Assembly: GCF_028583425.1 (NCBI RefSeq)
Contig: NC_072794.1
Span: forward strand, 26,781,232 to 26,845,231
Source: Eublepharis macularius
Lineage: Eukaryota; Chordata; Lepidosauria; Squamata; Eublepharidae
Reading direction: 5' to 3'
Length of the DNA stretch: 64,000 bases
Below the pieces are notes generated by a model. The model had not been told where the DNA came from, searched no databases, and saw nothing but the letters and a program-made list of their open reading frames with translations. The position numbers and the translations under genes are program-made. Each line of letters opens with the position of its first letter. Position 1 is the stretch's first letter. Of the stretch, positions 1 to 64,000 are shown in pieces.

Positions 1-71
1 TGTCAGCTCTCTGCCTCCCTGTAATCTTTCCCATAAGAATAATCCCCAGTATGGTTTTTCTTTACATATCT

Positions 72-147
72 ATCTAAAGAAGTGAGCTGTGGCTCACAAA
101 AGCGCTTATTGAAATAAACGTTAGTCTTTCAGGTGCTGCTAAACTTG
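72..147 (+). mobile_element. Penelope-type 3' tail fragment in NPHS2 intron
   Basis: Reads as the dispersed amniote tail with GAAGTGAGC, a loop, GGCTCAC, then AAAGC and GTTAGTCTTTCAGGTGCT. The same tail ends the coding Penelope-like element at 3611-4480, so this is a tail-only remnant. Fossil. Confidence 0.5.
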
Positions 148-243
148 TGTTTTATTACTGTTTGGAAAGACAAGAGTGACCCTGCAGCTCACTGCCATGA
201 GGGACTGCAGTCTGTGTCACCAGGATGCCTATTTCTATTTCAG

Positions 244-322
244 AAAAGATGTTCGATTGCCAGCTGAGCTTCAGGAGTCTCTGGCTGTACAAGCAGAAGC
301 CCAACGCCAGGCCAGAGTGAAG
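244..322 (+). CDS. NPHS2: NPHS2 penultimate coding exon
   Basis: A 79-nt exon between a pyrimidine-rich acceptor ending tttcag and donor gtaaga. The first base completes a codon from the previous exon. It then reads [20 protein letters not shown] and RQARVK, the stomatin-family junction of PHB core and C-terminal helix. It ends in phase 0. Confidence 0.92.
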
Positions 323-3300
323 GTAAGAGCACGCTCATGCCCTGTATGTTCATGACTGGAGACCTTTCATACAGGCCTTCTCCAGTTCAGGTCACTGTTT
401 AAATCACAGTGTTCAGTGGTAGAGATCTGTTTGGCGTGCAGAAGGTCCCAGGTTCAATTCTTGGCAAGTGCTCAGTGCTAAATGTATATACACACACCAG
501 TGCTGGGTTTATAATCTGAGAGACTATTATAATTCAAATACTCCCTTGCTCCTCCTCTCCAGCATGATGTGTGCTAGAGCAAAGCAATTGGCAGTTTGAA
601 TACTCAATACAAAACACTGCTTTATTGTAACAGTAAGCCAATTCACATTTTAAAAAGTCTACATGACCTCCGTGAAGACTTTTGATCAGAGATATGCTGC
701 AACTTCCATGCTCAGAAATCGGATCCCAGGCATGGGGCAGTTATTTGTCCTATTGAGGAAACATGTATATACTGAAGACTCCATGTAAGTTTCTCCAGTG
801 GAGCAAATGGTGGTCCTTGGGGCAGTAAAAAAGGCTGAGAAAATGATGTGAGGAGAGGGTCGTGCCCCCAGTCCCCACATGCCATGGGTCTCTAAGAACA
901 GAGCTCCAGGTGTGAAACACATAACACAAGTCTAATCAAAAGATTTGTACTTTCTCCTATGAAAGCGAACACACACACACATGGCTATTTACCTTCTCCC
1001 TTTCCCATATGAATAGCAATGTAGAACCCTTTCCAACAGCCAGTGTGCTGTTAGGACCCTGGCTCTATCTACTGAGCATATTTCATCCTGCCCTTCCTCT
1101 AGTGAGTCTAAGCCAGTGGTTCTTAACCTTTTTTGTGCAATGAATCCCTTTGGCAATCTGGTGAAGCCTACGGACCCTTTCTTAGAATAACATTTTTAAA
1201 TGTATAAAATAAAATAAGATTACAGAGGAAGTCAATTATATTGAAATAGGGTCAAGCACCGAGTCATTTCTGACCCATGGGGGGACGTCGCATCATGACG
1301 TTTTCTTGGCAGACTTTTTGTTACGGGGTGGTTTGCCATTGCCTTCCCCAGTCATCTACACTTTACCCCCAGGAAACTGGGTACTCGTTCTACCGACCTC
1401 GGAAGGATGGAAGGCTGAGTCAACCTTGAGCCGGCTACCTGAACCTGGCTTCCACCAGGATCAAACTCAGGTCGTGAGCAGAGCTAGGGCTGCAGTACTG
1501 CAGCTTACCACTCTGCGCCACAGGGCTCTTACAAATTGAAATACAGTTATCAAAATACTAAAAAAACGCAAATCTGTGATATAGTAATATACGTGCTTCT
1601 TTATTGAGGCATTAAATAACAAGATGTAATTTTTTTTCCTGTCCAAATTCACGGGCACCCTGAAATCTATCCACAAACTCCAGGTTAAGATGCCCTGGCC
1701 TAGGGCATCACAAAAGGTTCTTGCTCTCCCACTTTGTCCTCACAACAACTTGTTAAGGAAGGTCAGGCTGTGAGACAAGGACTGTCCCTATATCATCCAG
1801 TGAACTTCAAGGATGAGTAGGGAGTTGAAGCCAAGTCTTCTTGTCTGTCACTCAAACCCCTTCTCTGTTCTCCTGAAGCACATTGGGTAAGGTTGCCAGC
1901 CTGGAGATCTCCTGGAATTACAATTGATCTCTAGACCACTGCAATTAGTTCCTCTGGAGAAAATGGCTGCTTTGGAATGGTGGACTTTATGGCTTTATAC
2001 CCCACAGAGGTCCTGTCTCTCTCCAAACCCCAGACTCCACTCCCAAATAGCCAGGAATTTCCTAGCCTAGAGGTGGTAACCCTATCAACTGGGTGACTTT
2101 TGCCGTTACACTCTTTGAGAGCCAAACTACAAGTGACGCCTGACACAGGTTGGACACTTGTCAGCTTCTCTCAAGTTTTGATGGGAAATGTAGGCAGATT
2201 GGTGGAATGTTGGACAAGTGACAGTTGAAAAGTCTGTTGGACAGCAGTCAGAGAGCCAAGCTGCAAGACCAGGATGCCTACATTTCCCATCAAAACTTGA
2301 GGGAAGCTGACAAGTGTCCAACCTGTGTCAGGCGTCACTTGTAGCTTGGCTCTCAGTCTAACCTATTTTACAGGACTGGTGAGGACAAAACATGGAAGGG
2401 GAGAATAAAAATGTACTGATTGCTAGAGAGAGTGCTTATGCAGAGACACAGGCTCCCTCACAACCATCTGTATTAAACAACCATGAAAGCTTAGGCAAAG
2501 GCCATTGTGCACCTTAGAAGCTTTTCTGGAAATAATATTCTGTGAAAGCCGTTGTGGCAGTTTAGATTGGGAGGAGGGCATTAAAGAACCCTTTCCCCAT
2601 AGGTCCTGTTGTATGGGAGGGAGTCCATTCTAAATCTGCCCTTGCACATTTGCATTTAAGAGTCGAGCAATCTATGCAGGGTCCCCCAGACCCAACTTGG
2701 GTCCCCTGGAACCACGCAGCTGCTTTGGGTAATGGCTGTTAAAAAATAAAGGAGAGCTCAAATGACCTCAGAATGCCACTGCAGGGGAAGGAGGGGTTCC
2801 TTCCTCCCCCCTCAAGCCATTTCCCCATGTCAAAATAGCACAAGGGGCGCGTACCCTCCCCCCATTTTTACTGCTCCACGTGCACAAAATATTCTATGTG
2901 GAACAGAAAAAGCGGAGCGGTGGGGGGGACCTCCCTTGTCTGCTATTTTGACAGGGGGAAATGGCTTGAGGAGTGATTCTGATGCCCGTTTGGGATCTCC
3001 TTTTAACAGCCATTCCCCACAGCTCCTGTGGGGTTACAGGGAACCCAAGTTAGGTCTGAGGAACCCAAACCTAACTCTTTAAAAACCTACAAGTCTAGCT
3101 TGACCCTAAGAGTTCATTGATAGCTAATGCAAACTCTGAATTCTGTTGAAGCCAAGATGGACACAGCAGGTGAAGCGGAACAAAAATGGAGGGAAGGAAA
3201 TTAAGCCAGTTTATGGGTTCGGCCTGAAAATGATGAGCTTTTAGCCTCCCATATGATACAGATTTAACGAGAAAACTCCTTTCAATGACCTTACACTTTA

Positions 3301-3577
3301 GGTGATAGCTGCTGAAGGAGAAAGGGCTGCTTCTGAATCCCTGAAGCTGGCTGCTGAGATAATGTCCAGCGCACCGGCTGCCATTCAGCTTCGTTACCTG
3401 CAGACCTTACAAGCCTTGTCTTCGGACAAACCACCCACCTTTGTTTTACCTTTGCCCTTTGACCTCATGAACCTTTCAACTGGGGCCAGCCTGAAACCCA
3501 CAACTGTTAACCTGTCTCCAGATACAATCATCCACCCAGAAGCTCCAAAGAACCCAAAGGACTCCCCCATGCTATAG
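244..3577 (+). CDS. NPHS2: Podocin, C-terminal part (last two coding exons)
   Basis: Podocin is a stomatin/prohibitin-family membrane scaffold of the kidney podocyte slit diaphragm, where it binds nephrin and cholesterol-rich membrane. The window opens inside the intron before exon 244-322. Coding resumes at 3302-3577 and stops at TAG 3575-3577. The joined 118-codon piece covers the end of the PHB domain helix ([20 protein letters not shown], then [19 protein letters not shown]) and the C-terminal tail. [20 protein letters not shown] and the terminal DSPML match podocin as I remember it and rule out stomatin or STOML3. Splice sites are cag/gtaaga and tttag/GTG. The single intron, 323-3301, holds SINE, hAT, MITE and foldback insertions. 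The N-terminal exons lie left of the window. Confidence 0.93.
415..475 (+). repeat. tRNA-derived SINE, head fragment
   Basis: Has CAGTGGTAGA (box A region) and GGTTCAATTCTTGGCA (box B), the head of the SINE that is complete at 16647-16850. Not a functional tRNA gene. Confidence 0.6.
1114..1697. mobile_element. hAT-like non-autonomous transposon, carrying a nested SINE
   Basis: Ends are CAGTGGTTCTTAACC and the inverse of CAGGGCATCTTAACC, a typical hAT terminal inverted repeat. The 8-bp flanks GTCTAAGC and GCCTAGGG agree at 5 of 8 positions, an old target duplication. A tRNA SINE (1249-1534) is inserted inside. No transposase. Confidence 0.65.
1249..1534 (-). mobile_element. tRNA-derived SINE (squamate-wide family) nested in a hAT
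   Basis: On the minus strand it starts GAGCCCTGTGGCGCAGAGTG, has box B-like GAGTTTGATCCTGG, and ends with GACTCGGTGCTTGACC. It is flanked by ATTGAAATA at 1240-1248 and 1535-1543, the target-site duplication. Essentially full length. ORFs across it are spurious. Confidence 0.8.
1888..2084. mobile_element. TAGGGTTGCC-type hAT-like element
   Basis: Inverted ends TAAGGTTGCCAGCCT and the inverse of TAGGGTTACCACCTC. Same family as 53005-53232, with a shared internal GGAGAAAATGGCT stretch. No convincing target duplication, so an older copy. Confidence 0.6.
2116..2355. mobile_element. Palindromic MITE, family A
   Basis: TGAGAGCCAAACTACAAGTG at the left is inverted at the right end. The arms continue through GACGCCTGACACAGGTTGG and CATCAAAACTTGA for about 90 bp each. 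Same family as 26698-26927. Lies in the last NPHS2 intron. No coding capacity. Confidence 0.8.
2687..3058. mobile_element. Foldback element with long imperfect inverted repeats
   Basis: CAGACCCAACTTGGGTCCCC at the left is matched by the inverse at the right end. Both arms share AATGGCTGTTAAAA, TCAAGCCATTTCCCC and TGTCAAAATAGCA, so arms are about 180 bp. In the NPHS2 intron. The ORF at 2762-3082 is a shadow of the repeat. Confidence 0.7.
3302..3577 (+). CDS. NPHS2: NPHS2 last coding exon
   Basis: A 276-nt exon after acceptor cttacactttag: 91 residues plus TAG. It begins [20 protein letters not shown] and ends PKDSPML. The leading GTG is an internal valine codon, not a start. A Penelope-like insertion begins about 33 bp after the stop, so the 3' UTR is unusual. 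Confidence 0.93.
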
Positions 3578-3610
3578 AAACGCAGCACTTTGATTGCAAG
3601 CTAGTTTCTG

Positions 3611-4480
3611 GTGCGTAGGCACGTAGGTCTGCAATCGAACAGCAAGATCCGGGTCAAAAAGCACCTTAAAGACCAACTAGATTTCCAAGGTATGAGCTTT
3701 CAAGAGTCAAAGCTCCCTTTGCTAGATACAAAGAGTAGAAAAAGGAAGGCTGAGGGTATTGTAAATTAGAGTGTTAGGAAGCTAGCTATAATACATGTTG
3801 TAATTAGCTTGATAGAGCATGGGTGAGAAATGCAGAAAATTAGCATCTGTAATGAGAGAAAAATCCTATGTCGCGATTCAGTTCTGGGGGATCCATTGTT
3901 CCAAATTTGCAAATAAAGTCAATTTCAGCAATCTCACCTTATAATTTTCCTTTGACGTTTCTCTGCTTGAAAACTGCTAGTCTTAAGTCAGCAAGGGAAT
4001 GTTGTAGGAAATTGAAATGTTCTCCCACTGGTTTTTGAACGTTGTGCTTGTTATCAGATGTAAGTCCTTTTATTCTTTTTGCAAAGGAACCAACCTGTTT
4101 GTCCAGTATAGAAAGCTGAATGGTATTGCTGATACTTGATGGCATATTTAACGTTGGAAGATGAACAAGTGAGTGAGTCTGAGATGGTATAGCTGGTGTT
4201 GTTAGGACCCGTGGCGGTGTTGTTTATGGGGACAGAGCTGGCATCTTGCTTTATTGCAGGCCCAGGTCCCAGACTTGGTATCTATATTGGAAAGTCTGTT
4301 GTTGTGGGTAAGGAGGAGTTCTTTAAGGTTGGGGACTATTGGTGGACAAGGAACGTTTGCCTTCCAGTGCCCACTCTGTTCCACCAGTTGGAGGTCTGCA
4401 TTGAGGGGGGGATTGGCAAAAATCCCCATCTTCTGTCATTGGAAATCCTCTGTGGGATCCAACCCATAGTGTAATATAAT
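3611..4480 (-). mobile_element. Penelope-like element, 3' portion with linker and GIY-YIG region, broken
   Basis: Minus-strand translation gives APNLKELL-like PNLKELLLTHNN, then CNKARCQLCPHK (the Cys/His linker of Penelope proteins), then GEHFNFLQHSLADLR and ICKFGTMDPP of the endonuclease C-terminus. It ends with the common tail GGTGCTTTTTGACCCGGATC and GCAGACC. Several interruptions; a fossil. Lies about 33 bp after the NPHS2 stop codon. Confidence 0.75.
3912..3917 (+). promoter_or_regulatory. Candidate NPHS2 poly(A) signal inside the Penelope copy
   Basis: First AATAAA downstream of the NPHS2 stop. It lies antisense in the Penelope-like insertion. Two further AATAAA at 4485-4490 and 4645-4650 are alternatives. 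Choice cannot be made without transcripts. Confidence 0.3.
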
Positions 4481-4539
4481 GGATAATAAACTATTGGATG
4501 AGGGAAAACCTTCATTCAGATTCTTGTTCTGGAATGACA

Positions 4540-4660
4540 CTCACAGGGTGACTTTGGGTCTGTCATAATCTCTCAGTGTTATCTACCTCACAGGGGTGTT
4601 GTGAGGGTAAAATAGGATGAGGAGGACTATGCGTGCTACCCCTGAATAAAACATATGTTA
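4540..4660 (+). repeat. MIR-type SINE (tRNA head, L2-like tail), 3' part
   Basis: GGGTGACTTTGGGTCTGTCA then CTACCTCACAGGGGTGTTGT and GAGGGTAAAATAGGATGAGG match the body of the family complete at 27718-27955. Confidence 0.6.
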
Positions 4661-4829
4661 AAAAGCAACAATTAAATACAATCAATTTGCCTCTAGAATC
4701 ATTTATTTAAACTAAATCTTAAAATTCTTCAATGGCTATATTTCAAGGCAGTCATTGACCCAGATAAGCGGAGAAAGTGTGCAGAATTGAATGAGCCATC
4801 CCTTTGGGAAAACCGTTCAGCTACAGCCT

Positions 4830-5660
4830 AGCACCCATTCGCACTACTCCCTGGGCCCTGCTGCAACCCGTCCACACAGTGGCAGTGACCACCACAGCCA
4901 AAATGGCTTGAAAAATTGCAGCACAAGCTCTGCGGTTTGTCGGTCTTGTTAATTGGCACTAGAGCTGGATCGGGGGGGCAGGGGGGGTAGTCTGCCCCTG
5001 GTGCCACCAAGGAGGGGGCGCCGGGCACAGCTGCCAGCCACCGGGAGCGCACGGGCAGCAGCGCAGGCAGCCTCTCAGCCCCCTGCGCTGCCTTTCGCCT
5101 GCCCTGCAGGACAGGTGGTGGCCAGCTTGCCATGCGGGTGGCATGCTCCACCCTGCATGACGACGTCACGGAAGTGACATCATCCCGCAGCGCCGGGAGT
5201 GCAGCCAGACTTGGGTTGCCCTGGGTGCCTGCAACCCTAGATCTGGCCCTTATTGGCACCCCCAAAGCTAGGGAAGAGGAGGAGCCGACCAGGAGACCCT
5301 TTTCTGTGGGAAGGCGTGCGATTGGCGCCTTTCCCAACCAACATCGGCAGGAGCAGGGCGCTTCCTTGCTCTCCTTGTCCACTAGGTAAGCTGAGCTTCA
5401 GGTTGGAGAGGGTCAGTGGTGCACAGGCAGCCACTCGGGCACCCCCCTTTGCCTTCATGGCGGCCTGCGCCCCGTGGGCACAGTAGGCGCCACGTGGAGG
5501 CACCGGGTCTCCCCCTTTTTCCCCTCCCTGGTCCCTGTGCTGCGCCCGGTCGTGCTGCGCGCTCGCCCCTTCCTCGCTTGGCTGGGGGCTGCGGGAGTGG
5601 GCTGTGGACCGGGCAACGTGTCCTCCTGCAGTGCTGCCTCCAGCCCCTGCGCCTGTCAGA
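4830..5660. other. GC-rich intergenic block, probably transposon-derived
   Basis: About 800 bp of GC-rich, CpG-bearing sequence with overlapping ORFs on both strands and no recognisable protein. Positions near 5232 read TGCAACCCTA, the end of the TAGGGTTGCC-type hAT-like family, and the upstream GACGTCACGGAAGTGACATC resembles that family's interior. Exact borders are unresolved. A CpG island without a known gene is the alternative. Confidence 0.4.
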
Positions 5661-5879
5661 GGGTACCAGAACAGACTTACACTGGTTCAACTGTTCCCCA
5701 AGAGTCTCATAAAAAGGGTGGACAAGAGTGATGGAGATGGAGATCTGTATTATTAGAAAAATTCTGAAATAAGTAAAGTTACAACTAAGGGGAAAACCAT
5801 ATCAATTAAAGTCACTACAACCAGAAAGACAAATATATATATTTCTTGAGTTTTCCTAGCAGCCTCTAAAAGGTTTTTT

Positions 5880-6030
5880 TAAAATTTGCGTTGTCTTCCA
5901 GTTCTGTAATCCTTGTTCTACTGCATTTATTGAAGGGTTTTGCTGTTTGTTTGAATTGGTTTTGATGTTTGGTGAGCTGCCTTGAGTCTCAGTAAGAAAC
6001 GCACATGATAAAGGAAGTAAATAAATAAAA
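5880..6030 (+). repeat. L2-type LINE 3' tail
   Basis: TGAGCTGCCTTGAGTCTCAG followed by AAATAAATAAA is the usual squamate L2/SINE 3' end. Non-coding. Confidence 0.45.
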
Positions 6031-6295
6031 TAACTGCGGATGACCCAGCTTGGAGCATGCATTCTCATTTTAGGCTGATTCCATTTTTGTTTATTCCGTT
6101 TTCAATGATGGTTTGGTGCTACACTAACCAAAATGGTTAGAAGGCAAAATTGTTCTGAAGCTTATGTCTGTTTCCAGCCTGGGAAAAATTGTGCTTCCCC
6201 AAGTAACAGTATGCATTTCCTTTAAAATTTATGTATCTGTACACTGTTTTTTTCCCTCAACGAGGACCCAAAATGGTTTACATCATCATTCACTC

Positions 6296-6632
6296 CTACT
6301 GGTTAGAGTGTCTAGGAACTGGGAGACCCAGTTTTGAATCCCCACTTTGCTATGAAAGATTTCTGGGTGACCTGGAACAAGTCAGTCCCTCAGCCTAACC
6401 TACCTCACAGGGTGGTTGTGAGGAGAAAATGGAGGAGAAGAGGATGTTGTAAGACATTTGGTGTCCCATTGTGGAGAAAGGCAGGGAATGGATGGATGGA
6501 AATCTTTACAACAGCAGCCTTGTTAGGCAAGTCAAGCTGGCTGGTTTAAGGTCACCCAGCGAGCTTCAATGGCAGAGTGGTCATTTGAACCTAGGTGTTT
6601 CTGATCCTAGTCCAACACTCTAACCCCTACAG
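6296..6632. repeat. Two MIR-type SINE copies, head-to-head remnants
   Basis: 6296-6510 (+) has TTAGAGTGTCTAGGAACTGG, box B-like GAATCCCC and CTACCTCACAGGGTGGTTGT. 6520-6632 (-) has the inverse (GGTCACCCAGCGAGCTTCAA, CTAGTCCAACACTCTAACCC). Separate insertions in opposite orientation. Confidence 0.65.
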
Positions 6633-6639
6633 CACATAG

Positions 6640-6791
6640 GAAGGCTAGATCAGTAGTAGAGCATGTGGTTTGCACACAGATTGTCCTAGGTTCAATCCAT
6701 TTAACAGGAACTTAGTATGGCCAAAATCTACTCGAGATCTTGGAGAGCCACTGAAAGACCAATGAGAGAACTCAGGGTTATATGATTCATT
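6640..6791 (+). repeat. tRNA-derived SINE, diverged copy
   Basis: GATCAGTAGTAGAGCATGTG, GGTTCAATCC and CTTGGAGAGCCACTG follow the order of the complete copy at 16647-16850. Confidence 0.6.
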
Positions 6792-6799
6792 CATATAAG

Positions 6800-7230
6800 C
6801 AGGGGTCATTTCGTAGAAAAGGAGCTGGAGGAACTCATTAGCATAACTCATTAGCATATGCCACGCCTCTTGCCATCACCGGAAGTGTCATTAGTATAAC
6901 TGATTTGCATATGCCACACCCCCTGACATCACCTATTCTGGCTGTTTTGGACCCAATCCTGGCCATTCAGGGCTAAAATTGGGCCCAAAATGGCAAAAAG
7001 GGGCTGAAAATGGCTGAAAAGGGGCCCAAAATAGTCAGGATTGGGCCACTTATGAGCGGCAGCATGATCCACCACCCGTCAGAGGCCCAATCCGGGCCAT
7101 TTCGGCCCCAGTCCAGGCCGAAATGGGCCCAAAATGGCCAAGAGTCAGGTGGGCCGGGCCACCTGACGTGATCTCTTTGGGGAACAGCCGGAACTGCATT
7201 CCTGTGCGTTCCCCCTCAAAATGAGCCCTG
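6800..7230. mobile_element. hAT non-autonomous transposon, 431 bp, with 8-bp target duplication
   Basis: Begins CAGGGGTCATTTCGTAGAAA and ends with CGTTCCCCCTCAAAATGAGC then CCTG. It is flanked by perfect CATATAAG (6792-6799 and 7231-7238). The interior repeats GGGCCCAAAATGGC-like motifs. A second copy, inverted, is at 53536-53968. No transposase. Confidence 0.9.
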
Positions 7231-7238
7231 CATATAAG

Positions 7239-8237
7239 TATAACACTATTTCAGATATTCACTATGGAGAGAAAAGTGGAATACTAAGAGGAAATGTAAG
7301 CTATAGTGCCACACATTTCTGTTGATGGATCTTTGGCCAAGATTTCAGAAAAACATGAGAACAGTTGGCTCCACTTCACCATTCAAAGAGGAAGATTTGA
7401 GCTGTTTCAGCTCTAGTGCAGTCCTCTGGTTTGCTGGTCAATGCACATTGCTTGGCCTGTACCCCCCCCCCCAAAAAGACACACATACGTGTGGGGAGGG
7501 CAGGAGATACCAGTTCTTATGTCAAAGAGAAAAATATACTCTCTAGTCTTCCAAGACAGATTTCATCAGACAGAAATCCATGAGGCAAAAAATGTGTAAA
7601 TGATGAACGAGATACTGATTGTCACCAAATATGATTTCAAAAAGAAACAAACAGCTGTGAAAGACTAACTAAGTACAGTGTATATTTTGACAAGACAAGC
7701 CAAGCAGTGCAAGTGACCAGGAATCAGTTCCTGGAGACCTTGTTTGTGGACATCATCACTGGAGAGACCTCTCCATTCCACAGTTCACATGTGCATTGCA
7801 GAGAAGTAGCGGGATTCAGGAATCTCTCACTTCACACTGGGTGGAAGACAGAAACATCTCCCAAGTCTTCTGGCATATGCAGAGGATTTGGCAGAGGGGA
7901 GGAGACAACATCTCACTTGACACCACAACAGGAGGTGCTCAGAAGCAGGAAGAATCATTCACACTGCTTCTAAATTCCTCTAAAGCATGATATGAGGTAA
8001 CAGAACAACCAACTAATCCCCAATTCTAAGGGCAGGACCCCCCCCCACACACACACTTTGTGCTAGGCTTTGAGGAGGTGTCAAAATACCCCCTCCCCAA
8101 GTCTTTTGCTGTTTCTGCTGATCCCTCAACCACAGTCTTTGAATTAAAGGCAGTGTCACTCATTCACTTGGTCCCATATTTTGGAGGCACCTGGAAGTGC
8201 CGCAGCAGAGTGATTCCTCCCAAAGCCTCTGCCTGTA
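7239..8237. other. Intergenic, nothing recognised
   Basis: Unique-looking sequence between the hAT and the hairpin at 8238, with short C-runs at about 7460 and 8040. The short ORFs here have no recognisable motif. It should contain the distal 3' UTR of AXDND1 if that UTR is long. Confidence 0.4.
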
Positions 8238-8304
8238 CCACTGACTGACTGACACACACTCACTCTCTAGTGGAGTGAGTGTGTGTCAGTCAGTCAGTCA
8301 GTGG
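8238..8304. repeat. Perfect short hairpin with CTGA tandem units
   Basis: CCACTGACTGACTGACACAC and CACTCACTC face their inverse across a 6-nt loop. The right arm has one extra 4-bp CAGT unit. 315 bp 3' of the AXDND1 stop, so it may be in the 3' UTR. Confidence 0.8.
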
Positions 8305-8618
8305 CTACTAACACTTGAGGACTCTTATACAAAATGTTCTGAAGCTTCTCTGGGAAATACCAAGAAATACTTCAAAACAAACCATTTCCTCCATTTTTAT
8401 GGGTGAATACACTGATAGAGAATCCCTTACTCTTACAAATAACTAAAGACTTGGGAAACAATCCATCAGGGTTCAGCCAATGGCGGTACATATTCTGTGC
8501 GAATACACTAAAAGGGTCCTCGGTCGCCCCTGTGCTCCAGAGATGTGCAGTCCTCAAATGGTGTCCCACGTCCGCTACAAGCAGGAGCCCAAAGGCTTTC
8601 TTGAGGTCATTGTTTCCT

Positions 8619-8692
8619 TCAGCGCTTGGGTTTGGTGGACTTCTTAGCCTTAGTGGATGAGCGACGAACCCGTGATGATGAGTCAGGCTCTT
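8619..8692 (-). CDS. AXDND1: AXDND1 coding exon 25 (residues 1068-1091, stop)
   Basis: 74 nt from acceptor ttaaag to TGA 8619-8621. Encodes [20 protein letters not shown] then KPKR, a basic tail. No AATAAA is evident on this strand within about 600 bp; the poly(A) site is unresolved. Confidence 0.85.
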
Positions 8693-11600
8693 CTTTAAAA
8701 TGGGAATCTATAGTAAGAGATCAAAAGAAGTATTCAGTGGCTACATTTCAATCAACAGACCAACGTGGATTAGTATGACCAATGAACCTCATTGACACAT
8801 GGTTAATTGGTTATACTATAGGTCACAGACAAGGACTTCTGCCCACAAAGCATGAGATTTGCAAATCCCTGCTTCTGCAGCAATCCAAAATAGCCCCTGA
8901 AATCCTGCTCTTGAAGGAGGGAGAGAGGACTTAAGCACACATACACATGCCCCCATGAACCAAGCCTGCCAACCTGAAACAGTCCCAAAGAAATGCTATA
9001 TGAGGTGGTAAAAACGTGATTTCAATAAATAAATGGAGGCAGCTTCAAACTGGTTTGCTGCATTTAGGAGTTAACCTTTTTAGATGTGTGCCCAGAATGT
9101 ATTGTGTGAAGCAACCCTTTTAGATTCTAGATGAGCTAAAGTGACATGTTTTAGGAATTTGCCTCTGAAACCTTTTAGCAGTACCTGACGTTGATGATGT
9201 TTCTAAGGTAGGCTCCTCTTTTGGTGCCCCATCCTCCAAGTCTTGGAGTTTTGATAGAGCCTCTTCTAATTTTTCATGAAGGTGTTCTGATTTTTCCTCA
9301 GCTTGCTGGGCCCGCTTTTCAGCCTCCCTGAAAAGGCAAAAATCAGGAGAAGGGGCAGCACTGAAACAACAGCTGTATGAAAATATTCAGTATAATAACT
9401 GATCAGCTGCTGATGCTAGCAAACACAATTACAACTGGAAGCATCCAAGACATTTGGGTGCCTGAGGTAGAAAACTGTACATCCATCCTACCACTGTTTA
9501 ACATGGGGCACCAGGAAATTCTCTCATCTAAGCCTTATTGAAAAGAACATTCTGGTTAATGGATCTGCACAGGACAATGTCCCAGTGGGTTTTGCTCTGT
9601 GAGACAGATTAGTTGTGTATTTCCTATTCTTAGTGGTCCCCAAAATAGTAGGTTCCTTATGTTGTCTTCATTTTGTAAAGGTAGATAGCCCACTTCTGTA
9701 TCTTTGGGAGCCAGGAAGCTTTTGGGGAATGGGAAGTGTATTTTACTGCACAAACTGGCTCCTTTATGGGTTGTTAGTGCTAAAGTTGGCACAACCATGT
9801 ATAGTTTTGGTGGGAAATTGCATCTCTCCGTGCTGGGGGGAGGGGCATGTCTAGAAGCTATTTATTTATTTATTTATTCCGATTTATGCCCCATCCTCCC
9901 CACAGATGGCCTCAGGGCGGCTAACAACATTAAAAAATACATTAAAATAACAAAAACATAAAATCAATAATAATTTTAAAAAATCATTAAAATAGTCCAG
10001 GAGAAAGCTCTCTGCGGCTGGCCTGTGCAATTCTGATGTGGGACGGCCTGGAAGACAGACAATGAACACGATACTCAGTTATAACCCACCCCCTTGCTTA
10101 CAACTGTGGAAAGAAGTTTACTTCCTCTCAGGAGTGAAGCTGTCAGCAAGCATTGCTCTACAGCTAAATTATCTTAACAACGTTCGATTTATATACCGCC
10201 CTTCAGGACAACACCCACTCAGAGGGGTTTACAAAGTATGTTATTATTATCCCCACAACAATCGCCCTGTGAGGTGCATGGGGCTGAGAGAGCTCCTGGA
10301 AGCTGTGACTGAGCCAAGGCTTCAAGCGGAGGAATAGGGAATCAAACCCAGTTCTCCAGATTAGAGTCCCGCCGCTCTTAACCACTACACCAAACTAGAG
10401 TGGTGATGCTGATGAAATTTGCAAATCCCTTCGTGCTCAAAGTCAGATGATGGAATAGGGTAGGGTACCATCCTGCTTCTTTCCAGGATGGAGTGGGTTT
10501 GCACCAGTATTGCAAAAAGTTACTAAGAAAATGTTTCAGGTGTTTACCTTTCTAGGTGGGGCAGCTGTACAAAAGTTATGGATGGAAATGGGGACTTCAG
10601 CTACTGGGGGAAGATGTAGCCTTGTCAAGTTGCAGCGTCTGGACAAAACCAAATGGGAATTGCCTGGGTCCCATTCCATCTCTCTTTGTTCAGGCAAGAG
10701 CTGTTTATGGAGCTTGGCCTGGGAGAGGCAGGCACTGCAGAGAGAGGCATCTAGAGAGACAGGTTCCTCTTCTCCCATCTCAATACCACAAATGGCTCTG
10801 GCCATGGCAAGGTGAGAAGATTGAATGCCCGCTGGCCTTGCCCTGCCCCAGTAAGTTGGAAGTACATGACAAAAATGCTTGGAATACATTTTCCTTTGTA
10901 TTATCACTATATTTCTAACATTCAATATTACTTCCACCTATAAAGAATCCACCCTGATATTATGTTTTTAGCCTACCTAAAGAATCCTTATATTCCTAGC
11001 ACCTCAGATTTATCTGACAGAGAAGTTGTGGAGAGGCACCTGGCTGCACTGGACGAATACAAATCCCCTGGGCTGGATGGGGTGCACACAAGAGTGCTCA
11101 AAGAATTTTCTCTAGATGATAGAGCCTCTTCACCATCTTCAAGGCCTCCTGGAGGACTGAGGATGTGCCACAAGACTGGAGAAGGGCTAATGTTATCCCA
11201 ATCTTTAAGAAAGGGAAGAAAGATGACCTGGGAAACTACAGGTCGGTCGGTCAGTCTGACTTCTGTTGCTGGGAAGATATTAGAGCAGATTTTAAAGGGA
11301 TCACTCTGTAAGCATCTGAAGGACCACTTAGTGATCCGGGGAAGTCAACATGGTTTTGTCCCCAACAGATCTTGTCAGACCAACCTGGTTTCCTTCTTTG
11401 ATCGAGTGACGAGCTTACTGGATCATGGGAACTCTGTCAACATTATTTACCTGGATTTCAGCAAAGCTTTTGATAAGGTCCCCCATGACATTCTAATGGG
11501 TAAACTGCGGATTGGACTATAGGACAGTTCAGTGGATAGGGAACTGGATAGAGGACTGCACCCAAAGAGTGGTGATCAATGGTGTTTCATCAGATTGGAG

Positions 11601-14600
11601 GGAGGTGTGGGGTGCTGCAGGGCTTGGTTTTGGGCCTGGTATTTTTCAATATTTTTATCAATGAGCTGGATGAAGGGGTAAACGGGCTACTCATTAAATT
11701 TGCTGATGATACCAAATTGGGAGGAGTGGAAAACACCCAAGAAGATAGTTAAAATTCAACAAGACCTGAATACTCTGGAAAAGTGGGCAGTTGTGAACAG
11801 GATGCAATTCAACATAGGTAAGTGCACAGTATTACATCTGGGCCACAAAAACGTGAAGCACAAATACTGGATGGGGGATACACTTCTGGGTGTATGCGAA
11901 AGAGTATATGCGAAAGAGATCTTGGGGTAAGAGTGGACTGTTTAGACAGGAACAAACAATGCCCACCCCCCTATTTTTCAGGATGCTGGTACTCACAGGA
12001 GCCGCTCTTCTAGAATTTCCAGTGAAGCTAGCATCTCAAATTCCTTGCTTGAGTACTTAGTGGTCCACTGGCTGGCATACAGCTCCCTCTAGAACAAGAA
12101 CAGTGGCTATCTTAAGGGTATGAAAATGAAATAAATCATCATGATGCTTCACCTCACAACTTCTAGACTGTAGTGGCAAAAGATGAGAGTGATAAGCTGT
12201 CAAGTCCCTGGTTCAAACGTCACTCAAATCACGAGTTTTGGACAAGCACCAAGTCTTAAGGGGACAAGTGCATGTGCCTGCTTTACAGGACTGTTGTATT
12301 AATTATTTTGATTGTAAATTAGCAAAACAACGAAGGAGGATAGATGGCTGCAGTTGCTTCTGGTCTTAAAAAAGATGAACAGAAAACGTAAGAGGATCCC
12401 TGCTGGATCAGATTCGTAGTCCAACTAGTCTAGTACCCTGTTTCACATAGCAGCCAACCAATTGCCCCCAGAAGACCTAATAGCCCAGAGGCCAAGTTTC
12501 TCTCTTTTGTCCCTCCGCCCCAGCACTTGTATTCTGAAGGTCACTTCTTCTGAACATGGAGGTCCCTGTTAGTACTTAGTATGCACATTTTCCTCCACAG
12601 TTCTTTGGTCCCCTTAAATGGCTATCATTTTCAGACATCCACTCGCTAGGACTCGTAATCTCAGCCTATCTAGATGACCTTGCATGTAGAAGAGAATGGA
12701 CCTTGGCATTCCTCCTGCCTAGCAACCTCAGTTTTTCCTCCGGGACTGTACAACGATACTTCTCATCACTGTTGATGTGCACCAGATCCACTGGCTCCTT
12801 CCCCACACTGCCTTTTAGCCTATCTAGACCATGTATAATGCCGGTATAATGACCCAAGCAAGCAAGTCACCATGCAGTAAAAATGCACATCACAGACCCA
12901 TCAGGCTGAGATGCCCTTTCACCCTGAGAACCCCTTTCTCCTTGAAAGCAGAGGAGCTGTCACCATGTGGGCTGCACGCCTCTAGCACTTCCATAAAACT
13001 CTTTTATCTACATACTTCTCTGCCTCCCAAAGCTTTTCCAGGTCAGCAACCGTAGATTCAAGAGTATAGTCTTATTCCCTGAGAGCCAGGAGCTCACAGA
13101 ACTGCACAGAGAGACACTCAGAACTACTGTCCAGTATGGCAGGAGAGTATTTGCACAAAGAAAACATGCTGGCTTGAGACATATCTAAATGGCATCTCCG
13201 GAACAAAATGGCGAACGTGGGGCACAGTGCCCTGCAAAGATCTCCTGCACAAACCCAATTTAAACAGACAGGAGCTGTGTAAGTGGCACCTCCTGAGTTC
13301 TTGTGAGGTTCCCAGTAATTTCAATGAGGCTTATGCAGTAGAACTTCCTTGGGGATTGTACACACATCGTTTAAACCCATCTCCCCTGCTATGATCTAAG
13401 TGGCACTGAAATCTTCATCATAGCAAGGCCACCTCTATAGAAGAGACACGTGTTGCATACATACACCTGAGACTGTGACTTGTTCAGTCTCAATAGTCCT
13501 GACATGCACATTAGAATCAGGTCCAATGTATCTGATTGACTGCATGCTCGTGGCACTCGCAGCTTGCTGATCAGTGCTTGGGCCAGGCACAGGTGGTGGT
13601 TCCTGCAAGGAAAGACGAAGAAGCAGGCAGTGTGATGTTTTCATCTCTTTGTCCGTAACTGCATCAAGAAAACCCATAGTCCTCACTGAGGAATCTCAGA
13701 TTTCACACACTGGTAGATTAACACAGCCTTTGCAAAATTCTGCAGAAGACCCCTAAGAACATAAAATTGAAATCTAGAACTCCTGCAAAGGTGTGCGCGT
13801 GCATGGTTATGAGATATGATCAGTGGCTGGATATGATCAGTGGCTGGAAGACAAGCAGTAGGTGAGTGGGTTCTTCCTTCCCAAGAATGTACACACTTTA
13901 CATCTAGGCTCAGTACAGATCTAGAAGAGAATTCTGAGCACAGTACCAAACACAATTCCCTGGATTCCTAGGGGGAAGCTATGGCTATTAAAGTGCCACG
14001 CACAAGGTTTAACGATAATGAACGATAACGATATGCAAGACCACCCTGTGCTACTATTTTAGCATACTGGCACACTGGCATAAATCTGCACATGAGGATT
14101 CCGATATCAGATTATAACAGGAAGCTTTTCCAACTGGAGACCAAGTGGATTTTTGAAGTGTTTGGCACCTCATGGGTTAAATAACGAACTAGACTTCTCC
14201 TGTTATCTGGGGTAGATGATTCAGCATTTAGCAATGTTTGCATGCGTTCTGGGCTGCATGCATTGCCAAAAAACGGCTTGGGATAGCTTTAGTTTTTGAC
14301 TCTGACAACATGTGTTTGGTCCTCTCCCTTGGGATGGGCAGGCGATTATTGCCTTAAATACCTTAGTCCGATTAACTGTATTTAAAGGGGACTGTTCCCC
14401 AGTGTGTATCAGTCCGCTGTTACTATTCTCCAACTGAACGTGAGAGGAGCAGGAGTGCTTGTGTTTAGTGAGTATAAAGACCAAGTTTACTTTGCTGTAA
14501 CGTGAAATGTACTCATGTGAATATTGAATTATTTAATGATTGTACTACAGTCCAATGTTATGCCCAAGACGAAGTGAACATCACGAAACGGGAATTGGAA

Positions 14601-17600
14601 ATTTGCATGCCTAAGCCCGTCGGCTATATGCCCACTGTTAACACCAGTGCTTGCATGGACTGTTGGTACTCCTAAAACTCCATTCTCTAATGTTGGACAT
14701 TTCACTGTGGAATTTGCCAAGTAAAAAATGACTGCACGTATGGACTGTCGGATTTTGTAAATATTTATTGTATATTTATTGCATTATTTATTGTAATTAT
14801 AACATTGATTTATGCACTTTTGCACTTTGCACATTGATAAATTGGTGAAATAAGTATACAATTGCCTTTTGATTGTATTACTCCCGGAATTGTTTTTCTT
14901 CCATGAGGATTCCTGGCAGCTATTCACCTCTATCATAGTCCCATAACATTTTTTGCCTGCCGTTTACTGATTATTCTAGCACCCCACCTACCCAGCAAGA
15001 TTTCATTTTCTTTTTGAAAAAACTACATTTGGTTCCATACTGAGTCAGAGTTTGCTCTGGAGGGGTCACCCCTCATACCATTTTCTCAACGAACCCTGTT
15101 CTCTACAGCTGCTATTTGCCTCATGTAGGAAAACATACATTTCCCCCACATGTTAAATGGCAGTACAAGGGGAAGGTTTATCTTCCCCCCCACCAGCTTT
15201 CACAGCCCCAATCCTGCAAGGAGGGACTCCAATGACAGATCCACTAATTTGGACCTCACAAAGGCTTATAAAAAAGAGGAATCCAGGAAAAGGTTTTCAG
15301 GAGCAAGGCCTTTAAAGGCCCCTGATGTTACTAGCCATGGAATTGCTCCTGGAAACATCCGTGAAAAACTGTTTATGCGGGCAGGGATACCAACACTGTA
15401 ACACTGTTCTTTCCACACCAAGTTCATCAGTTGCTGATGGGAAATAATCATGTTGCTGACCCTGCCCATATCCATGAACTCTGATGCTATCCGTGCATCT
15501 CCAAACTTTTCTCCTGACATGAAGACTACGATATAATTTTCCTCATTGAAAAAACAGCAATGTTAAATTCTCAAGATGCCAGATCTTGTGGCACTTGCGC
15601 AAGAAGTATACAGTTGTGTACACAGCGGCCTGTCCAAGAGAGCAGGAAAGGTGCTCACAAGAAAGCTTATGCTATAATAAAGTTGGTTAGTCAAAAGAAA
15701 GAGAAACAGCTCCACCCATTCCCTATTGCAGAAGCTCACCTCTGTTTCTAACACATGCTTCTCAGCCACCATTTCCAGATCCTTCTTACTGCCAGATTCT
15801 TGAACCTCCTTACTACCAGATTCCTGAACCTCCTTACTACCAGATTCTTGAACCTCCTTGCTGCCAGATTCTTGAACCTCCTTGCTGCCAGATTCTTGAA
15901 TTTTGTCTTTCTTACGCTCCTCTGGAATTTCTTGTCTTTCTTCAGGAGAGGCATCTATGTCCTGCTCTGGGTGAAGTGGCAGTTGGAGCTTGGGCTGAAG
16001 TGCCTGAGAAGTAGCAGAGAAAGGCTATTAAGGTAGAATTCTTGTTCTGAGATTTTGCTCCGATCCAGAAGAAAGAGGCGGCTTCAGAACTGTCTGGGTT
16101 TTTTTAGGGGGTTGATGATAAAACATTCATTCTACAAAATGAAGCAGGGTAGGAGACAGAAACAGAGACTGGACAGTCGCTGATATCGTTCACTCGATTT
16201 TCATGTGCTCTCTCCTAGTGGCTTAATGGTGTTTTTGATTGGTGAGCCTGACTGGACGCCTGAATGGTCATAAGGCTATGGTCAGCTGCCTTAGGGATCG
16301 TCTTTACAAGATGATGTCTCTTTAAAAGATGGTGCCACTGCCTTCTATAACATACACCATTCTGAAAAAATGTATTTCCCTCCTCTGGACTGTTTGTACA
16401 GATGCAAACATATGCCATTCTCATCTATCCATCTTAAAAGAAAGAATGCTATTTTTTCTTCCATACTATTGTTTTGTACATATGCAAGCTTTATACAGAT
16501 TTAAATCTGCTCATTGAAAATAATACAATGTATAACATAAGATCTCTTTAAATTGGTGACTGCCCTATAAAACAGTGTTATCAACTGGGAATAATTTTGT
16601 GGCAAGGGGAGAACCAAGCCACCGAGCCTGTCACTGGATTAGGAAGGGGTTGCAGTGGTACAGCATTTGCTTGGCATACAGAAGATCCCAAGTTCAGCCC
16701 CCAATATCTCCAGTTAAAAGGATCAGGTAGTAGAGAATGAAAGCGACCTCTACCTGAGACCTTGGACAGCTGCTGCCAGTCTTAGACCGTGCCGACCTTG
16801 ACGGACCAATGGAATGATTCAGTATAAGGCAGCTTCATATTTCTATGTGGCCAGCCCACTGTTAGCAGAGGTCTTACAAAGTGTGTCAGATGACAGGAAT
16901 CCTTGAAGTATATACATATGCAAAACACTTGTCACCGTGACAGATATTTTGGTAATGAAGGGGGAAATCCGATTCTCCCAAATGCATGTTCATCTGGCTC
17001 TCGGTTATCTCTGAATCTTCATGTTCTCTATCAGTCTAGGGATGGAGAGCAAGTTCAGGGCAACCCTGGCTACAGGGCATCCATCTGGGTGGGAGATGCT
17101 ACTTTCTTGCTAATAGCTTTCCTTGGGAAAGGGGTGTGTGCCAGATCCAGAGAATGAGCTTTTTCCTTTAAAACTATCCATAAAGTAGAAGATGACTGCT
17201 AACTATCAGGGGAAGATCAGACAACAGAAGCCAGAACTACTACCTCACCTCCCATAGTAATCTAATCTTTACAGGTAAATGCCCTTTTCTCCAGGATATA
17301 ACAGCAATCATAGACTGGTATGAGTGTGCATGTTTTATCCCGAAATTCCTTCCCTCTCAGACTGGGTCCACAAAGTAATGTCTGAACAAGCCAAAATAGG
17401 CTGAGAATTCTTTGCAGTCATGCACAGTTTCTGAGCTCCTATCCTCTTATTGCTGGAAGAATTTAGTCTCCTGAGAGAGACAGAGGTTCGGTCATCAATT
17501 ACTTACAGAGTTCGCAAAGGCTGCGATGTACGCAAGCTTTGTTACTCTGAAGAGCCCTAAACAGAGAATGCACCATGCAAGATGTTTCACAAGTTTTAAT

Positions 17601-20600
17601 ACAGTGGTGTCAACAATTATCCTTGTCCCTGATGAAGGATTTTTTAAAACAATAATTATACATATTTATCATTATCTTAATATAACATTCCCATTACTTC
17701 TAAAAATTTAAATAGGATGCCCTGTTGTAAAAAACCATTTCAGCAAAGGTTCATTCTTCAAATACCTCCGCCCCAAACAGACTGATCAGCTCCTCTGTGC
17801 TGATTAAAGTTGTGGGTGTGGTCTTCATTCCAGAGAGGAGAAGACTGCAGGTTTGGATCCAGTCTATGCATTCTGTCTGGAAAGAAAGAAGAGAGACGAC
17901 AATTAGGAGGGGAGGGGGGAAAAGAACAGGTTTCATTGTTCTGTACCTTTGCATCCTGAATTATGGTGTCCTTCCAGAGTTCTCAGACAGAGTGACTTAT
18001 GCTTTAGAGTAATAATCCCCAAATTTGTGAAACTCTACAAGTACGGTTGCCAACTTCCTGGAGAAAAAAAATGTCCCATCCGTTTCATAGAGATTCGACA
18101 CAAAGTTATTTACCAGGTAAAATTTACCATGAAAAGCTTCAGCTGCCTGTTTCCACAAGTTAAGGAATAGGGCATTTTTCTCCAGGCAACCCTATCTGTA
18201 ACACTTTGCCTGATTCAATATTAGAGCTCAAATCCTCCTCACATGCTTTCGTGTGTACACACACCCTGTCTGTTTTTGGTGTCCACTAGTAACAGCATCA
18301 CCAGTGGGTAGAGTTGCACACTTGCCAGCTCAGAGACTCTTGGGGCACCTGCTCTCTAGCCCCATCATCCTCTTCCTGGCTAGAGCACACCACGATCTCC
18401 CAGGCACCTTTGCAGCAGGAGTCTGTGATGCAATCTACAAGTACACATTTCATAAATACATATAAACAAAGGGCCTGGGAAGTAATAGCCTTTGCCCTGC
18501 CAGTGCCTTCCTGTAATTGCAAATGTTTTCAACCCATGCCCCAGGCAGCACCAAAACCCTAACTGCAACTTCCAATTACTACCAGAAACAATTTCATGGC
18601 CCTATAATTTAATTTAATTTATTGGATTTATACTCCACCCTCCCCACATCAGCTGGACTATAAGTACACACCTCCACATATTCCTGATTTCTTCTTCACA
18701 ATCCTCTCCATAAAATAATTCACCTCCAGAATCACAGACAGATGATACTTTTGCCCCACCTTGTGGTCACTGTGTCACAGATTTCAGCCTCTACTTTTTC
18801 TAACTGGGTTGGGCTCATACAATTTGCTCCCCGTATTTAGATCCACCTAGACCTTATTGTGGTTTTTGCTCAGTTTTAATTCTCTGAATAGATACCATGC
18901 TTAGTAATACTATTCTGTAGAGATACTTGAACAGTTATCAACCAGTTAGCAACTGTATGTAGTAAATTGTCGAAGGCTTTCACAGCCAGAGAACGATGGT
19001 TGTTGTGGATTTTCCGGGCTGTATTGCCGTGGTCTTGGCATTGTAGTTCCTGACGTTTCGCCAGCAGCTGCGACTGGCATCTTCAGAGGTGTAGCACCAA
19101 AAGACAGAGATCTCTCAGTGTCACAGTGTCACTGAGAGATCTCTGTCTTTTGCTGCTACTCCTCTGAAGATGCCAGTCGCAGCTGCTGGCGAAACGTCAG
19201 GAACTACAATGCCAAGACCACGGCGATACAGCCCGGAAAATCCACAACAACCAATGTATGTAGTAAAGTTAGATATCATATGATGTAAGTAGAAAATGCT
19301 TGGCTGAAAACTGGGATTTCTCCCCTGTGTATGGCTACGTTTGCACATCTGGGCAACTGTAAACAAATCTCACACAATTTCTGTAATCAGTAAAGACTTG
19401 CAAAATACACTAGTTGCATGCAACACATAGTTAAACAATCAATGACACGCTGCCAGAAACAGCCCAAAGCCTGCCCACAAATTGCAAGAACCAGCCCAGT
19501 TGCTACAAGAGGATGAAACATGCATATACTCCTGGACCCAGAGAAGGAGACTCACTAAGACCCAGTGAGCACATAAAGGCATAGGGGCAACTATGAAATC
19601 CCAGGTAGTAATGGGAGCAAGCTCTAATTTGGACTTCTCCTTTGGCACAATCTCCTTTCACTCTCTTCAGGTGATCAGTCAACAGGTTATTCTGCACATA
19701 TTAGCCCTTATTCCAGTAAGTTTACTCTACTGCTTTGTTATCCATGCCTGAAGAAGACCACCTTAAGACATAAAAGCTTGCAATAATTTCAAAGCCACTA
19801 GCGGTGTCACAAACCAGAGTATTATTTCACCTGTTCTACATCTTGCTTTTCTGTAGGACCAAATCCCCAGATTTGGGACTATGCTGTTTTAAAAATAAAA
19901 TAAAATAAAATAAAGGATGGGAGAGTCATGTGATCTTACCTTGATTTTTTCCAATTGTCTCAATTCATATTCTGCATCTGGATCAAAATTAGCCAGTTTC
20001 CTACGTGTTATCGATGTAACCATATCCTTGCAGCAGCTGAGAAAACAGATTGTGTCACCCAAACACAATGTCCATCTTTGATAATGTCAGTGTCAATACC
20101 AGTTGTCTTCTAGTGAGGTTTTGCTTCAACTAATTTATTTACTTTTTATTTATGTTATTTACAGTCTGTCTTTCTCACTGAGACCCAAGACAGATTACAC
20201 AATGTAATCTAGGCAATCAATAGTAAGCAATGTAATAGGAATAGGAATTGCAGAAATTTGAAATGGAGCTGTTGTCTGAACAAAAAGTAAGTATTAAACA
20301 TGACATGCTAAACAATTCAGAAGATGGTATTACATCAGTAGAAACACTGTACATTTTGATGGTTGTTGGGGGTTTTCCGGGCTGTATTGCCGTGGTCTTG
20401 GCATTGTAGTTCCTGACGTTTCGCCAGCAGCTGTGGCTGGCATCTTCAGAGGTGTAGCACCAAAAGACAGAGATCTCTCACTGAGAGATCTCTGTCTTTT
20501 GGTGCTACACCTCTGAAGATGCCAGCCACAGCTGCTGGCGAAACGTCAGGAACTACAATGCCAAGACCACGGCAATACAGCCCGGAAAACCCCCAACAAC

Positions 20601-21187
20601 CATCGTTCTCCGGCCGTGAAAGCCTTCGACAATACAACTGTACATTTTTCTGGGCCAATTTGTGGTGATGCAGCCCTGTTTCCTTTACAAAAATGCCTTT
20701 GTGAATAATTCTGGTTTGCATAATTTAAAAATGTCAGGAGCAGAGAAGCCTTCCTGAGCTCTATAGGCAGGCCTTTCCACAGGGTGAGGGCTACTACAGA
20801 GAAGGCATGTATGTGGACATCCATGGAGCGGTAGCTGCAGAAGGCCCTGCATGGATGAGTGAAGCTGCATCAGAATGTCAGAAAATGCTACACTGCCTGT
20901 AAACCATCAATATATGGGATGAGCTCAAAGGCTAGCTTTAGGCACTCTTTTAGATGTATGTTCAAAATGTATGGACACCATCCTAGCTCTCCAGGATGGT
21001 TCAGCAGGCAGGGAAGCAGGTCAGATAGGCAGGGAGATGGATATGCAGGGTTCCTGGAGGTCCATGCAGCTGGAAGTTGATGTCCGGAGCCCCATCACGA
21101 GAATCTGGGACTCTGGATGGCCAGGTTTACCCAGCAGCCAGTCAGGCTATAATCCAGATTTTATACAACACTTTTCGGGGCGCACCT

Positions 21188-21218
<31 letters not shown>

Positions 21219-24200
21219 TCCCTCTGATCTTTACAATAATCCTGTAAAGTTGGTATTTTTATCCCCGTCTTGCAGATGAGGAGGGGGGATTTGAGGCTGA
21301 GGGAGAAGGGCTTGAAAGAAACAGTGCCCCAAAAGGCCAGCTCAAGGGCTGAATCCTAACAATGTCTGTATAAAATATAAAACTTTTAAGTCTCTGGTGT
21401 ATAAGATTGTCATCTGGCCACTCGTGGGGTGTACCTGTACCAAATCACCTCCCATGCTCTGTCAACAACCTCTGCAGGTTTGCAGCAATATCTTCATTAG
21501 CTTGGATCCTCTGCAATGGGAGCAGAGCTATGCAGCACAAATGGTAACTTGCGTGCCTCTCCTCTCCTGCTGCAGTCATCCACACCTCCCCAAACTGTTC
21601 CCCTAGGGGTCAGTGGGTCCCCAGGAATATGATGGGGTCAAAACAGGAGGGGGGGTGCAAGAAGAAGCAAAAATCAGCAATAAATTGCACTCTCATAAAA
21701 CTTTTGTGCCTGGCAAGACCTCAAGAGGCAGATGAGATTCTGAGGGCTAAGCTGTACCTGACGATGTAACTGGAGAACTTGCTGAACTTGACGGCCAGGT
21801 TGGCAGCTTCTCCTTCCAGCCTGAAAACGTCCAGCAGCTTGTGCTCTGCCTGCCTCACGACTTCTGCATCGGTCAAGGGAAGAGTCTCACGAGAAGAGTG
21901 GTCGGGCACCATGATGAGCAGCAGGTTCACCATCCAATTACTCAGAATGTTGTGGAACTCTGTCATCTGCAGGAAGAATCAAGCAAGGGAGAGCCCCGCT
22001 CAACTAAACTGGCAGGGCAAATGCGAAGGGTGTCTCTGCATGAGTTATTTGCTCCAAGTTCGATGCTGTTCGGAAGCATTCCGCGCGCACACACACCCAG
22101 CCCCTGATGCTTCCCTAGAGCACCGTGGCGCATTTGTGCACATCAGTGGGGGTGGAGGAGGAGTTCCTGGCTTGTCTCTGATCTTTCTCAAACTTGCTTT
22201 GCTCCAAAGTTTTTGGAAAGATCATAGCAAAGTCTAGATGACCACTATGAGGGTAGAAAAGTCTAGATTTTCCTGGGCCCACCCACACAGTAGCCATTTC
22301 CTCTCCCTACCGCAGAGGCGTTTTCTTTTTTTTTAATATTGACAATTTAATTGTCTTATGTTGATATACTGTTTATACCAAAATACGCGTCAAGTTCTTT
22401 GAATTCCTAGCTTTCATTTGAAAAAGTAAGTGTTTAGCCCTTTTCTTTCAGAGAAAAGCATATTTCCACAATGAAATGGGCTAGAGACTTGTCTTTTTTA
22501 AAATGAAAGCTGGGAATTCAAAATGAAAGCTGGGAACCTGATGCATATTTTAGCATAATGGTATATTGATATAATACTATTTAGTCTCCAATTTAAAAAA
22601 AACTACCAAGGAAACCTACTGTGTGGAAACCCCATTGCCCCTGGACTGGATTAGCAGCTGCAACAGGGAAAATACACAAGCATGTCCCCATGTGGAAAAC
22701 ATCCAAGGCACACCTACTTGGGAGCAAGTCTCACTGATTTACTAGCAAACTTTCAGTTTGTAGAGGTCACCTACAAAAACAATATACTCACAGTTGCAAA
22801 TTTCATATAATTTTGGGCATCGTTTAAAGAGAACAACAAATAAATCCTGGCCTTCAACGAATGGCCTTCAATCGTTTCCAAACCCAGGATCCACTAATTT
22901 ATAACAAGACAAACGTTTAACTTACTGCTTTATATATAACTTACCTTTATTGTACCTACCTACATCTTGTTCTCTGTCTCTCGTCTTCTTTGGACTCTTC
23001 CGACAACCTTGTTGGGTTGCAACATAGTGAAAATGCATGTGGGAGGTGACAAGAATGCTTCAGCCTGCTGCACTGCAGGATTGGGCCCTAGCAAAATTTT
23101 TAAATTGCTTTAAAACGTGGCCCTGTGCATGGGTCAGACCAAATCTAGTTTGGCCCAAAGATGCAGCAGAATTAATGCACCCCTCAAGGGTGGCTGCCTC
23201 ATGTGTGTCTGCATGAACTATTGCCCTGGGCTTGCCTTGTTCCATTAAAACACACATGAAGGAACTCAGGGCTTTTTTTCAGCTGGAACACAGTGGAACG
23301 GAGTTCCGGCACCTCTTGAAAATGGTCACATGGTTGGTGGCCCCGCCCCCTGATCTCCAGACAGAGGGGAGTTTAGATTGCCCAATGTCTGGAGAGCAGG
23401 GGGCGGGGCCACCAATCGTGACCATTTTCTCCGAGGGCAACCCACTGAGTTCCACCGCCTCTTTTCCCAGAAAAAAAAAGCTCTGGAAGGAATTCATATA
23501 AAAACAAATGAAGTAGGCTCTGCTGAAAACATATAATTGTTATCCTTACACATAAGGAGGTTTGTTTTTAGAGTGTGCAAGAGTGGTAATTGCCTCCAGT
23601 TAACTCAGGAAAAATACCTGCTTTATTGGAAGTTTAGCAAAAACCGGTATACGTACTTCCTGGGCAAGTTGGACGTTTCCTTTCTCAGACCCATTAGTGG
23701 CAGTCAAGATCCACTGCTGAATCTTCTTGAATATATCTTCTGGTTCCACCCTTAAAAAAAATATGTTAATAGTGTAGCTTCATAGTTTTATAATCCTCAG
23801 CCCTCCCAAAATATACTCAGAAGAATTGTCAAATTATCTGCTAAGAAGAGCGTTTTACACTGTGGAGCTCATGCTATATGAGAGTCACCGTTCTAGCAGC
23901 AACTCCAGTGCAGCTGGGGGAGTCATTCAGGACCTAATCATGAGACTGGCACCAGGGCAAGGGGTGGGGATACACTGTGCAAAAAAGATTTGCTCCTGCC
24001 AGTCATTCTAGGAAAAGGTGCAAAAAAATTGGCTAAAATCTTTACTGAACAACTGTCTCAGAATATGAAAAACAGCACTGAAGTGTGGAAAAGCAACAGC
24101 AAAGGGGAAATTAATTCAATTCAGTTCCCATCACTTGTTTTTCCCAAATGGACTCAGGCAGCTGTTTTCTGCTTGATATGGGAAAAGGTACGGACAGGGT

Positions 24201-27200
24201 TCCTGTATATTCTCCCTTGCAGGAGGAACAGGTGTTCTTGGGAAGGAAGATTTTGAGCCGGAAAATAGGAGGGGAAATGTTCTCTCCCTCCCCTCTTTAT
24301 TTGCCAAATGTGAGGCTATTCAGGGGAGAACTCTGCTAAGGCCTCTGCTGCTGTTCACCTTGTCAGAGGGAGCCCTTGCTTGGGTCTTAGAAGGTAGAAA
24401 ATGGACCTGCAGTCAATGAGACAACAGATCGGCTATTGACTGTGTTTTCAAATTGATGGTTTCCTTGTTTCTTGGTCCCAGGATTCCAAGGGCATACCCT
24501 GATACCATCCACATCCAGTGCTTGTCATTCTACATAGAATACTGGCAAGTCTTAAGATCACGACCTGAAAGAACTTGCTCCCTCTTTTTATTCTTTAACA
24601 TCCAGTCAGATAAAGAGTTCTGAAGAACTCAAAAGCTTGCATACTGTGTTGTGCTATTTTGGCTGATCTTAAGAAGAGGTATTACATCTATTTTTATCTT
24701 ATTTACATAGTTTATACCTCACCTTTCTCTCCAGTGGGGAGAAAGCAGTTTACACCATTCTCCTCTGTTTTATCACAACAACCTTGTGAGGTAGGTTAGG
24801 CTGAGTATGTATAACTGGCCCAAGCTTCGATGGCAGAGTAAGAATTCCAACTTGGGTCTCCCAGACTGTAGTCCAAGACACAACACCATGCTGGCTTTCA
24901 AATGGCACATGCCATTTGTTTTTGGATTCGGCTATGTGCCAACACAACTACCTACACTTATTGCTGCCATATGACTTTTCTAGCACAGATACATCAGTTT
25001 TCAATGCATAACACAAAAGAAAAAGGTTCTGTCACAAGACAGATAAAAGTGCTCAAGAGAAAAAAAATTGTTGAATGGATCTCATCTTACGGGGCATTAG
25101 TTGTTCTAAGCCTTCGGTCCTCTGGAGTTTCGCAAGTACCAATGAACTTCAACAGATCAGTTATCTGAAGCAGCCAATCGCTAACAGTTTGGAAAAATTT
25201 CACCCAGTCACTTTCATGCATCCCAGATTTTTGCTTGCTGGCTAGCATTCTGAATGTCCAGTCTTCCAAACCGTTGATCAAACTTGTTAAAATCCTGGTG
25301 ATCCCTGGAGAACATACAAACATAAACACAAAAATAAACAAACTCTGGGATCTAGCAGGACAAGGGGAATTAACACAAAAGGCACAACACAGATTTAAAT
25401 GTACCTGAAGTTGCAATTACGACAAGCTGCCATTGCTGCCAACTATTTCAAAAGGAGGGGGTAAGGACACATCATCCTATTGTCCTTAACTAGTATTCAC
25501 AGAAGCCTCTGGAAAAGCAGGCAGCATGGGCCGCTGCCCCTGCCACTTTCTCTGAGAAAGGCATGGTGTCAATTCTCAATCCTGTCCATGGCTTTTGGGG
25601 GGATGGTACTCATCAGTGCAGAGTACCAGCACCTTTTTTCAGGGCTCTCCCAAGTCCTGAGGGAGGAATGGTGGAAACCGGTGCAAATGAATACTGGTAC
25701 CCCTTCTTTTATAATACAAAAAAGCACTTATCCTATCTAAGGACCAAACTAGATATAACAGCTGGAGATGCCATCGCCATTTTAAAGTGATTTTAAAATG
25801 CTACAAGGACCCAATCCTGATCCCACAGCGTGGCACTCTTTTCCCCCTCAGGCCACCACACTGTAGGACACGAAGACACCATCATATCTAGCTTGGTCCT
25901 AAATACTAGATCCTACAAGTGATGCTGAAGAGCTGGCCACGTGCATGAAGAGTCAGTGTGGGAACTGGGCAGGTATGTCTGGGATTGCCTGTTTCCCTTT
26001 TGTGTATATGGCGCTCCTTTGAAAGTCAAACCAACAGAGAAAGAGAGAGGAATAGGAAGTGACCTGGACTAAAGGAAACTCACAGGTTACCTGCAGACAA
26101 TGAGAGGCACAGCTCTAGCACTGCAAAACACAAGAGAATACCTTACCCCGATTATATTACAAGGACAAGCATATTGTCCCCCCAGCATCCAAGCATGTGG
26201 AGTGCCCTCGTTCCAACCATTTTAGCCTCACAACAACCACCCGGTGAGGAAGGAGGCTGAAAGAGAGTAATGGCTCAAGGTCTGCATAGGACTAGGGGTG
26301 TGCACCGGGAAAATGATTCAGAATAACCCAAAACTTCATATTGGCCCCAATTCGGAAATACCAAATCTTTACAAATCAGGCCCAGTTCGGATTTTTTTTT
26401 CCGAACTGGGAACCCGAAGCGTACACCCCTACATAGGACCCTGCTATACGTGACATGTGATACAATGGACATGTGACTGTGAGTCAGGTCAAGGAACCCT
26501 GACTCACAGCCATGCTTCATTGATGCCCCCACTTTAAAACTGCTCTCTTCCTTGGTGTGGCTCAGAGCACTGAGAGGGGGTGAGCAGGGGCTTCTGCTTT
26601 CATTCCTGCAACATTTTTCCTCATGGAAACAGCTGCAGGGGGGCTTAGTTTGCCCATTCCTCTGGCTCCTCATGTCCTGGGATTATGTGAGAGCGGGACC
26701 ACAAGTGACGCCTGACACAGGTTGGACACTTGCCAGCTTCCCTCAAGTTTTGATGGGAAATCTAGGCAGCTTGGCAGAATGTTGGACAAGTGACAGTTGA
26801 AAAGTCCATTGGACAGCAGTCGGAGAGCCAAGCTGCAAGACCAGGGTGCCTACATTCCCCATCAAAACTTGAGGGAAGCTGACTAGTGTCCAACCTGTGT
26901 CAGGCGTCACTTGTGGTCCCGCTCTCAGAGAGGACATGTGACACTCGAGGGACAAATGGCTTCTTGGGAAAACAATGTGGGAGGGAAGCCACAAGCCCTT
27001 CCTTCCCCTCTGCTCACAGTGCTCCAAGCTGCACTGAGTGAGAGAGCAGCTTTTAAGGTGAGTTCATGATGTAAATGTGAGCTGGGTTGGGAGACCCCTG
27101 ACCCCACTTGTGTCACATAGTTAGACTCCCAGTGAGTTTGACAACTGCCTGGGTATTGGCCTGGGGTCTCCCCATTGGTAGTCTGGCCCTCTAACAGAAC

Positions 27201-30200
27201 CATCACAAACCGGGTCACTTCTCACCATTTTCCCCACCGATTCTAATGGAGTACTGCTGACAGAGATTGTTGCAGGTTTTGTTAATATTCTCCAGCAGCT
27301 TCCATTCAGGAGGCATCTTGCCATTGAGAGTCTTGTGGCGGCTGAGAATAGCCGTTCCCAGCTCCATCCACTGTTTCTGAAGCTTTGCAGCTGATACCAC
27401 GGGCTCTTTCCTTGCAAGGTGTACGTCTCCCCCATACATATCCAACTGCCTATTCAAAATCTGAAAGAAAAATGCAACAAGCATTTTGGCTCCTGAAATC
27501 TTTGCTGGACACTGCAGACTTCTGGGGTGCTCACAGCATGCTTGTCTTAGGACCGAAAGCAGATGCAATAAAGGAGATAAGCAAAGAACCTACTGAGCTT
27601 TTCTTCAGTTTTATTTTACTGCAGTTGTGAGAGGCTCCCAAGTTCACTGGAGCAGTAAGGGGGAGGCAGAGTGCTTAACCATTTGCCTGCTGAAATAGTT
27701 TCCCCTAGCTAAGACACAGCATAGTGTAGTTGTGAGTGTACTGGGTCCTCCAAGACCTGGGAGATCCAGGTTCGAATTCCCACTCTGCCATGGGAGCTCA
27801 CTGGCTGCCCTTGGGCCAGTCACGCACACTCAGCTTAATTTACCTCACAGAATTGTTGTGAGGATAAAAATGGAGGGGAGAATGATGTTTTAAGCTGCTT
27901 TGGGTTCCCACTGGGGAGAAAAGTGGGGTACAAATATCTAAATAATAAATGAATAAATTATTGCTGTATACTGCAATCTGAGCGAGAGAAAGCCCACTCA
28001 CTAGGAGGATTGCCTACAGGCACGCTTGCAAAATACATTACCTGCATAAGAAGAGGAATACGGAGAGCGCCACAAAGAGGGCAAAAGTAATTAATAACAA
28101 CAACAACAACAACAACAACAGTGTCTTTTGTCACTAGTATTGAAAAACCCTTACCTAAAAACCCTTACCTTCTCCCAGTTTTTGAGGTCCACCATGATTT
28201 CATCTAACAAAGTGGCTCCTTTTGCAGCACTGTAAGATCCTTTTCCACTGCAGGGTCAAAGACAGAAGGCAAGAATGATATTCCAAAGAATTTCTCGGAG
28301 GTTTTTTTCTGTAACTTCATTTATACTCTGCATATTGAGAGAGGTGATCCTGTCGCTATATGGTTCCCAGACCATGAAAGGCCTCACTGGTGATAACCAG
28401 CACCTTGAATTCAATCAGGTAAGGATCAAAGTACACAACACATTGACTGGACCTGACTCACTTGCCCCACAGCCACAAAGCAGCAGCTGGGATCATCATT
28501 TCTAAAGCCTGCACGGGTGCAATTTGGCTTCAGGACTGGGAGGAAGAAGGGGTTCCTACCTCCCCACTGTGCTGTTTTCCCAGAGCTGAAATGGCCTCGG
28601 GCGGGGGGGGGGGGAGTTAGTGGATAACTTTGGAGCTGCGCCTGGAGTATTCCATGCAAGTGCAGTTCCAAAATGGTGCAAACTCCCCCTGGGGACATTT
28701 CAGCTTGGGAAAACATCAAGGTGGGGAAAGGTAGGAACCCCTCTGCCTCCCACACGGTGGTCCCAAGCCAAATTGGACCCCTGCAAGCTTTGAAAATAAT
28801 ATTCGTCACAGCTGCTGTGTGGCTGAAGAGAGAGTGACTTGGGTCTCATATTCATTTTTAAAAGTATTGTAGAGTTTGACCCTAATTGGTAGTCAACGGA
28901 GCACCTGTAGGATAGGTGTAAAATGCACATTCTGCTCATCTCCCCAGGAGTAATCAAACTGCTGTGTTCTGTGCCAGCTGCAGTTTCGGAGTCTTCCTCA
29001 AGGGTAGCTCATGTCAAGTGCACAATGCTCCAGCCACCAGGTTACCGTGGCATGGATCAGTGTGGTCAGATTGACTGGATCAAGGTAGGGAGCTATTCTC
29101 TGGGCTAAATGAAAACAGAAGAATGTGTTTTATCCAGCGGAGTTAACTTGCTTCTCCCGCAATAATGCTGGGTCCAGAATAACCCCCAGACTCTTCAATG
29201 ACACAGCAAGGGTCAGCTGTATGCCGTTGAATATGGGAAGCATGATGCTGTCCAAAACCTCAGTCTTTCCAACCAGCATCACGCCTGTCTTGTCAGGATG
29301 CAGTTTCAACATGTTCAGCATTAGCCATTTAACCACAGCAGCCAAGCACTGGCTCAGGACTTCTACAGCAGTAGCAGGCAGTCTGGATAAGGAAATATAC
29401 ACAGCTGGATATCACCGGCGTATTTGATGAGAAACCATGGAAGAAATTGAAGCATCTTTTAATAGCACATTGTTCTGAGGCTGAGCTACCTTGATTGCTG
29501 TGCACAGGGCTATTAATAAGATTAATAAGGTTGCCACAAGCGGCTCAGTGGGTTGACAAAATAACTTTCATGTTCTTTGTGTGGAAGGTGAAACTCTCAG
29601 AACCAAACTAGATGTTACAGAAGCCATGGGTTGGACCCAGGGCCACTGTCGCCTCTTTAGAAAAGATTTTGTTCACCCCTACACCTTTTCTAGTGGCAAA
29701 AAAGCTGCCCCCCTACAGCTGTTTCAGTCTTTGAAAAGGTGCAGGGCGGGATTTTATTGCCTGCTCTCATGCAGCATTTTTTGAATTGGACAAAACCTTC
29801 TCTAAATATCATCATCTAGTTTGGCCTTCAGAGCTAGTTGGAAGGGGGCAGAGATGGAGACAGGAGGCAGTTTTGCAGTTTAAAATTTGAGAGAATACTC
29901 TTTATTTAGTTCTTAAAGTTACACTTACGGCCTAATGATTATTACTCTGCTGAAAGACCTATATATGATAAAACCCTCAAAGCGTTTGATCTCTTGGCTT
30001 TTCTAATGTCAAGGTGAATGCAGTGTACACATGGATGCCAACAAGCCTAGGGGGAAATGTCCTGTTCCTATAACAAAGGCTTAATGCGTGGAAATAGATA
30101 GCCAAAACATTTCATGGAATGAAAGTAAATAATATATCCTTGAAAATAACCTCCAGTTCAACCTCTATTAAAGGGACAAGACATTTTTACTCCAGGCAGT

Positions 30201-33200
30201 TGGCAACCCTAGCTAGATGGTTCATAACCACCCAAGAAATGCAACGTTACTCAAGACTCACAGGACATGTTCCCGGAAGTAAGTGAGCCATCCATCCAAG
30301 CCATCCTGAATGATATATAATGGCTCCCTGATAGCGTCTTCGGCTTGCTTCACCTCCAGGCCAATATGGCACACGAGTTCTCGGTACTCCTGGGTCAGCT
30401 GCTGCAGGCTTGAAAGATCCATAGCATCCTGAGCACATGGTCAGAGAAAAAAATGGGCAGGGGGGAAATCCATAAGAAATTATACTTTTAATTAATATAA
30501 TCTAATAATTTCTTTAAAACCTTCAGTCCAACTGACACCTAAATGCATAGTGCTGAGTCAATAATATTTTGGGCTCATCCCCACAGGACGCACAACAAGA
30601 ACTAACCATTGCAGTAATGCTTTGGGTGCACTGAGGCTGGGACACCTTAAGAGCACTAAGTGCGGGACATGGGGCCAGCCACTGAGTCCTGCCATTTAGC
30701 CATTTTGCCCATTTCTGGGTTTCATTCAATCACCAATGCTGAGCTTCATTAGCTCAGTTATAAAAATGTACAGCTCTGATTTCCCCACCATCTCCAGTAT
30801 CTGGGCAGTGGAATCATCCCAAAGGAGAAACCATATCCCAGACACGCCTGCTAGAGCCTTAAGCTAACAAGATGAATCACCATGATACCATCCTTGAGCC
30901 CTGACTGACATGGCAAGGGAGAGAGCAGGATGCTGGGAAGCGATATGAATCAGGATAACCCAGACATGCAAGGAGAATGCCTGCTTACAGGGAGCTCATT
31001 GAGAAAATGCATACGTATTTTTGGACTGCAGTGTGAAATCCACCTCCTATATTGATACAGAAAAAAAAAATTAAACCTGTATCTGCAGTATCAAAAGTCT
31101 GGGAAATACTCTACTAGTCTGAGGCTATGCAACATACATAAGCTGTGGAAATACATTAACTTTACTGATTATTTTCATTTCCAGAATCCTATTTGGAGGA
31201 TGGGCTACATACATACATGTTTTTTGATGATGCTTTGGGGATGCTGGGAGGATTGTATCTGCATTGGCTTGGACTGTACTTGTAATCTGTTTAAAGACTA
31301 CTACCAAAAAATGGGCGGATCTTGTGGAGGATTTCCACAAGCAGAAGTGTGTAATTTCCACCAATTTCCCTCTCCTGCTGCAGACTTCCAGCTCCTCCTT
31401 CACACTCTTCTTGGGGGTCCCCACTTTCCCAGGAGAAGTGTTTTGGGGTAGGGCAGGCCTCCCAGCATCCTGACTCATTGCCCACTAGCATCTGAGGCAG
31501 CTGTAGGAAAAATGTCAAAGTGTCAAAAGGTGTCATTTCCTGTTTTTTACCAGAAGTGATGTCAGTGCACCAGCATGACACTGGTATGTCAGGCCCTGCC
31601 CTCCAATTTCTCCTAGAGGCCGCTGGCTGCAGTCTGGCAACCCTATCTTGGGGGAGGGGGGTATTTGGGGTGGTAGAAAGAGAATGGAAGGCAAGGAAAA
31701 TTTGCTCCACTGACCGCAATGTACCATGAGATACATGCCACCCAGTTTGGTAGCTTGGCTCAGTTGGGGTCAGGTACAGAAGTAGCACTGTTTCCTTGAG
31801 TACCACCAAAGCACACTATTCAGCCTCCTGAGCCAAAGATCTACCTCTGATGCCAAAAGAACTGTGAAGTGCTTCATGACATTGGTCCACGCCTTTTCAC
31901 TGGCATACAGTCTGCGAGCCAAGATCACCTTGTTCTTTTCGATGACCTGAAAAGGCACATTACAGAACGATTAAAGCAGTAGTTCGCAACCTTTTTGATA
32001 TGGTGACACAAAGTGATGGGTGGGCGGCAAGTGGCTTAGTGTAATACAATTCCTACAGCAGGTAGAGGGCAGTGAGGCACTGCAGGAGGCTGAAGAGGTT
32101 GGACTGCTGAAGTAGCAGAGCCAAGACAGAGCCTACACTCGCACATACCTCTTTTTCTTCTCCCTCATTTTTCCATGCACCAAACAGCTCCCACCTACTC
32201 TCTAGCCTTTTCCTCCTTCTTCCAGCTACTATCGTAACATTACTAGCTGCTAGACAGCTCTTTCCCCCCTCATTATTGCTGCAAAGGGGGAGGGCAAGGC
32301 AAGAATGTGAGAAGATGGAAAGAAAGGAGAGAAAGAGAAGGATGCAAAGGGCAGGAACTGTCATTAGAGATGGCTGGCAGTCCAGTTTCAGAGGCTTAGT
32401 GACCCACTTTTGGGTCCTAAGCCACAGGTTGGGAAATACTGAATTAAAGGAACTGGAGGGAGGAGTGGCTAACAGTTTCTGAGCACAATTCAAAGTGTTA
32501 TTTTTTATCAATTAAGCCCTAAACAGCCAGGGAACTGGGTGACAGATAGATTACCTGCTCCCATATGAACTATTACTTTATTCCAGAAAAGTCTATGTAG
32601 CACATTGGCTTTTATCCAAAACTTTAAAAATTACAATACAAAGGAACAGAATATTATTATTGAACTTGCTCACGATTTTCAATGGGGGCCCTGCCCCCTG
32701 CCTCTATCTTCAGAGATAAGAGTGGAAAGCTATCGGGGAGAAAACCTTCTCTGAGGGGATGCCCCACTTAGCCAGTGTGGTGTACTGATTAGCACATCAG
32801 ACTAGGATCTGGGAGACCCAGGTTGAATACTCTCGGCCATAAAACTTGCTGGGTGATTGTGGGCCAGTCAGTGTCTCTCAGCCTAGCCTACTTCACAGGG
32901 ATGTTGCAAGGATAAAGTGGATAAAGGAAGAATGATATACACCACCCTAAGCTCTTTGGAGGAAGGGCAGGATTGAAATGTACTCAATGAAAATGAATTA
33001 AATGGGAGCTCCTCCCTATATGCCTCAGAAGTCTGTTCCGTTAACATACTGCTGCTTTGTAAAAACTGCTGGCTTGGCCTGTGCATTTAAAGGCACAGAA
33101 ATGATTGAATTTACAGTTGACCATTATATTTGACTATTTGATCATTCTAGCCATTCTGACTATGGTTATTTTTTTCGCTGGTGCTTGTTTTTATGGTAAA

Positions 33201-36200
33201 ATTGTTTCAGATTAATAATAATAACAACATTTGATTTAAATACCGCCCTTCAGGACAACTTAACACCCACTCAGAGTGGTTTACAAAGTATGTTATTGTT
33301 ATCCCCACAACAAAACACCCTGTGAGGTGGGTGGGGCTGAGAGAGCTCCTAGAAGCTATGACTGACCCAAGGCCACCTAGCTGGCTTCAAGTGGAGGGGT
33401 GGGGAATCAAACCCAGTTCTCCAAATTAGAGTCCCACGCTCTTAACCACTACACCAACCCGTTAAGTCACTTTGGGGACTCAAATGATGGATTTTTTTTT
33501 TAAAATAAGTCACTAATAATGCCACAAGCACCAACCAATAGTTGACCATCAAACCTTCAAGATCACAGTATACACTGCACTCCAAATGAAAACTGCATCT
33601 TTCTAAAAATAAAAATGTAGGAAAGAATTGACTGACTATTTAAGGATAAATACCACAAAGAGTGTTCATCCAATAACAATCTGGGAAGATAGTAAAGCCT
33701 GTGTAAGAGGAACATTGGCTGGATCCACACATACCGGCATAGCGCTAAACTGTCGCAATGCCAGCGTCTTCCTGGCGCGATTTCTGATGTCATCGCACCA
33801 CGATGCTGCTCTCGTGGCGTGATGACATCAGAAATCATGCCAGGAAGATACTGGCATTCCAACAGTTCAGCGCTATGCCGGTACGTGTGGATTCAGCCAT
33901 TGTTAGCAATAGTGTCCAAAAAGAAAAAAAAAAGCAAAGCTGGAAGTAACATATAAACTAACTCAAAAAAATTTTTTTTAAATAAGTCACTAATAATGCC
34001 ACAAGCACCAACAATAGTTGACCATCAAACCTTCACGACCATAGTATACACTGCACTCCAAATGAAAACTGCACCTTTCTAGAAATAAAAATATTATAAT
34101 ACACTGCAAGAGATCCACCACCTGGGGAAAAGGGTATAAGGCAAAACAAGTCAAGTTCGTGCAGGTCACCAATGAATGAAAGTTTGATGTGATGTCTAAA
34201 TGCAGCTAGTACAGAATAAAAAATAACATGTTCATTCAGTGAGGTTAAATAAGATAACAATGTGCAAAGACTAGAATATTAACCCCAAACGACACATTTC
34301 ATAAAAGAGAAAATATTAAAAACGACAAAAACGGTGCTCTCAAGCGGTCTCCAGTGGAAACACCAAACCATTCAAGGGAGAGGGCTCTGTCATCAGAAGA
34401 GAGAAGACTGAGTTTCTTTCTTCAGCTACCTTGAGGGCCAGATCATAAGTAGCACCACTCCACAGTTCCTTCTCTTCGGTTAACTGGTGAATCTGGGCCT
34501 CGAGTCTTGCTCTCTGCAATTCATACAGTTCACGGTATTCATCCAAAAGGCTTGAGAGAGTAAGACATGAGATGTTAATTCAAAGAGCACTCTGCCGTTC
34601 CCTTCACCAGGGATCTGAAATCCGCCTACATGGCATCCAATACAGATGACTCCTCTCACCCAAGATCTGAGTTTCAATTAAATTCACATTCTACAACGAA
34701 GCTCACTGAGTGACCTTGGGCCAGAAACACACACACCTGCCTCGCAAGGTTGTTGTGAGAATAAAATGCTGAAAAGAGAACTGGATTCCATCCTGAGCTC
34801 CGTGGGAAAAGATTGGGTAAAATGCGCTAGACTATCAGGACAATTTGCCAGGAATGAGCTTATTTAAGAAGTAGGGTGCATTTCTGAAGAAAAATTGGTA
34901 AACAGCTTTTTTTTTTTAAAGCATAGTTTGAAAAGGCTGAACGCAAATATTCTGTTTACTAAACTGAATTCTCAGGTGAAGACCTAGAGAATTTGAATTA
35001 AAAGTCCAACCTGGGGACTGTCAAGCAGATGTCTACTTTCCTCAGTGAACATTAATTCCCAGGTGTTGCGGGGGGGGGGGGCTGATTCAGATCAGGGCTG
35101 CAGCATGTGAAGAAAGGAAGCTTAAGCCTCCTCCTGTACTGTTTTTCCACCCCGGCTTGAAATGACCTCAGGAAGCTGTCATTGCCATATTGGGCTGATA
35201 CTGGTGTGGTGGCTTACATGTAATGCATCACAGAGACGGCTTAGATCCTCTTGCACAGCAGTCCTAATCCAAATCAGGCTACCGCCCATTGGGGAATCTT
35301 TTACCTGGGAATTCTCCGGGCGTTTCTGCTTGACAGTTTCTGGATGGACTGAGGGATTGCCCTGGGAACATTGTATCGTGTGATCAGTCCCTAATCAGTC
35401 GATCAGAATGCTTGCACCAGAGAAAACAGGTTAGATAAAAAGCAATGGAAAGCTGCTAACTCAGCACAAGTAAATAGCGCCAATACCTGATGCTGGTGAT
35501 AAACTCTTCTGGATGCATATCAAATAACTGGAGTTTTCAGAAAGGGAAATGGCAATGCACCAAAGCCCACAAATGAAGAATGAATCAAAGTGCTTGCACA
35601 TTATCACTTCCAACATTATAATGATTTCTGCAGTGTTTTCGTAGTGAAAAAAATGTTCAAATTATGAAAAAAATAAGCCTCGTGATGCAAATTGTAACTT
35701 ACTTTTACTGAAACATGGTGATTTATAGCAACCATCAAAGGTGTGCTCTTGACTTTGTTCAAGAATAACACAGCTACTTCTTTAAGATTATCAGGGGATG
35801 ATGCAGAATAATCACATCTTTCAAGCCACATGCCGCTACTTACTGTCCCCTCCAACCCTCACCGGTTAAAAGACCTACAAATTGTCTGTTACCCTGGGTT
35901 TCCCAAATCCCAGTCTTAAACAGGATTTGGGGGAACCCTTAAACAAAACTTGGAATGTGACACCATTTCAAGACACTTGCAAGAGGGTTGGAAAGAAACG
36001 AATATTATACCGCAGGTTCAGATTGTATGGGTCAGATACTTTGACAGCTAACGATGGAACCTTTCACTAGTGCAACACACCTCTTTCACAGGAGCATAGA
36101 TGCTTGTGCCCATGGAAGGCTCTGCCATTAGTGGAATGGAATCAGAGGATCCCACCCCATACTGTTTAATCTGGAACTCACTTTGCATTCAACTCAGAAT

Positions 36201-39200
36201 CCCATATTGCCCTGGCAAGTTTCTCATGGGCCATTTCTACGTCCACGATTGCTCTGCGGTCATGTTCTCGGACTGTCTGCAGTTCCCTGCGGTTGAACAG
36301 AGCAAAAACTTCAGCTGCCTGGTACAACTGCAACTTCTGATCACAAAGCAGGATAGAGTACACCAATCAAAATCTTGACCTTGTCAGCTTTCCAACTGCT
36401 TCCTTGAACTTGAATAATTCCTCTGTGATGTGTTTGTCCATTACCCTCTGCGCCATCATTTCTTTGTAGAGATTCCTCATCTGTCTGGGAATCCGGTCCA
36501 GCAGCAAAACATATCTTTGTCTATAAGAAAAAAGCATGTAAAAAAATGAGAGAGGGGAAATAAGAGTCTTGTTTCTCCAAGACACTGAATGGGAGAATCA
36601 TTTCCAAAGATGACTGGGAAACGACCAGTGTAGAAAAAGTGCCTGCATATAAGAAATCAGATGTTTAGATGGAGATCTCAAGGAACATTAACAACAGCTT
36701 ATCTGAGTCCAGAGATCTGTAACATAGTTCATTCGATACATTCTTATACTATGAAAGGTCTGAGGACTAATTTCTAGACTTATCCAGATAGTCCTCAAAT
36801 CTTTCATTTTATAAGAAGCATAGTTGTACCCTCAACTCTCCAGTCCTTTTCTCACAAGCCGCTTCTACAAATTGCAAGTTTGGGTCATGTGTCTGCTGCG
36901 TAAACGGCAGAGAACGACCTCAGCAAAACTGAAGCTGCTGTTGCAGGGCAGTTATTGGAAGCATCTCTCTGAACAGGCTTATCTCGCTCCTTTAAAAGTC
37001 CTCGCAGCTCAAGAGGACTGCCTCTCCTCTCTTATCTCAGGACAAGGGATAAATTAGCATGTTCCTGAACTGAGGTCAAATTTAAATTACCAGTAGTGTG
37101 CCCAGAACGATCAGCAGAGTGATAGCCCTGCAGTTACAACACAAATGCTCACCGAGTGCCAGCAGAATACAAGGCACTACGTAACTTGACCCCTGCTCAA
37201 AAGGATTCTGCCAAGGTACTTAGATTTCCAGGCAGTGGCAGTCTTAGCCACCGGGCAATGGAAGCAGCTGCCCCAGGCCCCACGCGGGGGGTCCTCCTGA
37301 CCCTCCCCAACCCTTGAAGGAAGGGAGGGAAAAAAGAAGAGCGGGCTTGGGCAGCAGGCTTAGGGCAGTGGCTGCTTGTGCCCACTCATCTCTGGGGCTT
37401 AGGCTGCTGGCTTCTAGCACTGGTTCCCACCCACTTCACACAAGGTGAAGGCTGCTTCTTGCTTGACCTGCGGGGGGAGGGGGGCAGCAGTGGGGGTGAC
37501 AGTAATTCTGTCACCAGAATCACTAGGGTACCAGAATCACTAAGCCATCCCTGTTTCCAGGTGTCCTGGGCCGTAAGTATCTGAGACTTGGGTGAGAGGG
37601 ATGGATCTTGGGAGATGAAGGATGCTGTCTGTCAGAGCAAGCGCAGAGCAAAACGGCAATTCTTTCTGAAGAGACGGCAAAAGTCTCCAAAACTATAGGA
37701 CTGCTGTCATGTTTCCCATGGGTTGGATCCAGTGTCTGCTACCCCTAACAGTCCCTTCTAAGTCCAGGAAAATTGACTCCAGTGACTGTGGGATCCACAT
37801 GGAATATTAATTGTGGGGATTGGGGAAAGGGGGATGAAATTGCCCTTCCTGCCTCTTACATCAAAAGAGCTCTGCTGATGGAAGAGGGAGAAGGAAGAAA
37901 CTTTGTCCCCTTCCATATGGGTATTATGAGACGCAATCAGCTTTCCCAGGGTCAGAAGGGAATGCTGTCAGGAAAAGAAAGTAGAGTAGATCCATGATCT
38001 ATTATCACTTAGATTCTCTGCCTTGCTTCCACTCACAGTATGCTCTTTTCTGTGGCAGTCCTATACGGCAGAACATGTTCCTCTAGCACTAAGAGTTGCC
38101 ATTCGTTTGGATCAGCATCAGTTAATAAGTCTAAGCCTAAGTTCTAAGCCTTGCTTCCAGTTTTTCCTCTTCTTAATCTGTGGCAGCAGTGGTCTTCTGG
38201 AAGCAAGGCTTAGAACCCAAGCCTATGACTTATTAACTGATGTTTGCTTCTCTCCTGCAGAAAAAGAGAGAAAGATGCTGAGACTGAAAAAAAAGATGGT
38301 TTAAACTTTAGCATGAAAGACTAGGAACGGGTCCTCTGGAAAATCATTTTATCATCTTGGTTCCAGCTCTCACCTTGCTCCAGAGAGCTGTGCCCCAAGG
38401 AGACTCAAAACCCTGAAATTTCAAGTCCAGCACTGAGACATGACAACTGTGCCAGATATTGACACATGAGTAATAGAGACAAGATAGGAAAGAATGTTAA
38501 GATACTGGGCTGTTTAAGGAATGAGCCCCATTTTATTCAATGGGAGCTTATACCAGGAAGTGTTCAGAGGACTGCAGCCTTAGATTCCTGACCTGAGCTT
38601 GGAAAGGAGTTCTCCTCGTTCCACACAGTCCACGCTGACTTGTCGGATGAGTTCATGAAACACGATGTTATAGATGTTCTGCTCCACCTTCATCAGTTCT
38701 AGGACATTGTGCATCTTGGGAAAGATGTATGAAAAAAGTTAGGATCTTCAGAAAGATGGGGAGGAAAGAATTAACCTTTGGATAGCTTGGAGTATGAGGG
38801 GAAGAGCAATTCAAGTGATACTCATTACTCCTACAAGAGGGTTCTCAATCGGAATGACACATTGTGGTAATCTTTGGGTTTTGTTGGGTTACTGCTGGAA
38901 TTAACAAATGTTTAACAGATGTAAGCACTTTTGAGAAGTATAGTACTTTTGAGAGTTTAAAGTGCTGTTATCTTCTTCTATCAAAAGGTAAATTAAAAGA
39001 CTCTTGGGGCAAGGTCCCAGGGCTGGCATCAGCACATGGCAAGGTGGGGCAGCTGCCAGGGCTCGTGGCCTCTGGTGGGGTCCACTAGTGTTGACTCCCT
39101 GCTCATGCATCTTCTCTGATACCTGCACTCACACTCCTTCCACTGCCTGCTTGTGAGTACTTTGTTACCTTTGTTCCCAGCTGCATATGCTGCCTAGTGC

Positions 39201-42200
39201 TACTGGAGAAGTGCATGTGGGTGTTGCACAAAGCATCAGTGTTCCTGGTTGCCATGGCAGTGGCACTCCTAGCTGCATTCACCACCAAGCACCATCGGGG
39301 GAAAGGGCAGGCAGGCAGTGTGGACAGCTATGACTGCAGGTAGTTAGGAGGAGCTTATGAGCGAGCAAAGGAATGACGCACAGGCAGGTGGAGAACATGG
39401 GTGGGAGTGCAAGAAGGGGAGCCTAATAGTGGGCATGGGGAGGGGGGCTGAGCACTCTCTGCCCAACCCTCCCACCCAAAAAAACTTGGAACAGGCCCTG
39501 TAAGAACCCATCATTTTGGCTTACTTCTTTAAAGTATTTTGCCCACTGGTAGTACTATCAGTGAACACCACCACGCTTCATCAGCCTTATGACCCCTCAA
39601 ATATGATGATGCTAAGAGAAAGAAACACAAACATATTGCACTGGGCAGGGGGTTGGACTAGATGGTCTGTATGGCCCCTTCTAACTCTATGATTCTATGA
39701 TATTGCAAGATGTTTCTTTATGAGCAAAGTGCTATTTCTGAAGATCCTAAAAGGATGGAGCTGACATGTAGGATTTCAAGAGCAGCCACAGCAGGTTCTG
39801 TTCCCAGAGTGAGCCCACTTTGGCTGTTGGCATCAGACAGACATGCCAGTGAATCAAAAACTGGGTAGGTCCTCGGCTTGTCCCGCCAATCAAGCATCAG
39901 GTGGGCAGCCCTTGTATATAATAAAGCAGTGTGATTTTAAAATACATACTATCAATTTTTACCCGCTCCCCCAAATGCAGTTTTTTTAAAACTTGCAAAA
40001 CTGCTCCAGGGATTGAAGGGGACGTGAGTCGTTGACATCACAAGTACAAGCCAAAAGGCTGCTTCTACAGTCAGCTTTTCAATCAGAACCTCTCTAAAAC
40101 CCTGAAGTTATGTTTTTCTTGTGCATGTTCCAATAAAACAAAAATACTATCATTTGAGAGCAGCAGTGGAACCATCAAACATCCTTCACCACCCATAAAA
40201 TGCTAATTTTATCTCCACCTTAACTGCTGAACTATACTTTGTAGGCTACAGTATACTATTTCTCCATCAGAAAAGCTAATATTACTTTCCACTATTATTA
40301 TTTTTCAAACTTTATCCTGCCCTTCCTCCAAAGAACTCTGGGTGCTTTACATTGTTCTCCCCTCCTCTGTTTTATCCTCACAACAATAACCCTGTGAGGT
40401 AGGTTAGGGTGACCAGCTCAAGAGAGTGTGACTGGCTCAAAGTTACCCACCAAGCAGAGTGGGTCTCCCAGATCCTAGTCCAACATCCTACCCTCCCTTT
40501 ATGAGTCTTATTTGGGAACAAACCACTTAACTGAAAATCAGCAGCAGCCTGAAATGAAAGTCCGTGCCATTCTATTGAGTGCAGTAGTACATATGAGCCC
40601 CCCCCCCCTTTGTTTTGGAGGTATTAGAAAGTAGTTATATTTTGTTTGGTAGTAGTTATCCAGTCAAAAGCATTTTTTACAATGTGCGGTGATTAATCCT
40701 CAGGCAATTAAACCGTAGAAACAATAGTTTATTGAGACAGATGCCATCCTTAGCAATTTTCTGTAGGAGACAGAAGAAAGAATCTTTGTCTAAAAGTAAA
40801 CTTTCCCTATTGGGCATGGCCAACTAATTTGGCATCAAACTTGCATGTGGATATAAGGATTAGGCCTTCATGGCAGGAGATCTGAAAAAGTGTGCCCTCC
40901 TCCTTGGAAAACCATGAAGGAAGGGAGAGAATATCTCACAATACAGAAGGAGAGGAGGAGTCAGGAGGCATTCCCGTCTTAGACAAAGAGAGGTATCTTG
41001 TTAATCAGGAAAACAATCCACAGAGAGAGAGAGACACGCAGTGCCCCCCAATGTCGAAGGAATGTTGAGGTACCTATCACATGGGACAATTTCAACCTAA
41101 TCCAGGCTACCAGGATTCTTACACTTCCAAGAAGAATATAGCCCACTAGCAACGTATGGCAAGCCGCCCAGGATTTCTGGATTTTGCTGCCTAGCTGGAT
41201 GTGCAAAAACAGGAACGGTAGTCAAGCATCACACACAATTCAGGTCAAACACATGAAACTGGACAAGCCACAGCTTGTGTAGTCCTGCTCTGGGGTACCA
41301 GCAAGGGAGAAAGACAGCAGCACAACAGAGCAAGGACTGTATGCCCTCCAGCTCCTGCAGTGCCACTAACGCCCACTGCCTTCTGTAGCCATGCTCTGGG
41401 CTAGCCACCTATTGAATGGAGAGAGCTGGGATAGATGGACCAATGGTCTGACAGGATAAGGAAGTCTCAGACTGGTGCACCAATACATGCCAGCAGCACA
41501 CAGGGCTATTTCGCCACCACTGAGGATGGCTATGCTGACACAAAACATTTTAGACAGAGGAACTGCCACTGCCACCAAATGCCTGTTTTCATCCAGTACA
41601 GGTAACTGCCCCTTGTAAACATGAGCGACTCAACTGGAAATGTGCAACACTGAAGAAAATTAGATTGCATCAGGACTGCTATGAAATACTACCTGAGAAA
41701 GTCCCGTCACCCCTGTTGCCTCGTTATCCACTCCAGCCTTTTCCAGCATGGTGTCCATGACCTTCATCAGCTGGATGACCTCCAGCCTCCCAGACGGCTT
41801 CCTAACAAAGAAGAGCCAGGGTGGAAGGGCATTAATTAATTTATTTTATTTAGTTCATTTATACCCTGCCTCTCTCCCCAGCTGGAACCAAAAGTAGCTT
41901 GCATTGTTCTCCTGTCCTCCACTTTATCCTCACAACACCCCTGTGAGGTAGGTTAGGATCAGTGTGTGTGTGACTGGCCCAAGGTCACCCAGCAAGCTTC
42001 CATGGCAGTGTGGAGATTTGAACCTGGGTCTCCCAGATTCTAGTCCAGCACTCTAACCACTACACCACACTGATTAAACAATACAGAACATCCAATGCAA
42101 AAAGCTCCTCGATGTAGAGGATTACTTACATCGATGGGAAGACCCGTAGTCTGTTTTCATGGTCTTCAAGTAGAGTGGTATACTTACTGCAATTAATAGA

Positions 42201-45200
42201 ATTTTTTAAAGTTTTGTGAGAAAGTTCTCTGGGTCACAGCATTCAACAGTGTATTTATTAGTTTCAGTCCACTCCTACTGCAGGAGCAGAGCTTGAGGGA
42301 CTGTATGTGGCATAAGAGCTCTGTCACACAATGTGCATTTCCCCCCACAATGGATCCTGAATGGTAGAAAAACTGGATGTTGAGCATTCATTACTCTAGT
42401 GGAGAACATTTTCAGAGCCTAACTTGCTGTCAGGGTCTTGGCATCCCCTGCCATACTTCAGGGGCTTGACAACCCCCCGACCTGAAAGCGTAAGAGCCTG
42501 GGCCAAGGACTGGACTCTAATGGACATTGTGCTCTTATGTTAGAGACAGCTGTGGCTGTCCTGTGGAAGCGTACAGAGGAGGGGGGCCCTCCCAAGCTTA
42601 TCTGCCTCTCCCCTGAGAAGAAGAACTGTTGTCATGGATACATAACCTTGGAATTCCTGAACTTTCTAAAACATCCTCTTTGGTCTCATCCGTAGTTGCT
42701 TTGCTTTTGCTTACATATACACCGTAGCTATTAGGGGATGGGAAGTGGGAACCTAGACTAGGCTGGCAACTAAGGAGGGTGGGAACTGGGCTGTACTTAG
42801 AATTCAATTTAGACTTGAGGCTTGGCGCAGAACTTCATTCCTGGCAATGAACCTGTAATGGATTGCTGAACGAGGAGATTATCAATAAAGCTTTAACTCA
42901 TGCAGTTCTGGACTCATGTAGTGAAGTCATTGAGATCTACCTGGCAGAACCTTACACTTGCTTTATAAGACAATAGGGCTACACTGGGGTACACATATTT
43001 GAGAGACCACCTCGGTATATGAGTTCACGTTGCAGCTCTTCTTGGCATTAACGTCATCTATTGGTGATTCACCTCCACACACAAAGGTGTGTTCTGCTGC
43101 TGCCTGTTTATGCACTTTTTCTGTGGCTGCCCTGGCCCTTTGGAACAAACTCCCAAAGGAGAGGAGGGTCTCTGCTCTGAAGGCATTTCACAAAGGCTGC
43201 AAAAACTAAGCTCTTCAGGAGGGCCTCTGGGGTTCCCTGATACTGGAGAAGGTCTAAGGATTTATCAGCTGCCTGGACTACTTGGGCATTGATCTATTAA
43301 GTGGGTACTTGCTATGTGTTTTATTGATAATTGTTTTACTGTTTTATTATCCTTATTTATTTGGTTATTCATTGGTTACTCACTCTGGTACCAGCTGAAT
43401 GGAAGCAAAGGGTATAAACATTTTAAGCAAACAAATACAAGAAAAGCCTGGGCTTTAAGCCAGGAGTTAAATGATGTGATATAGGAAACCTAACTAGGTG
43501 CTTAGGGCTTCTTAAATGCATGCCTGTATCTGAATCAAGCCTGACCAGAGCCACCCAGATTGTTCTTAGACACACTGCCCCCTCTGGTTTACTTATTATT
43601 TTGTTTAGAACATTTTTATGCCACCTTTTCAGGAATCTGCCTGAGGCAGTTTACAAAATAAAAATAATTAAAAACAAATTAAATTATGTATTGTCAAAGG
43701 CTTTCACGGCCGGAGAACGATGGTTGTTGTGGGTTTTCCGGGCTGTATTGCTGTGGTCTTGGCATTGTAGTTCCTGACATTTCGCCAGCAGCTGTGGCTG
43801 GCATCTTCAGAGGTGTAGCACCAAAAGACAGAGATCTCTCAGTGTCACAGTGTGGAAAAGATGTTGGCAGGTCATTTGTATCTACTCAGGAGGGGTGGGG
43901 TTGAGTTGAGTCATCCTGTAAGAGTTTCCCAGGGTGTGGAATGCTAATGGCGGGAGACTTCACTGTATCCTGAGGAGGTTCTTTTGCATATGGATTGGTG
44001 CTTGATGTGCTAATCTTCTCTGCAGGGCTATTGTCGAGTATAGATATGCACCCCACAATATCTAGTGTATGCACCCCACAAACCTAGTGTATGGTTCCGG
44101 TTTGTGGATGATACATTTATCATTTGGAGCCATGGGGAGAAAGAATTGATGGGGTTTTTGAATCATCTCAACAACATCCACCTGAACATACAATTCACAA
44201 TGGAGAAAGAAACCGAGGGAAAACTCCCATTTCTGGATACCTTGGTCATCCGCAAAGCAAACTTTCAGTTAGGTCACAAGGTCTACAGGAAACCAACTCA
44301 CACTGATCGGTACTTACACAAAAACTCCAATCACCACCCCCGACAGAAAAGAGGCATAATGAAAACATTAGTGGATCGTGCCAGACGGATATGTGAGCCG
44401 CACTTTCTCAATGAGGAAATTAATCATCTAAACCACGCACTTCAGGCAAATGGCTACTCCAGAAATGAAATCCAAAGAACAATCAAACCCAGGATGAATC
44501 AAACAACCAAGGAAAAACAAGTCTCCTATGGGAAAAGTGTTTTTGCCATATATCAAAGGAATTACTGATCAGATGGGAAAGCTTATGAAAAAGCATAACC
44601 TTCATGCAGTATTCAGACCCACCCGAAAAATACAACAGATGCTACGATCAGCAAAAGACAGTAGAGACCCCCTCACCTCTGCAGGAGTATACCGTATACC
44701 CTGCAGCTGTGGACAAGTTTACATCGGGACCACAAAGCATAGCATCCAGACAAGAATAAAAGAACATGAAAGACACTGCAGACTTGGACAACCTGAAAAA
44801 TCAGCAGTGGCTGAACATAGCCTAACTCAAACAGGGCACAGTATCTTATTCCAAGACACCAAAATACTGGACAACACTTCCAACTACTTTGTCAGACTGC
44901 ACAGGGAAGCCATTGAAATTCACAAGCATAAGCAAAACTTCAACAGGAAAGAAGAAACCTTAAGAATGAACAGAGCATAGTTTCCAGTTCTGAAAAACAC
45001 CAGGCTAACAAAACATTCTATACTCGACAATAGCCCTGCAGAGAAGATTAGCACATCAAGCACCAATCCATATGCAAAAGAACCTCCTCAGGATACAGTG
45101 AAGTCTCCCGCCATTAGCATTCCACACCCTGGGAAACTCTTACAGGATGACTCAACTCAACCCCACCCCTCCTGACTAGATACAAATGTCCTGCCAACAT

Positions 45201-48200
45201 CTTTTCCACACTGTGACACTGAGAGATCTCTGTCTTTTGGTGCTACACCTCTGAAGATGCCAGTCACAGCTGCTGGCGAAACGTCAGGAACTACAATGCC
45301 AAGACCACAGCAATACAGCCCGGAAAACCCACAACCACTATCAAATTAAATTATGCTAATTAAAATCCAGCATTAAAAAAGACAACTCAACATAAAATCA
45401 TAGATAATTAAAAAAACCAGACAGCTTAAAAATAAGTTATCTGACTAAAATAGCATTTAAAAATCAGCTCTTTAATTACTAGATACAGTGCAAGCCGTTA
45501 AATGACAAAAGGAAATAGGATCATACTCACTCATCGTAATACTCCAAGCCTATCACGCCTCTGTTCTTTACTACGTGAAATTCTTCTGGGACAAGACTGT
45601 TTCCTATATTTCCTGTCTAGAAATAGAACCAGGAAGAGCCGACCTTACATATGAGATGGTCTCAAAGCACCCACATATTCCCCTCAAAGGAAATTTGGTT
45701 TTCAAAGTTTATATGGGATTACAACTGCAGACAAAATCCATACATAAAGCTTGAATACCTAAACTGTGGTTAACATTAATATTGATTTACTGCAATAACC
45801 CTGTTTAAGCTCACACATGTATGACTGGCAGTCTTGTGGCCATTTTGGGCTAAAAAGTAGAATAAATTAATTCCAAAGAAGTTTCAAACCTCCATTTTGC
45901 ATTCTGGGAAATGCAGGCAATGCTGGTTTAGAAATTCAGAAGCAATGATTTCAGAGTGGTTAGGAAAAACAAACAATGGCTTTAAGCATTATGTCTACCA
46001 AGGCCCATTTAGCATGGTTTGAAATGGGCTGGCAAATGCATTTTAAAAGAAATTGTTTCATGGATCCAAGTGGCCAGATTGGCTGTGTCAAGGTAGGGGG
46101 CCATCTTCTGGGCTAGTCTTAGTTGGAAGAAGGCATTTTTTGCAGCTGCATTAACTTGCTCCTCTAACAACAGTGCTGGATCCAGTATAACCCCTAAGCT
46201 CTTAACCAAGTCAGCAAGTGTCAACTGAACCTCATCAAAAGTGAGGAGCACAATATCCTTCAAAATCTCTGCCTTCCCAACCAGCATTACTTCCAACTTG
46301 ACTGGGTTCAGATTCAGTTTGTTTGTTTTCAGCTATTTGACCACAACTGTCAGGCAACAACCCAAGATCTCTACTGCATCACCTGGGGATTTAGACGGTG
46401 AGATACATTGCAAAAACAGTGCAATAACTCCACAGACAGCAGCAGAAATGGGAAAACGTCTTTCCTCCGCACAGTTTTTGTGCAAGGAAAAAAGCCTGGG
46501 GGAAGGCAGGAGCCCTCCCTCTCGCAGTAGCAGCTTTCCAAGCCCATTTGCCCTCTCCTTTTTTAAATAGAAGCCATTCCCCTGAGCTGCTGTGTGACCG
46601 CGTTGAGCATGGGTTGGCTCTATGGAGAACTCATAAAAGAAGTAACATCTAGTTTGGCTATCAGTTGCCTTGACAAGAAGGAAAAATTAAACTCACTGAT
46701 TTGACCACCCCTGTTTCCTGCTTCAGATTTGTCCCGGATGCAGTCTTATCTGGCTCAGGAGTTGGGGGAGGAGTCCTTCTCTGTTTTTCAGCAATGACAT
46801 CATATAGAAAAGAGACATCCCTTAAGAAACATAAAGAAACCAAACACTCTGTTGAGAAAGCACTTTTGCTTCAGGCTAAGTATTCAGACTTGCACAAAAT
46901 AAAAGATGCTCTGGAAGACACATCTGGTATTCCCTTACCTGAGTACACTGCCTCAAAAACTCTTGCCTGCAGTTGTAATCCCATATCCTCTTTGGGTATG
47001 TTGGCATTAGGCCCCAGTGAAACAGTGTGGCCACATGGTCTCTGGCTCCCTTCCTCCAAGCCAATTTGTTGCTATATAATCTTTTCCCTGTGTTTCCCTC
47101 TTATATGATATAAGAATCCTGCAAGCCCTCAGACTCTATGGATCCTAGTAAGATGGTTGCCAGTAAACCTCCATTTTGGTTAGCCTTTCTCTTCATTCTC
47201 CATCTCAAGTACTGGACCAGTTTCTGTTTTCCCTGTCTTAGCACAGGTCAGGCCACAGGTTTCAGCCATGGCAACAGTAAAAGTAGGACAGTCAGTAGGG
47301 GGAGTGAAGCCACACCTCATCTCATCATACTTAATGATAAGCAGCTCCAGAGAGAAGATGGGCCTTGCCAACTACCTACCTCTCAGATTGTTAATCAAGA
47401 CACTCATCTATTAATCAGGGAACTTAGCCTCAACAAAGATCCAACTGTGATAATACTCTGCTACAGAAAGAATCATCTGTTGCAGTAATTCATCTTATTA
47501 AAATGTTCTTGGTTCAGATTGATTTAATTTGGATGGTTTGGATTCCCCACCACCCAGCCCCCAAAGATATCCTGACCTTCCCTAGATTTCCTTATCTGGA
47601 AATACCCAAATATTTCCAGCTGTCTCCCCCTCCTCTCTTTCCAAGCCTGGAAATAAAAGAATATATTTTTAACTCATACCTCCTGCCCCATAATTGAAGC
47701 CTGAATCTGCCCCTAAAGGGAACCTGAAAAGGGTACCTGTGCTTGCCCAGGATGACCCTTTCCTTTTGAACTATGAAGCCCCTAGTTTGTGATGCTGTCC
47801 ATCTCATTCAATTACTTTTTGGATTATAGTCTGAGCAGACACTTGGAACCCTGCTTGGGAAACCAGACTTTTGCTGAACCATGTAGATAGGTAGCTATAC
47901 TAAATTCTCTATCACTCACATACTCAATTTCTCTCTTTGACTTCTTGCCTCCCCCTCTTGAGTGGAGCACACTGCAAGACGAGTGAGTATTTGGAATATT
48001 TATTTATTAACACATGCTTCCTGGGAGTGTGCTAAATGCTTGATATTATTTTGACCAGTTGAGTTGCTACTTGTCCACACCCACTGCATGAATCATTCCT
48101 TTCAATAAAACTTTGTTTCTGATTTCACAGTATCTGCAGTCTCTGTTTTCCTCCCACAGTTGTAGAGAAGCCTTGCTACTTTGTCAACAGGTTCCTTAGA

Positions 48201-51200
48201 ACCTTTATGTGGGAGTCACTGACTAGATTCCCTTAAGCCCAGTGTAGAACCTAGGCCAGCAGTTCCTATAGTAAGTAGAGAAAGGAAGGTCTTTTCTTAC
48301 ACTCAGTTTTTTAGTATGGATATGGGCCAATTTAGAAAATGGGCCACACTTACTGTGAGATGCATCTAGGCTGCACATGGCTCCCTGGCTGCACATGGCA
48401 ACATATCATGCTTTAAGAGGAAAAGGGCAGCATTGACTAAACTAGGACAATGTATGATAAGTAAGAAGAGAACAGTAAATAAAGACTTTTGAAATAGTAG
48501 TGGCTTACCTTTTTGAAAACTGTGGCATAAGTAAATGCACAATATGAGATAGGGCTACTTGTTCCACACTGCAATACATATACAGCCACCTATGCTTTGG
48601 GTTGGTTTTGCTTTTGTGCAACATAAAACACTGTAGTGTAATATAGTAAATTGTCCAATAGCACCTTTAAGACTAACCAACTTATTTGTAGCATAAGCTT
48701 TCGAGAACCACAGCTCTCTTCCTCAGAAGTATGGAGGGTACGAAGAAACTGGCCAGAGATATATAGGTGGTGAAGGGAGGGGGGAGAGGTTGCAGGGAGC
48801 AAGGGTCATGTAAATATAAATCAGTTTTAAAAAGTCATGAAGAAGAGGAGTGCACAATCCAGGCTGGGTGTGACCCTTCCCTCTACTGCTGAATCTGAAT
48901 CAAATGCCTGAAGGCAGTTATTTCTGGTAATGAGATAACCATTCATAGTCTCTATTTAATCTAAGTCTGACTGTAGTGTAATAGAGGCAGGCACGAGCAA
49001 AGGTAGTCAGCCCCAAAGCACTCCTCTCTCTTCCTGTCCAGATTCGACGCCACTCCTGCGCCTCAAGTTAGCCACCTTTCTTTATAAAGACATGATATGT
49101 GATACACATAATCCTTTAACATCCCCTTTCACAGGGCCTCTAAAATCCTCAATCTACCTTGGTCAATGTAAAGCAACCAATACGTTCAACACAGAACCTC
49201 TGTTGTCCCTGTACAGTTACCTTCCTGCCCCTGTCAGGCAGATGGGATTCTGTATCAGGTAGCGAAACTTGTTTCGGCGAACAGAATGCTGCCAGACCCC
49301 ATCAGCAGTACGAACGCAACCCTAAAGAGCATGCAAAAAAGATAGCACAAGATGGTCCTTCAGATCAGCCAGTAAGCAAAAACAGCTGCTATTAAATGAA
49401 ACTAATCAGCCATGAGTAGAACTATACCCTCCTAAGCCCATTAACTTCCATGGATTTACAGTGTAAATCTCCAATGCTGCATAGTCTAACTAAAGATGCA
49501 AAGACTCAGGAAAACATTGGTCTTTAAGACAAGGTTTTAGCCACTCTAAATGTATAGTCTGATGATTTTTATGTAAGACAATCTACAGCATTAAATAATG
49601 ATAATACTGTGTACACTATACATCACATTTTCACGTATATACTTATTAATTGTGACTAATGTGTCCACAATTAGTATGCTGTAATATATTTGATGACCCT
49701 ATACTACTGAAAAATTCAGTGTTCTCTATATTATGAAGTTTAACTCAGTTTTCAAAATGTGCTGCTAACCCTGTTTTGACCATATGAGAATACTTCTGCA
49801 ACAGGATTTGAGTCCAGTGGCACCTTAGAAACCCACAAGATTTTCAGGGTGTAAGCTTTTGAGAGTCAGAGCTCCCTTCTTCAGACATGGGTAGCAATGG
49901 AGATTCCTGAGTCTTTATGTCCCAGTTAATCACACAGTCATAAGGATTTCAGGCCACTGCCTAGCATCCTTGGGAGGTTTGGGGGCAGAGCAAGGGACAG
50001 AGGTGACATAGCGCAGCACATCACCATCACATCCTGGTAAAAAAAATGGATGTGATGTCAGCTGACACTCTGGAAACTCTATGGTATTATCACAGAGTTT
50101 CCAGAAAGTTGGCTGACGTGCTGACATCATGCCTAGGTTTTGACATGGACATGATGTTAGTGTATCATGCCATGTCATTTCTGCTCTCCACTGCTTTTCC
50201 TGCCAGACAGGAAGAGTGGGTGGGTGGGGAGGCATGAACCAGGCATACGGCATCCCTATACACCAATCCACAAAAGTGAACAACACAAAAAGGAAAAAAT
50301 ACACCCAACCATCAATAGACCAAAATAGATAATCTATTAGAAAATATCTCAAGGGATACCATTATAAAATGACAATTAACAAGTAATGTAAATACATGAG
50401 ATTACACTGCAATGTATCCTCAGAAGAAAATATAAACAATTGTGACTTTGATAACAATATGTAAAGAAGGTCAAAAGGCAGATTAATAGCCTGTAGCTGA
50501 AAGTCTGGAAAGAAATAACATGATGAATGATAGCAAAACGTTTCAACTATGTTGTCCTCAGATACATCAATTCACTTGTTCTCAAACATGTGGAACACTT
50601 TTCCATTCTTCTTATTTTATGCTACCTGAAAAAATTAATAGCGATCACACGTGTAGATCATCGTACACAGTGATCATACGCACCTGGAAGTCTTTCATAC
50701 GTTTAGTTTTCTTGGGAGGCCTCAGATATGAGGGGCAGGGAACAGGGTTGGCAGCAGAGGTGAGAGCAACAAAGATCTCTTCTGGAATATAATCGTTTTT
50801 TAAGGAAGGGGGAGAATGCTTCCATCTGTCGGTCACACTTGACTTCCTTTTTAACTCAGGGAGTTCTAGAAAAAATGCAGGTGATAGCTGTTGATATTTG
50901 TTAGTGACAGATATATTTTCCTCCAGAAAACTAAAGGATAAAGACAACTGCCTCAATCATTCCGAGTTTCACAATGATGTGAGTATGAGTGTGTCTATGA
51001 AAGAGACTCTATCCCACCCACTTCAGTATAAACTGGTTTTCAATAAACAGCATTTTTTCCTAAAGCTCCTTGCTGGAAACCTGGACCTAGAGTGATAGCT
51101 TAAGCCTTCTGCTGCAGCCTAAAGGAAGATGGGATATTTTGTTCCTTACTAAGACATTTAGGCTACAATCCTTAGGGCAGTTTTGGAGAGTAACCCCCAC

Positions 51201-51481
51201 TTTGTGACATGGGACTTACTTCTGAGTAAACTAGTTTAAGATTGCTCCAAAACTGTCCTGCAGAAAATATTCCAGTTCCAACAGGAACCCAAACATAACA
51301 AGATATAGCCCTCAGCCCAAACAGATCAGCCCCCAATTTATACCCACAGTTGTACAATTTGGGGCCATTTACCTTTACTTTCTTTGATGATGGGAACTAA
51401 GGAAGATGGCTCTTTTGTTTTTCTGTTCTCTTGTCTTGAAATAGGTGGCAACGGTGGAACTACATCCTTGTCAGTAGACAT
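8619..51481 (-). CDS. AXDND1: Axonemal dynein light chain domain-containing protein 1, complete 25-exon coding model
   Basis: In mammals AXDND1 is a large coiled-coil, testis-enriched protein with an axonemal dynein light chain (p28/DNALI1-like) region, needed for sperm formation. Joining 25 exons from ATG 51479-51481 to TGA 8619-8621 gives 3276 nt, or 1091 residues (human about 1010). Every exon has AG/GT borders and phases agree throughout. Landmarks in order: [20 protein letters not shown] (about 60), [19 protein letters not shown], the light-chain-like helical region (about 220-420), [43 protein letters not shown] (about 725), [15 protein letters not shown] (about 825), an acidic 8-residue repeat (about 890-930), a Glu-rich coiled coil (about 1025-1060) and a basic Ser/Lys/Arg tail. 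Location convergent to NPHS2 is the vertebrate synteny. The start is the first ATG, one base into its exon; a non-coding first exon near 54.3-54.7 kb is inferred. Confidence 0.93.
9185..9327 (-). CDS. AXDND1: AXDND1 coding exon 24 (residues 1020-1068)
   Basis: 143 nt, acceptor ttttcag, donor gtactg. Encodes [20 protein letters not shown] then [13 protein letters not shown] and an acidic Ser/Thr tail. Heptad spacing of Leu and Ala supports a coiled coil. Ends in phase 1. Confidence 0.88.
9862..10060 (-). repeat. L2-type LINE 3' end
   Basis: TATTTATTTATTTATTCCG then GGCCTCAGGGCGGCTAACAA and an A-rich TAAAATA stretch: the 3' end of the L2 family better preserved at 55404-56262. Confidence 0.6.
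10183..10400 (-). repeat. MIR-type SINE, near complete
   Basis: ATATACCGCCCTTCAGGACA, then CAACAATCGCCCTGTGAGGT and the inverted tRNA head (GCTCTTAACCACTACACCAA). Same subfamily as 33212-33468 and the interrupted copy at 56500-57240. Confidence 0.75.
10401..10949. other. AXDND1 intron, nothing recognised
   Basis: Overlapping ORFs on both strands (10510-10937) show no family motif and lie in intron sequence; read as chance. Confidence 0.4.
10950..11965 (+). mobile_element. CR1 LINE, internal reverse transcriptase part, broken
   Basis: Translates to [57 protein letters not shown] and [18 protein letters not shown], then after breaks FADDTKLGG-like and [20 protein letters not shown]. These are CR1 RT motifs in order. 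Several frame breaks and no 3' microsatellite end, so truncated. Sits in the AXDND1 intron in antisense and ends about 30 bp short of exon 23. Confidence 0.9.
11997..12088 (-). CDS. AXDND1: AXDND1 coding exon 23 (residues 990-1020)
   Basis: 92 nt, acceptor ttctag, donor gtgagt. Encodes [20 protein letters not shown] then [11 protein letters not shown]. Helical. Ends in phase 2. A truncated CR1 copy ends about 30 bp past the donor. Confidence 0.85.
12380..12700 (+). repeat. Dispersed squamate repeat, unclassified
   Basis: CTGCTGGATCAGATTCGTAG and CCAACTAGTCTAGTACCCTG share a family with 51700-51810. Typical of a LINE-derived repeat of squamates, but I cannot name it. Confidence 0.4.
12701..13464. 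other. AXDND1 intron 22, nothing recognised
   Basis: No repeat, RNA gene or conserved ORF seen apart from the end of the dispersed repeat to the left. Confidence 0.4.
13465..13602 (-). CDS. AXDND1: AXDND1 coding exon 22 (residues 944-989)
   Basis: 138 nt, acceptor ttgcag, donor gtatgt. Encodes [20 protein letters not shown] then [20 protein letters not shown]. Two donors two bases apart are possible (gtgtat, gtatgt). Only gtatgt keeps frame with exon 23. Low-complexity, probably disordered. Confidence 0.82.
14390..14905 (+). repeat. Possible Penelope-type tail
   Basis: GACGAAGTGAACATCACGAA then ACGGG resembles the stem-and-GAAA module of Penelope tails (stem GTGA/TCAC), followed by an AT-rich TATTTATTGTATATTTATTG stretch. 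No coding part. Family call is an inference. Confidence 0.3.
14906..15739. other. AXDND1 intron 21, nothing recognised
   Basis: Short ORFs only; no repeat family that I can name. Confidence 0.35.
15740..16003 (-). CDS. AXDND1: AXDND1 coding exon 21 with 24-bp coding minisatellite (residues 856-943)
   Basis: 264 nt (88 codons), phase 0 both sides, acceptor tctcag, donor gtgagc. After [20 protein letters not shown] and an acidic stretch, residues about 891-930 are five tandem 8-residue units, QESGSKEV four times then QESGSKKD. The human protein has an acidic PEEELK-type repeat at about this place, so the segment is repeat-prone. Confidence 0.9.
15779..15898 (-). repeat. 24-bp coding minisatellite in AXDND1 exon 21
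   Basis: Five head-to-tail 24-bp units differing at a few positions, all in frame, each coding QESGSKEV (last unit QESGSKKD). Unit number is probably polymorphic. Found by reading the exon; no other copy in the window. Confidence 0.92.
16647..16850 (+). mobile_element. tRNA-derived SINE, complete copy
   Basis: Head GCAGTGGTACAGCATTTGCT, box B region AAGTTCAGCCCCCAA, body CCAGTTAAAAGGATCAGGTA, tail GATTCAGTATAAGGCAGCTT. Reference copy for the family in this window. Confidence 0.8.
16851..17765. other. AXDND1 intron 20, nothing firm
   Basis: Mostly unique sequence. CCCTGATGAAGG near 17630 followed by AT-rich DNA may be another Penelope-type tail, but there is no second stem arm, so not called. 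Confidence 0.3.
17766..17876 (-). CDS. AXDND1: AXDND1 coding exon 20 (residues 819-855)
   Basis: 111 nt, phase 0 on both sides, acceptor ttccag, donor gtattt. Encodes [20 protein letters not shown], then [25 protein letters not shown] and EEL--LFG are strongly conserved. Confidence 0.93.
18042..18194. mobile_element. TAGGGTTGCC-type hAT-like element, old copy
   Basis: Ends TACGGTTGCCAACTTCCTGG and the inverse of TAGGGTTGCCTGGAGAAAAA. Flanks TCTACAAG and TCTGTAAC agree at 5 of 8. The AAATGTCCCATCC motif is shared with 30048-30211. Confidence 0.55.
18601..18665 (-). repeat. L2-type 3' tail
   Basis: TTTAATTTATTGGATTTATA then CTCCACCCTCCCCACATCAG, the conserved 3' end of squamate L2/SINE tails. 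Confidence 0.45.
18967..19254. mobile_element. Penelope-derived palindromic mini-element 1
   Basis: Two inverted copies of the Penelope terminal repeat joined tail to tail at a CAGTGTCACAGTGTCACTG centre, with no coding part. Perfect 13-bp target duplication TGTATGTAGTAAA at 18954-18966 and 19255-19267. The extra tail (TTGTCGAAGGCTTTCACAGC) is at the left end only. Each arm has a hammerhead-like core. Confidence 0.85.
19940..20036 (-). CDS. AXDND1: AXDND1 coding exon 19 (residues 786-818)
   Basis: 97 nt, acceptor tctcag, donor gtaaga. Encodes [20 protein letters not shown] then [13 protein letters not shown]. The SCC-DM start joins exon 18 as in mammals. Ends in phase 0. A Penelope mini-element lies on each side of this exon (18967-19254 and 20358-20636). 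Confidence 0.92.
20125..20300 (-). repeat. L2-type 3' end
   Basis: TTATTTATGTTATTTACAGT then CTCACTGAGACCCAAGACAG and GATTACACAATGTAATCTAG, a common squamate LINE tail. Confidence 0.45.
20358..20636. mobile_element. Penelope-derived palindromic mini-element 2
   Basis: Nearly perfect 279-bp palindrome around GAGATCTCTCACTGAGAGATC. Perfect 12-bp target duplication ACTGTACATTTT (20346-20357, 20637-20648). The tail CCGTGAAAGCCTTCGACAAT is at the right end only. Both arms have the hammerhead-like core. Arm identity is very high, so young or recently converted. Confidence 0.88.
20690..20880 (-). repeat. L2-type LINE ORF2 end fragment
   Basis: Minus-strand [20 protein letters not shown] matches the conserved RAFSVVAPTLWN-LP-ELR end of L2 ORF2. 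Confidence 0.6.
21192..21219. repeat. (CA)n microsatellite
   Basis: About 13 uninterrupted CA units; likely length-polymorphic. Confidence 0.9.
21758..21966 (-). CDS. AXDND1: AXDND1 coding exon 18 (residues 717-786)
   Basis: 209 nt, acceptor ctgcag, donor gtacag. Encodes [20 protein letters not shown], then [20 protein letters not shown] and F--F-QYVRS are conserved in mammals. The opposite-strand ORF over this exon is a shadow. Ends in phase 2. Confidence 0.94.
22358..22582. mobile_element. AT-rich palindromic MITE
   Basis: TTGATATACTGTTTATACCA at the left pairs with ATGGTATATTGATATAATAC at the right. Both arms share AGCTTTCATTTGAA-like and TAGCCC motifs (left GTGTTTAGCCC, right GGGCTAGAGAC). 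In AXDND1 intron 17. A 20-bp AATGAAAGCTGGGAA unit is duplicated in the right arm. Confidence 0.6.
23267..23485. mobile_element. hAT MITE
   Basis: Begins CAGGGCTTTTTTTCAGCTGG and ends AAAAAAAAAGCTCTG. Flanked by GAAGGAACT and GAAGGAATT (one mismatch). Interior TGGTCACATGGTTGGTGGCC and its inverse form a palindrome. Sister copy at 53285-53519. Confidence 0.8.
23657..23750 (-). CDS. AXDND1: AXDND1 coding exon 17 (residues 685-716)
   Basis: 94 nt, acceptor tttaag, donor gtacgt. Encodes [20 protein letters not shown] then [11 protein letters not shown]. Less conserved, but phases (2 in, 0 out) fit both neighbours and the position matches the DVFDMLKEW segment of the human protein. Confidence 0.86.
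23751..25090. other. AXDND1 intron 16, one SINE only
   Basis: A MIR-type SINE at 24680-24895 (-) (CTCACCTTTCTCTCCAGTGG; CAACCTTGTGAGGTAGGTTA; inverted head). CTGAAGAACTCAAAAGCTTGC near 24620 is a probable Penelope-tail scrap. Nothing else recognised. Confidence 0.5.
25091..25304 (-). CDS. AXDND1: AXDND1 coding exon 16 (residues 614-685)
   Basis: 214 nt, acceptor ctccag, donor gtaaga. Encodes [20 protein letters not shown], then [27 protein letters not shown] and VSDW--Q-D-LL--G match the mammalian protein. Ends in phase 2. Confidence 0.93.
25305..26294. other. AXDND1 intron 15, 5' half
   Basis: 25610-25735 has AGTACCAGCACCTTTTTTCA and GGTACCCCTTCTTTTATAAT, resembling a broken hAT MITE, but I see no clean ends. 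The rest is unrecognised. Confidence 0.3.
26295..26429. mobile_element. Small MITE with TA flanks
   Basis: Inverted ends GGGGTGTGCACC and GTACACCCC, flanked by TA on both sides, suggesting a Tc1/mariner-type insertion. The centre pairs CCAGTTCGGATT with its near inverse TTCCGAACTGGG. Superfamily is tentative. Confidence 0.5.
26698..26927. mobile_element. Palindromic MITE, family A, variant ends
   Basis: TGAGAGCGGGACCACAAGTG at the left has a perfect inverse at the right. The interior is the same as 2116-2355 (GACGCCTGACACAGGTTGG; CATCAAAACTTGAGGGAAGC). Both ends share the CGGGACC change relative to the first copy. Confidence 0.8.
27226..27460 (-). CDS. AXDND1: AXDND1 coding exon 15 (residues 536-614)
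   Basis: 235 nt, acceptor tttcag, donor gtgaga. Encodes [20 protein letters not shown], then [20 protein letters not shown] and [22 protein letters not shown] and Y-IRI-GENG are conserved. Ends in phase 1. Confidence 0.94.
27718..27955 (+). mobile_element. MIR-type SINE, complete copy
   Basis: tRNA-like head with box B GGTTCGAATTCCC, middle CTTGGGCCAGTCACGCACAC and ACCTCACAGAATTGTTGTGA, and an L2-like tail GGGGTACAAATATCTAAATA ending in AATAAATGAATAAAT. Confidence 0.8.
28096..28121. repeat. (CAA)n microsatellite
   Basis: Eight to nine CAA units about 50 bp past the AXDND1 exon 14 donor. Confidence 0.85.
28169..28247 (-). CDS. AXDND1: AXDND1 coding exon 14 (residues 509-535)
   Basis: 79 nt, acceptor ctgcag, donor gtaagg. 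Encodes [20 protein letters not shown] then LKNWEK. The donor sequence is tandemly duplicated 14 bp downstream (see findings). Ends in phase 0. Confidence 0.9.
28300..29530 (-). mobile_element. L2 LINE, ORF2 part, broken, with a nested foldback element
   Basis: Minus strand at 29130-29402 reads [20 protein letters not shown] and [20 protein letters not shown], the L2 RT C-terminal block. 28355-28425 matches the same family's downstream end (CACCTTGAATTCAATCAGGT). The interval 28448-28847 is a separate insertion. Confidence 0.75.
28448..28847. mobile_element. Foldback element nested in L2
   Basis: Arms of about 180 bp: left GACCTGACTCAC, AGCCACAAAGCAGCAGCTG, AATTTGGCTT, GGGGTTCCTACCT, GTTTTCCCAGAGCTGAAATG; the right has the near inverse in reverse order. 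A G-run (28604-28615) lies near the centre. No ORF of note. A partial relative may lie at 35090-35300. Confidence 0.7.
29531..30047. other. AXDND1 intron 13, nothing recognised
   Basis: No repeat family or coding signal that I can name. Confidence 0.35.
30048..30211. mobile_element. TAGGGTTGCC-type hAT-like element, old copy
   Basis: Right end is the inverse of TAGGGTTGCCAACTGCCTGG; left end TAGGGGGAAATGTCCTG appears to have lost about 18 bp. Contains CCTCTATTAAAGGGACAAGA, shared with the AXDND1 promoter region. Confidence 0.5.
30262..30428 (-). CDS. AXDND1: AXDND1 coding exon 13 (residues 454-509)
   Basis: 167 nt, acceptor gctcag, donor gtgagt. Encodes [20 protein letters not shown] and, later, [28 protein letters not shown] matches the mammalian protein. 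Ends in phase 2. Confidence 0.93.
30429..31440. other. AXDND1 intron 12, nothing recognised
   Basis: Unique-looking sequence with short ORFs and no known motif. The long minus ORF 31291-31809 runs across a transposon and is not a gene. Confidence 0.4.
31449..31645. mobile_element. TAGGGTTGCC-type hAT-like element with target duplication
   Basis: Starts TAGGGCAGGCC and ends CTGGCAACCCTA. Flanks TTTTGGGG (31441-31448) and TCTTGGGG (31646-31653) differ at one base. Confidence 0.7.
31845..31946 (-). CDS. AXDND1: AXDND1 coding exon 12 (residues 420-453)
   Basis: 102 nt, phase 0 on both sides, acceptor ttttcag, donor gtagat. Encodes [20 protein letters not shown] then [15 protein letters not shown] hAT element ends only 30 bp upstream of the acceptor. 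Confidence 0.94.
31977..32441. mobile_element. hAT non-autonomous transposon with 8-bp target duplication
   Basis: Starts CAGTAGTTCGCAACCTTTTT and ends with the inverse of CAGTATTTCCCAACCTGTGG. Flanks GATTAAAG and AATTAAAG agree at 7 of 8. The left end is 30 bp from the acceptor of AXDND1 exon 12. The ORF 32053-32511 is spurious. Confidence 0.8.
32772..32990 (+). repeat. MIR-type SINE
   Basis: GCCAGTGTGGTGTACTGATT, CAGACTAGGATCTGGGAGAC, then CTACTTCACAGGGATGTTGC, in family order. Confidence 0.7.
33212..33468 (-). repeat. MIR-type SINE, near complete
   Basis: AATACCGCCCTTCAGGACAA, CACCCTGTGAGGTGGGTGGG and GCTCTTAACCACTACACCAA, same subfamily as 10183-10400. Confidence 0.75.
33505..34090. repeat. 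Direct repeat pair of about 115 bp enclosing a MITE
   Basis: 33505-33617 and 33977-34090 share AAATAAGTCACTAATAATGC, GTTGACCATCAAACCTTCA and CACTGCACTCCAAATGAAAA in the same order at over 90 percent identity. They may be two fragments of one repeat family or a local duplication. The 360 bp between holds the MITE 33717-33898. Confidence 0.7.
33717..33898. mobile_element. GC-rich palindromic MITE
   Basis: GGCTGGATCCACACATACCG at the left pairs with the inverse of GGCTGAATCCACACGTACCG at the right. Arms extend about 80 bp (GGCATAGCGCT, GATTTCTGATGTCATC). Flanked by ATT on both sides. Confidence 0.75.
34430..34550 (-). CDS. AXDND1: AXDND1 coding exon 11 (residues 379-419)
   Basis: 121 nt, acceptor ctcaag, donor gtagct. 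Encodes [20 protein letters not shown], then [23 protein letters not shown] and SATY-LALK are conserved. Ends in phase 0. Confidence 0.94.
34690..34820 (+). repeat. MIR-type SINE, 3' part
   Basis: GTGACCTTGGGCCAGAAACA, CTGCCTCGCAAGGTTGTTGT, GAGAATAAAATGCTG. Confidence 0.55.
34821..36181. other. AXDND1 intron 10, little recognised
   Basis: A G-run near 35071 opens a stretch (about 35090-35300) that resembles one arm of the foldback at 28448-28847 (CCTCCTGTACTGTTTTTCCA; GGCTTGAAATGACCTCA). Otherwise nothing recognised. Confidence 0.35.
36182..36286 (-). CDS. AXDND1: AXDND1 coding exon 10 (residues 344-379)
   Basis: 105 nt, only 93 bp from exon 9 (the shortest intron of the gene). Acceptor ccgcag, donor gtgagt. 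Encodes [20 protein letters not shown] then [16 protein letters not shown]. Predicted helix. Phase 2 in and out. Confidence 0.93.
36380..36520 (-). CDS. AXDND1: AXDND1 coding exon 9 (residues 297-344)
   Basis: 141 nt, acceptor ttatag, donor gtcaag. Encodes [20 protein letters not shown], then [20 protein letters not shown]. Long amphipathic helix of the dynein light chain region. Phase 2 in and out. Confidence 0.94.
37233..37553. mobile_element. hAT non-autonomous transposon with perfect 8-bp target duplication
   Basis: Starts CAGTGGCAGTCTTAGCCACC and ends CTAAGCCATCCCTG. Flanked by perfect TTTCCAGG at 37225-37232 and 37554-37561. GC-rich interior, no transposase. In AXDND1 intron 8. Confidence 0.85.
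38116..38242. repeat. Isolated long hairpin
   Basis: CATCAGTTAATAAGTC and GTTCTAAGCCTTGCTTCCAG on the left arm are perfectly inverted on the right. Arms are 45-46 nt with a 36-nt loop and a mismatched 10-nt middle. No other copy in the window. Confidence 0.75.
38593..38714 (-). CDS. AXDND1: AXDND1 coding exon 8 (residues 257-297)
   Basis: 122 nt, acceptor cccaag, donor gtcagg. Encodes [20 protein letters not shown], then [39 protein letters not shown] is nearly identical to the mammalian protein. Ends in phase 2. Confidence 0.95.
39018..39500. mobile_element. hAT-like non-autonomous transposon, older
   Basis: Starts CAGGGCTGGCATCAGC and ends GAACAGGCCCTG. Flanks CAAGGTCC and TAAGAACC agree at 5 of 8. 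GC-rich; end sequence close to that of 56631-57127. ORFs inside are spurious. Confidence 0.6.
39635..39702 (+). repeat. CR1 3' end
   Basis: GGGGGTTGGACTAGATGGTC, CCTTCTAACTCTATGATTCT then ATGATA is the diagnostic CR1 3' terminus. Only about 70 bp remain. Confidence 0.75.
39703..41692. other. AXDND1 intron 7, mostly unrecognised
   Basis: One MIR-type SINE at about 40290-40490 (-) (CCTGCCCTTCCTCCAAAGAA, CCTGTGAGGTAGGTTAGGGT). Otherwise unique-looking DNA. Confidence 0.45.
41693..41801 (-). CDS. AXDND1: AXDND1 coding exon 7 (residues 220-256)
   Basis: 109 nt, acceptor gttag, donor gtagta. Encodes [20 protein letters not shown] then [27 protein letters not shown] is conserved and opens the light-chain-like helical region. 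Ends in phase 0. Confidence 0.92.
41835..42075 (-). mobile_element. MIR-type SINE, near complete
   Basis: TTTATTTAGTTCATTTATAC, CCTGTGAGGTAGGTTAGGAT, CAAGGTCACCCAGCAAGCTT and inverted head CACTCTAACCACTACACCAC. Lies about 34 bp from AXDND1 exon 7 and 55 bp from exon 6. Confidence 0.8.
42130..42186 (-). CDS. AXDND1: AXDND1 coding exon 6 (residues 201-220)
   Basis: A 57-nt micro-exon, acceptor ttgcag, donor gtaagt. Encodes [18 protein letters not shown]. Its phases (2 in, 2 out) fit exons 5 and 7 exactly. It is too short to stand out as an ORF and was found from the conserved KYTTLL--ENRL-FPSM. Confidence 0.92.
42428..42956. mobile_element. Solo LTR of an LTR retrotransposon (fossil)
   Basis: Starts TGTCAGGGTC and ends CCTTACA, with CAATAAAGC near the 3' side. 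Perfect 5-bp target duplication CTTGC at 42423-42427 and 42957-42961. Length 529 bp with TG/CA ends and 5-bp duplication fits a Ty3/gypsy-type LTR. No internal region, so formed by LTR-LTR recombination. Fairly young by its intact ends. Confidence 0.7.
42985..43430 (+). repeat. L2-type LINE 3' end
   Basis: Plus strand reads [20 protein letters not shown] in one frame and [20 protein letters not shown] in another; the latter is the ORF2 end of the L2 family. Ends in a T-rich tail with TGGTTACTCACTCTGG. Interrupted. Confidence 0.6.
43600..43688 (-). repeat. L2-type tail split by a Penelope insertion (continues at 45356-45470)
   Basis: ACATTTTTATGCCACCTTTT, CTGAGGCAGTTTACAAAATA and an A-rich stretch continue after the Penelope copy (TAAAATCCAGCATTAAAAAA). 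The Penelope insertion is therefore younger than this LINE fragment. Confidence 0.55.
44065..44568 (+). pseudogene. Penelope-like reverse transcriptase C-terminal part
   Basis: [20 protein letters not shown] carries the FVDD catalytic motif, followed by [19 protein letters not shown] and [20 protein letters not shown], the thumb and connector typical of Penelope RT. The 5' RT motifs are absent. Fossil. Confidence 0.85.
44569..44980 (+). pseudogene. Penelope-like GIY-YIG endonuclease part
   Basis: [20 protein letters not shown] is the GIY-YIG core (with the Penelope Cys pair), followed by [20 protein letters not shown] and [20 protein letters not shown] with the catalytic Arg and Glu regions. 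Single-domain endonuclease, nicks target DNA in this family. Confidence 0.88.
45531..45616 (-). CDS. AXDND1: AXDND1 coding exon 5 (residues 173-201)
   Basis: 86 nt, acceptor ttctag, donor gtgagt. Encodes [20 protein letters not shown] and VIGLEYYD. The SLVPEEFH and GLE-YD blocks are conserved. Ends in phase 2. The Penelope insertion at 43689-45341 lies about 190 bp into the next intron. Confidence 0.92.
46050..46410 (-). repeat. L2-type LINE ORF2 fragment
   Basis: Minus strand: [20 protein letters not shown] then [20 protein letters not shown], the L2 RT C-terminal block. Confidence 0.75.
46697..46820 (-). CDS. AXDND1: AXDND1 coding exon 4 (residues 131-172)
   Basis: 124 nt, acceptor cttaag, donor gtgagt. 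Encodes [20 protein letters not shown], then a Thr/Pro/Glu-rich linker. RD-SFLYDV is the conserved continuation of exon 3. Ends in phase 0. Confidence 0.92.
46821..47640. other. AXDND1 intron 3, 3' half, unrecognised
   Basis: The plus ORF 46701-47108 is a shadow over exon 4 and intron. No family recognised. Confidence 0.35.
47650..48165 (+). repeat. Possible LTR remnant (fossil, unclassified)
   Basis: TTTCAATAAAACTTTGTTTC followed within about 60 bp by CTCCCACA resembles a poly(A) signal, R and U5 of an LTR. I found no matching start or target duplication, so the call is weak. Confidence 0.2.
48640..48765 (-). repeat. Penelope-type 3' tail
   Basis: Minus strand CTGAGGAAGAGAGCTGTGG, TTCTCGAAAGCTTATGC and GTTAGTCTTAAAGGTGCTAT, the tail also ending 3611-4480. 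Stem GAGA/TCTC then GAAA. Confidence 0.6.
49221..49321 (-). CDS. AXDND1: AXDND1 coding exon 3 (residues 98-131)
   Basis: 101 nt, acceptor tttag, donor gtaact. Encodes [19 protein letters not shown] and CLTGAGR. The VRRNKF-YLI and LTGAGR segments match mammalian AXDND1 as remembered. Ends in phase 2, splitting the Arg codon. Confidence 0.93.
49800..49930 (-). repeat. Penelope-type 3' tail
   Basis: Minus strand CTGAAGAAGGGAGCTCTGAC, CTCAAAAGCTTACACCC and GTTTCTAAGGTGCCACTGGA. Confidence 0.6.
49935..50250. repeat. Inverted-repeat element, unclassified
   Basis: GATGTCAGCTGACACTCTGG with AAACTCT faces AGAGTTTCCAGA and GCTGACGTGCTGACATC. The AAGTGACATC-like interior resembles the TAGGGTTGCC hAT-like family, but ends are not seen. 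Confidence 0.4.
50684..50865 (-). CDS. AXDND1: AXDND1 coding exon 2 (residues 37-97)
   Basis: 182 nt, acceptor tctag, donor gtgcgt. Encodes ELPELKRKS, then [20 protein letters not shown] and LRPPKKTK. This is the conserved N-terminal block of AXDND1 and the clearest evidence for the gene name. Ends in phase 0. Confidence 0.94.
51373..51481 (-). CDS. AXDND1: AXDND1 coding exon 1 (residues 1-36)
   Basis: Starts [20 protein letters not shown]. The acceptor cag lies two bases upstream of the ATG, so this exon carries one base of 5' UTR and an upstream non-coding exon is implied. Donor gtaaat. Ends in phase 1. N-terminal sequence is weakly conserved, so the start is slightly less certain than the rest. 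Confidence 0.86.
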
Positions 51482-51699
51482 GCTGAAATGCTGTTTGAGG
51501 ATAGATTACTCACAAGATCTAAGAGATGTTTTCAGCAGCAAACAATCTACAAGAGATACATAAAGCCACACAGACAACAACTTGATGGTATCCATATACG
51601 CAATAATTCAATTTTAAAAATATCTCTCTAGACAAGTAGGAAGTAGAATGAAGGAGAAGGCACCATGTCTGGTATGCAAACACATTATGTTCTGAGAAG

Positions 51700-51810
51700 A
51701 CCATAAGAGTAACTGAGCCAGATCAAATCAATGGTCCATCTAATCCAGCATCCTGTTCCACACCATGGTCAGACATCTCTGGAAGGCCTTGGGATGGACT
51801 AGCCATTAAG
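51700..51810 (+). repeat. Dispersed squamate repeat, unclassified
   Basis: GAGCCAGATCAAATCAATGG and CCATCTAATCCAGCATCCTG, same family as 12380-12700. Confidence 0.45.
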
Positions 51811-52145
51811 GCCACCAGGAAGAGTTCGGGTGGGTCAATCACCTAGGGTGCTACACATCCATTGTGGCCACCTCAACCCAAAAGAGAGGGCCAGATGTGA
51901 GTTGGAGGCCTGGGGAAAGGAGGGCTTGCCACAGTGAGGGATGTGCCCACCTGGCTTCACCTTGCTCAGCAAGGGACCAGTCCACCCAGCCTCACCCTGT
52001 CTGGCCATCCAGCTTGGCCAGGCACCTCTAGCTCACTGCTGCTGAATAATGAGGGCCAGTCTTCACATTACAAAGTCCTTGTGCTTGTTGGAGGATGATA
52101 TGAGGAGATATCAGATGTGCAATGTACTTTTCGGGCCTCCCAGAT

Positions 52146-52521
52146 TAGAGTTCCCAGTTGCCTACCATTGGCAGGTAATCTCCTGGGGGTTTGCCCCATT
52201 GCTCACCAATCGCTGGCAATCAGAGGGAGGTGACAAACCCCCTGGTGATTGCCTACCACTGGCAGTCAACCCGCAAAAGTACATAGTGGTTGTGCTCATG
52301 GCCAGGTGCAATGTTACTTCCTAAAGTGGTATCATCGTGCGGGCATGCTCCCACACTTTTCTGGGGTCAATTTTGGCTCCAAACGGGCTGAATTGACCCC
52401 ACATGAAGCATGGGAACATACCTGTGGCCTGTGCACAAAGACAACTCTCCCGGTAAGTGCCAGGTCCCCCCCACCTGGTTCCCCCCTCCCACCAGGAGGG
52501 TACAGGAGCCTGGCAACCCTA
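52146..52521. mobile_element. TAGGGTTGCC-type hAT-like element with perfect 8-bp target duplication
   Basis: Starts TAGAGTTCCCAG and ends GCCTGGCAACCCTA. Flanked by TCCCAGAT at 52138-52145 and 52522-52529. The ORFs over 52249-52704 are spurious. Confidence 0.85.
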
Positions 52522-52948
52522 TCCCAGATGCACACCAGCCCTTTAGTGCTTGTGATCCTGGCAACTAGGGAAAGGAAGCTTCCGGCACCCCCATGCTGTT
52601 TTTGCATCCTCAAACTGAACTGTGGAGCCATTATTGGCTCCACCATTAACATTATGTATCACAACATGATTTTTGAACCAGAAGCAATAGAGGACCCAGC
52701 CTGAGAAGGCAAAAACAGTGCAAGACAAGGAAGGCTGAAGTTGCTTCTTCCCCATACTGTGGTGTGTAAATCGACTGACTCTCATCCTATGAGTTAGGAT
52801 TACCTCCAAGTAAACAGAAAAGGAAGCTTTGTTATAGTTACTTCTCTTTTTCTTTTAAGCTACACATGTCTGAACAAAGTTCTGAAATAACAAAATTGTT
52901 TATTAAAATATTTGATTAGAAAAACTATCACTAAAGGGCACCTAATGT

Positions 52949-53275
52949 GATGGGGGAGCAGCCTACCATTCCATTGATTAAAAATGAGGTGATGGGGGAG
53001 CAGCTAGGTTTGCCAGCCTCCAGGTAGTGGCTGTAGATCTCCTGGAATTACAACTAGTCTCCAGGCCACAGAGATCAGTTCATCTGGAGAAAATGGCTAC
53101 TTTGGGGGGTGGACTCTATGGAATTACGCCATGCCAAGGTCCTTTCCCTCCCCAAACCCCGCTTTCTCCAGGTTTCTCCGGGTTTCAACCCCAGATCTCC
53201 AGGAATTTCTCAACGTGGAGCTGGCAACCCTAGGAGCAGCCCACCATTCCATTGATTAAAAATGAGGTGATGTCA
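52949..53275. repeat. 42-bp tandem duplication split by a transposon
   Basis: GATGGGGGAGCAGCC, ACCATTCCATTGATTAAAAA and TGAGGT occur at 52949-52990 and again from 52991, where the second copy is interrupted by the element 53005-53232 and resumes at 53241. The duplication preceded the insertion. Confidence 0.85.
53005..53232. mobile_element. TAGGGTTGCC-type hAT-like element with perfect 8-bp target duplication
   Basis: Starts TAGGTTTGCCAGCCTCCAGG and ends GAGCTGGCAACCCTA. Flanked by GGAGCAGC at 52997-53004 and 53233-53240. Shares GGAGAAAATGGCT with 1888-2084. Confidence 0.88.
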
Positions 53276-53284
53276 TCTCACTAC

Positions 53285-53519
53285 TTTCCATATTTCAGCG
53301 CCCCCCCCCCATGGTATTTTAAAGTTTAAATTGCCCTCAGCGAAAATGGTCACATGGCCAGTGGCCCTGCCCCCTGATTTCCAGACAGAGGGGAGTTTAG
53401 ATTGCCCTCCCTGCTGCTGATCTGTCTGGAGATCAGGGGGTGGGACCACCGGCCATGTGACCATTTTCAAGAGGTGCCAGAACTCCGTTCAACTGCGTTC
53501 CTGCTGAAAGAAAGCTCTG
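53285..53519. mobile_element. hAT MITE, one end lost
   Basis: Right end is the inverse of CAGAGCTTTCTTTCAGCAGG. The interior palindrome (AAAATGGTCACATGGCCAGT and its inverse) matches 23267-23485 in opposite orientation. The left terminus is replaced by a C-run. Confidence 0.7.
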
Positions 53520-53535
53520 ATAAAATACATAAACC

Positions 53536-53968
53536 CAGGGCTTATTTCGAGGGGGAACGTGCAGGAACGCAGTTCCGGTAGTTCCCCAAAGAAGCCACAT
53601 GACAGGTGGCCCTGCCCACCTGACTCTCAGCCATTTTGGGCCTGTTTTAGCCTGGATTGGGGCCGAAATGTCCTGGATTGGGCCTCTGATGGGTGGAGGA
53701 TCACTCTCCCGCTCAGCAGCAGCTCGAACCTGACCATTTTGGGTCCCTTTTCAGCCATTTTCAGCCCCTTTTTTCCATTTTGGGCCCAATTTCAGCCCTG
53801 AATGGCCAGGATTGGGTCCAAAACAGCCAGGATAGGTGATGTCAGGGGGTGTGGCATATGCAAATCAGTTACGCTAATGACACACTTCCAGTGATGTCAA
53901 GGTATGGCATATGCTAATGAGTTATGCTAATGAGTTCCTCCAGCTCTTTTTCTACGAAATGACCCCTG
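53536..53968. mobile_element. hAT non-autonomous transposon, 433 bp, perfect 8-bp target duplication
   Basis: Starts CAGGGCTTATTTCGAGGGGG and ends CTACGAAATGACCCCTG. Flanked by CATAAACC at 53528-53535 and 53969-53976. Inverted relative to the copy at 6800-7230. Confidence 0.92.
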
Positions 53969-54385
53969 CATAAACCACAACTAATCCCAGCCCTAGACTA
54001 CAAAATCCTACATCAGTATTACAGGTAATTACGGTACTCAGCAAGTCAACTATGTCTCACAATAAAGAGGTGTTAATAAAGAGGTGTTAATATGGAAAGT
54101 GGGCAGTTTTATTGATATTATGGCCATTGTGCTATTAATTTTATGAAACAAATGCATTTTCAGATATGAGAGGTATCAACTGAATACAACTGCCTGAGAC
54201 GCGGAGCGGGGGGAATGTCCCGTCCCTTTAATAGAGGCTTAATAGGATGTTATGCAGTGCTGTGCTAACGGGAATCCTCGAGCATCGAGCTTAGTAGAAG
54301 TTGAGCCATGTCTCGTTGCTTGGGAAGGGAGGAGAAGGAAGAGGGACTCTATTTACCTGCTCTCAAGTGCTTCCTGTTATCACCT

Positions 54386-54399
54386 GTTGCTATGGGAAC
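54386..54399. promoter_or_regulatory. RFX X-box motif
   Basis: GTTGCTATGGGAAC matches the ciliary X-box consensus GTTGCCATGGCAAC at 12 of 14 positions, with both half-sites intact. RFX2/RFX3 (with FOXJ1) drive motile-cilium and sperm flagellum genes, which suits AXDND1. A weaker copy, GTTGCTTGGGAAG, lies at 54315-54327. Confidence 0.55.
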
Positions 54400-54657
54400 A
54401 CAGCACGCCTCTTACAGATGTCTGATTCAGTGCCTGATCGCAGAACCCACCGCTGGAGCAGCTCCCTCTGCGTTGGCAGCCGCCTTTTTCTATTCTCCTC
54501 GCCCGTCACCTTTTCTATTCCACGTCGAAACTTAGAAAAGCCGGGGGGGGATTATTTTTCATCCGTAAGGCATTCAATTTAGAGACCTTGGCATCAGACT
54601 TCAAGGGGCTTTCTGTGCCTGGTTTCCATAAGAAACAGAGGGAACGGGATCTCGAGA

Positions 54658-54666
54658 GCATGCGCA
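54658..54666. promoter_or_regulatory. NRF1-type motif
   Basis: GCATGCGCA matches the core of the NRF1 palindrome (TGCGCATGCGCA). Such sites are common in CpG-rich and testis promoters. Support is the motif and its setting only. Confidence 0.4.
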
Positions 54667-54760
54667 GTTCCAGTCACTGAGGCAGCCGAGGCGCCCTGTA
54701 GTGGGAACACGTAGAATAGCGCGCAGTTGTCAGAATCAGGTCCCCAGGTCTGTTTCTCTA

Positions 54761-55403
54761 CGATTTTGTATTATGTTGGCGCATGCTCCTGCACCAGTCA
54801 TCTCATCGGCTCCAGTGTTGCAGAAGTTGAAAGTTATGCTAAAAAATAAAAATTATGCCTAATACTAGATTTTTTTTAGTTTTCTGTCCATTGTTCCCAG
54901 AACTGGGCAGCTCTAAATAAACTAGGAGATTGGAGAAGAGACCAGCTCGACACAAAAAATACAGACTGCTAGGAAATGTGCAGGTTGAACTGATGGATTT
55001 GAGGTGCGGGTGTCTTGGTATGGTGTAACACCTAGCAGCACAGGAGGGGGTGCTGCCTACAAACCTAGAATTTTGACTAAAGGAAGGGGTGAAATGGCAT
55101 ATCCAATTGGGAAATAACAGTGCAATCCTATGGAGAGTTACTCCAGTCTAAGCCTATTGAAGTCAATGGGCTTAGACTGGAGTAACTCTCCATAGGATTG
55201 CTCTGTAAGGGTGTCAATGCCTATGGAACCCGGGCATTTTTTTCTAGTATTCGTCTTCTACAAGAGCTGTTAGTGGTTTGAGAGATCCTGCAAGAACAAG
55301 GCAAACTTATTTTATAGGCTGGCTAAGGCCAGGCAAATTAGGAGCTTTACCCATTCACTGGAAACATCTGCAGTCATTCTGCCATGAAAACACACGCTAA
55401 GAT
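54761..55403. other. Intergenic upstream of AXDND1
   Basis: Mostly unrecognised; contains the 80-bp palindrome at 55122-55201. Confidence 0.4.
55122..55201. repeat. 80-bp near-perfect palindrome (mini-MITE)
   Basis: GCAATCCTATGGAGAGTTAC and TCCAGTCTAAGCC with the exact inverse after a short centre; one mismatch in about 38 bp. The motif is common in squamate DNA. Confidence 0.8.
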
Positions 55404-56262
55404 GTGCTATGGCATTTATTTATTTATTATTTCATATTTATATCCTGCCCTCCCCGCAAGCGGGCTCAGGGCAGCTAACATTTAAAAACAATTTAAAATA
55501 TTTTAAAACATTTAGAACAATTGAAAACATTTTTGTATTGTGCAGCGGCAGCATCAGGAAGACTTATAATATTTTGCGTGTATACTGTGGTGGACAGTTT
55601 TTCACAGGGGGGTGTTTAAATTTCCCCCACCCAAGGCCGGCAGAGGCCCAACCTTAGCCATGAGCCTGGCAGAACAACTCTGCCTTACAGGCCTGGCAGA
55701 AAGACAATAAATTCCGCCAGGTCCTGGTCTCAGTAGACAGAGCGTTCCACCAGGTAGGATCCAGGACCGAGAAAGCCCTGGATCTTGTCATGGCCAGGTG
55801 GACCTCCTTGGAACCAGGGACCACTAACAGCTGTTTTTCTTCTAATTGGAGAGTCCTCTGGGGAATATAAGGGGAGAGATGATCCCGCAGATATGCTGGC
55901 CCCAGTCCACATAGGGCCTTATAGGTCAATACCAGAACCTTGAATCTGATCCGGTACTCCACTAGCAACCAATGCAGCTCACGTAGTATTGGTGTTATAT
56001 GCGCTCTACTTGGTGTTTTTGTAATAACATGCGCCGCTGCATTTTGCACCAGCTGTAATCTCTGGGTCAGGCTCAAAGGCAGTCCCACGTAGAGCAAGTT
56101 ACAGTAGTCTAGCCTCGAGATGACCGTTGCCTGGATCACTGTAGTTAAGTCACAGGTTGACAGGTAAGGGACAAGTTGCTTGGTCTGCCGCAGATGGAAA
56201 AAAGAGGCCCTAACAACTGCTGTGACCTGTGCCTCCATGCACAGCTGCAACCTGTGCATGCT
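55404..56262 (-). mobile_element. L2 LINE 3' end with long open ORF2 C-terminus
   Basis: Minus strand has 201 open codons: VISRLDYCNLLYVGLPLSLT, LQLVQNAAAHVITKTPSRAH and FKVLVLTYKALCGLGPAYLR, then the 3' tail (CAGCCCTGAGCCCGC-type, TATTTATTTATTA on plus). 5'-truncated at about 56262. The open frame suggests a fairly recent copy. Confidence 0.88.
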
Positions 56263-56302
56263 AGAAACTTACACTCATGTTTTGGCAAAAAGCTCTCAGC
56301 AA

Positions 56303-56420
56303 CAGCCTATTGTATTTATTATTTATTTATTTATTTATTATATTTCTATACCACCTCATCAAAGTCCTGGTTAAAGTGGCTTACAATTAAAAACTACGGT
56401 ATTTTTTTAAAAGCCATTAA
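56303..56420 (-). repeat. L2-type 3' tail
   Basis: TATTTATTTATTTATTATAT, then ACCACCTCATCAAAGTCCTG and GTGGCTTACAATTAAAAACT. Confidence 0.5.
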
Positions 56421-56499
56421 AAACAAGCCACTGGACATGAGCAGCATCAACTACCCATAAAACAGAAGCAGACCTTTAAAAAGCATGATGCTGATGATA

Positions 56500-57240
56500 T
56501 TAATAATATTTGATTTAGATACCGCCCTTCAGGATAACTTAACACCCACTCAGAGCACTTTACAAAGTATGTTGTTATTATCCTCACAATAATCCTCCTG
56601 TGAGGTGGGTGGGACTGAGAGAGCTGTGACCAGGGGCGGTGCCAGGGTTTATGGTGCCTGAGGCTGCCCCTATACACGTGACGTCATGACACAGCAAGCC
56701 GGCCCCATTGGCTGGTGGGTGGCTGGGATGGCGCATGGAGGCTGCCCGCGCTCTCAGTCAGGCGTTGCGGGTGGCTGGGGAGGTGCATGTGTCCTCCCAG
56801 CCCTCCCACTCCATTGTTCCGCACGCCGCCCCAGAAGCCTACCGTGCCTGGCCTGTGGCTGCTGCGCCCAGCCAGGGGCGTGTGTTGGTGGCGACGGCAG
56901 CGCGGGGCAGGAGGGGTGGCAAGCTTCAGAAGCTGTGGGCCAGGCATGGCAGGTGACCAGGGTGGCGCACGAGCGGCTTCCCATCCCTCCTGCTCAGCCG
57001 CCAGCGCTGCCACTGCCAGCTCCATGGTACACCCCCCCCTGTCCCCGGCGCCCCCTCTGGCGCCCCCTCCGGCGCCTCAGCGCTCGAGGCGGAGGCCGGA
57101 CCTGCCTCAATGGGCGTGCCAGCCCTGGCTGTGACTGACCATGGGTCACCCAGCTAGCTTCAAGCAGAGGAGTGGGGAATCAAACCTGGCTCTCCAGATT
57201 AAAGTCCTGCACCTCTTAATCACTACACCAAATTATGAAT
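56500..57240 (-). repeat. MIR-type SINE interrupted by a hAT
   Basis: Left piece (GATACCGCCCTTCAGGATAA; GTGAGGTGGGTGGGACTGAG) ends at 56630. The right piece resumes at 57128 (CACCCAGCTAGCTTCAAGCA; CACTACACCAAATTATG). The gap is exactly the hAT 56631-57127. Confidence 0.85.
56631..57127. mobile_element. GC-rich hAT non-autonomous transposon, 497 bp
   Basis: Starts CAGGGGCGGTGCCAGGG and ends CGTGCCAGCCCTG. Perfect 8-bp target duplication GCTGTGAC at 56623-56630 and 57128-57135 inside a SINE. Its high GC makes several long ORFs on both strands (to 150 codons), none with a protein motif. Confidence 0.9.
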
Positions 57241-57300
57241 TGAAACCCTGGGTTAAAAGATGTGTTTTAGCTGGGCACCTTAAAAAAAAAAGGTTAAGTA

Positions 57301-57452
57301 GGGCCATTTCCACACACGTTAAATAATGCACTTTCAATGCACTTTCATAATCCTTTAGAAGTGGATTTTATGTTCCACACATGGAAAATCAGTTTCTAAT
57401 CTTCACTAAAGAGAATTGAAAGTGGATTATCCAACATGTGTGGAAGCAGCCT
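57301..57452. mobile_element. MITE with imperfect inverted ends
   Basis: GGGCCATTTCCACACACGTT at the left versus the inverse of GGCTGCTTCCACACATGTT at the right; TA on both flanks. Internal ATGCACTTTC repeats. Confidence 0.55.
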
Positions 57453-58760
57453 AGGTGCCAGGTGAGCCTCAAGGAGGAGCACATTCCACAGGTGAGGTGC
57501 CACTACAGAAAATACCCTGTCTCTAGTCACCACCACCTCATCTTAGGGCCAAGCGACAAGTGACGAATGACACTTGAACGGCAAGTGGATTGAGTGGAGG
57601 GCAAGTGAACAGGGAGAAATACACTTGCCGTTCTAGTGTCATTCGTCACTTGTAGCTTGGCCCTCAGAGCACAGACAGCAGAGGGCTTGAGATGCAGATC
57701 TTAACCATTGAGCTGGACAGTATGGGAGGAGACAGTCCTTCAGGTACCCTGGCCCCAAAGAGTTAATTGCCTTAAAGGTAAGAACCAGCACTTTGTGCCC
57801 AGAATAGATGGGTAATGAGAGCAGATCTTTCAGCAGAAGGGTGATACAATCAATGAAATCAACCCTTGGCAGTAGCGCGGCCACCACATTTTAGACCAAT
57901 TGAAGTTTTTGAACAATTTTCAAAGGCAACTTCATGTAGAGTGCATTATAGTAATCTAATCTGGATATGATCAAAGCACAGATGGTGGCGGCCAGATCAC
58001 ACATTTTGAAGAACAGTTGTAGCAGGAGAACCAGCTGGAGCTAATAAAAGGCACGACATACCATGGAGGAGACCTGAGCCTTCAACTGCAGGCCAGAGTC
58101 CCGTCGCACCCACAAGCTACACACCTGCTCCTTCAGGGGGAGTGCAGCCCCTTTCAGGAGGGACTGGCTCTGCGGTCTCCAACCAGCTTCTCCATTGACC
58201 AACAGCACCTCTGTCTTGTCGGTACTGAGCTTCAGTTTACTGGCCCTCATCCATCCTATTATCTTCTCTAGGCACCTGTTCAGGAGTTCCACAGACCCAC
58301 CTGGTTTAGCTCTCAAGGAGAAATAGATCTGAGTGTCATTGGCATATTGGTGGCACTTCCCTCCCAAAGTCTGGAAGATCACTCCCAGTGGTTTGATGTA
58401 GATGTTAAACAGCATGGGGATTAAGAGGGAACTGTGCTGGACCCCATAGCATAAAGGCCACAGGGCCAAGCAGCAACCCCCCCACCCCCGCCCCACCTTC
58501 TGGCATTGGTTAGTCCAGGAAGTGTGATGCCTCTTCTCCCAGCCCAGCCCGCCTCTCCAAAAGGATACCATGGTCAGTGGAATCAAGAGCCATTAAGAGG
58601 TCTAGGAGAATCAACAGGGACTCACATTCCAGCTTTCACTGTCCCAGCAATGGTCATCAGTCAGTGACCAAGGCTGTTTCCATCCCAAAACCGGGCCTGA
58701 ATCCAGATTGAAATGGGTCTAGATAATAACTCATCCAACAAATGAAGACAATGTTTATGC
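57453..58760 (-). mobile_element. L2 LINE, ORF2 part, broken, with nested MITE
   Basis: Minus strand in order: LILLDLLMALDSTDHG near 58600, HQYANDTQIYFSLRAKPGGS, IGWMRASKLKLSTDKTEVLL, then near 57800 FKAINSLGPGYLKDCLLPY. RT palm and C-terminal motifs in order, with frame breaks. The MITE 57544-57666 interrupts its 3' part. Confidence 0.82.
57544..57666. mobile_element. Palindromic MITE, family B, nested in L2
   Basis: AGGGCCAAGCGACAAGTGAC then GAATGACACTTGAACGGCAA at the left, inverse at the right (one or two mismatches over about 45 bp). Its termini match family A at 2116-2355 over GGCCAAGC-ACAAGTGACG. Confidence 0.82.
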
Positions 58761-59667
58761 ACAGACACGCACAAGGTCAATGAATCAGCCAAGCATCCAA
58801 TAGGGGAGCAGTCTCATGAGGGGCAGGTGTGTCTTACATCTGTCATCACCACCTCAGAGCCATCCAAGGTGAAGCACAGCAGGAGGTTCTTCTTTGACAG
58901 CCCACCTTGGATCCTGCAAGGAGGGGACATCGTGGGAGAGGAGTGTATTTCTGGGGAGGAGCAGGGCAGTAGCTTGAGTTGGCCGTGTGCACAAAGGTCC
59001 AGTAAGGAGTGTTTTAGAGGGTCATTTTGAAAAAAGGGACAGTAACACCACCAACTACACCATATGCAAGTCAATCAAGGTAAACAAGATTAAATGACAG
59101 CTTTGGGTTTGTCAGCACTTCACTTCAGTCATAAAGATCCCTGGCACCAATGTAAGTGTCCCTGTTTTATATTTTATGTTGGTTTAAAGAGCACAAGTCC
59201 AAATGTGTTGATGATTACACACACCCACAGAGAAAGATTGAGAACGAGAGAGTTCAGTTGCAAACCAGAAAACACTGTACCTTACTTTTTACTAGAATTA
59301 GTGCTTCTTGTATCTGAGCACATACAAATGCTGATTGTTGTGCTTAAGCCAATCTAGGACACAATTCAAACGTGACGTAATTGTGTGTGCACTTAAAATA
59401 TGACCTCTGTTTTATATCTTTGGGCACACCTTTTCAGTGGACGGAGCTGGATGCTGTTTTTATCAAACAGTAGAAATTATCAGTCTTCAGGACTCGGACA
59501 GACAACCTCAGATATCATCTTCATGCATGTCTTTTGTTACAGATAAGGGTCATTTTCTCAGGACATGAGAAGGGAGAAGTGCGGTATCTGATTCTGAGCA
59601 CAGACGCTAACTTCACAAACATCACAAAACAACATTCAAAGTCTTATCTTGTTCACAATATGGAAGG
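58761..59667. other. Intergenic, nothing recognised
   Basis: 58761-58900 may be further diverged L2 sequence. The rest has no repeat or gene that I can name. Confidence 0.35.
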
Positions 59668-59995
59668 TGGGGCTATGGCTTAAAGGTGGAATACCTGCTT
59701 TGCACTCAGAAGGTCCCAGGTTCAATTCCCAACATCTCCAGTTAAAAGGACCAGGTAGAAGGTGATGGGAAAGATCTCTGCCTGTGATCCTGGAGAGCCA
59801 CTGCCAGTCAGATAGTGCTGATCTTGGCAGACCAACGGGCAGCTTAAATAAGGGGGTGGTTCAGTGGTAGAGCATTGCTTTGCATGCATAAGGACTCCGG
59901 TTCAATCCCCCTCATCTCTAGTTAAAAGGATCGGTTAGGTGGTATGTAAAACCTCTGCCCAAGACCCTGGAGAGCTGCTGCCAGTAAGACACTCA
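59668..59995 (+). repeat. Two tandem tRNA-derived SINEs
   Basis: 59668-59850 and 59851-59995 each have a head (GGGGCTATGGCTTAAAGGTG; GGGGTGGTTCAGTGGTAGAG), box B (GGTTCAATTCCC; GGTTCAATCCCC) and CCAGTTAAAAGGA-like body. Same orientation, abutting. Confidence 0.75.
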
Positions 59996-60330
59996 GCTTG
60001 GGAAATTCCTGAAGATTTGGGGGCTGTGCCTAGGTAGGGAGCTCAGTGGGGATTGCCTCGTCAATCTAAGGCTTCAGTTCCTCCTAAACTCTATGGTATG
60101 CCATCGTGTGCACCCTCTGAAGCGGCCATTTCCTCCAGGGGAAGATGCCTTTAAAATGGAAGCATCAAGATGTGCTCTTCAAGGCATCTGATGAAATGAG
60201 CTCTGAGATTTATGCTGGAATAAATTTTTAAGGTGAATCCTGACTCCCGTTTTATTTTGCTTTTACTGACTCACACGGCTACTCATCTGGAATTACCACT
60301 GTGAAATATTTTATTTATATAATATATAAA

Positions 60331-60332
<2 letters not shown>

Positions 60333-60367
<35 letters not shown>
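60333..60367. repeat. (TA)n microsatellite
   Basis: About 17 uninterrupted TA units with a shorter run just after. Confidence 0.9.
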
Positions 60368-60370
<3 letters not shown>

Positions 60371-60454
60371 TTATATATATATGCCAATAAAGGCTTGCTT
60401 GACTGACCACTGTGAAATGTAAACGTTTCATGTACTTTGTCAAATCACAATGGG

Positions 60455-60590
60455 TAGCCATGTTTGTAGCAGTAGAAAAGAGCAAGAGTCCAGTAGCCTG
60501 AAGAAGTGAGCTGTGACTCATGAAAGCTCATACCCTACCACAAATTTTGTTAGTCTTACAGGTGCGACTGGACTCTTGCTCGTTTATGTT
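60455..60590 (+). repeat. Penelope-type 3' tail
   Basis: CCTGAAGAAGTGAGCTGTGA, CTCATGAAAGCTCATACCC and GTTAGTCTTACAGGTGCGAC. Flanked by an inverted GAGCAAGAGTCCAGT / ACTGGACTCTTGCTC pair. Confidence 0.6.
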
Positions 60591-60739
60591 AAATGTTCAA
60601 ATGTGCTTGATTGCCACATGGATAGACCTTGAGATCTGAATCGTTTGGTTAATTGAATCTTTCTGGCATCTCCGATGTGGCGATGAGGTGTTTATTAAGA
60701 GTAACTTTGTTTCTGTAGAGTTGTCTTGCCATTCCAGTT

Positions 60740-61472
60740 AATGAATCCATCTATGGTACTCCAAAAGCTTGCATCACTCTATCCCAGAGGAAGTTAAGAG
60801 AAAAAAATGTGGAGAGGGAGATGTGCCTTCCTACCTAGGAAGGCAAGATGCCCAAGGGATGGAATCATCAGGAAAGAAGCAAATCAAGGCAGACAGAAAT
60901 GTCCCAATACCAGGAAAAAAGTCATTTCCCACATGGTTTCAAGACCTATCTTGGGACTAATGGATACACAGTTGGAAGATCGGCATGGGATTTTATTTCT
61001 ATATACGATTACAGCAGCTGGGCTTTTGTATGCACAGAAATGGAAAAATATGGAATTACCTTCAATAGAGGACTCGATTATGAAAATGACAGTGTTAGTG
61101 GAGTTGGTGAAACTAACAGCTTTGATCAGAGACAAAACATTGTCTATCTTTTTGGTGAACTGGAAACCCTTTATTGACTTTTTGCACGACATGACGAATA
61201 ATGACTTGATGATTTGTGGTTTTGATCATTAAGAAGACAATGGGGGAATATAAAACAAATAGAAGGGAGGCAGTAGTCGAAAAGAAAATTTTGGAGAGAT
61301 TGTAATTTTGTTAAAATAAGACAAGTGTTGTAGAGAAGAATGGAAATGAAGTATTTTTTTTTCTAAGTTGTTTTTTTCCCCTTCTCTTGCTTGTAAGCTT
61401 TCTTTACTATTTTTAAAACTTTTTCTTTATTCTTGTTTTCTGCCCTGTCTATGGGCTTTTATTTCTATTAAT
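60740..61472 (+). mobile_element. L1 LINE ORF2 C-terminus and 3' UTR, truncated
   Basis: ITAAGLLYAQKWKNMELPSI then DSIMKMTVLVELVKLTALIR and WKPFIDFL match the L1 ORF2 C-terminal region (AAR-L-A--WK---P). Ends in a T/A-rich 3' UTR with AATAAAATAAAAATAA. Target of the Penelope mini-element at 61486. Confidence 0.75.
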
Positions 61473-61485
61473 AAAATAAAAATAA

Positions 61486-61672
61486 TGGTTGTTGTGGGTT
61501 TTCCTGTATTGTCAACTGTGACACTGAGAGATCTCTGTCTTTTGGTGCTACACCTCTGAAGATGCCTGCCACAGCTGCTGGCGAAACGTCAGGAACTAAA
61601 TGCCAAGACCACGGCAATACAGCCCGGAAAACCCACAACAACCATCGTTCTCCGGCCATGAAAGCCTTCGAC
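61486..61672. mobile_element. Penelope-derived mini-element 3, one arm shortened
   Basis: Perfect 13-bp target duplication AAAATAAAAATAA (61473-61485, 61673-61685). The left arm is cut to GGTTGTTGTGGGTTTTCC plus a short centre; the right arm is complete with hammerhead-like core and tail (CATGAAAGCCTTCGAC). Inserted at the A-rich end of the L1. Confidence 0.85.
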
Positions 61673-61739
61673 AAAATAAAAATAACTTTAAAAAAAACCT
61701 GTCTTCACAACCGTGAACAGTTGAAGTTGTTTTATACTG

Positions 61740-61920
61740 TGCTGAATCAGCCCATCATGGTCAGTATTGTCTATTTCAGACTGATGACAGCTCTCCAGGA
61801 TTTCAGGCAGAGGTTCTTTCACACCCCCTGCTGACTGGTCCTTTTAACTGGAAATGATGGGGATTGAACCTGGGATCTTCTGCAGGCAAAGCAGATGCTC
61901 TACCATGGAGCCACAGCAAC
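61740..61920 (-). mobile_element. tRNA-derived SINE, complete
   Basis: Inverse of the 16647-16850 family: GGATTGAACCTGGGATCTTC (box B inverse) and GCTCTACCATGGAGCCACAG (head inverse). Confidence 0.75.
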
Positions 61921-62289
61921 CCCTCCCCACGAACACAGAAATAAATTAACAAACACACCAGCTGACTGCAGAAAGCCGCATTCCTTGCCCACTCCATAAT
62001 AGGCTGCAGATTGTTTGGAACACTCCACCTCATATCAGAATTGGAATCTGGCCCCCAGTGTGTGGAACCGAAGCTCTGCACAATGGTGCCGGGGACAGAT
62101 GGGAACTGTTGAGGAGGGTCGGGAAAGGGAGAGAAAGCATGGATAGTTTGTAAGGGAATGGAGATAAGGGAACGAGGGGGTGAAGAAATTGGGGCCCATC
62201 AGGAAGTGAAAGCCCCCCCCCCAGCATGTCTTGCAGGTCCCCACTTGTTCATAGCTAAGTTTGATTCAGGAATGAACGCAGGCTGACAC

Positions 62290-64000
62290 GTTTCATAGAT
62301 AGCAAAATATATTTCATTTCGGTAGTACAGCATAGATCATGTACATCTTTGTCACAGGTCAGAACAGGTCACAACATACAGTCCAATACAGTATGGAATC
62401 TATAACAGAACGGCATCCTTCCCTGCAACAGGTGACTTCCACAATCCATCACAACCCCCTTTGTATTACAAAAGGCGCAAGACTCCCAAACCTCGGCGAT
62501 CCCATGCCAATGCCAAGCACAGATCGCATTTCTTCTTTGAAATCTGTGCAAATCTTTAATTGTGCATGAGCAAAAAAAAAACCCCAACCCTTAGCCTTCC
62601 TGTTCAGTGAATAGGTTCAGCAGCAACCATCAGCTGCTTACTACACTAATGTGTGCCTTGCAACTGAAGGAACTATGCAGACCTTCAAAGATACCTATGT
62701 ATCTATATTCAGAGATTATACCTATTACATCCAGCAGCTTACACTCATAAATCCAAACCAGAATGTTGGTGACACTCAGTTATGTTAATGCCCCCTTACT
62801 TCTCCCCCTTCAAAAAGCTGAAGTTTCTCCCAAAGAAAACATGGTTTAAATCAAACTCTGTATGACGAGGTGGAGGGGGTTCTCTCTATATAAGCAGCAG
62901 AAAGGACCCTACGTATGAAGTTTCATTGGATGGATTCAAAAACTATCTTAGAAAGACGAACGCTGTACCTTCCACAGACAGTTATCTAGTTCAACACCAC
63001 CCCAAAGAGATACAGAAAGCATGATTTCATCATGTTAACACTAACTTAACAATTCTACGAGCTGCACTTACATAGTTGCTAGTGTTCCAAAGGAGAACCC
63101 TCCTACATAATGGGTATTGCTGGTTAAGGTTTCCCTCTGACTATAGAAATCAAAACTACAGGAGAGCAGAATTACAAACAGAGCTAGATATTATTTCAGC
63201 AACTGTTTATTAAAAATCAGGATATTGTATTTGATTCCCCCCCCCCCTCCAGTGTTCAGCTGCTGTTCACAACATTCAACTCAAGCAACACATTTGCCAG
63301 AAATATTAACCATGTAGGATTGGTTAGTGTCATCTGCATTTGCCAAAGTAAAACAAAACACAGGGATACAAGAGGCCAGGAGGACCACCTTGGGGCTGAG
63401 CAGAACGGCTGCAATCCTCAGACCTACCCAGACAGTGTGCCCAATTAATTTGTTTGCCCACAATTTACACATCGCACAATATTAAAGGCAAAAGTGCTAA
63501 CAGGCAACGGGATTCCTTTTGTTCAATACTGTTCTGATACATCTGTTGTGTGCTCCCTTCCTTGTGGCTATTTTGGAATGTGCAGTAGTTTTGCAAAGAG
63601 TGTTAGGCCCTATGTTTTCCTCCCAATGCTTTAATTTAATTAACAAAAACACTTTCAAGCGCATGAAATCAACAAGAAAAAAGCAAAATACACCATCACA
63701 AAATATAACCACGGTGCAAGACTGGAGGCTAGGAGGACTAAATCCATGTGGTATGAGCAGTGGAGTCTGGAACAATGCTTTGCTACTTAAGATGTTAATA
63801 GTCTGTTGTAAGCCAGGAATAGGTTACCCTTAAACCAGGGATCTGCAACCTGTGACTCCAGAGCTAAATGAGCTTCAGCGTAGAAATAAAGAAATCTTTT
63901 AAGGTACATTGGAGGGGTGGATTGGATGCTAGAATAACCATTATATGAAGGGAATGGCAGGCAAAGACTTTTAATGGGGCGTCTCAGAGATGCTTCACAG
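62290..64000 (-). other. Repeat-poor sequence, possible SOAT1 3' UTR
   Basis: No transposon is evident for 1.7 kb, in contrast to the rest of the window. In mammals SOAT1 lies just upstream of AXDND1 on the same strand, so its 3' end would fall here on the minus strand. AATAAA on minus occurs near 63206. No SOAT1 coding motif is visible and the short ORFs match nothing, so this rests on synteny alone. Confidence 0.3.

What the first reader, a model, noticed from the sequence alone, without database searches (positions are those of the whole stretch)
18967..61672. Penelope-derived mini-elements: inverted terminal repeats that move without coding sequence
Four insertions (18967-19254, 20358-20636, 43689-45341, 61486-61672) each have a perfect 12-14 bp target duplication. 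Three carry no coding sequence, only the terminal repeats in inverted orientation, yet have their own target duplications, so they inserted in that form rather than decaying in place. The 43689 copy with RT and GIY-YIG sequence shows the parent family. Inverted terminal repeats are known in Penelope elements; a compact, separately mobile palindromic class looks less described and resembles metazoan retrozymes.
Basis: partly seen in the sequence, partly recalled or inferred. Interest (0 to 1): 0.78.

Follow-up and report, generated by a model that had tools for sequence, protein, structure and literature searches.

The report
Two-ended Penelope insertions make palindromes
The short palindromes are real, abundant insertions of a Penelope-type jumping gene, and they look like direct products of an insertion process that starts DNA copying from both sides of the cut site, not like a separate self-copying class.

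Summary
The four insertions are real, each with a perfect 12-14 bp target duplication. They belong to a young, abundant Penelope-like element (PLE): one 34-base arm word occurs 31,162 times in the 2.24 Gb source genome. Coding-free head-to-head palindromes are common: 3,554 matches in one size class, against 111 in the opposite orientation. The outer ends match, in place and ~30-nt spacing, the two reverse-transcription start sites reported for the Anolis PLE 'PAc'. All 36 distinct two-armed insertions that I resolved pair one 'tail' end with one tailless end; in the counted size class about 80-84% detectably do, with 22 exact both-tail matches. In 16 of 16 palindromes compared on contig C1 the centres differ; one centre recurs among copies picked for likeness to E1. 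So each palindrome was probably made at its own insertion; a separately mobile palindromic class is not supported. Best explanation: both 3' ends of a staggered cut prime a cDNA at the two start sites, probably on one RNA, and the cDNAs are end-joined. Inverted pLTRs with a tail on one of them were already described; the strength of the rule and this reading of it I did not find. Shared template and RNA 5' ends remain inferences.

The parts
18967..19254 (.). E1, 288-bp palindromic insertion: tail arm 18967-19125 (sense on - strand), tailless arm 19126-19254 (sense on + strand)
18954..18966 (.). E1 target duplication, left copy (TGTATGTAGTAAA); right copy 19255-19267
19164..19198 (+). minimal type I hammerhead motif of E1 right arm; the left arm's copy is 19086-19052 on the - strand
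   Evidence: regular-expression scan; the core motif itself is recalled
20358..20636 (.). E2, 279-bp palindromic insertion: tailless arm 20358-20480, tail arm 20482-20636
20346..20357 (.). E2 target duplication, left copy (ACTGTACATTTT); right copy 20637-20648
20513..20547 (+). hammerhead motif of E2 right arm; left arm's copy 20449-20415 on the - strand
43689..45341 (+). E3, 1,653-bp insertion: tail arm 43689-44044 (-), 5'-truncated ORF part, tailless arm ending 45341 (+)
43675..43688 (.). E3 target duplication, left copy (CAAATTAAATTATG); right copy 45342-45355
44044..44980 (+). ORF remnant of the parent PLE in two overlapping frames (end of the reverse transcriptase with FVDDTF, then the putative GIY-YIG region)
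   Evidence: frames; RVT_1 found on homologous copies L036 and L031, not on E3's own piece; GIY-YIG by eye only
45251..45285 (+). hammerhead motif of E3 right arm; left arm's copy from 43810 on the - strand has GAAAT for GAAAC
61486..61672 (.). E4, 187-bp insertion: tailless stub of about 20 nt (61486-61505), a short junction, then a tail arm 61515-61672 (+) with a hammerhead motif from 61556
61473..61485 (.). E4 target duplication, left copy (AAAATAAAAATAA); right copy 61673-61685

Best explanation
The elements are insertions of one Penelope-like retrotransposon (Penelope/Poseidon type) made by two-ended target-primed reverse transcription. A staggered cut leaves two 3' ends about 8-16 nt apart. 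Each 3' end primes a cDNA on element RNA near the start of the ORF, one at the inner (tailless, R~325) and one at the outer (tail, R~356) start site. Both cDNAs run towards the RNA's 5' end, through the hammerhead. Their free ends are then joined, and gap filling yields the target duplication. If both cDNAs stop a short way upstream of the ORF start, the product is a coding-free palindrome of about 250-320 bp; if one runs on, the product is a longer element with inverted pLTRs such as E3. Shown by sequence: ends, orientation, tail pairing, target duplications, junction variety. Inferred: the polarity of the cut, that both cDNAs are copied from one RNA molecule, who does the joining, and that the pile-up of inner ends at R188-225 reflects RNA 5' ends.
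For: (1) The ORF start lies in the hammerhead and the cut site 26 nt after the start codon, as in PAc; the two outer ends lie at about ORF+84-87 and ORF+115-118, ~30 nt apart; PAc starts reverse transcription at two adjacent sites, the commonest at ORF+111-118, with the 'tail' between them, and cleaves and extends both strands in vitro (I had no PAc sequence to align). (2) Tail pairing: 36 of 36 distinct two-armed insertions are tail/tailless (29 after dropping 7 duplicate rows of 36; E4 by eye; 6 long ones). None of the 40 scored best matches to E1 shows a second full tail. One size class genome-wide: 3,554 palindromes, 1,531 + 1,500 tail-side hits, 22 exact both-tail; independence would give about 646 both-tail. 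First 50 listed places: 44 discordant, 3 both, 3 neither. (3) Orientation: head-to-head 3,554, tail-to-tail 111 at the same spacing. (4) All 36 carry 8-16 bp target duplications. (5) Junctions differ in 16 of 16 palindromes on C1; 6 of 8 junction insertions of 10 nt or more match the element better than each of 200 shuffles. (6) Arms within one element differ by 1.16 sites against 2.34 between elements (0 of 5,000 permutations; 25 of 29 elements). (7) In E3, L015, L037, L087 and L088 the tailless arm reaches further in while only the other arm has the tail, so neither is a copy of the other.
Against: Some both-tail palindromes exist (22 exact; 3 of the first 50 places). About 545-611 of 3,554 have no detected tail, through mutation or as true tailless pairs. 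One-armed insertions with target duplications of 10-14 bp exist (L010, L023 at 5141, L054 first arm, L073), so two arms are not obligatory. PAc in vitro showed no difference in start site between strands; pairing within one event is not reported in the parts I read. Similar arms could also reflect gene conversion. Inner-end agreement (median difference 2 nt) could come from annealing of self-complementary ends as well as from one template. Arm length falls gradually (21,773, 18,575, 16,053, 15,123 at R196/192/188/184), so a sharp RNA 5' end is not shown. Two of eight long junction insertions, and two of two shorter ones tested, were no better than shuffles.
Confidence: 0.74

Rival explanations
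1. Self-priming (snap-back): one cDNA or an antisense RNA folds back and copies itself, giving inverted arms, as proposed for bdelloid Penelope elements.
For: Proposed in PMC3846280 from palindromes at inverted junctions. Many palindromes here are near-symmetric at the centre and the arms are alike.
Against: A copy cannot gain a tail its template lacks: in E3, L015, L037, L087 and L088 the shorter-reaching arm has the tail and the longer-reaching arm lacks it. Plain self-copying predicts tail/tail or none/none pairs, yet about 80% or more of the counted size class are discordant.
Confidence: 0.13
2. A palindromic non-autonomous family, moved in trans by the PLE protein and copied from palindromic masters.
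For: Thousands of short palindromes, those examined with own target duplications. One centre recurs exactly in E1, L002 and L005, with one substitution in L004 and L006, and with two extra G in L085.
Against: 16 of 16 palindromes on C1 have different centres. Carriers of the recurrent centre belong to different arm subfamilies (GTGGATT, GTGGGTT, GGGGGTT), and it is what annealing of two similar cDNA ends over a near-palindrome could give.
Confidence: 0.08
3. Deletion derivatives of long inverted-pLTR copies, or assembly artefacts of hairpins.
For: Long inverted copies exist (E3, L033, L035, L038, L040, L048/L049, L060/L061). The first part of C1 carries duplicated insertions with the same flanks.
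Against: Each of the 36 distinct insertions has its own target duplication; outer ends are intact while centres vary; similar structures occur in random 10-kb samples.
Confidence: 0.02

Closest known systems
Poseidon/PAc of Anolis carolinensis (Frangieh et al. 2024, PMC11167929; main text parts 1 and 2 of 4 read)
   Same: ORF start inside a minimal hammerhead with the cut 26 nt after the start codon, two adjacent internal RT start sites (commonest at ORF+111-118) with the 'tail' between them, AT-rich targets, both target strands cut and extended in vitro.
   Different: The parts read describe tandem copies; they do not mention coding-free palindromes or how the two start sites pair within one insertion. 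No PAc sequence was held for alignment.
Penelope elements of Adineta vaga with inverted pLTRs (PMC3846280; passages read)
   Different: Low-copy elements, mostly with ORFs; explained there by self-priming. Here there are thousands of coding-free forms and a quantified one-tail rule that simple self-priming does not give.
LINE-1 twin priming (recalled)
   Same: Two target 3' ends each prime on one RNA and the cDNAs are joined head-to-head.
   Different: In twin priming the second priming is internal and opportunistic and the segments do not overlap; here both arms start at two fixed sites ~30 nt apart, so the arms overlap and form a palindrome.
Metazoan retrozymes (PMC7229834; passages read)
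   Same: Small, coding-free, hammerhead-bearing, possibly moved by PLE enzymes.
   Different: Retrozymes are direct tandem repeats with canonical type I hammerheads and circular RNAs; these are inverted, carry the minimal PLE hammerhead, and have varied centres.

Membership tests
Penelope-like element (Penelope/Poseidon type) | Reverse transcriptase ORF | tested here: met
   PF00078 at 1.3e-12 in the homologous copy L036 and 1.5e-11 in L031; E3's own short piece gave no RT hit.
Penelope-like element (Penelope/Poseidon type) | GIY-YIG endonuclease | tested here: inconclusive
   T5orf172 at E=0.032, below cut-off; no PDB sequence hit; single-sequence model pLDDT 50, not searched. Motif [14 protein letters not shown] by eye, recalled.
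Penelope-like element (Penelope/Poseidon type) | Telomerase-like RT phylogeny | not tested
   No tree was built.
Penelope-like element (Penelope/Poseidon type) | Minimal type I hammerhead overlapping the ORF start | tested here: met
   Core motif in the 7 full arms of the window, one with GAAAT; spacing as stated for PAc. Sequence motif only; no Rfam hit at gathering score and no activity test.
Penelope-like element (Penelope/Poseidon type) | pLTR with optional ~30-bp tail, inverted pLTR, short target duplication | tested here: met
Retrozyme | Direct tandem repeats of the hammerhead unit | tested here: not met
   Of 18 neighbouring arm pairs under 700 bp among the first 100 listed hits, 16 were -+, 1 +-, 1 ++.
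Retrozyme | Circular RNA intermediate | not testable with these tools
   No transcriptome data.
MITE / foldback DNA transposon | Symmetric terminal inverted repeats and fixed-length target duplication | tested here: not met
   Termini are asymmetric (tail/tailless) and target duplications vary 8-16 bp.
LINE twin priming product | Non-overlapping inverted segments | tested here: not met
   Arms overlap in 28 of 29 insertions over most of the shorter arm; in L015 they share only about 10 nt.

The most novel reading that the evidence does not exclude
Penelope-like elements normally integrate by a symmetric two-primer, one-template reaction: a dimeric enzyme places its two reverse transcriptases on the two adjacent start sites of a single RNA, each extends one strand of the cut target, and host end joining seals the two cDNAs. 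Inverted pLTRs, the single tail and the palindromic mini-insertions would all be signatures of this one reaction, which differs from one-sided LINE or R2 target-primed reverse transcription.
Probability: 0.45. Interest if true: 0.82.

Novelty: new variant of a known kind. Interest (0 to 1): 0.6.

Why it matters
How Penelope-like elements complete integration, and why their terminal repeats are so often inverted, is described as open in the two papers I read most of. A genome with tens of thousands of young arms gives a quantitative rule (one tail end and one tailless end per insertion, head-to-head, varied joined centre) that ties the genomic structures to two start sites measured in vitro and makes a two-primer mechanism directly testable. 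It also explains an abundant source of genomic palindromes without postulating a new non-autonomous family.

Tried and rejected
Two viral contig scans for the arm found nothing. Rfam had no hit at gathering score in the window. A single-sequence structure model of the putative endonuclease was too poor to search. The idea that the inner ends mark a sharp transcription start at R192 (Inr-like CCACACT, recalled consensus) is only weakly supported: 34 of 40 inner ends lie in R188-225 and 11 in R191-195, but the genome-wide decline is gradual. Snap-back copying and mobile palindromic masters were considered and disfavoured (see rivals).

In the 40 regions L041-L080 around consecutive arm-word hits, 12 loci are two-armed within the stretch (8 distinct), 4 loci are the ends of 2 long insertions, 3 loci hold solo arms (L054 two, L072, L073), and in 21 the far end lay outside the stretch and was not scored. 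L081-L088 were picked because the arm word occurs twice in them, so they cannot inform the share of two-armed copies. L031 and the single-ended L030, L032, L034, L036, L039 were not scored either. L054's second solo arm showed no target duplication and L072's was only 6 bp. Central junctions of the six long insertions were not examined.

Full report
Check of the observation. The four insertions are present as described. Each is bounded by a perfect direct repeat of 12-14 bp; for each of the four none of 300 random placements of the same span in the window gave a repeat as long. Inverted arms are 128 nt at 97% (E1), 123 nt at 100% (E2) and 326 nt at 98% (E3). E4 has one full arm and a stub of about 20 nt. 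A relaxed blastn with the arm found no further significant copy in the window.

Anatomy. In sense orientation an arm reads: a hairpin-prone leader, then CTGAAGATG...GGCGAAACGTC (a minimal type I hammerhead core, recalled; the ATG sits inside it), then an AC-rich stretch ending ...CCACAACAACCAT, then, at one end only, about 30 bp ending ...GCCTTCGACAATA. I number positions on a 358-bp arm reference R: ATG at R241, cut after R269, tailless ends at about R324-327, tail ends at about R355-358, i.e. ORF+84-87 and ORF+115-118. The published PAc element of Anolis has the ORF start at stem II of the hammerhead, the cut 26 bp after the start codon, RT initiation most often at ORF+111-118 in an AC-rich stem loop, a second adjacent start site, and a 'tail' that is the sequence between the two (PMC11167929, main text parts 1 and 2 of 4). 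The correspondence is by position and spacing; I had no PAc sequence to align. The arms point outwards, head-to-head.

Abundance. The window lies in a 2.24 Gb genome, G000. An exact 34-base arm word occurs 15,533 + 15,629 times, control 0. Twenty random 10-kb stretches (200 kb) held four insertions: two palindromic (L015, L023 at 874) and two single arms (L010, L023 at 5141), all with target duplications (for L010, 1 of 300 random placements was as long). The 40 scored of 1,871 candidate copies of the RT-endonuclease part are 95-99% identical to E3 over most of it, and some keep long open frames (551 codons in L031, 602 in L036), with RVT_1 at 1.3e-12 in L036. The family is therefore young. 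The GIY-YIG domain is by eye only.

Pairing of ends. In the fetched loci a script found 36 rows of adjacent minus/plus arms; 7 are duplicates of a locus or of flanks, leaving 29 distinct. E4 (by eye) and six long insertions (L033, L035, L038, L040, L048/L049, L060/L061) bring the total to 36. All 36 have one tail end and one tailless end, and all have target duplications of 8-16 bp. They are not a random sample: 4 are from the window, 7 (L002-L008) are best matches to E1, 5 come with best ORF matches (L033, L035, L037, L038, L040), 2 are from random stretches, and 18 are from arm-word hits on contig C1, 8 of these picked because the word occurs twice. The broader test is the pattern count for one size class: GGTTGTTG-N225-255-CAACAACC gives 3,554 (control 22); with tail letters required on one side, 1,531 + 1,500; with exact tail letters on both sides, 22 forward and 21 reverse. 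If the two ends were independent, about 646 would be both-tailed. Allowing four times the exact count still leaves 80% discordant. Of the first 50 listed places, 44 are discordant, 3 both, 3 neither. The opposite orientation at the same spacing gives 111; the control column of that call reads 617, because that pattern read backwards is itself a head-to-head pattern of one subfamily.

Centres. In 16 distinct palindromes from C1 (L041, L050, L052, L053, L056, L063, L076, L080 and L081-L088) no two centres are the same. Inner ends over the 29 range from R316 to R-966. Of eight centre insertions of 10 nt or more, six match the element better than every one of 200 shuffles; L086 and E4 do not, nor do the two shorter ones tested. 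This resembles template-copying end joining (recalled, polymerase theta). One centre, CTCTCAGTGTCACAGTGTCACTGAGAG, recurs in E1, L002 and L005, with one substitution in L004 and L006, and with two extra G in L085. L002-L008 were chosen for likeness to E1, and the carriers belong to different subfamilies, so I read it as repeated annealing of two long cDNA ends over a near-palindrome; common descent of some is not excluded.

One template or two. Between the two arms of one element the mean difference over R226-323 is 1.16 sites, against 2.34 between elements, 0 of 5,000 permutations reaching the observed total (25 of 29 elements usable; without L002-L008 1.17 against 2.19, also 0 of 5,000). At the subfamily sites R315 and R312, 24 of 25 pairs agree (15.4 and 19.0 expected). 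Inner ends of the two arms agree closely in most of 20 palindromes (median difference 2 nt, Spearman 0.82). Both fit one RNA copied twice, but gene conversion, or joining at self-complementary stretches, could add to either.

Why not self-priming. Self-priming was proposed for bdelloid Penelope elements, which have inverted pLTRs and a 31-bp tail optionally on one of them (PMC3846280, passages). A copied arm cannot extend beyond its template. In E3, L015, L037, L087 and L088 the tailless arm reaches 22 to 967 nt further inwards while only the other arm has the tail, so neither arm is a copy of the other.

Mechanism. If a staggered cut offers two 3' ends, each can prime a cDNA at its own start site; both cDNAs point inwards, giving head-to-head arms, tail or tailless termini and target duplications in one step. 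PAc extends both strands in vitro. Target duplications here are 70% A+T against 55% for the window, in line with PAc's AT preference. Because the start sites lie near the 5' end of the ORF, a template that begins shortly upstream yields only a short arm on each side: the coding-free palindrome. Of 40 inner ends in 20 palindromes, 34 lie in R188-225. Genome-wide 20-mers starting at R196, R192, R188 and R184 count 21,773, 18,575, 16,053 and 15,123: the losses per step are about 15%, 14% and 6%, which only suggests RNA 5' ends around R190. Single-arm insertions with target duplications (L010, L023 at 5141, L054 first arm, L073) show that one side can fail or be lost.

Verdict. The short forms inserted as such, but as products of the autonomous element's own reaction rather than as a self-propagating palindromic class. 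Inverted pLTRs, a tail on one of them, and PLE hammerheads are known. Searches of the held library, and the passages read, did not show the one-tail/one-tailless pairing counted as a rule or the two-primer reading of it; Cervera and de la Pena 2014, Craig et al. 2021 and Schostak et al. 2008 were not held, so absence from print is not established.

Noticed in passing
window 2116-2355 and 26688-26927: Two members (91% identical, 240 bp) of another near-palindromic, MITE-like family with termini TGAGAGC...ACAAGTGACGCC; 57541-57668 shares the terminal ~30 bp at 86-90%.
   Followed up: partly
window 53342-53468 and 23318-23429: A second foldback pair (about 78% identical), with no match to the PLE in the window comparison.
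   Followed up: no
window 33711-33904, 55117-55206, 2679-3066: Further foldback sequences with 44-93 nt arms, families not identified.
   Followed up: no
G000 contig C1, about 1.3-7.2 Mb (L041-L080): Several PLE insertions here are duplicates with identical flanks, some in inverted orientation, so this chromosome end seems rich in segmental duplications.
   Followed up: partly
L054 106-227 and 649-782: Two separate single-arm insertions a few hundred bases apart, apparently inside one LINE-like copy; the sequence next to the second resembles the flank of palindrome L063 (94% over 71 bp).
   Followed up: no
control column: 617 head-to-head places with GTTGTTGG and CCAACAAC, i.e. both arms of the GGGGG subfamily, which would fit both arms sharing a template; not tested against the subfamily frequency.
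   Followed up: no
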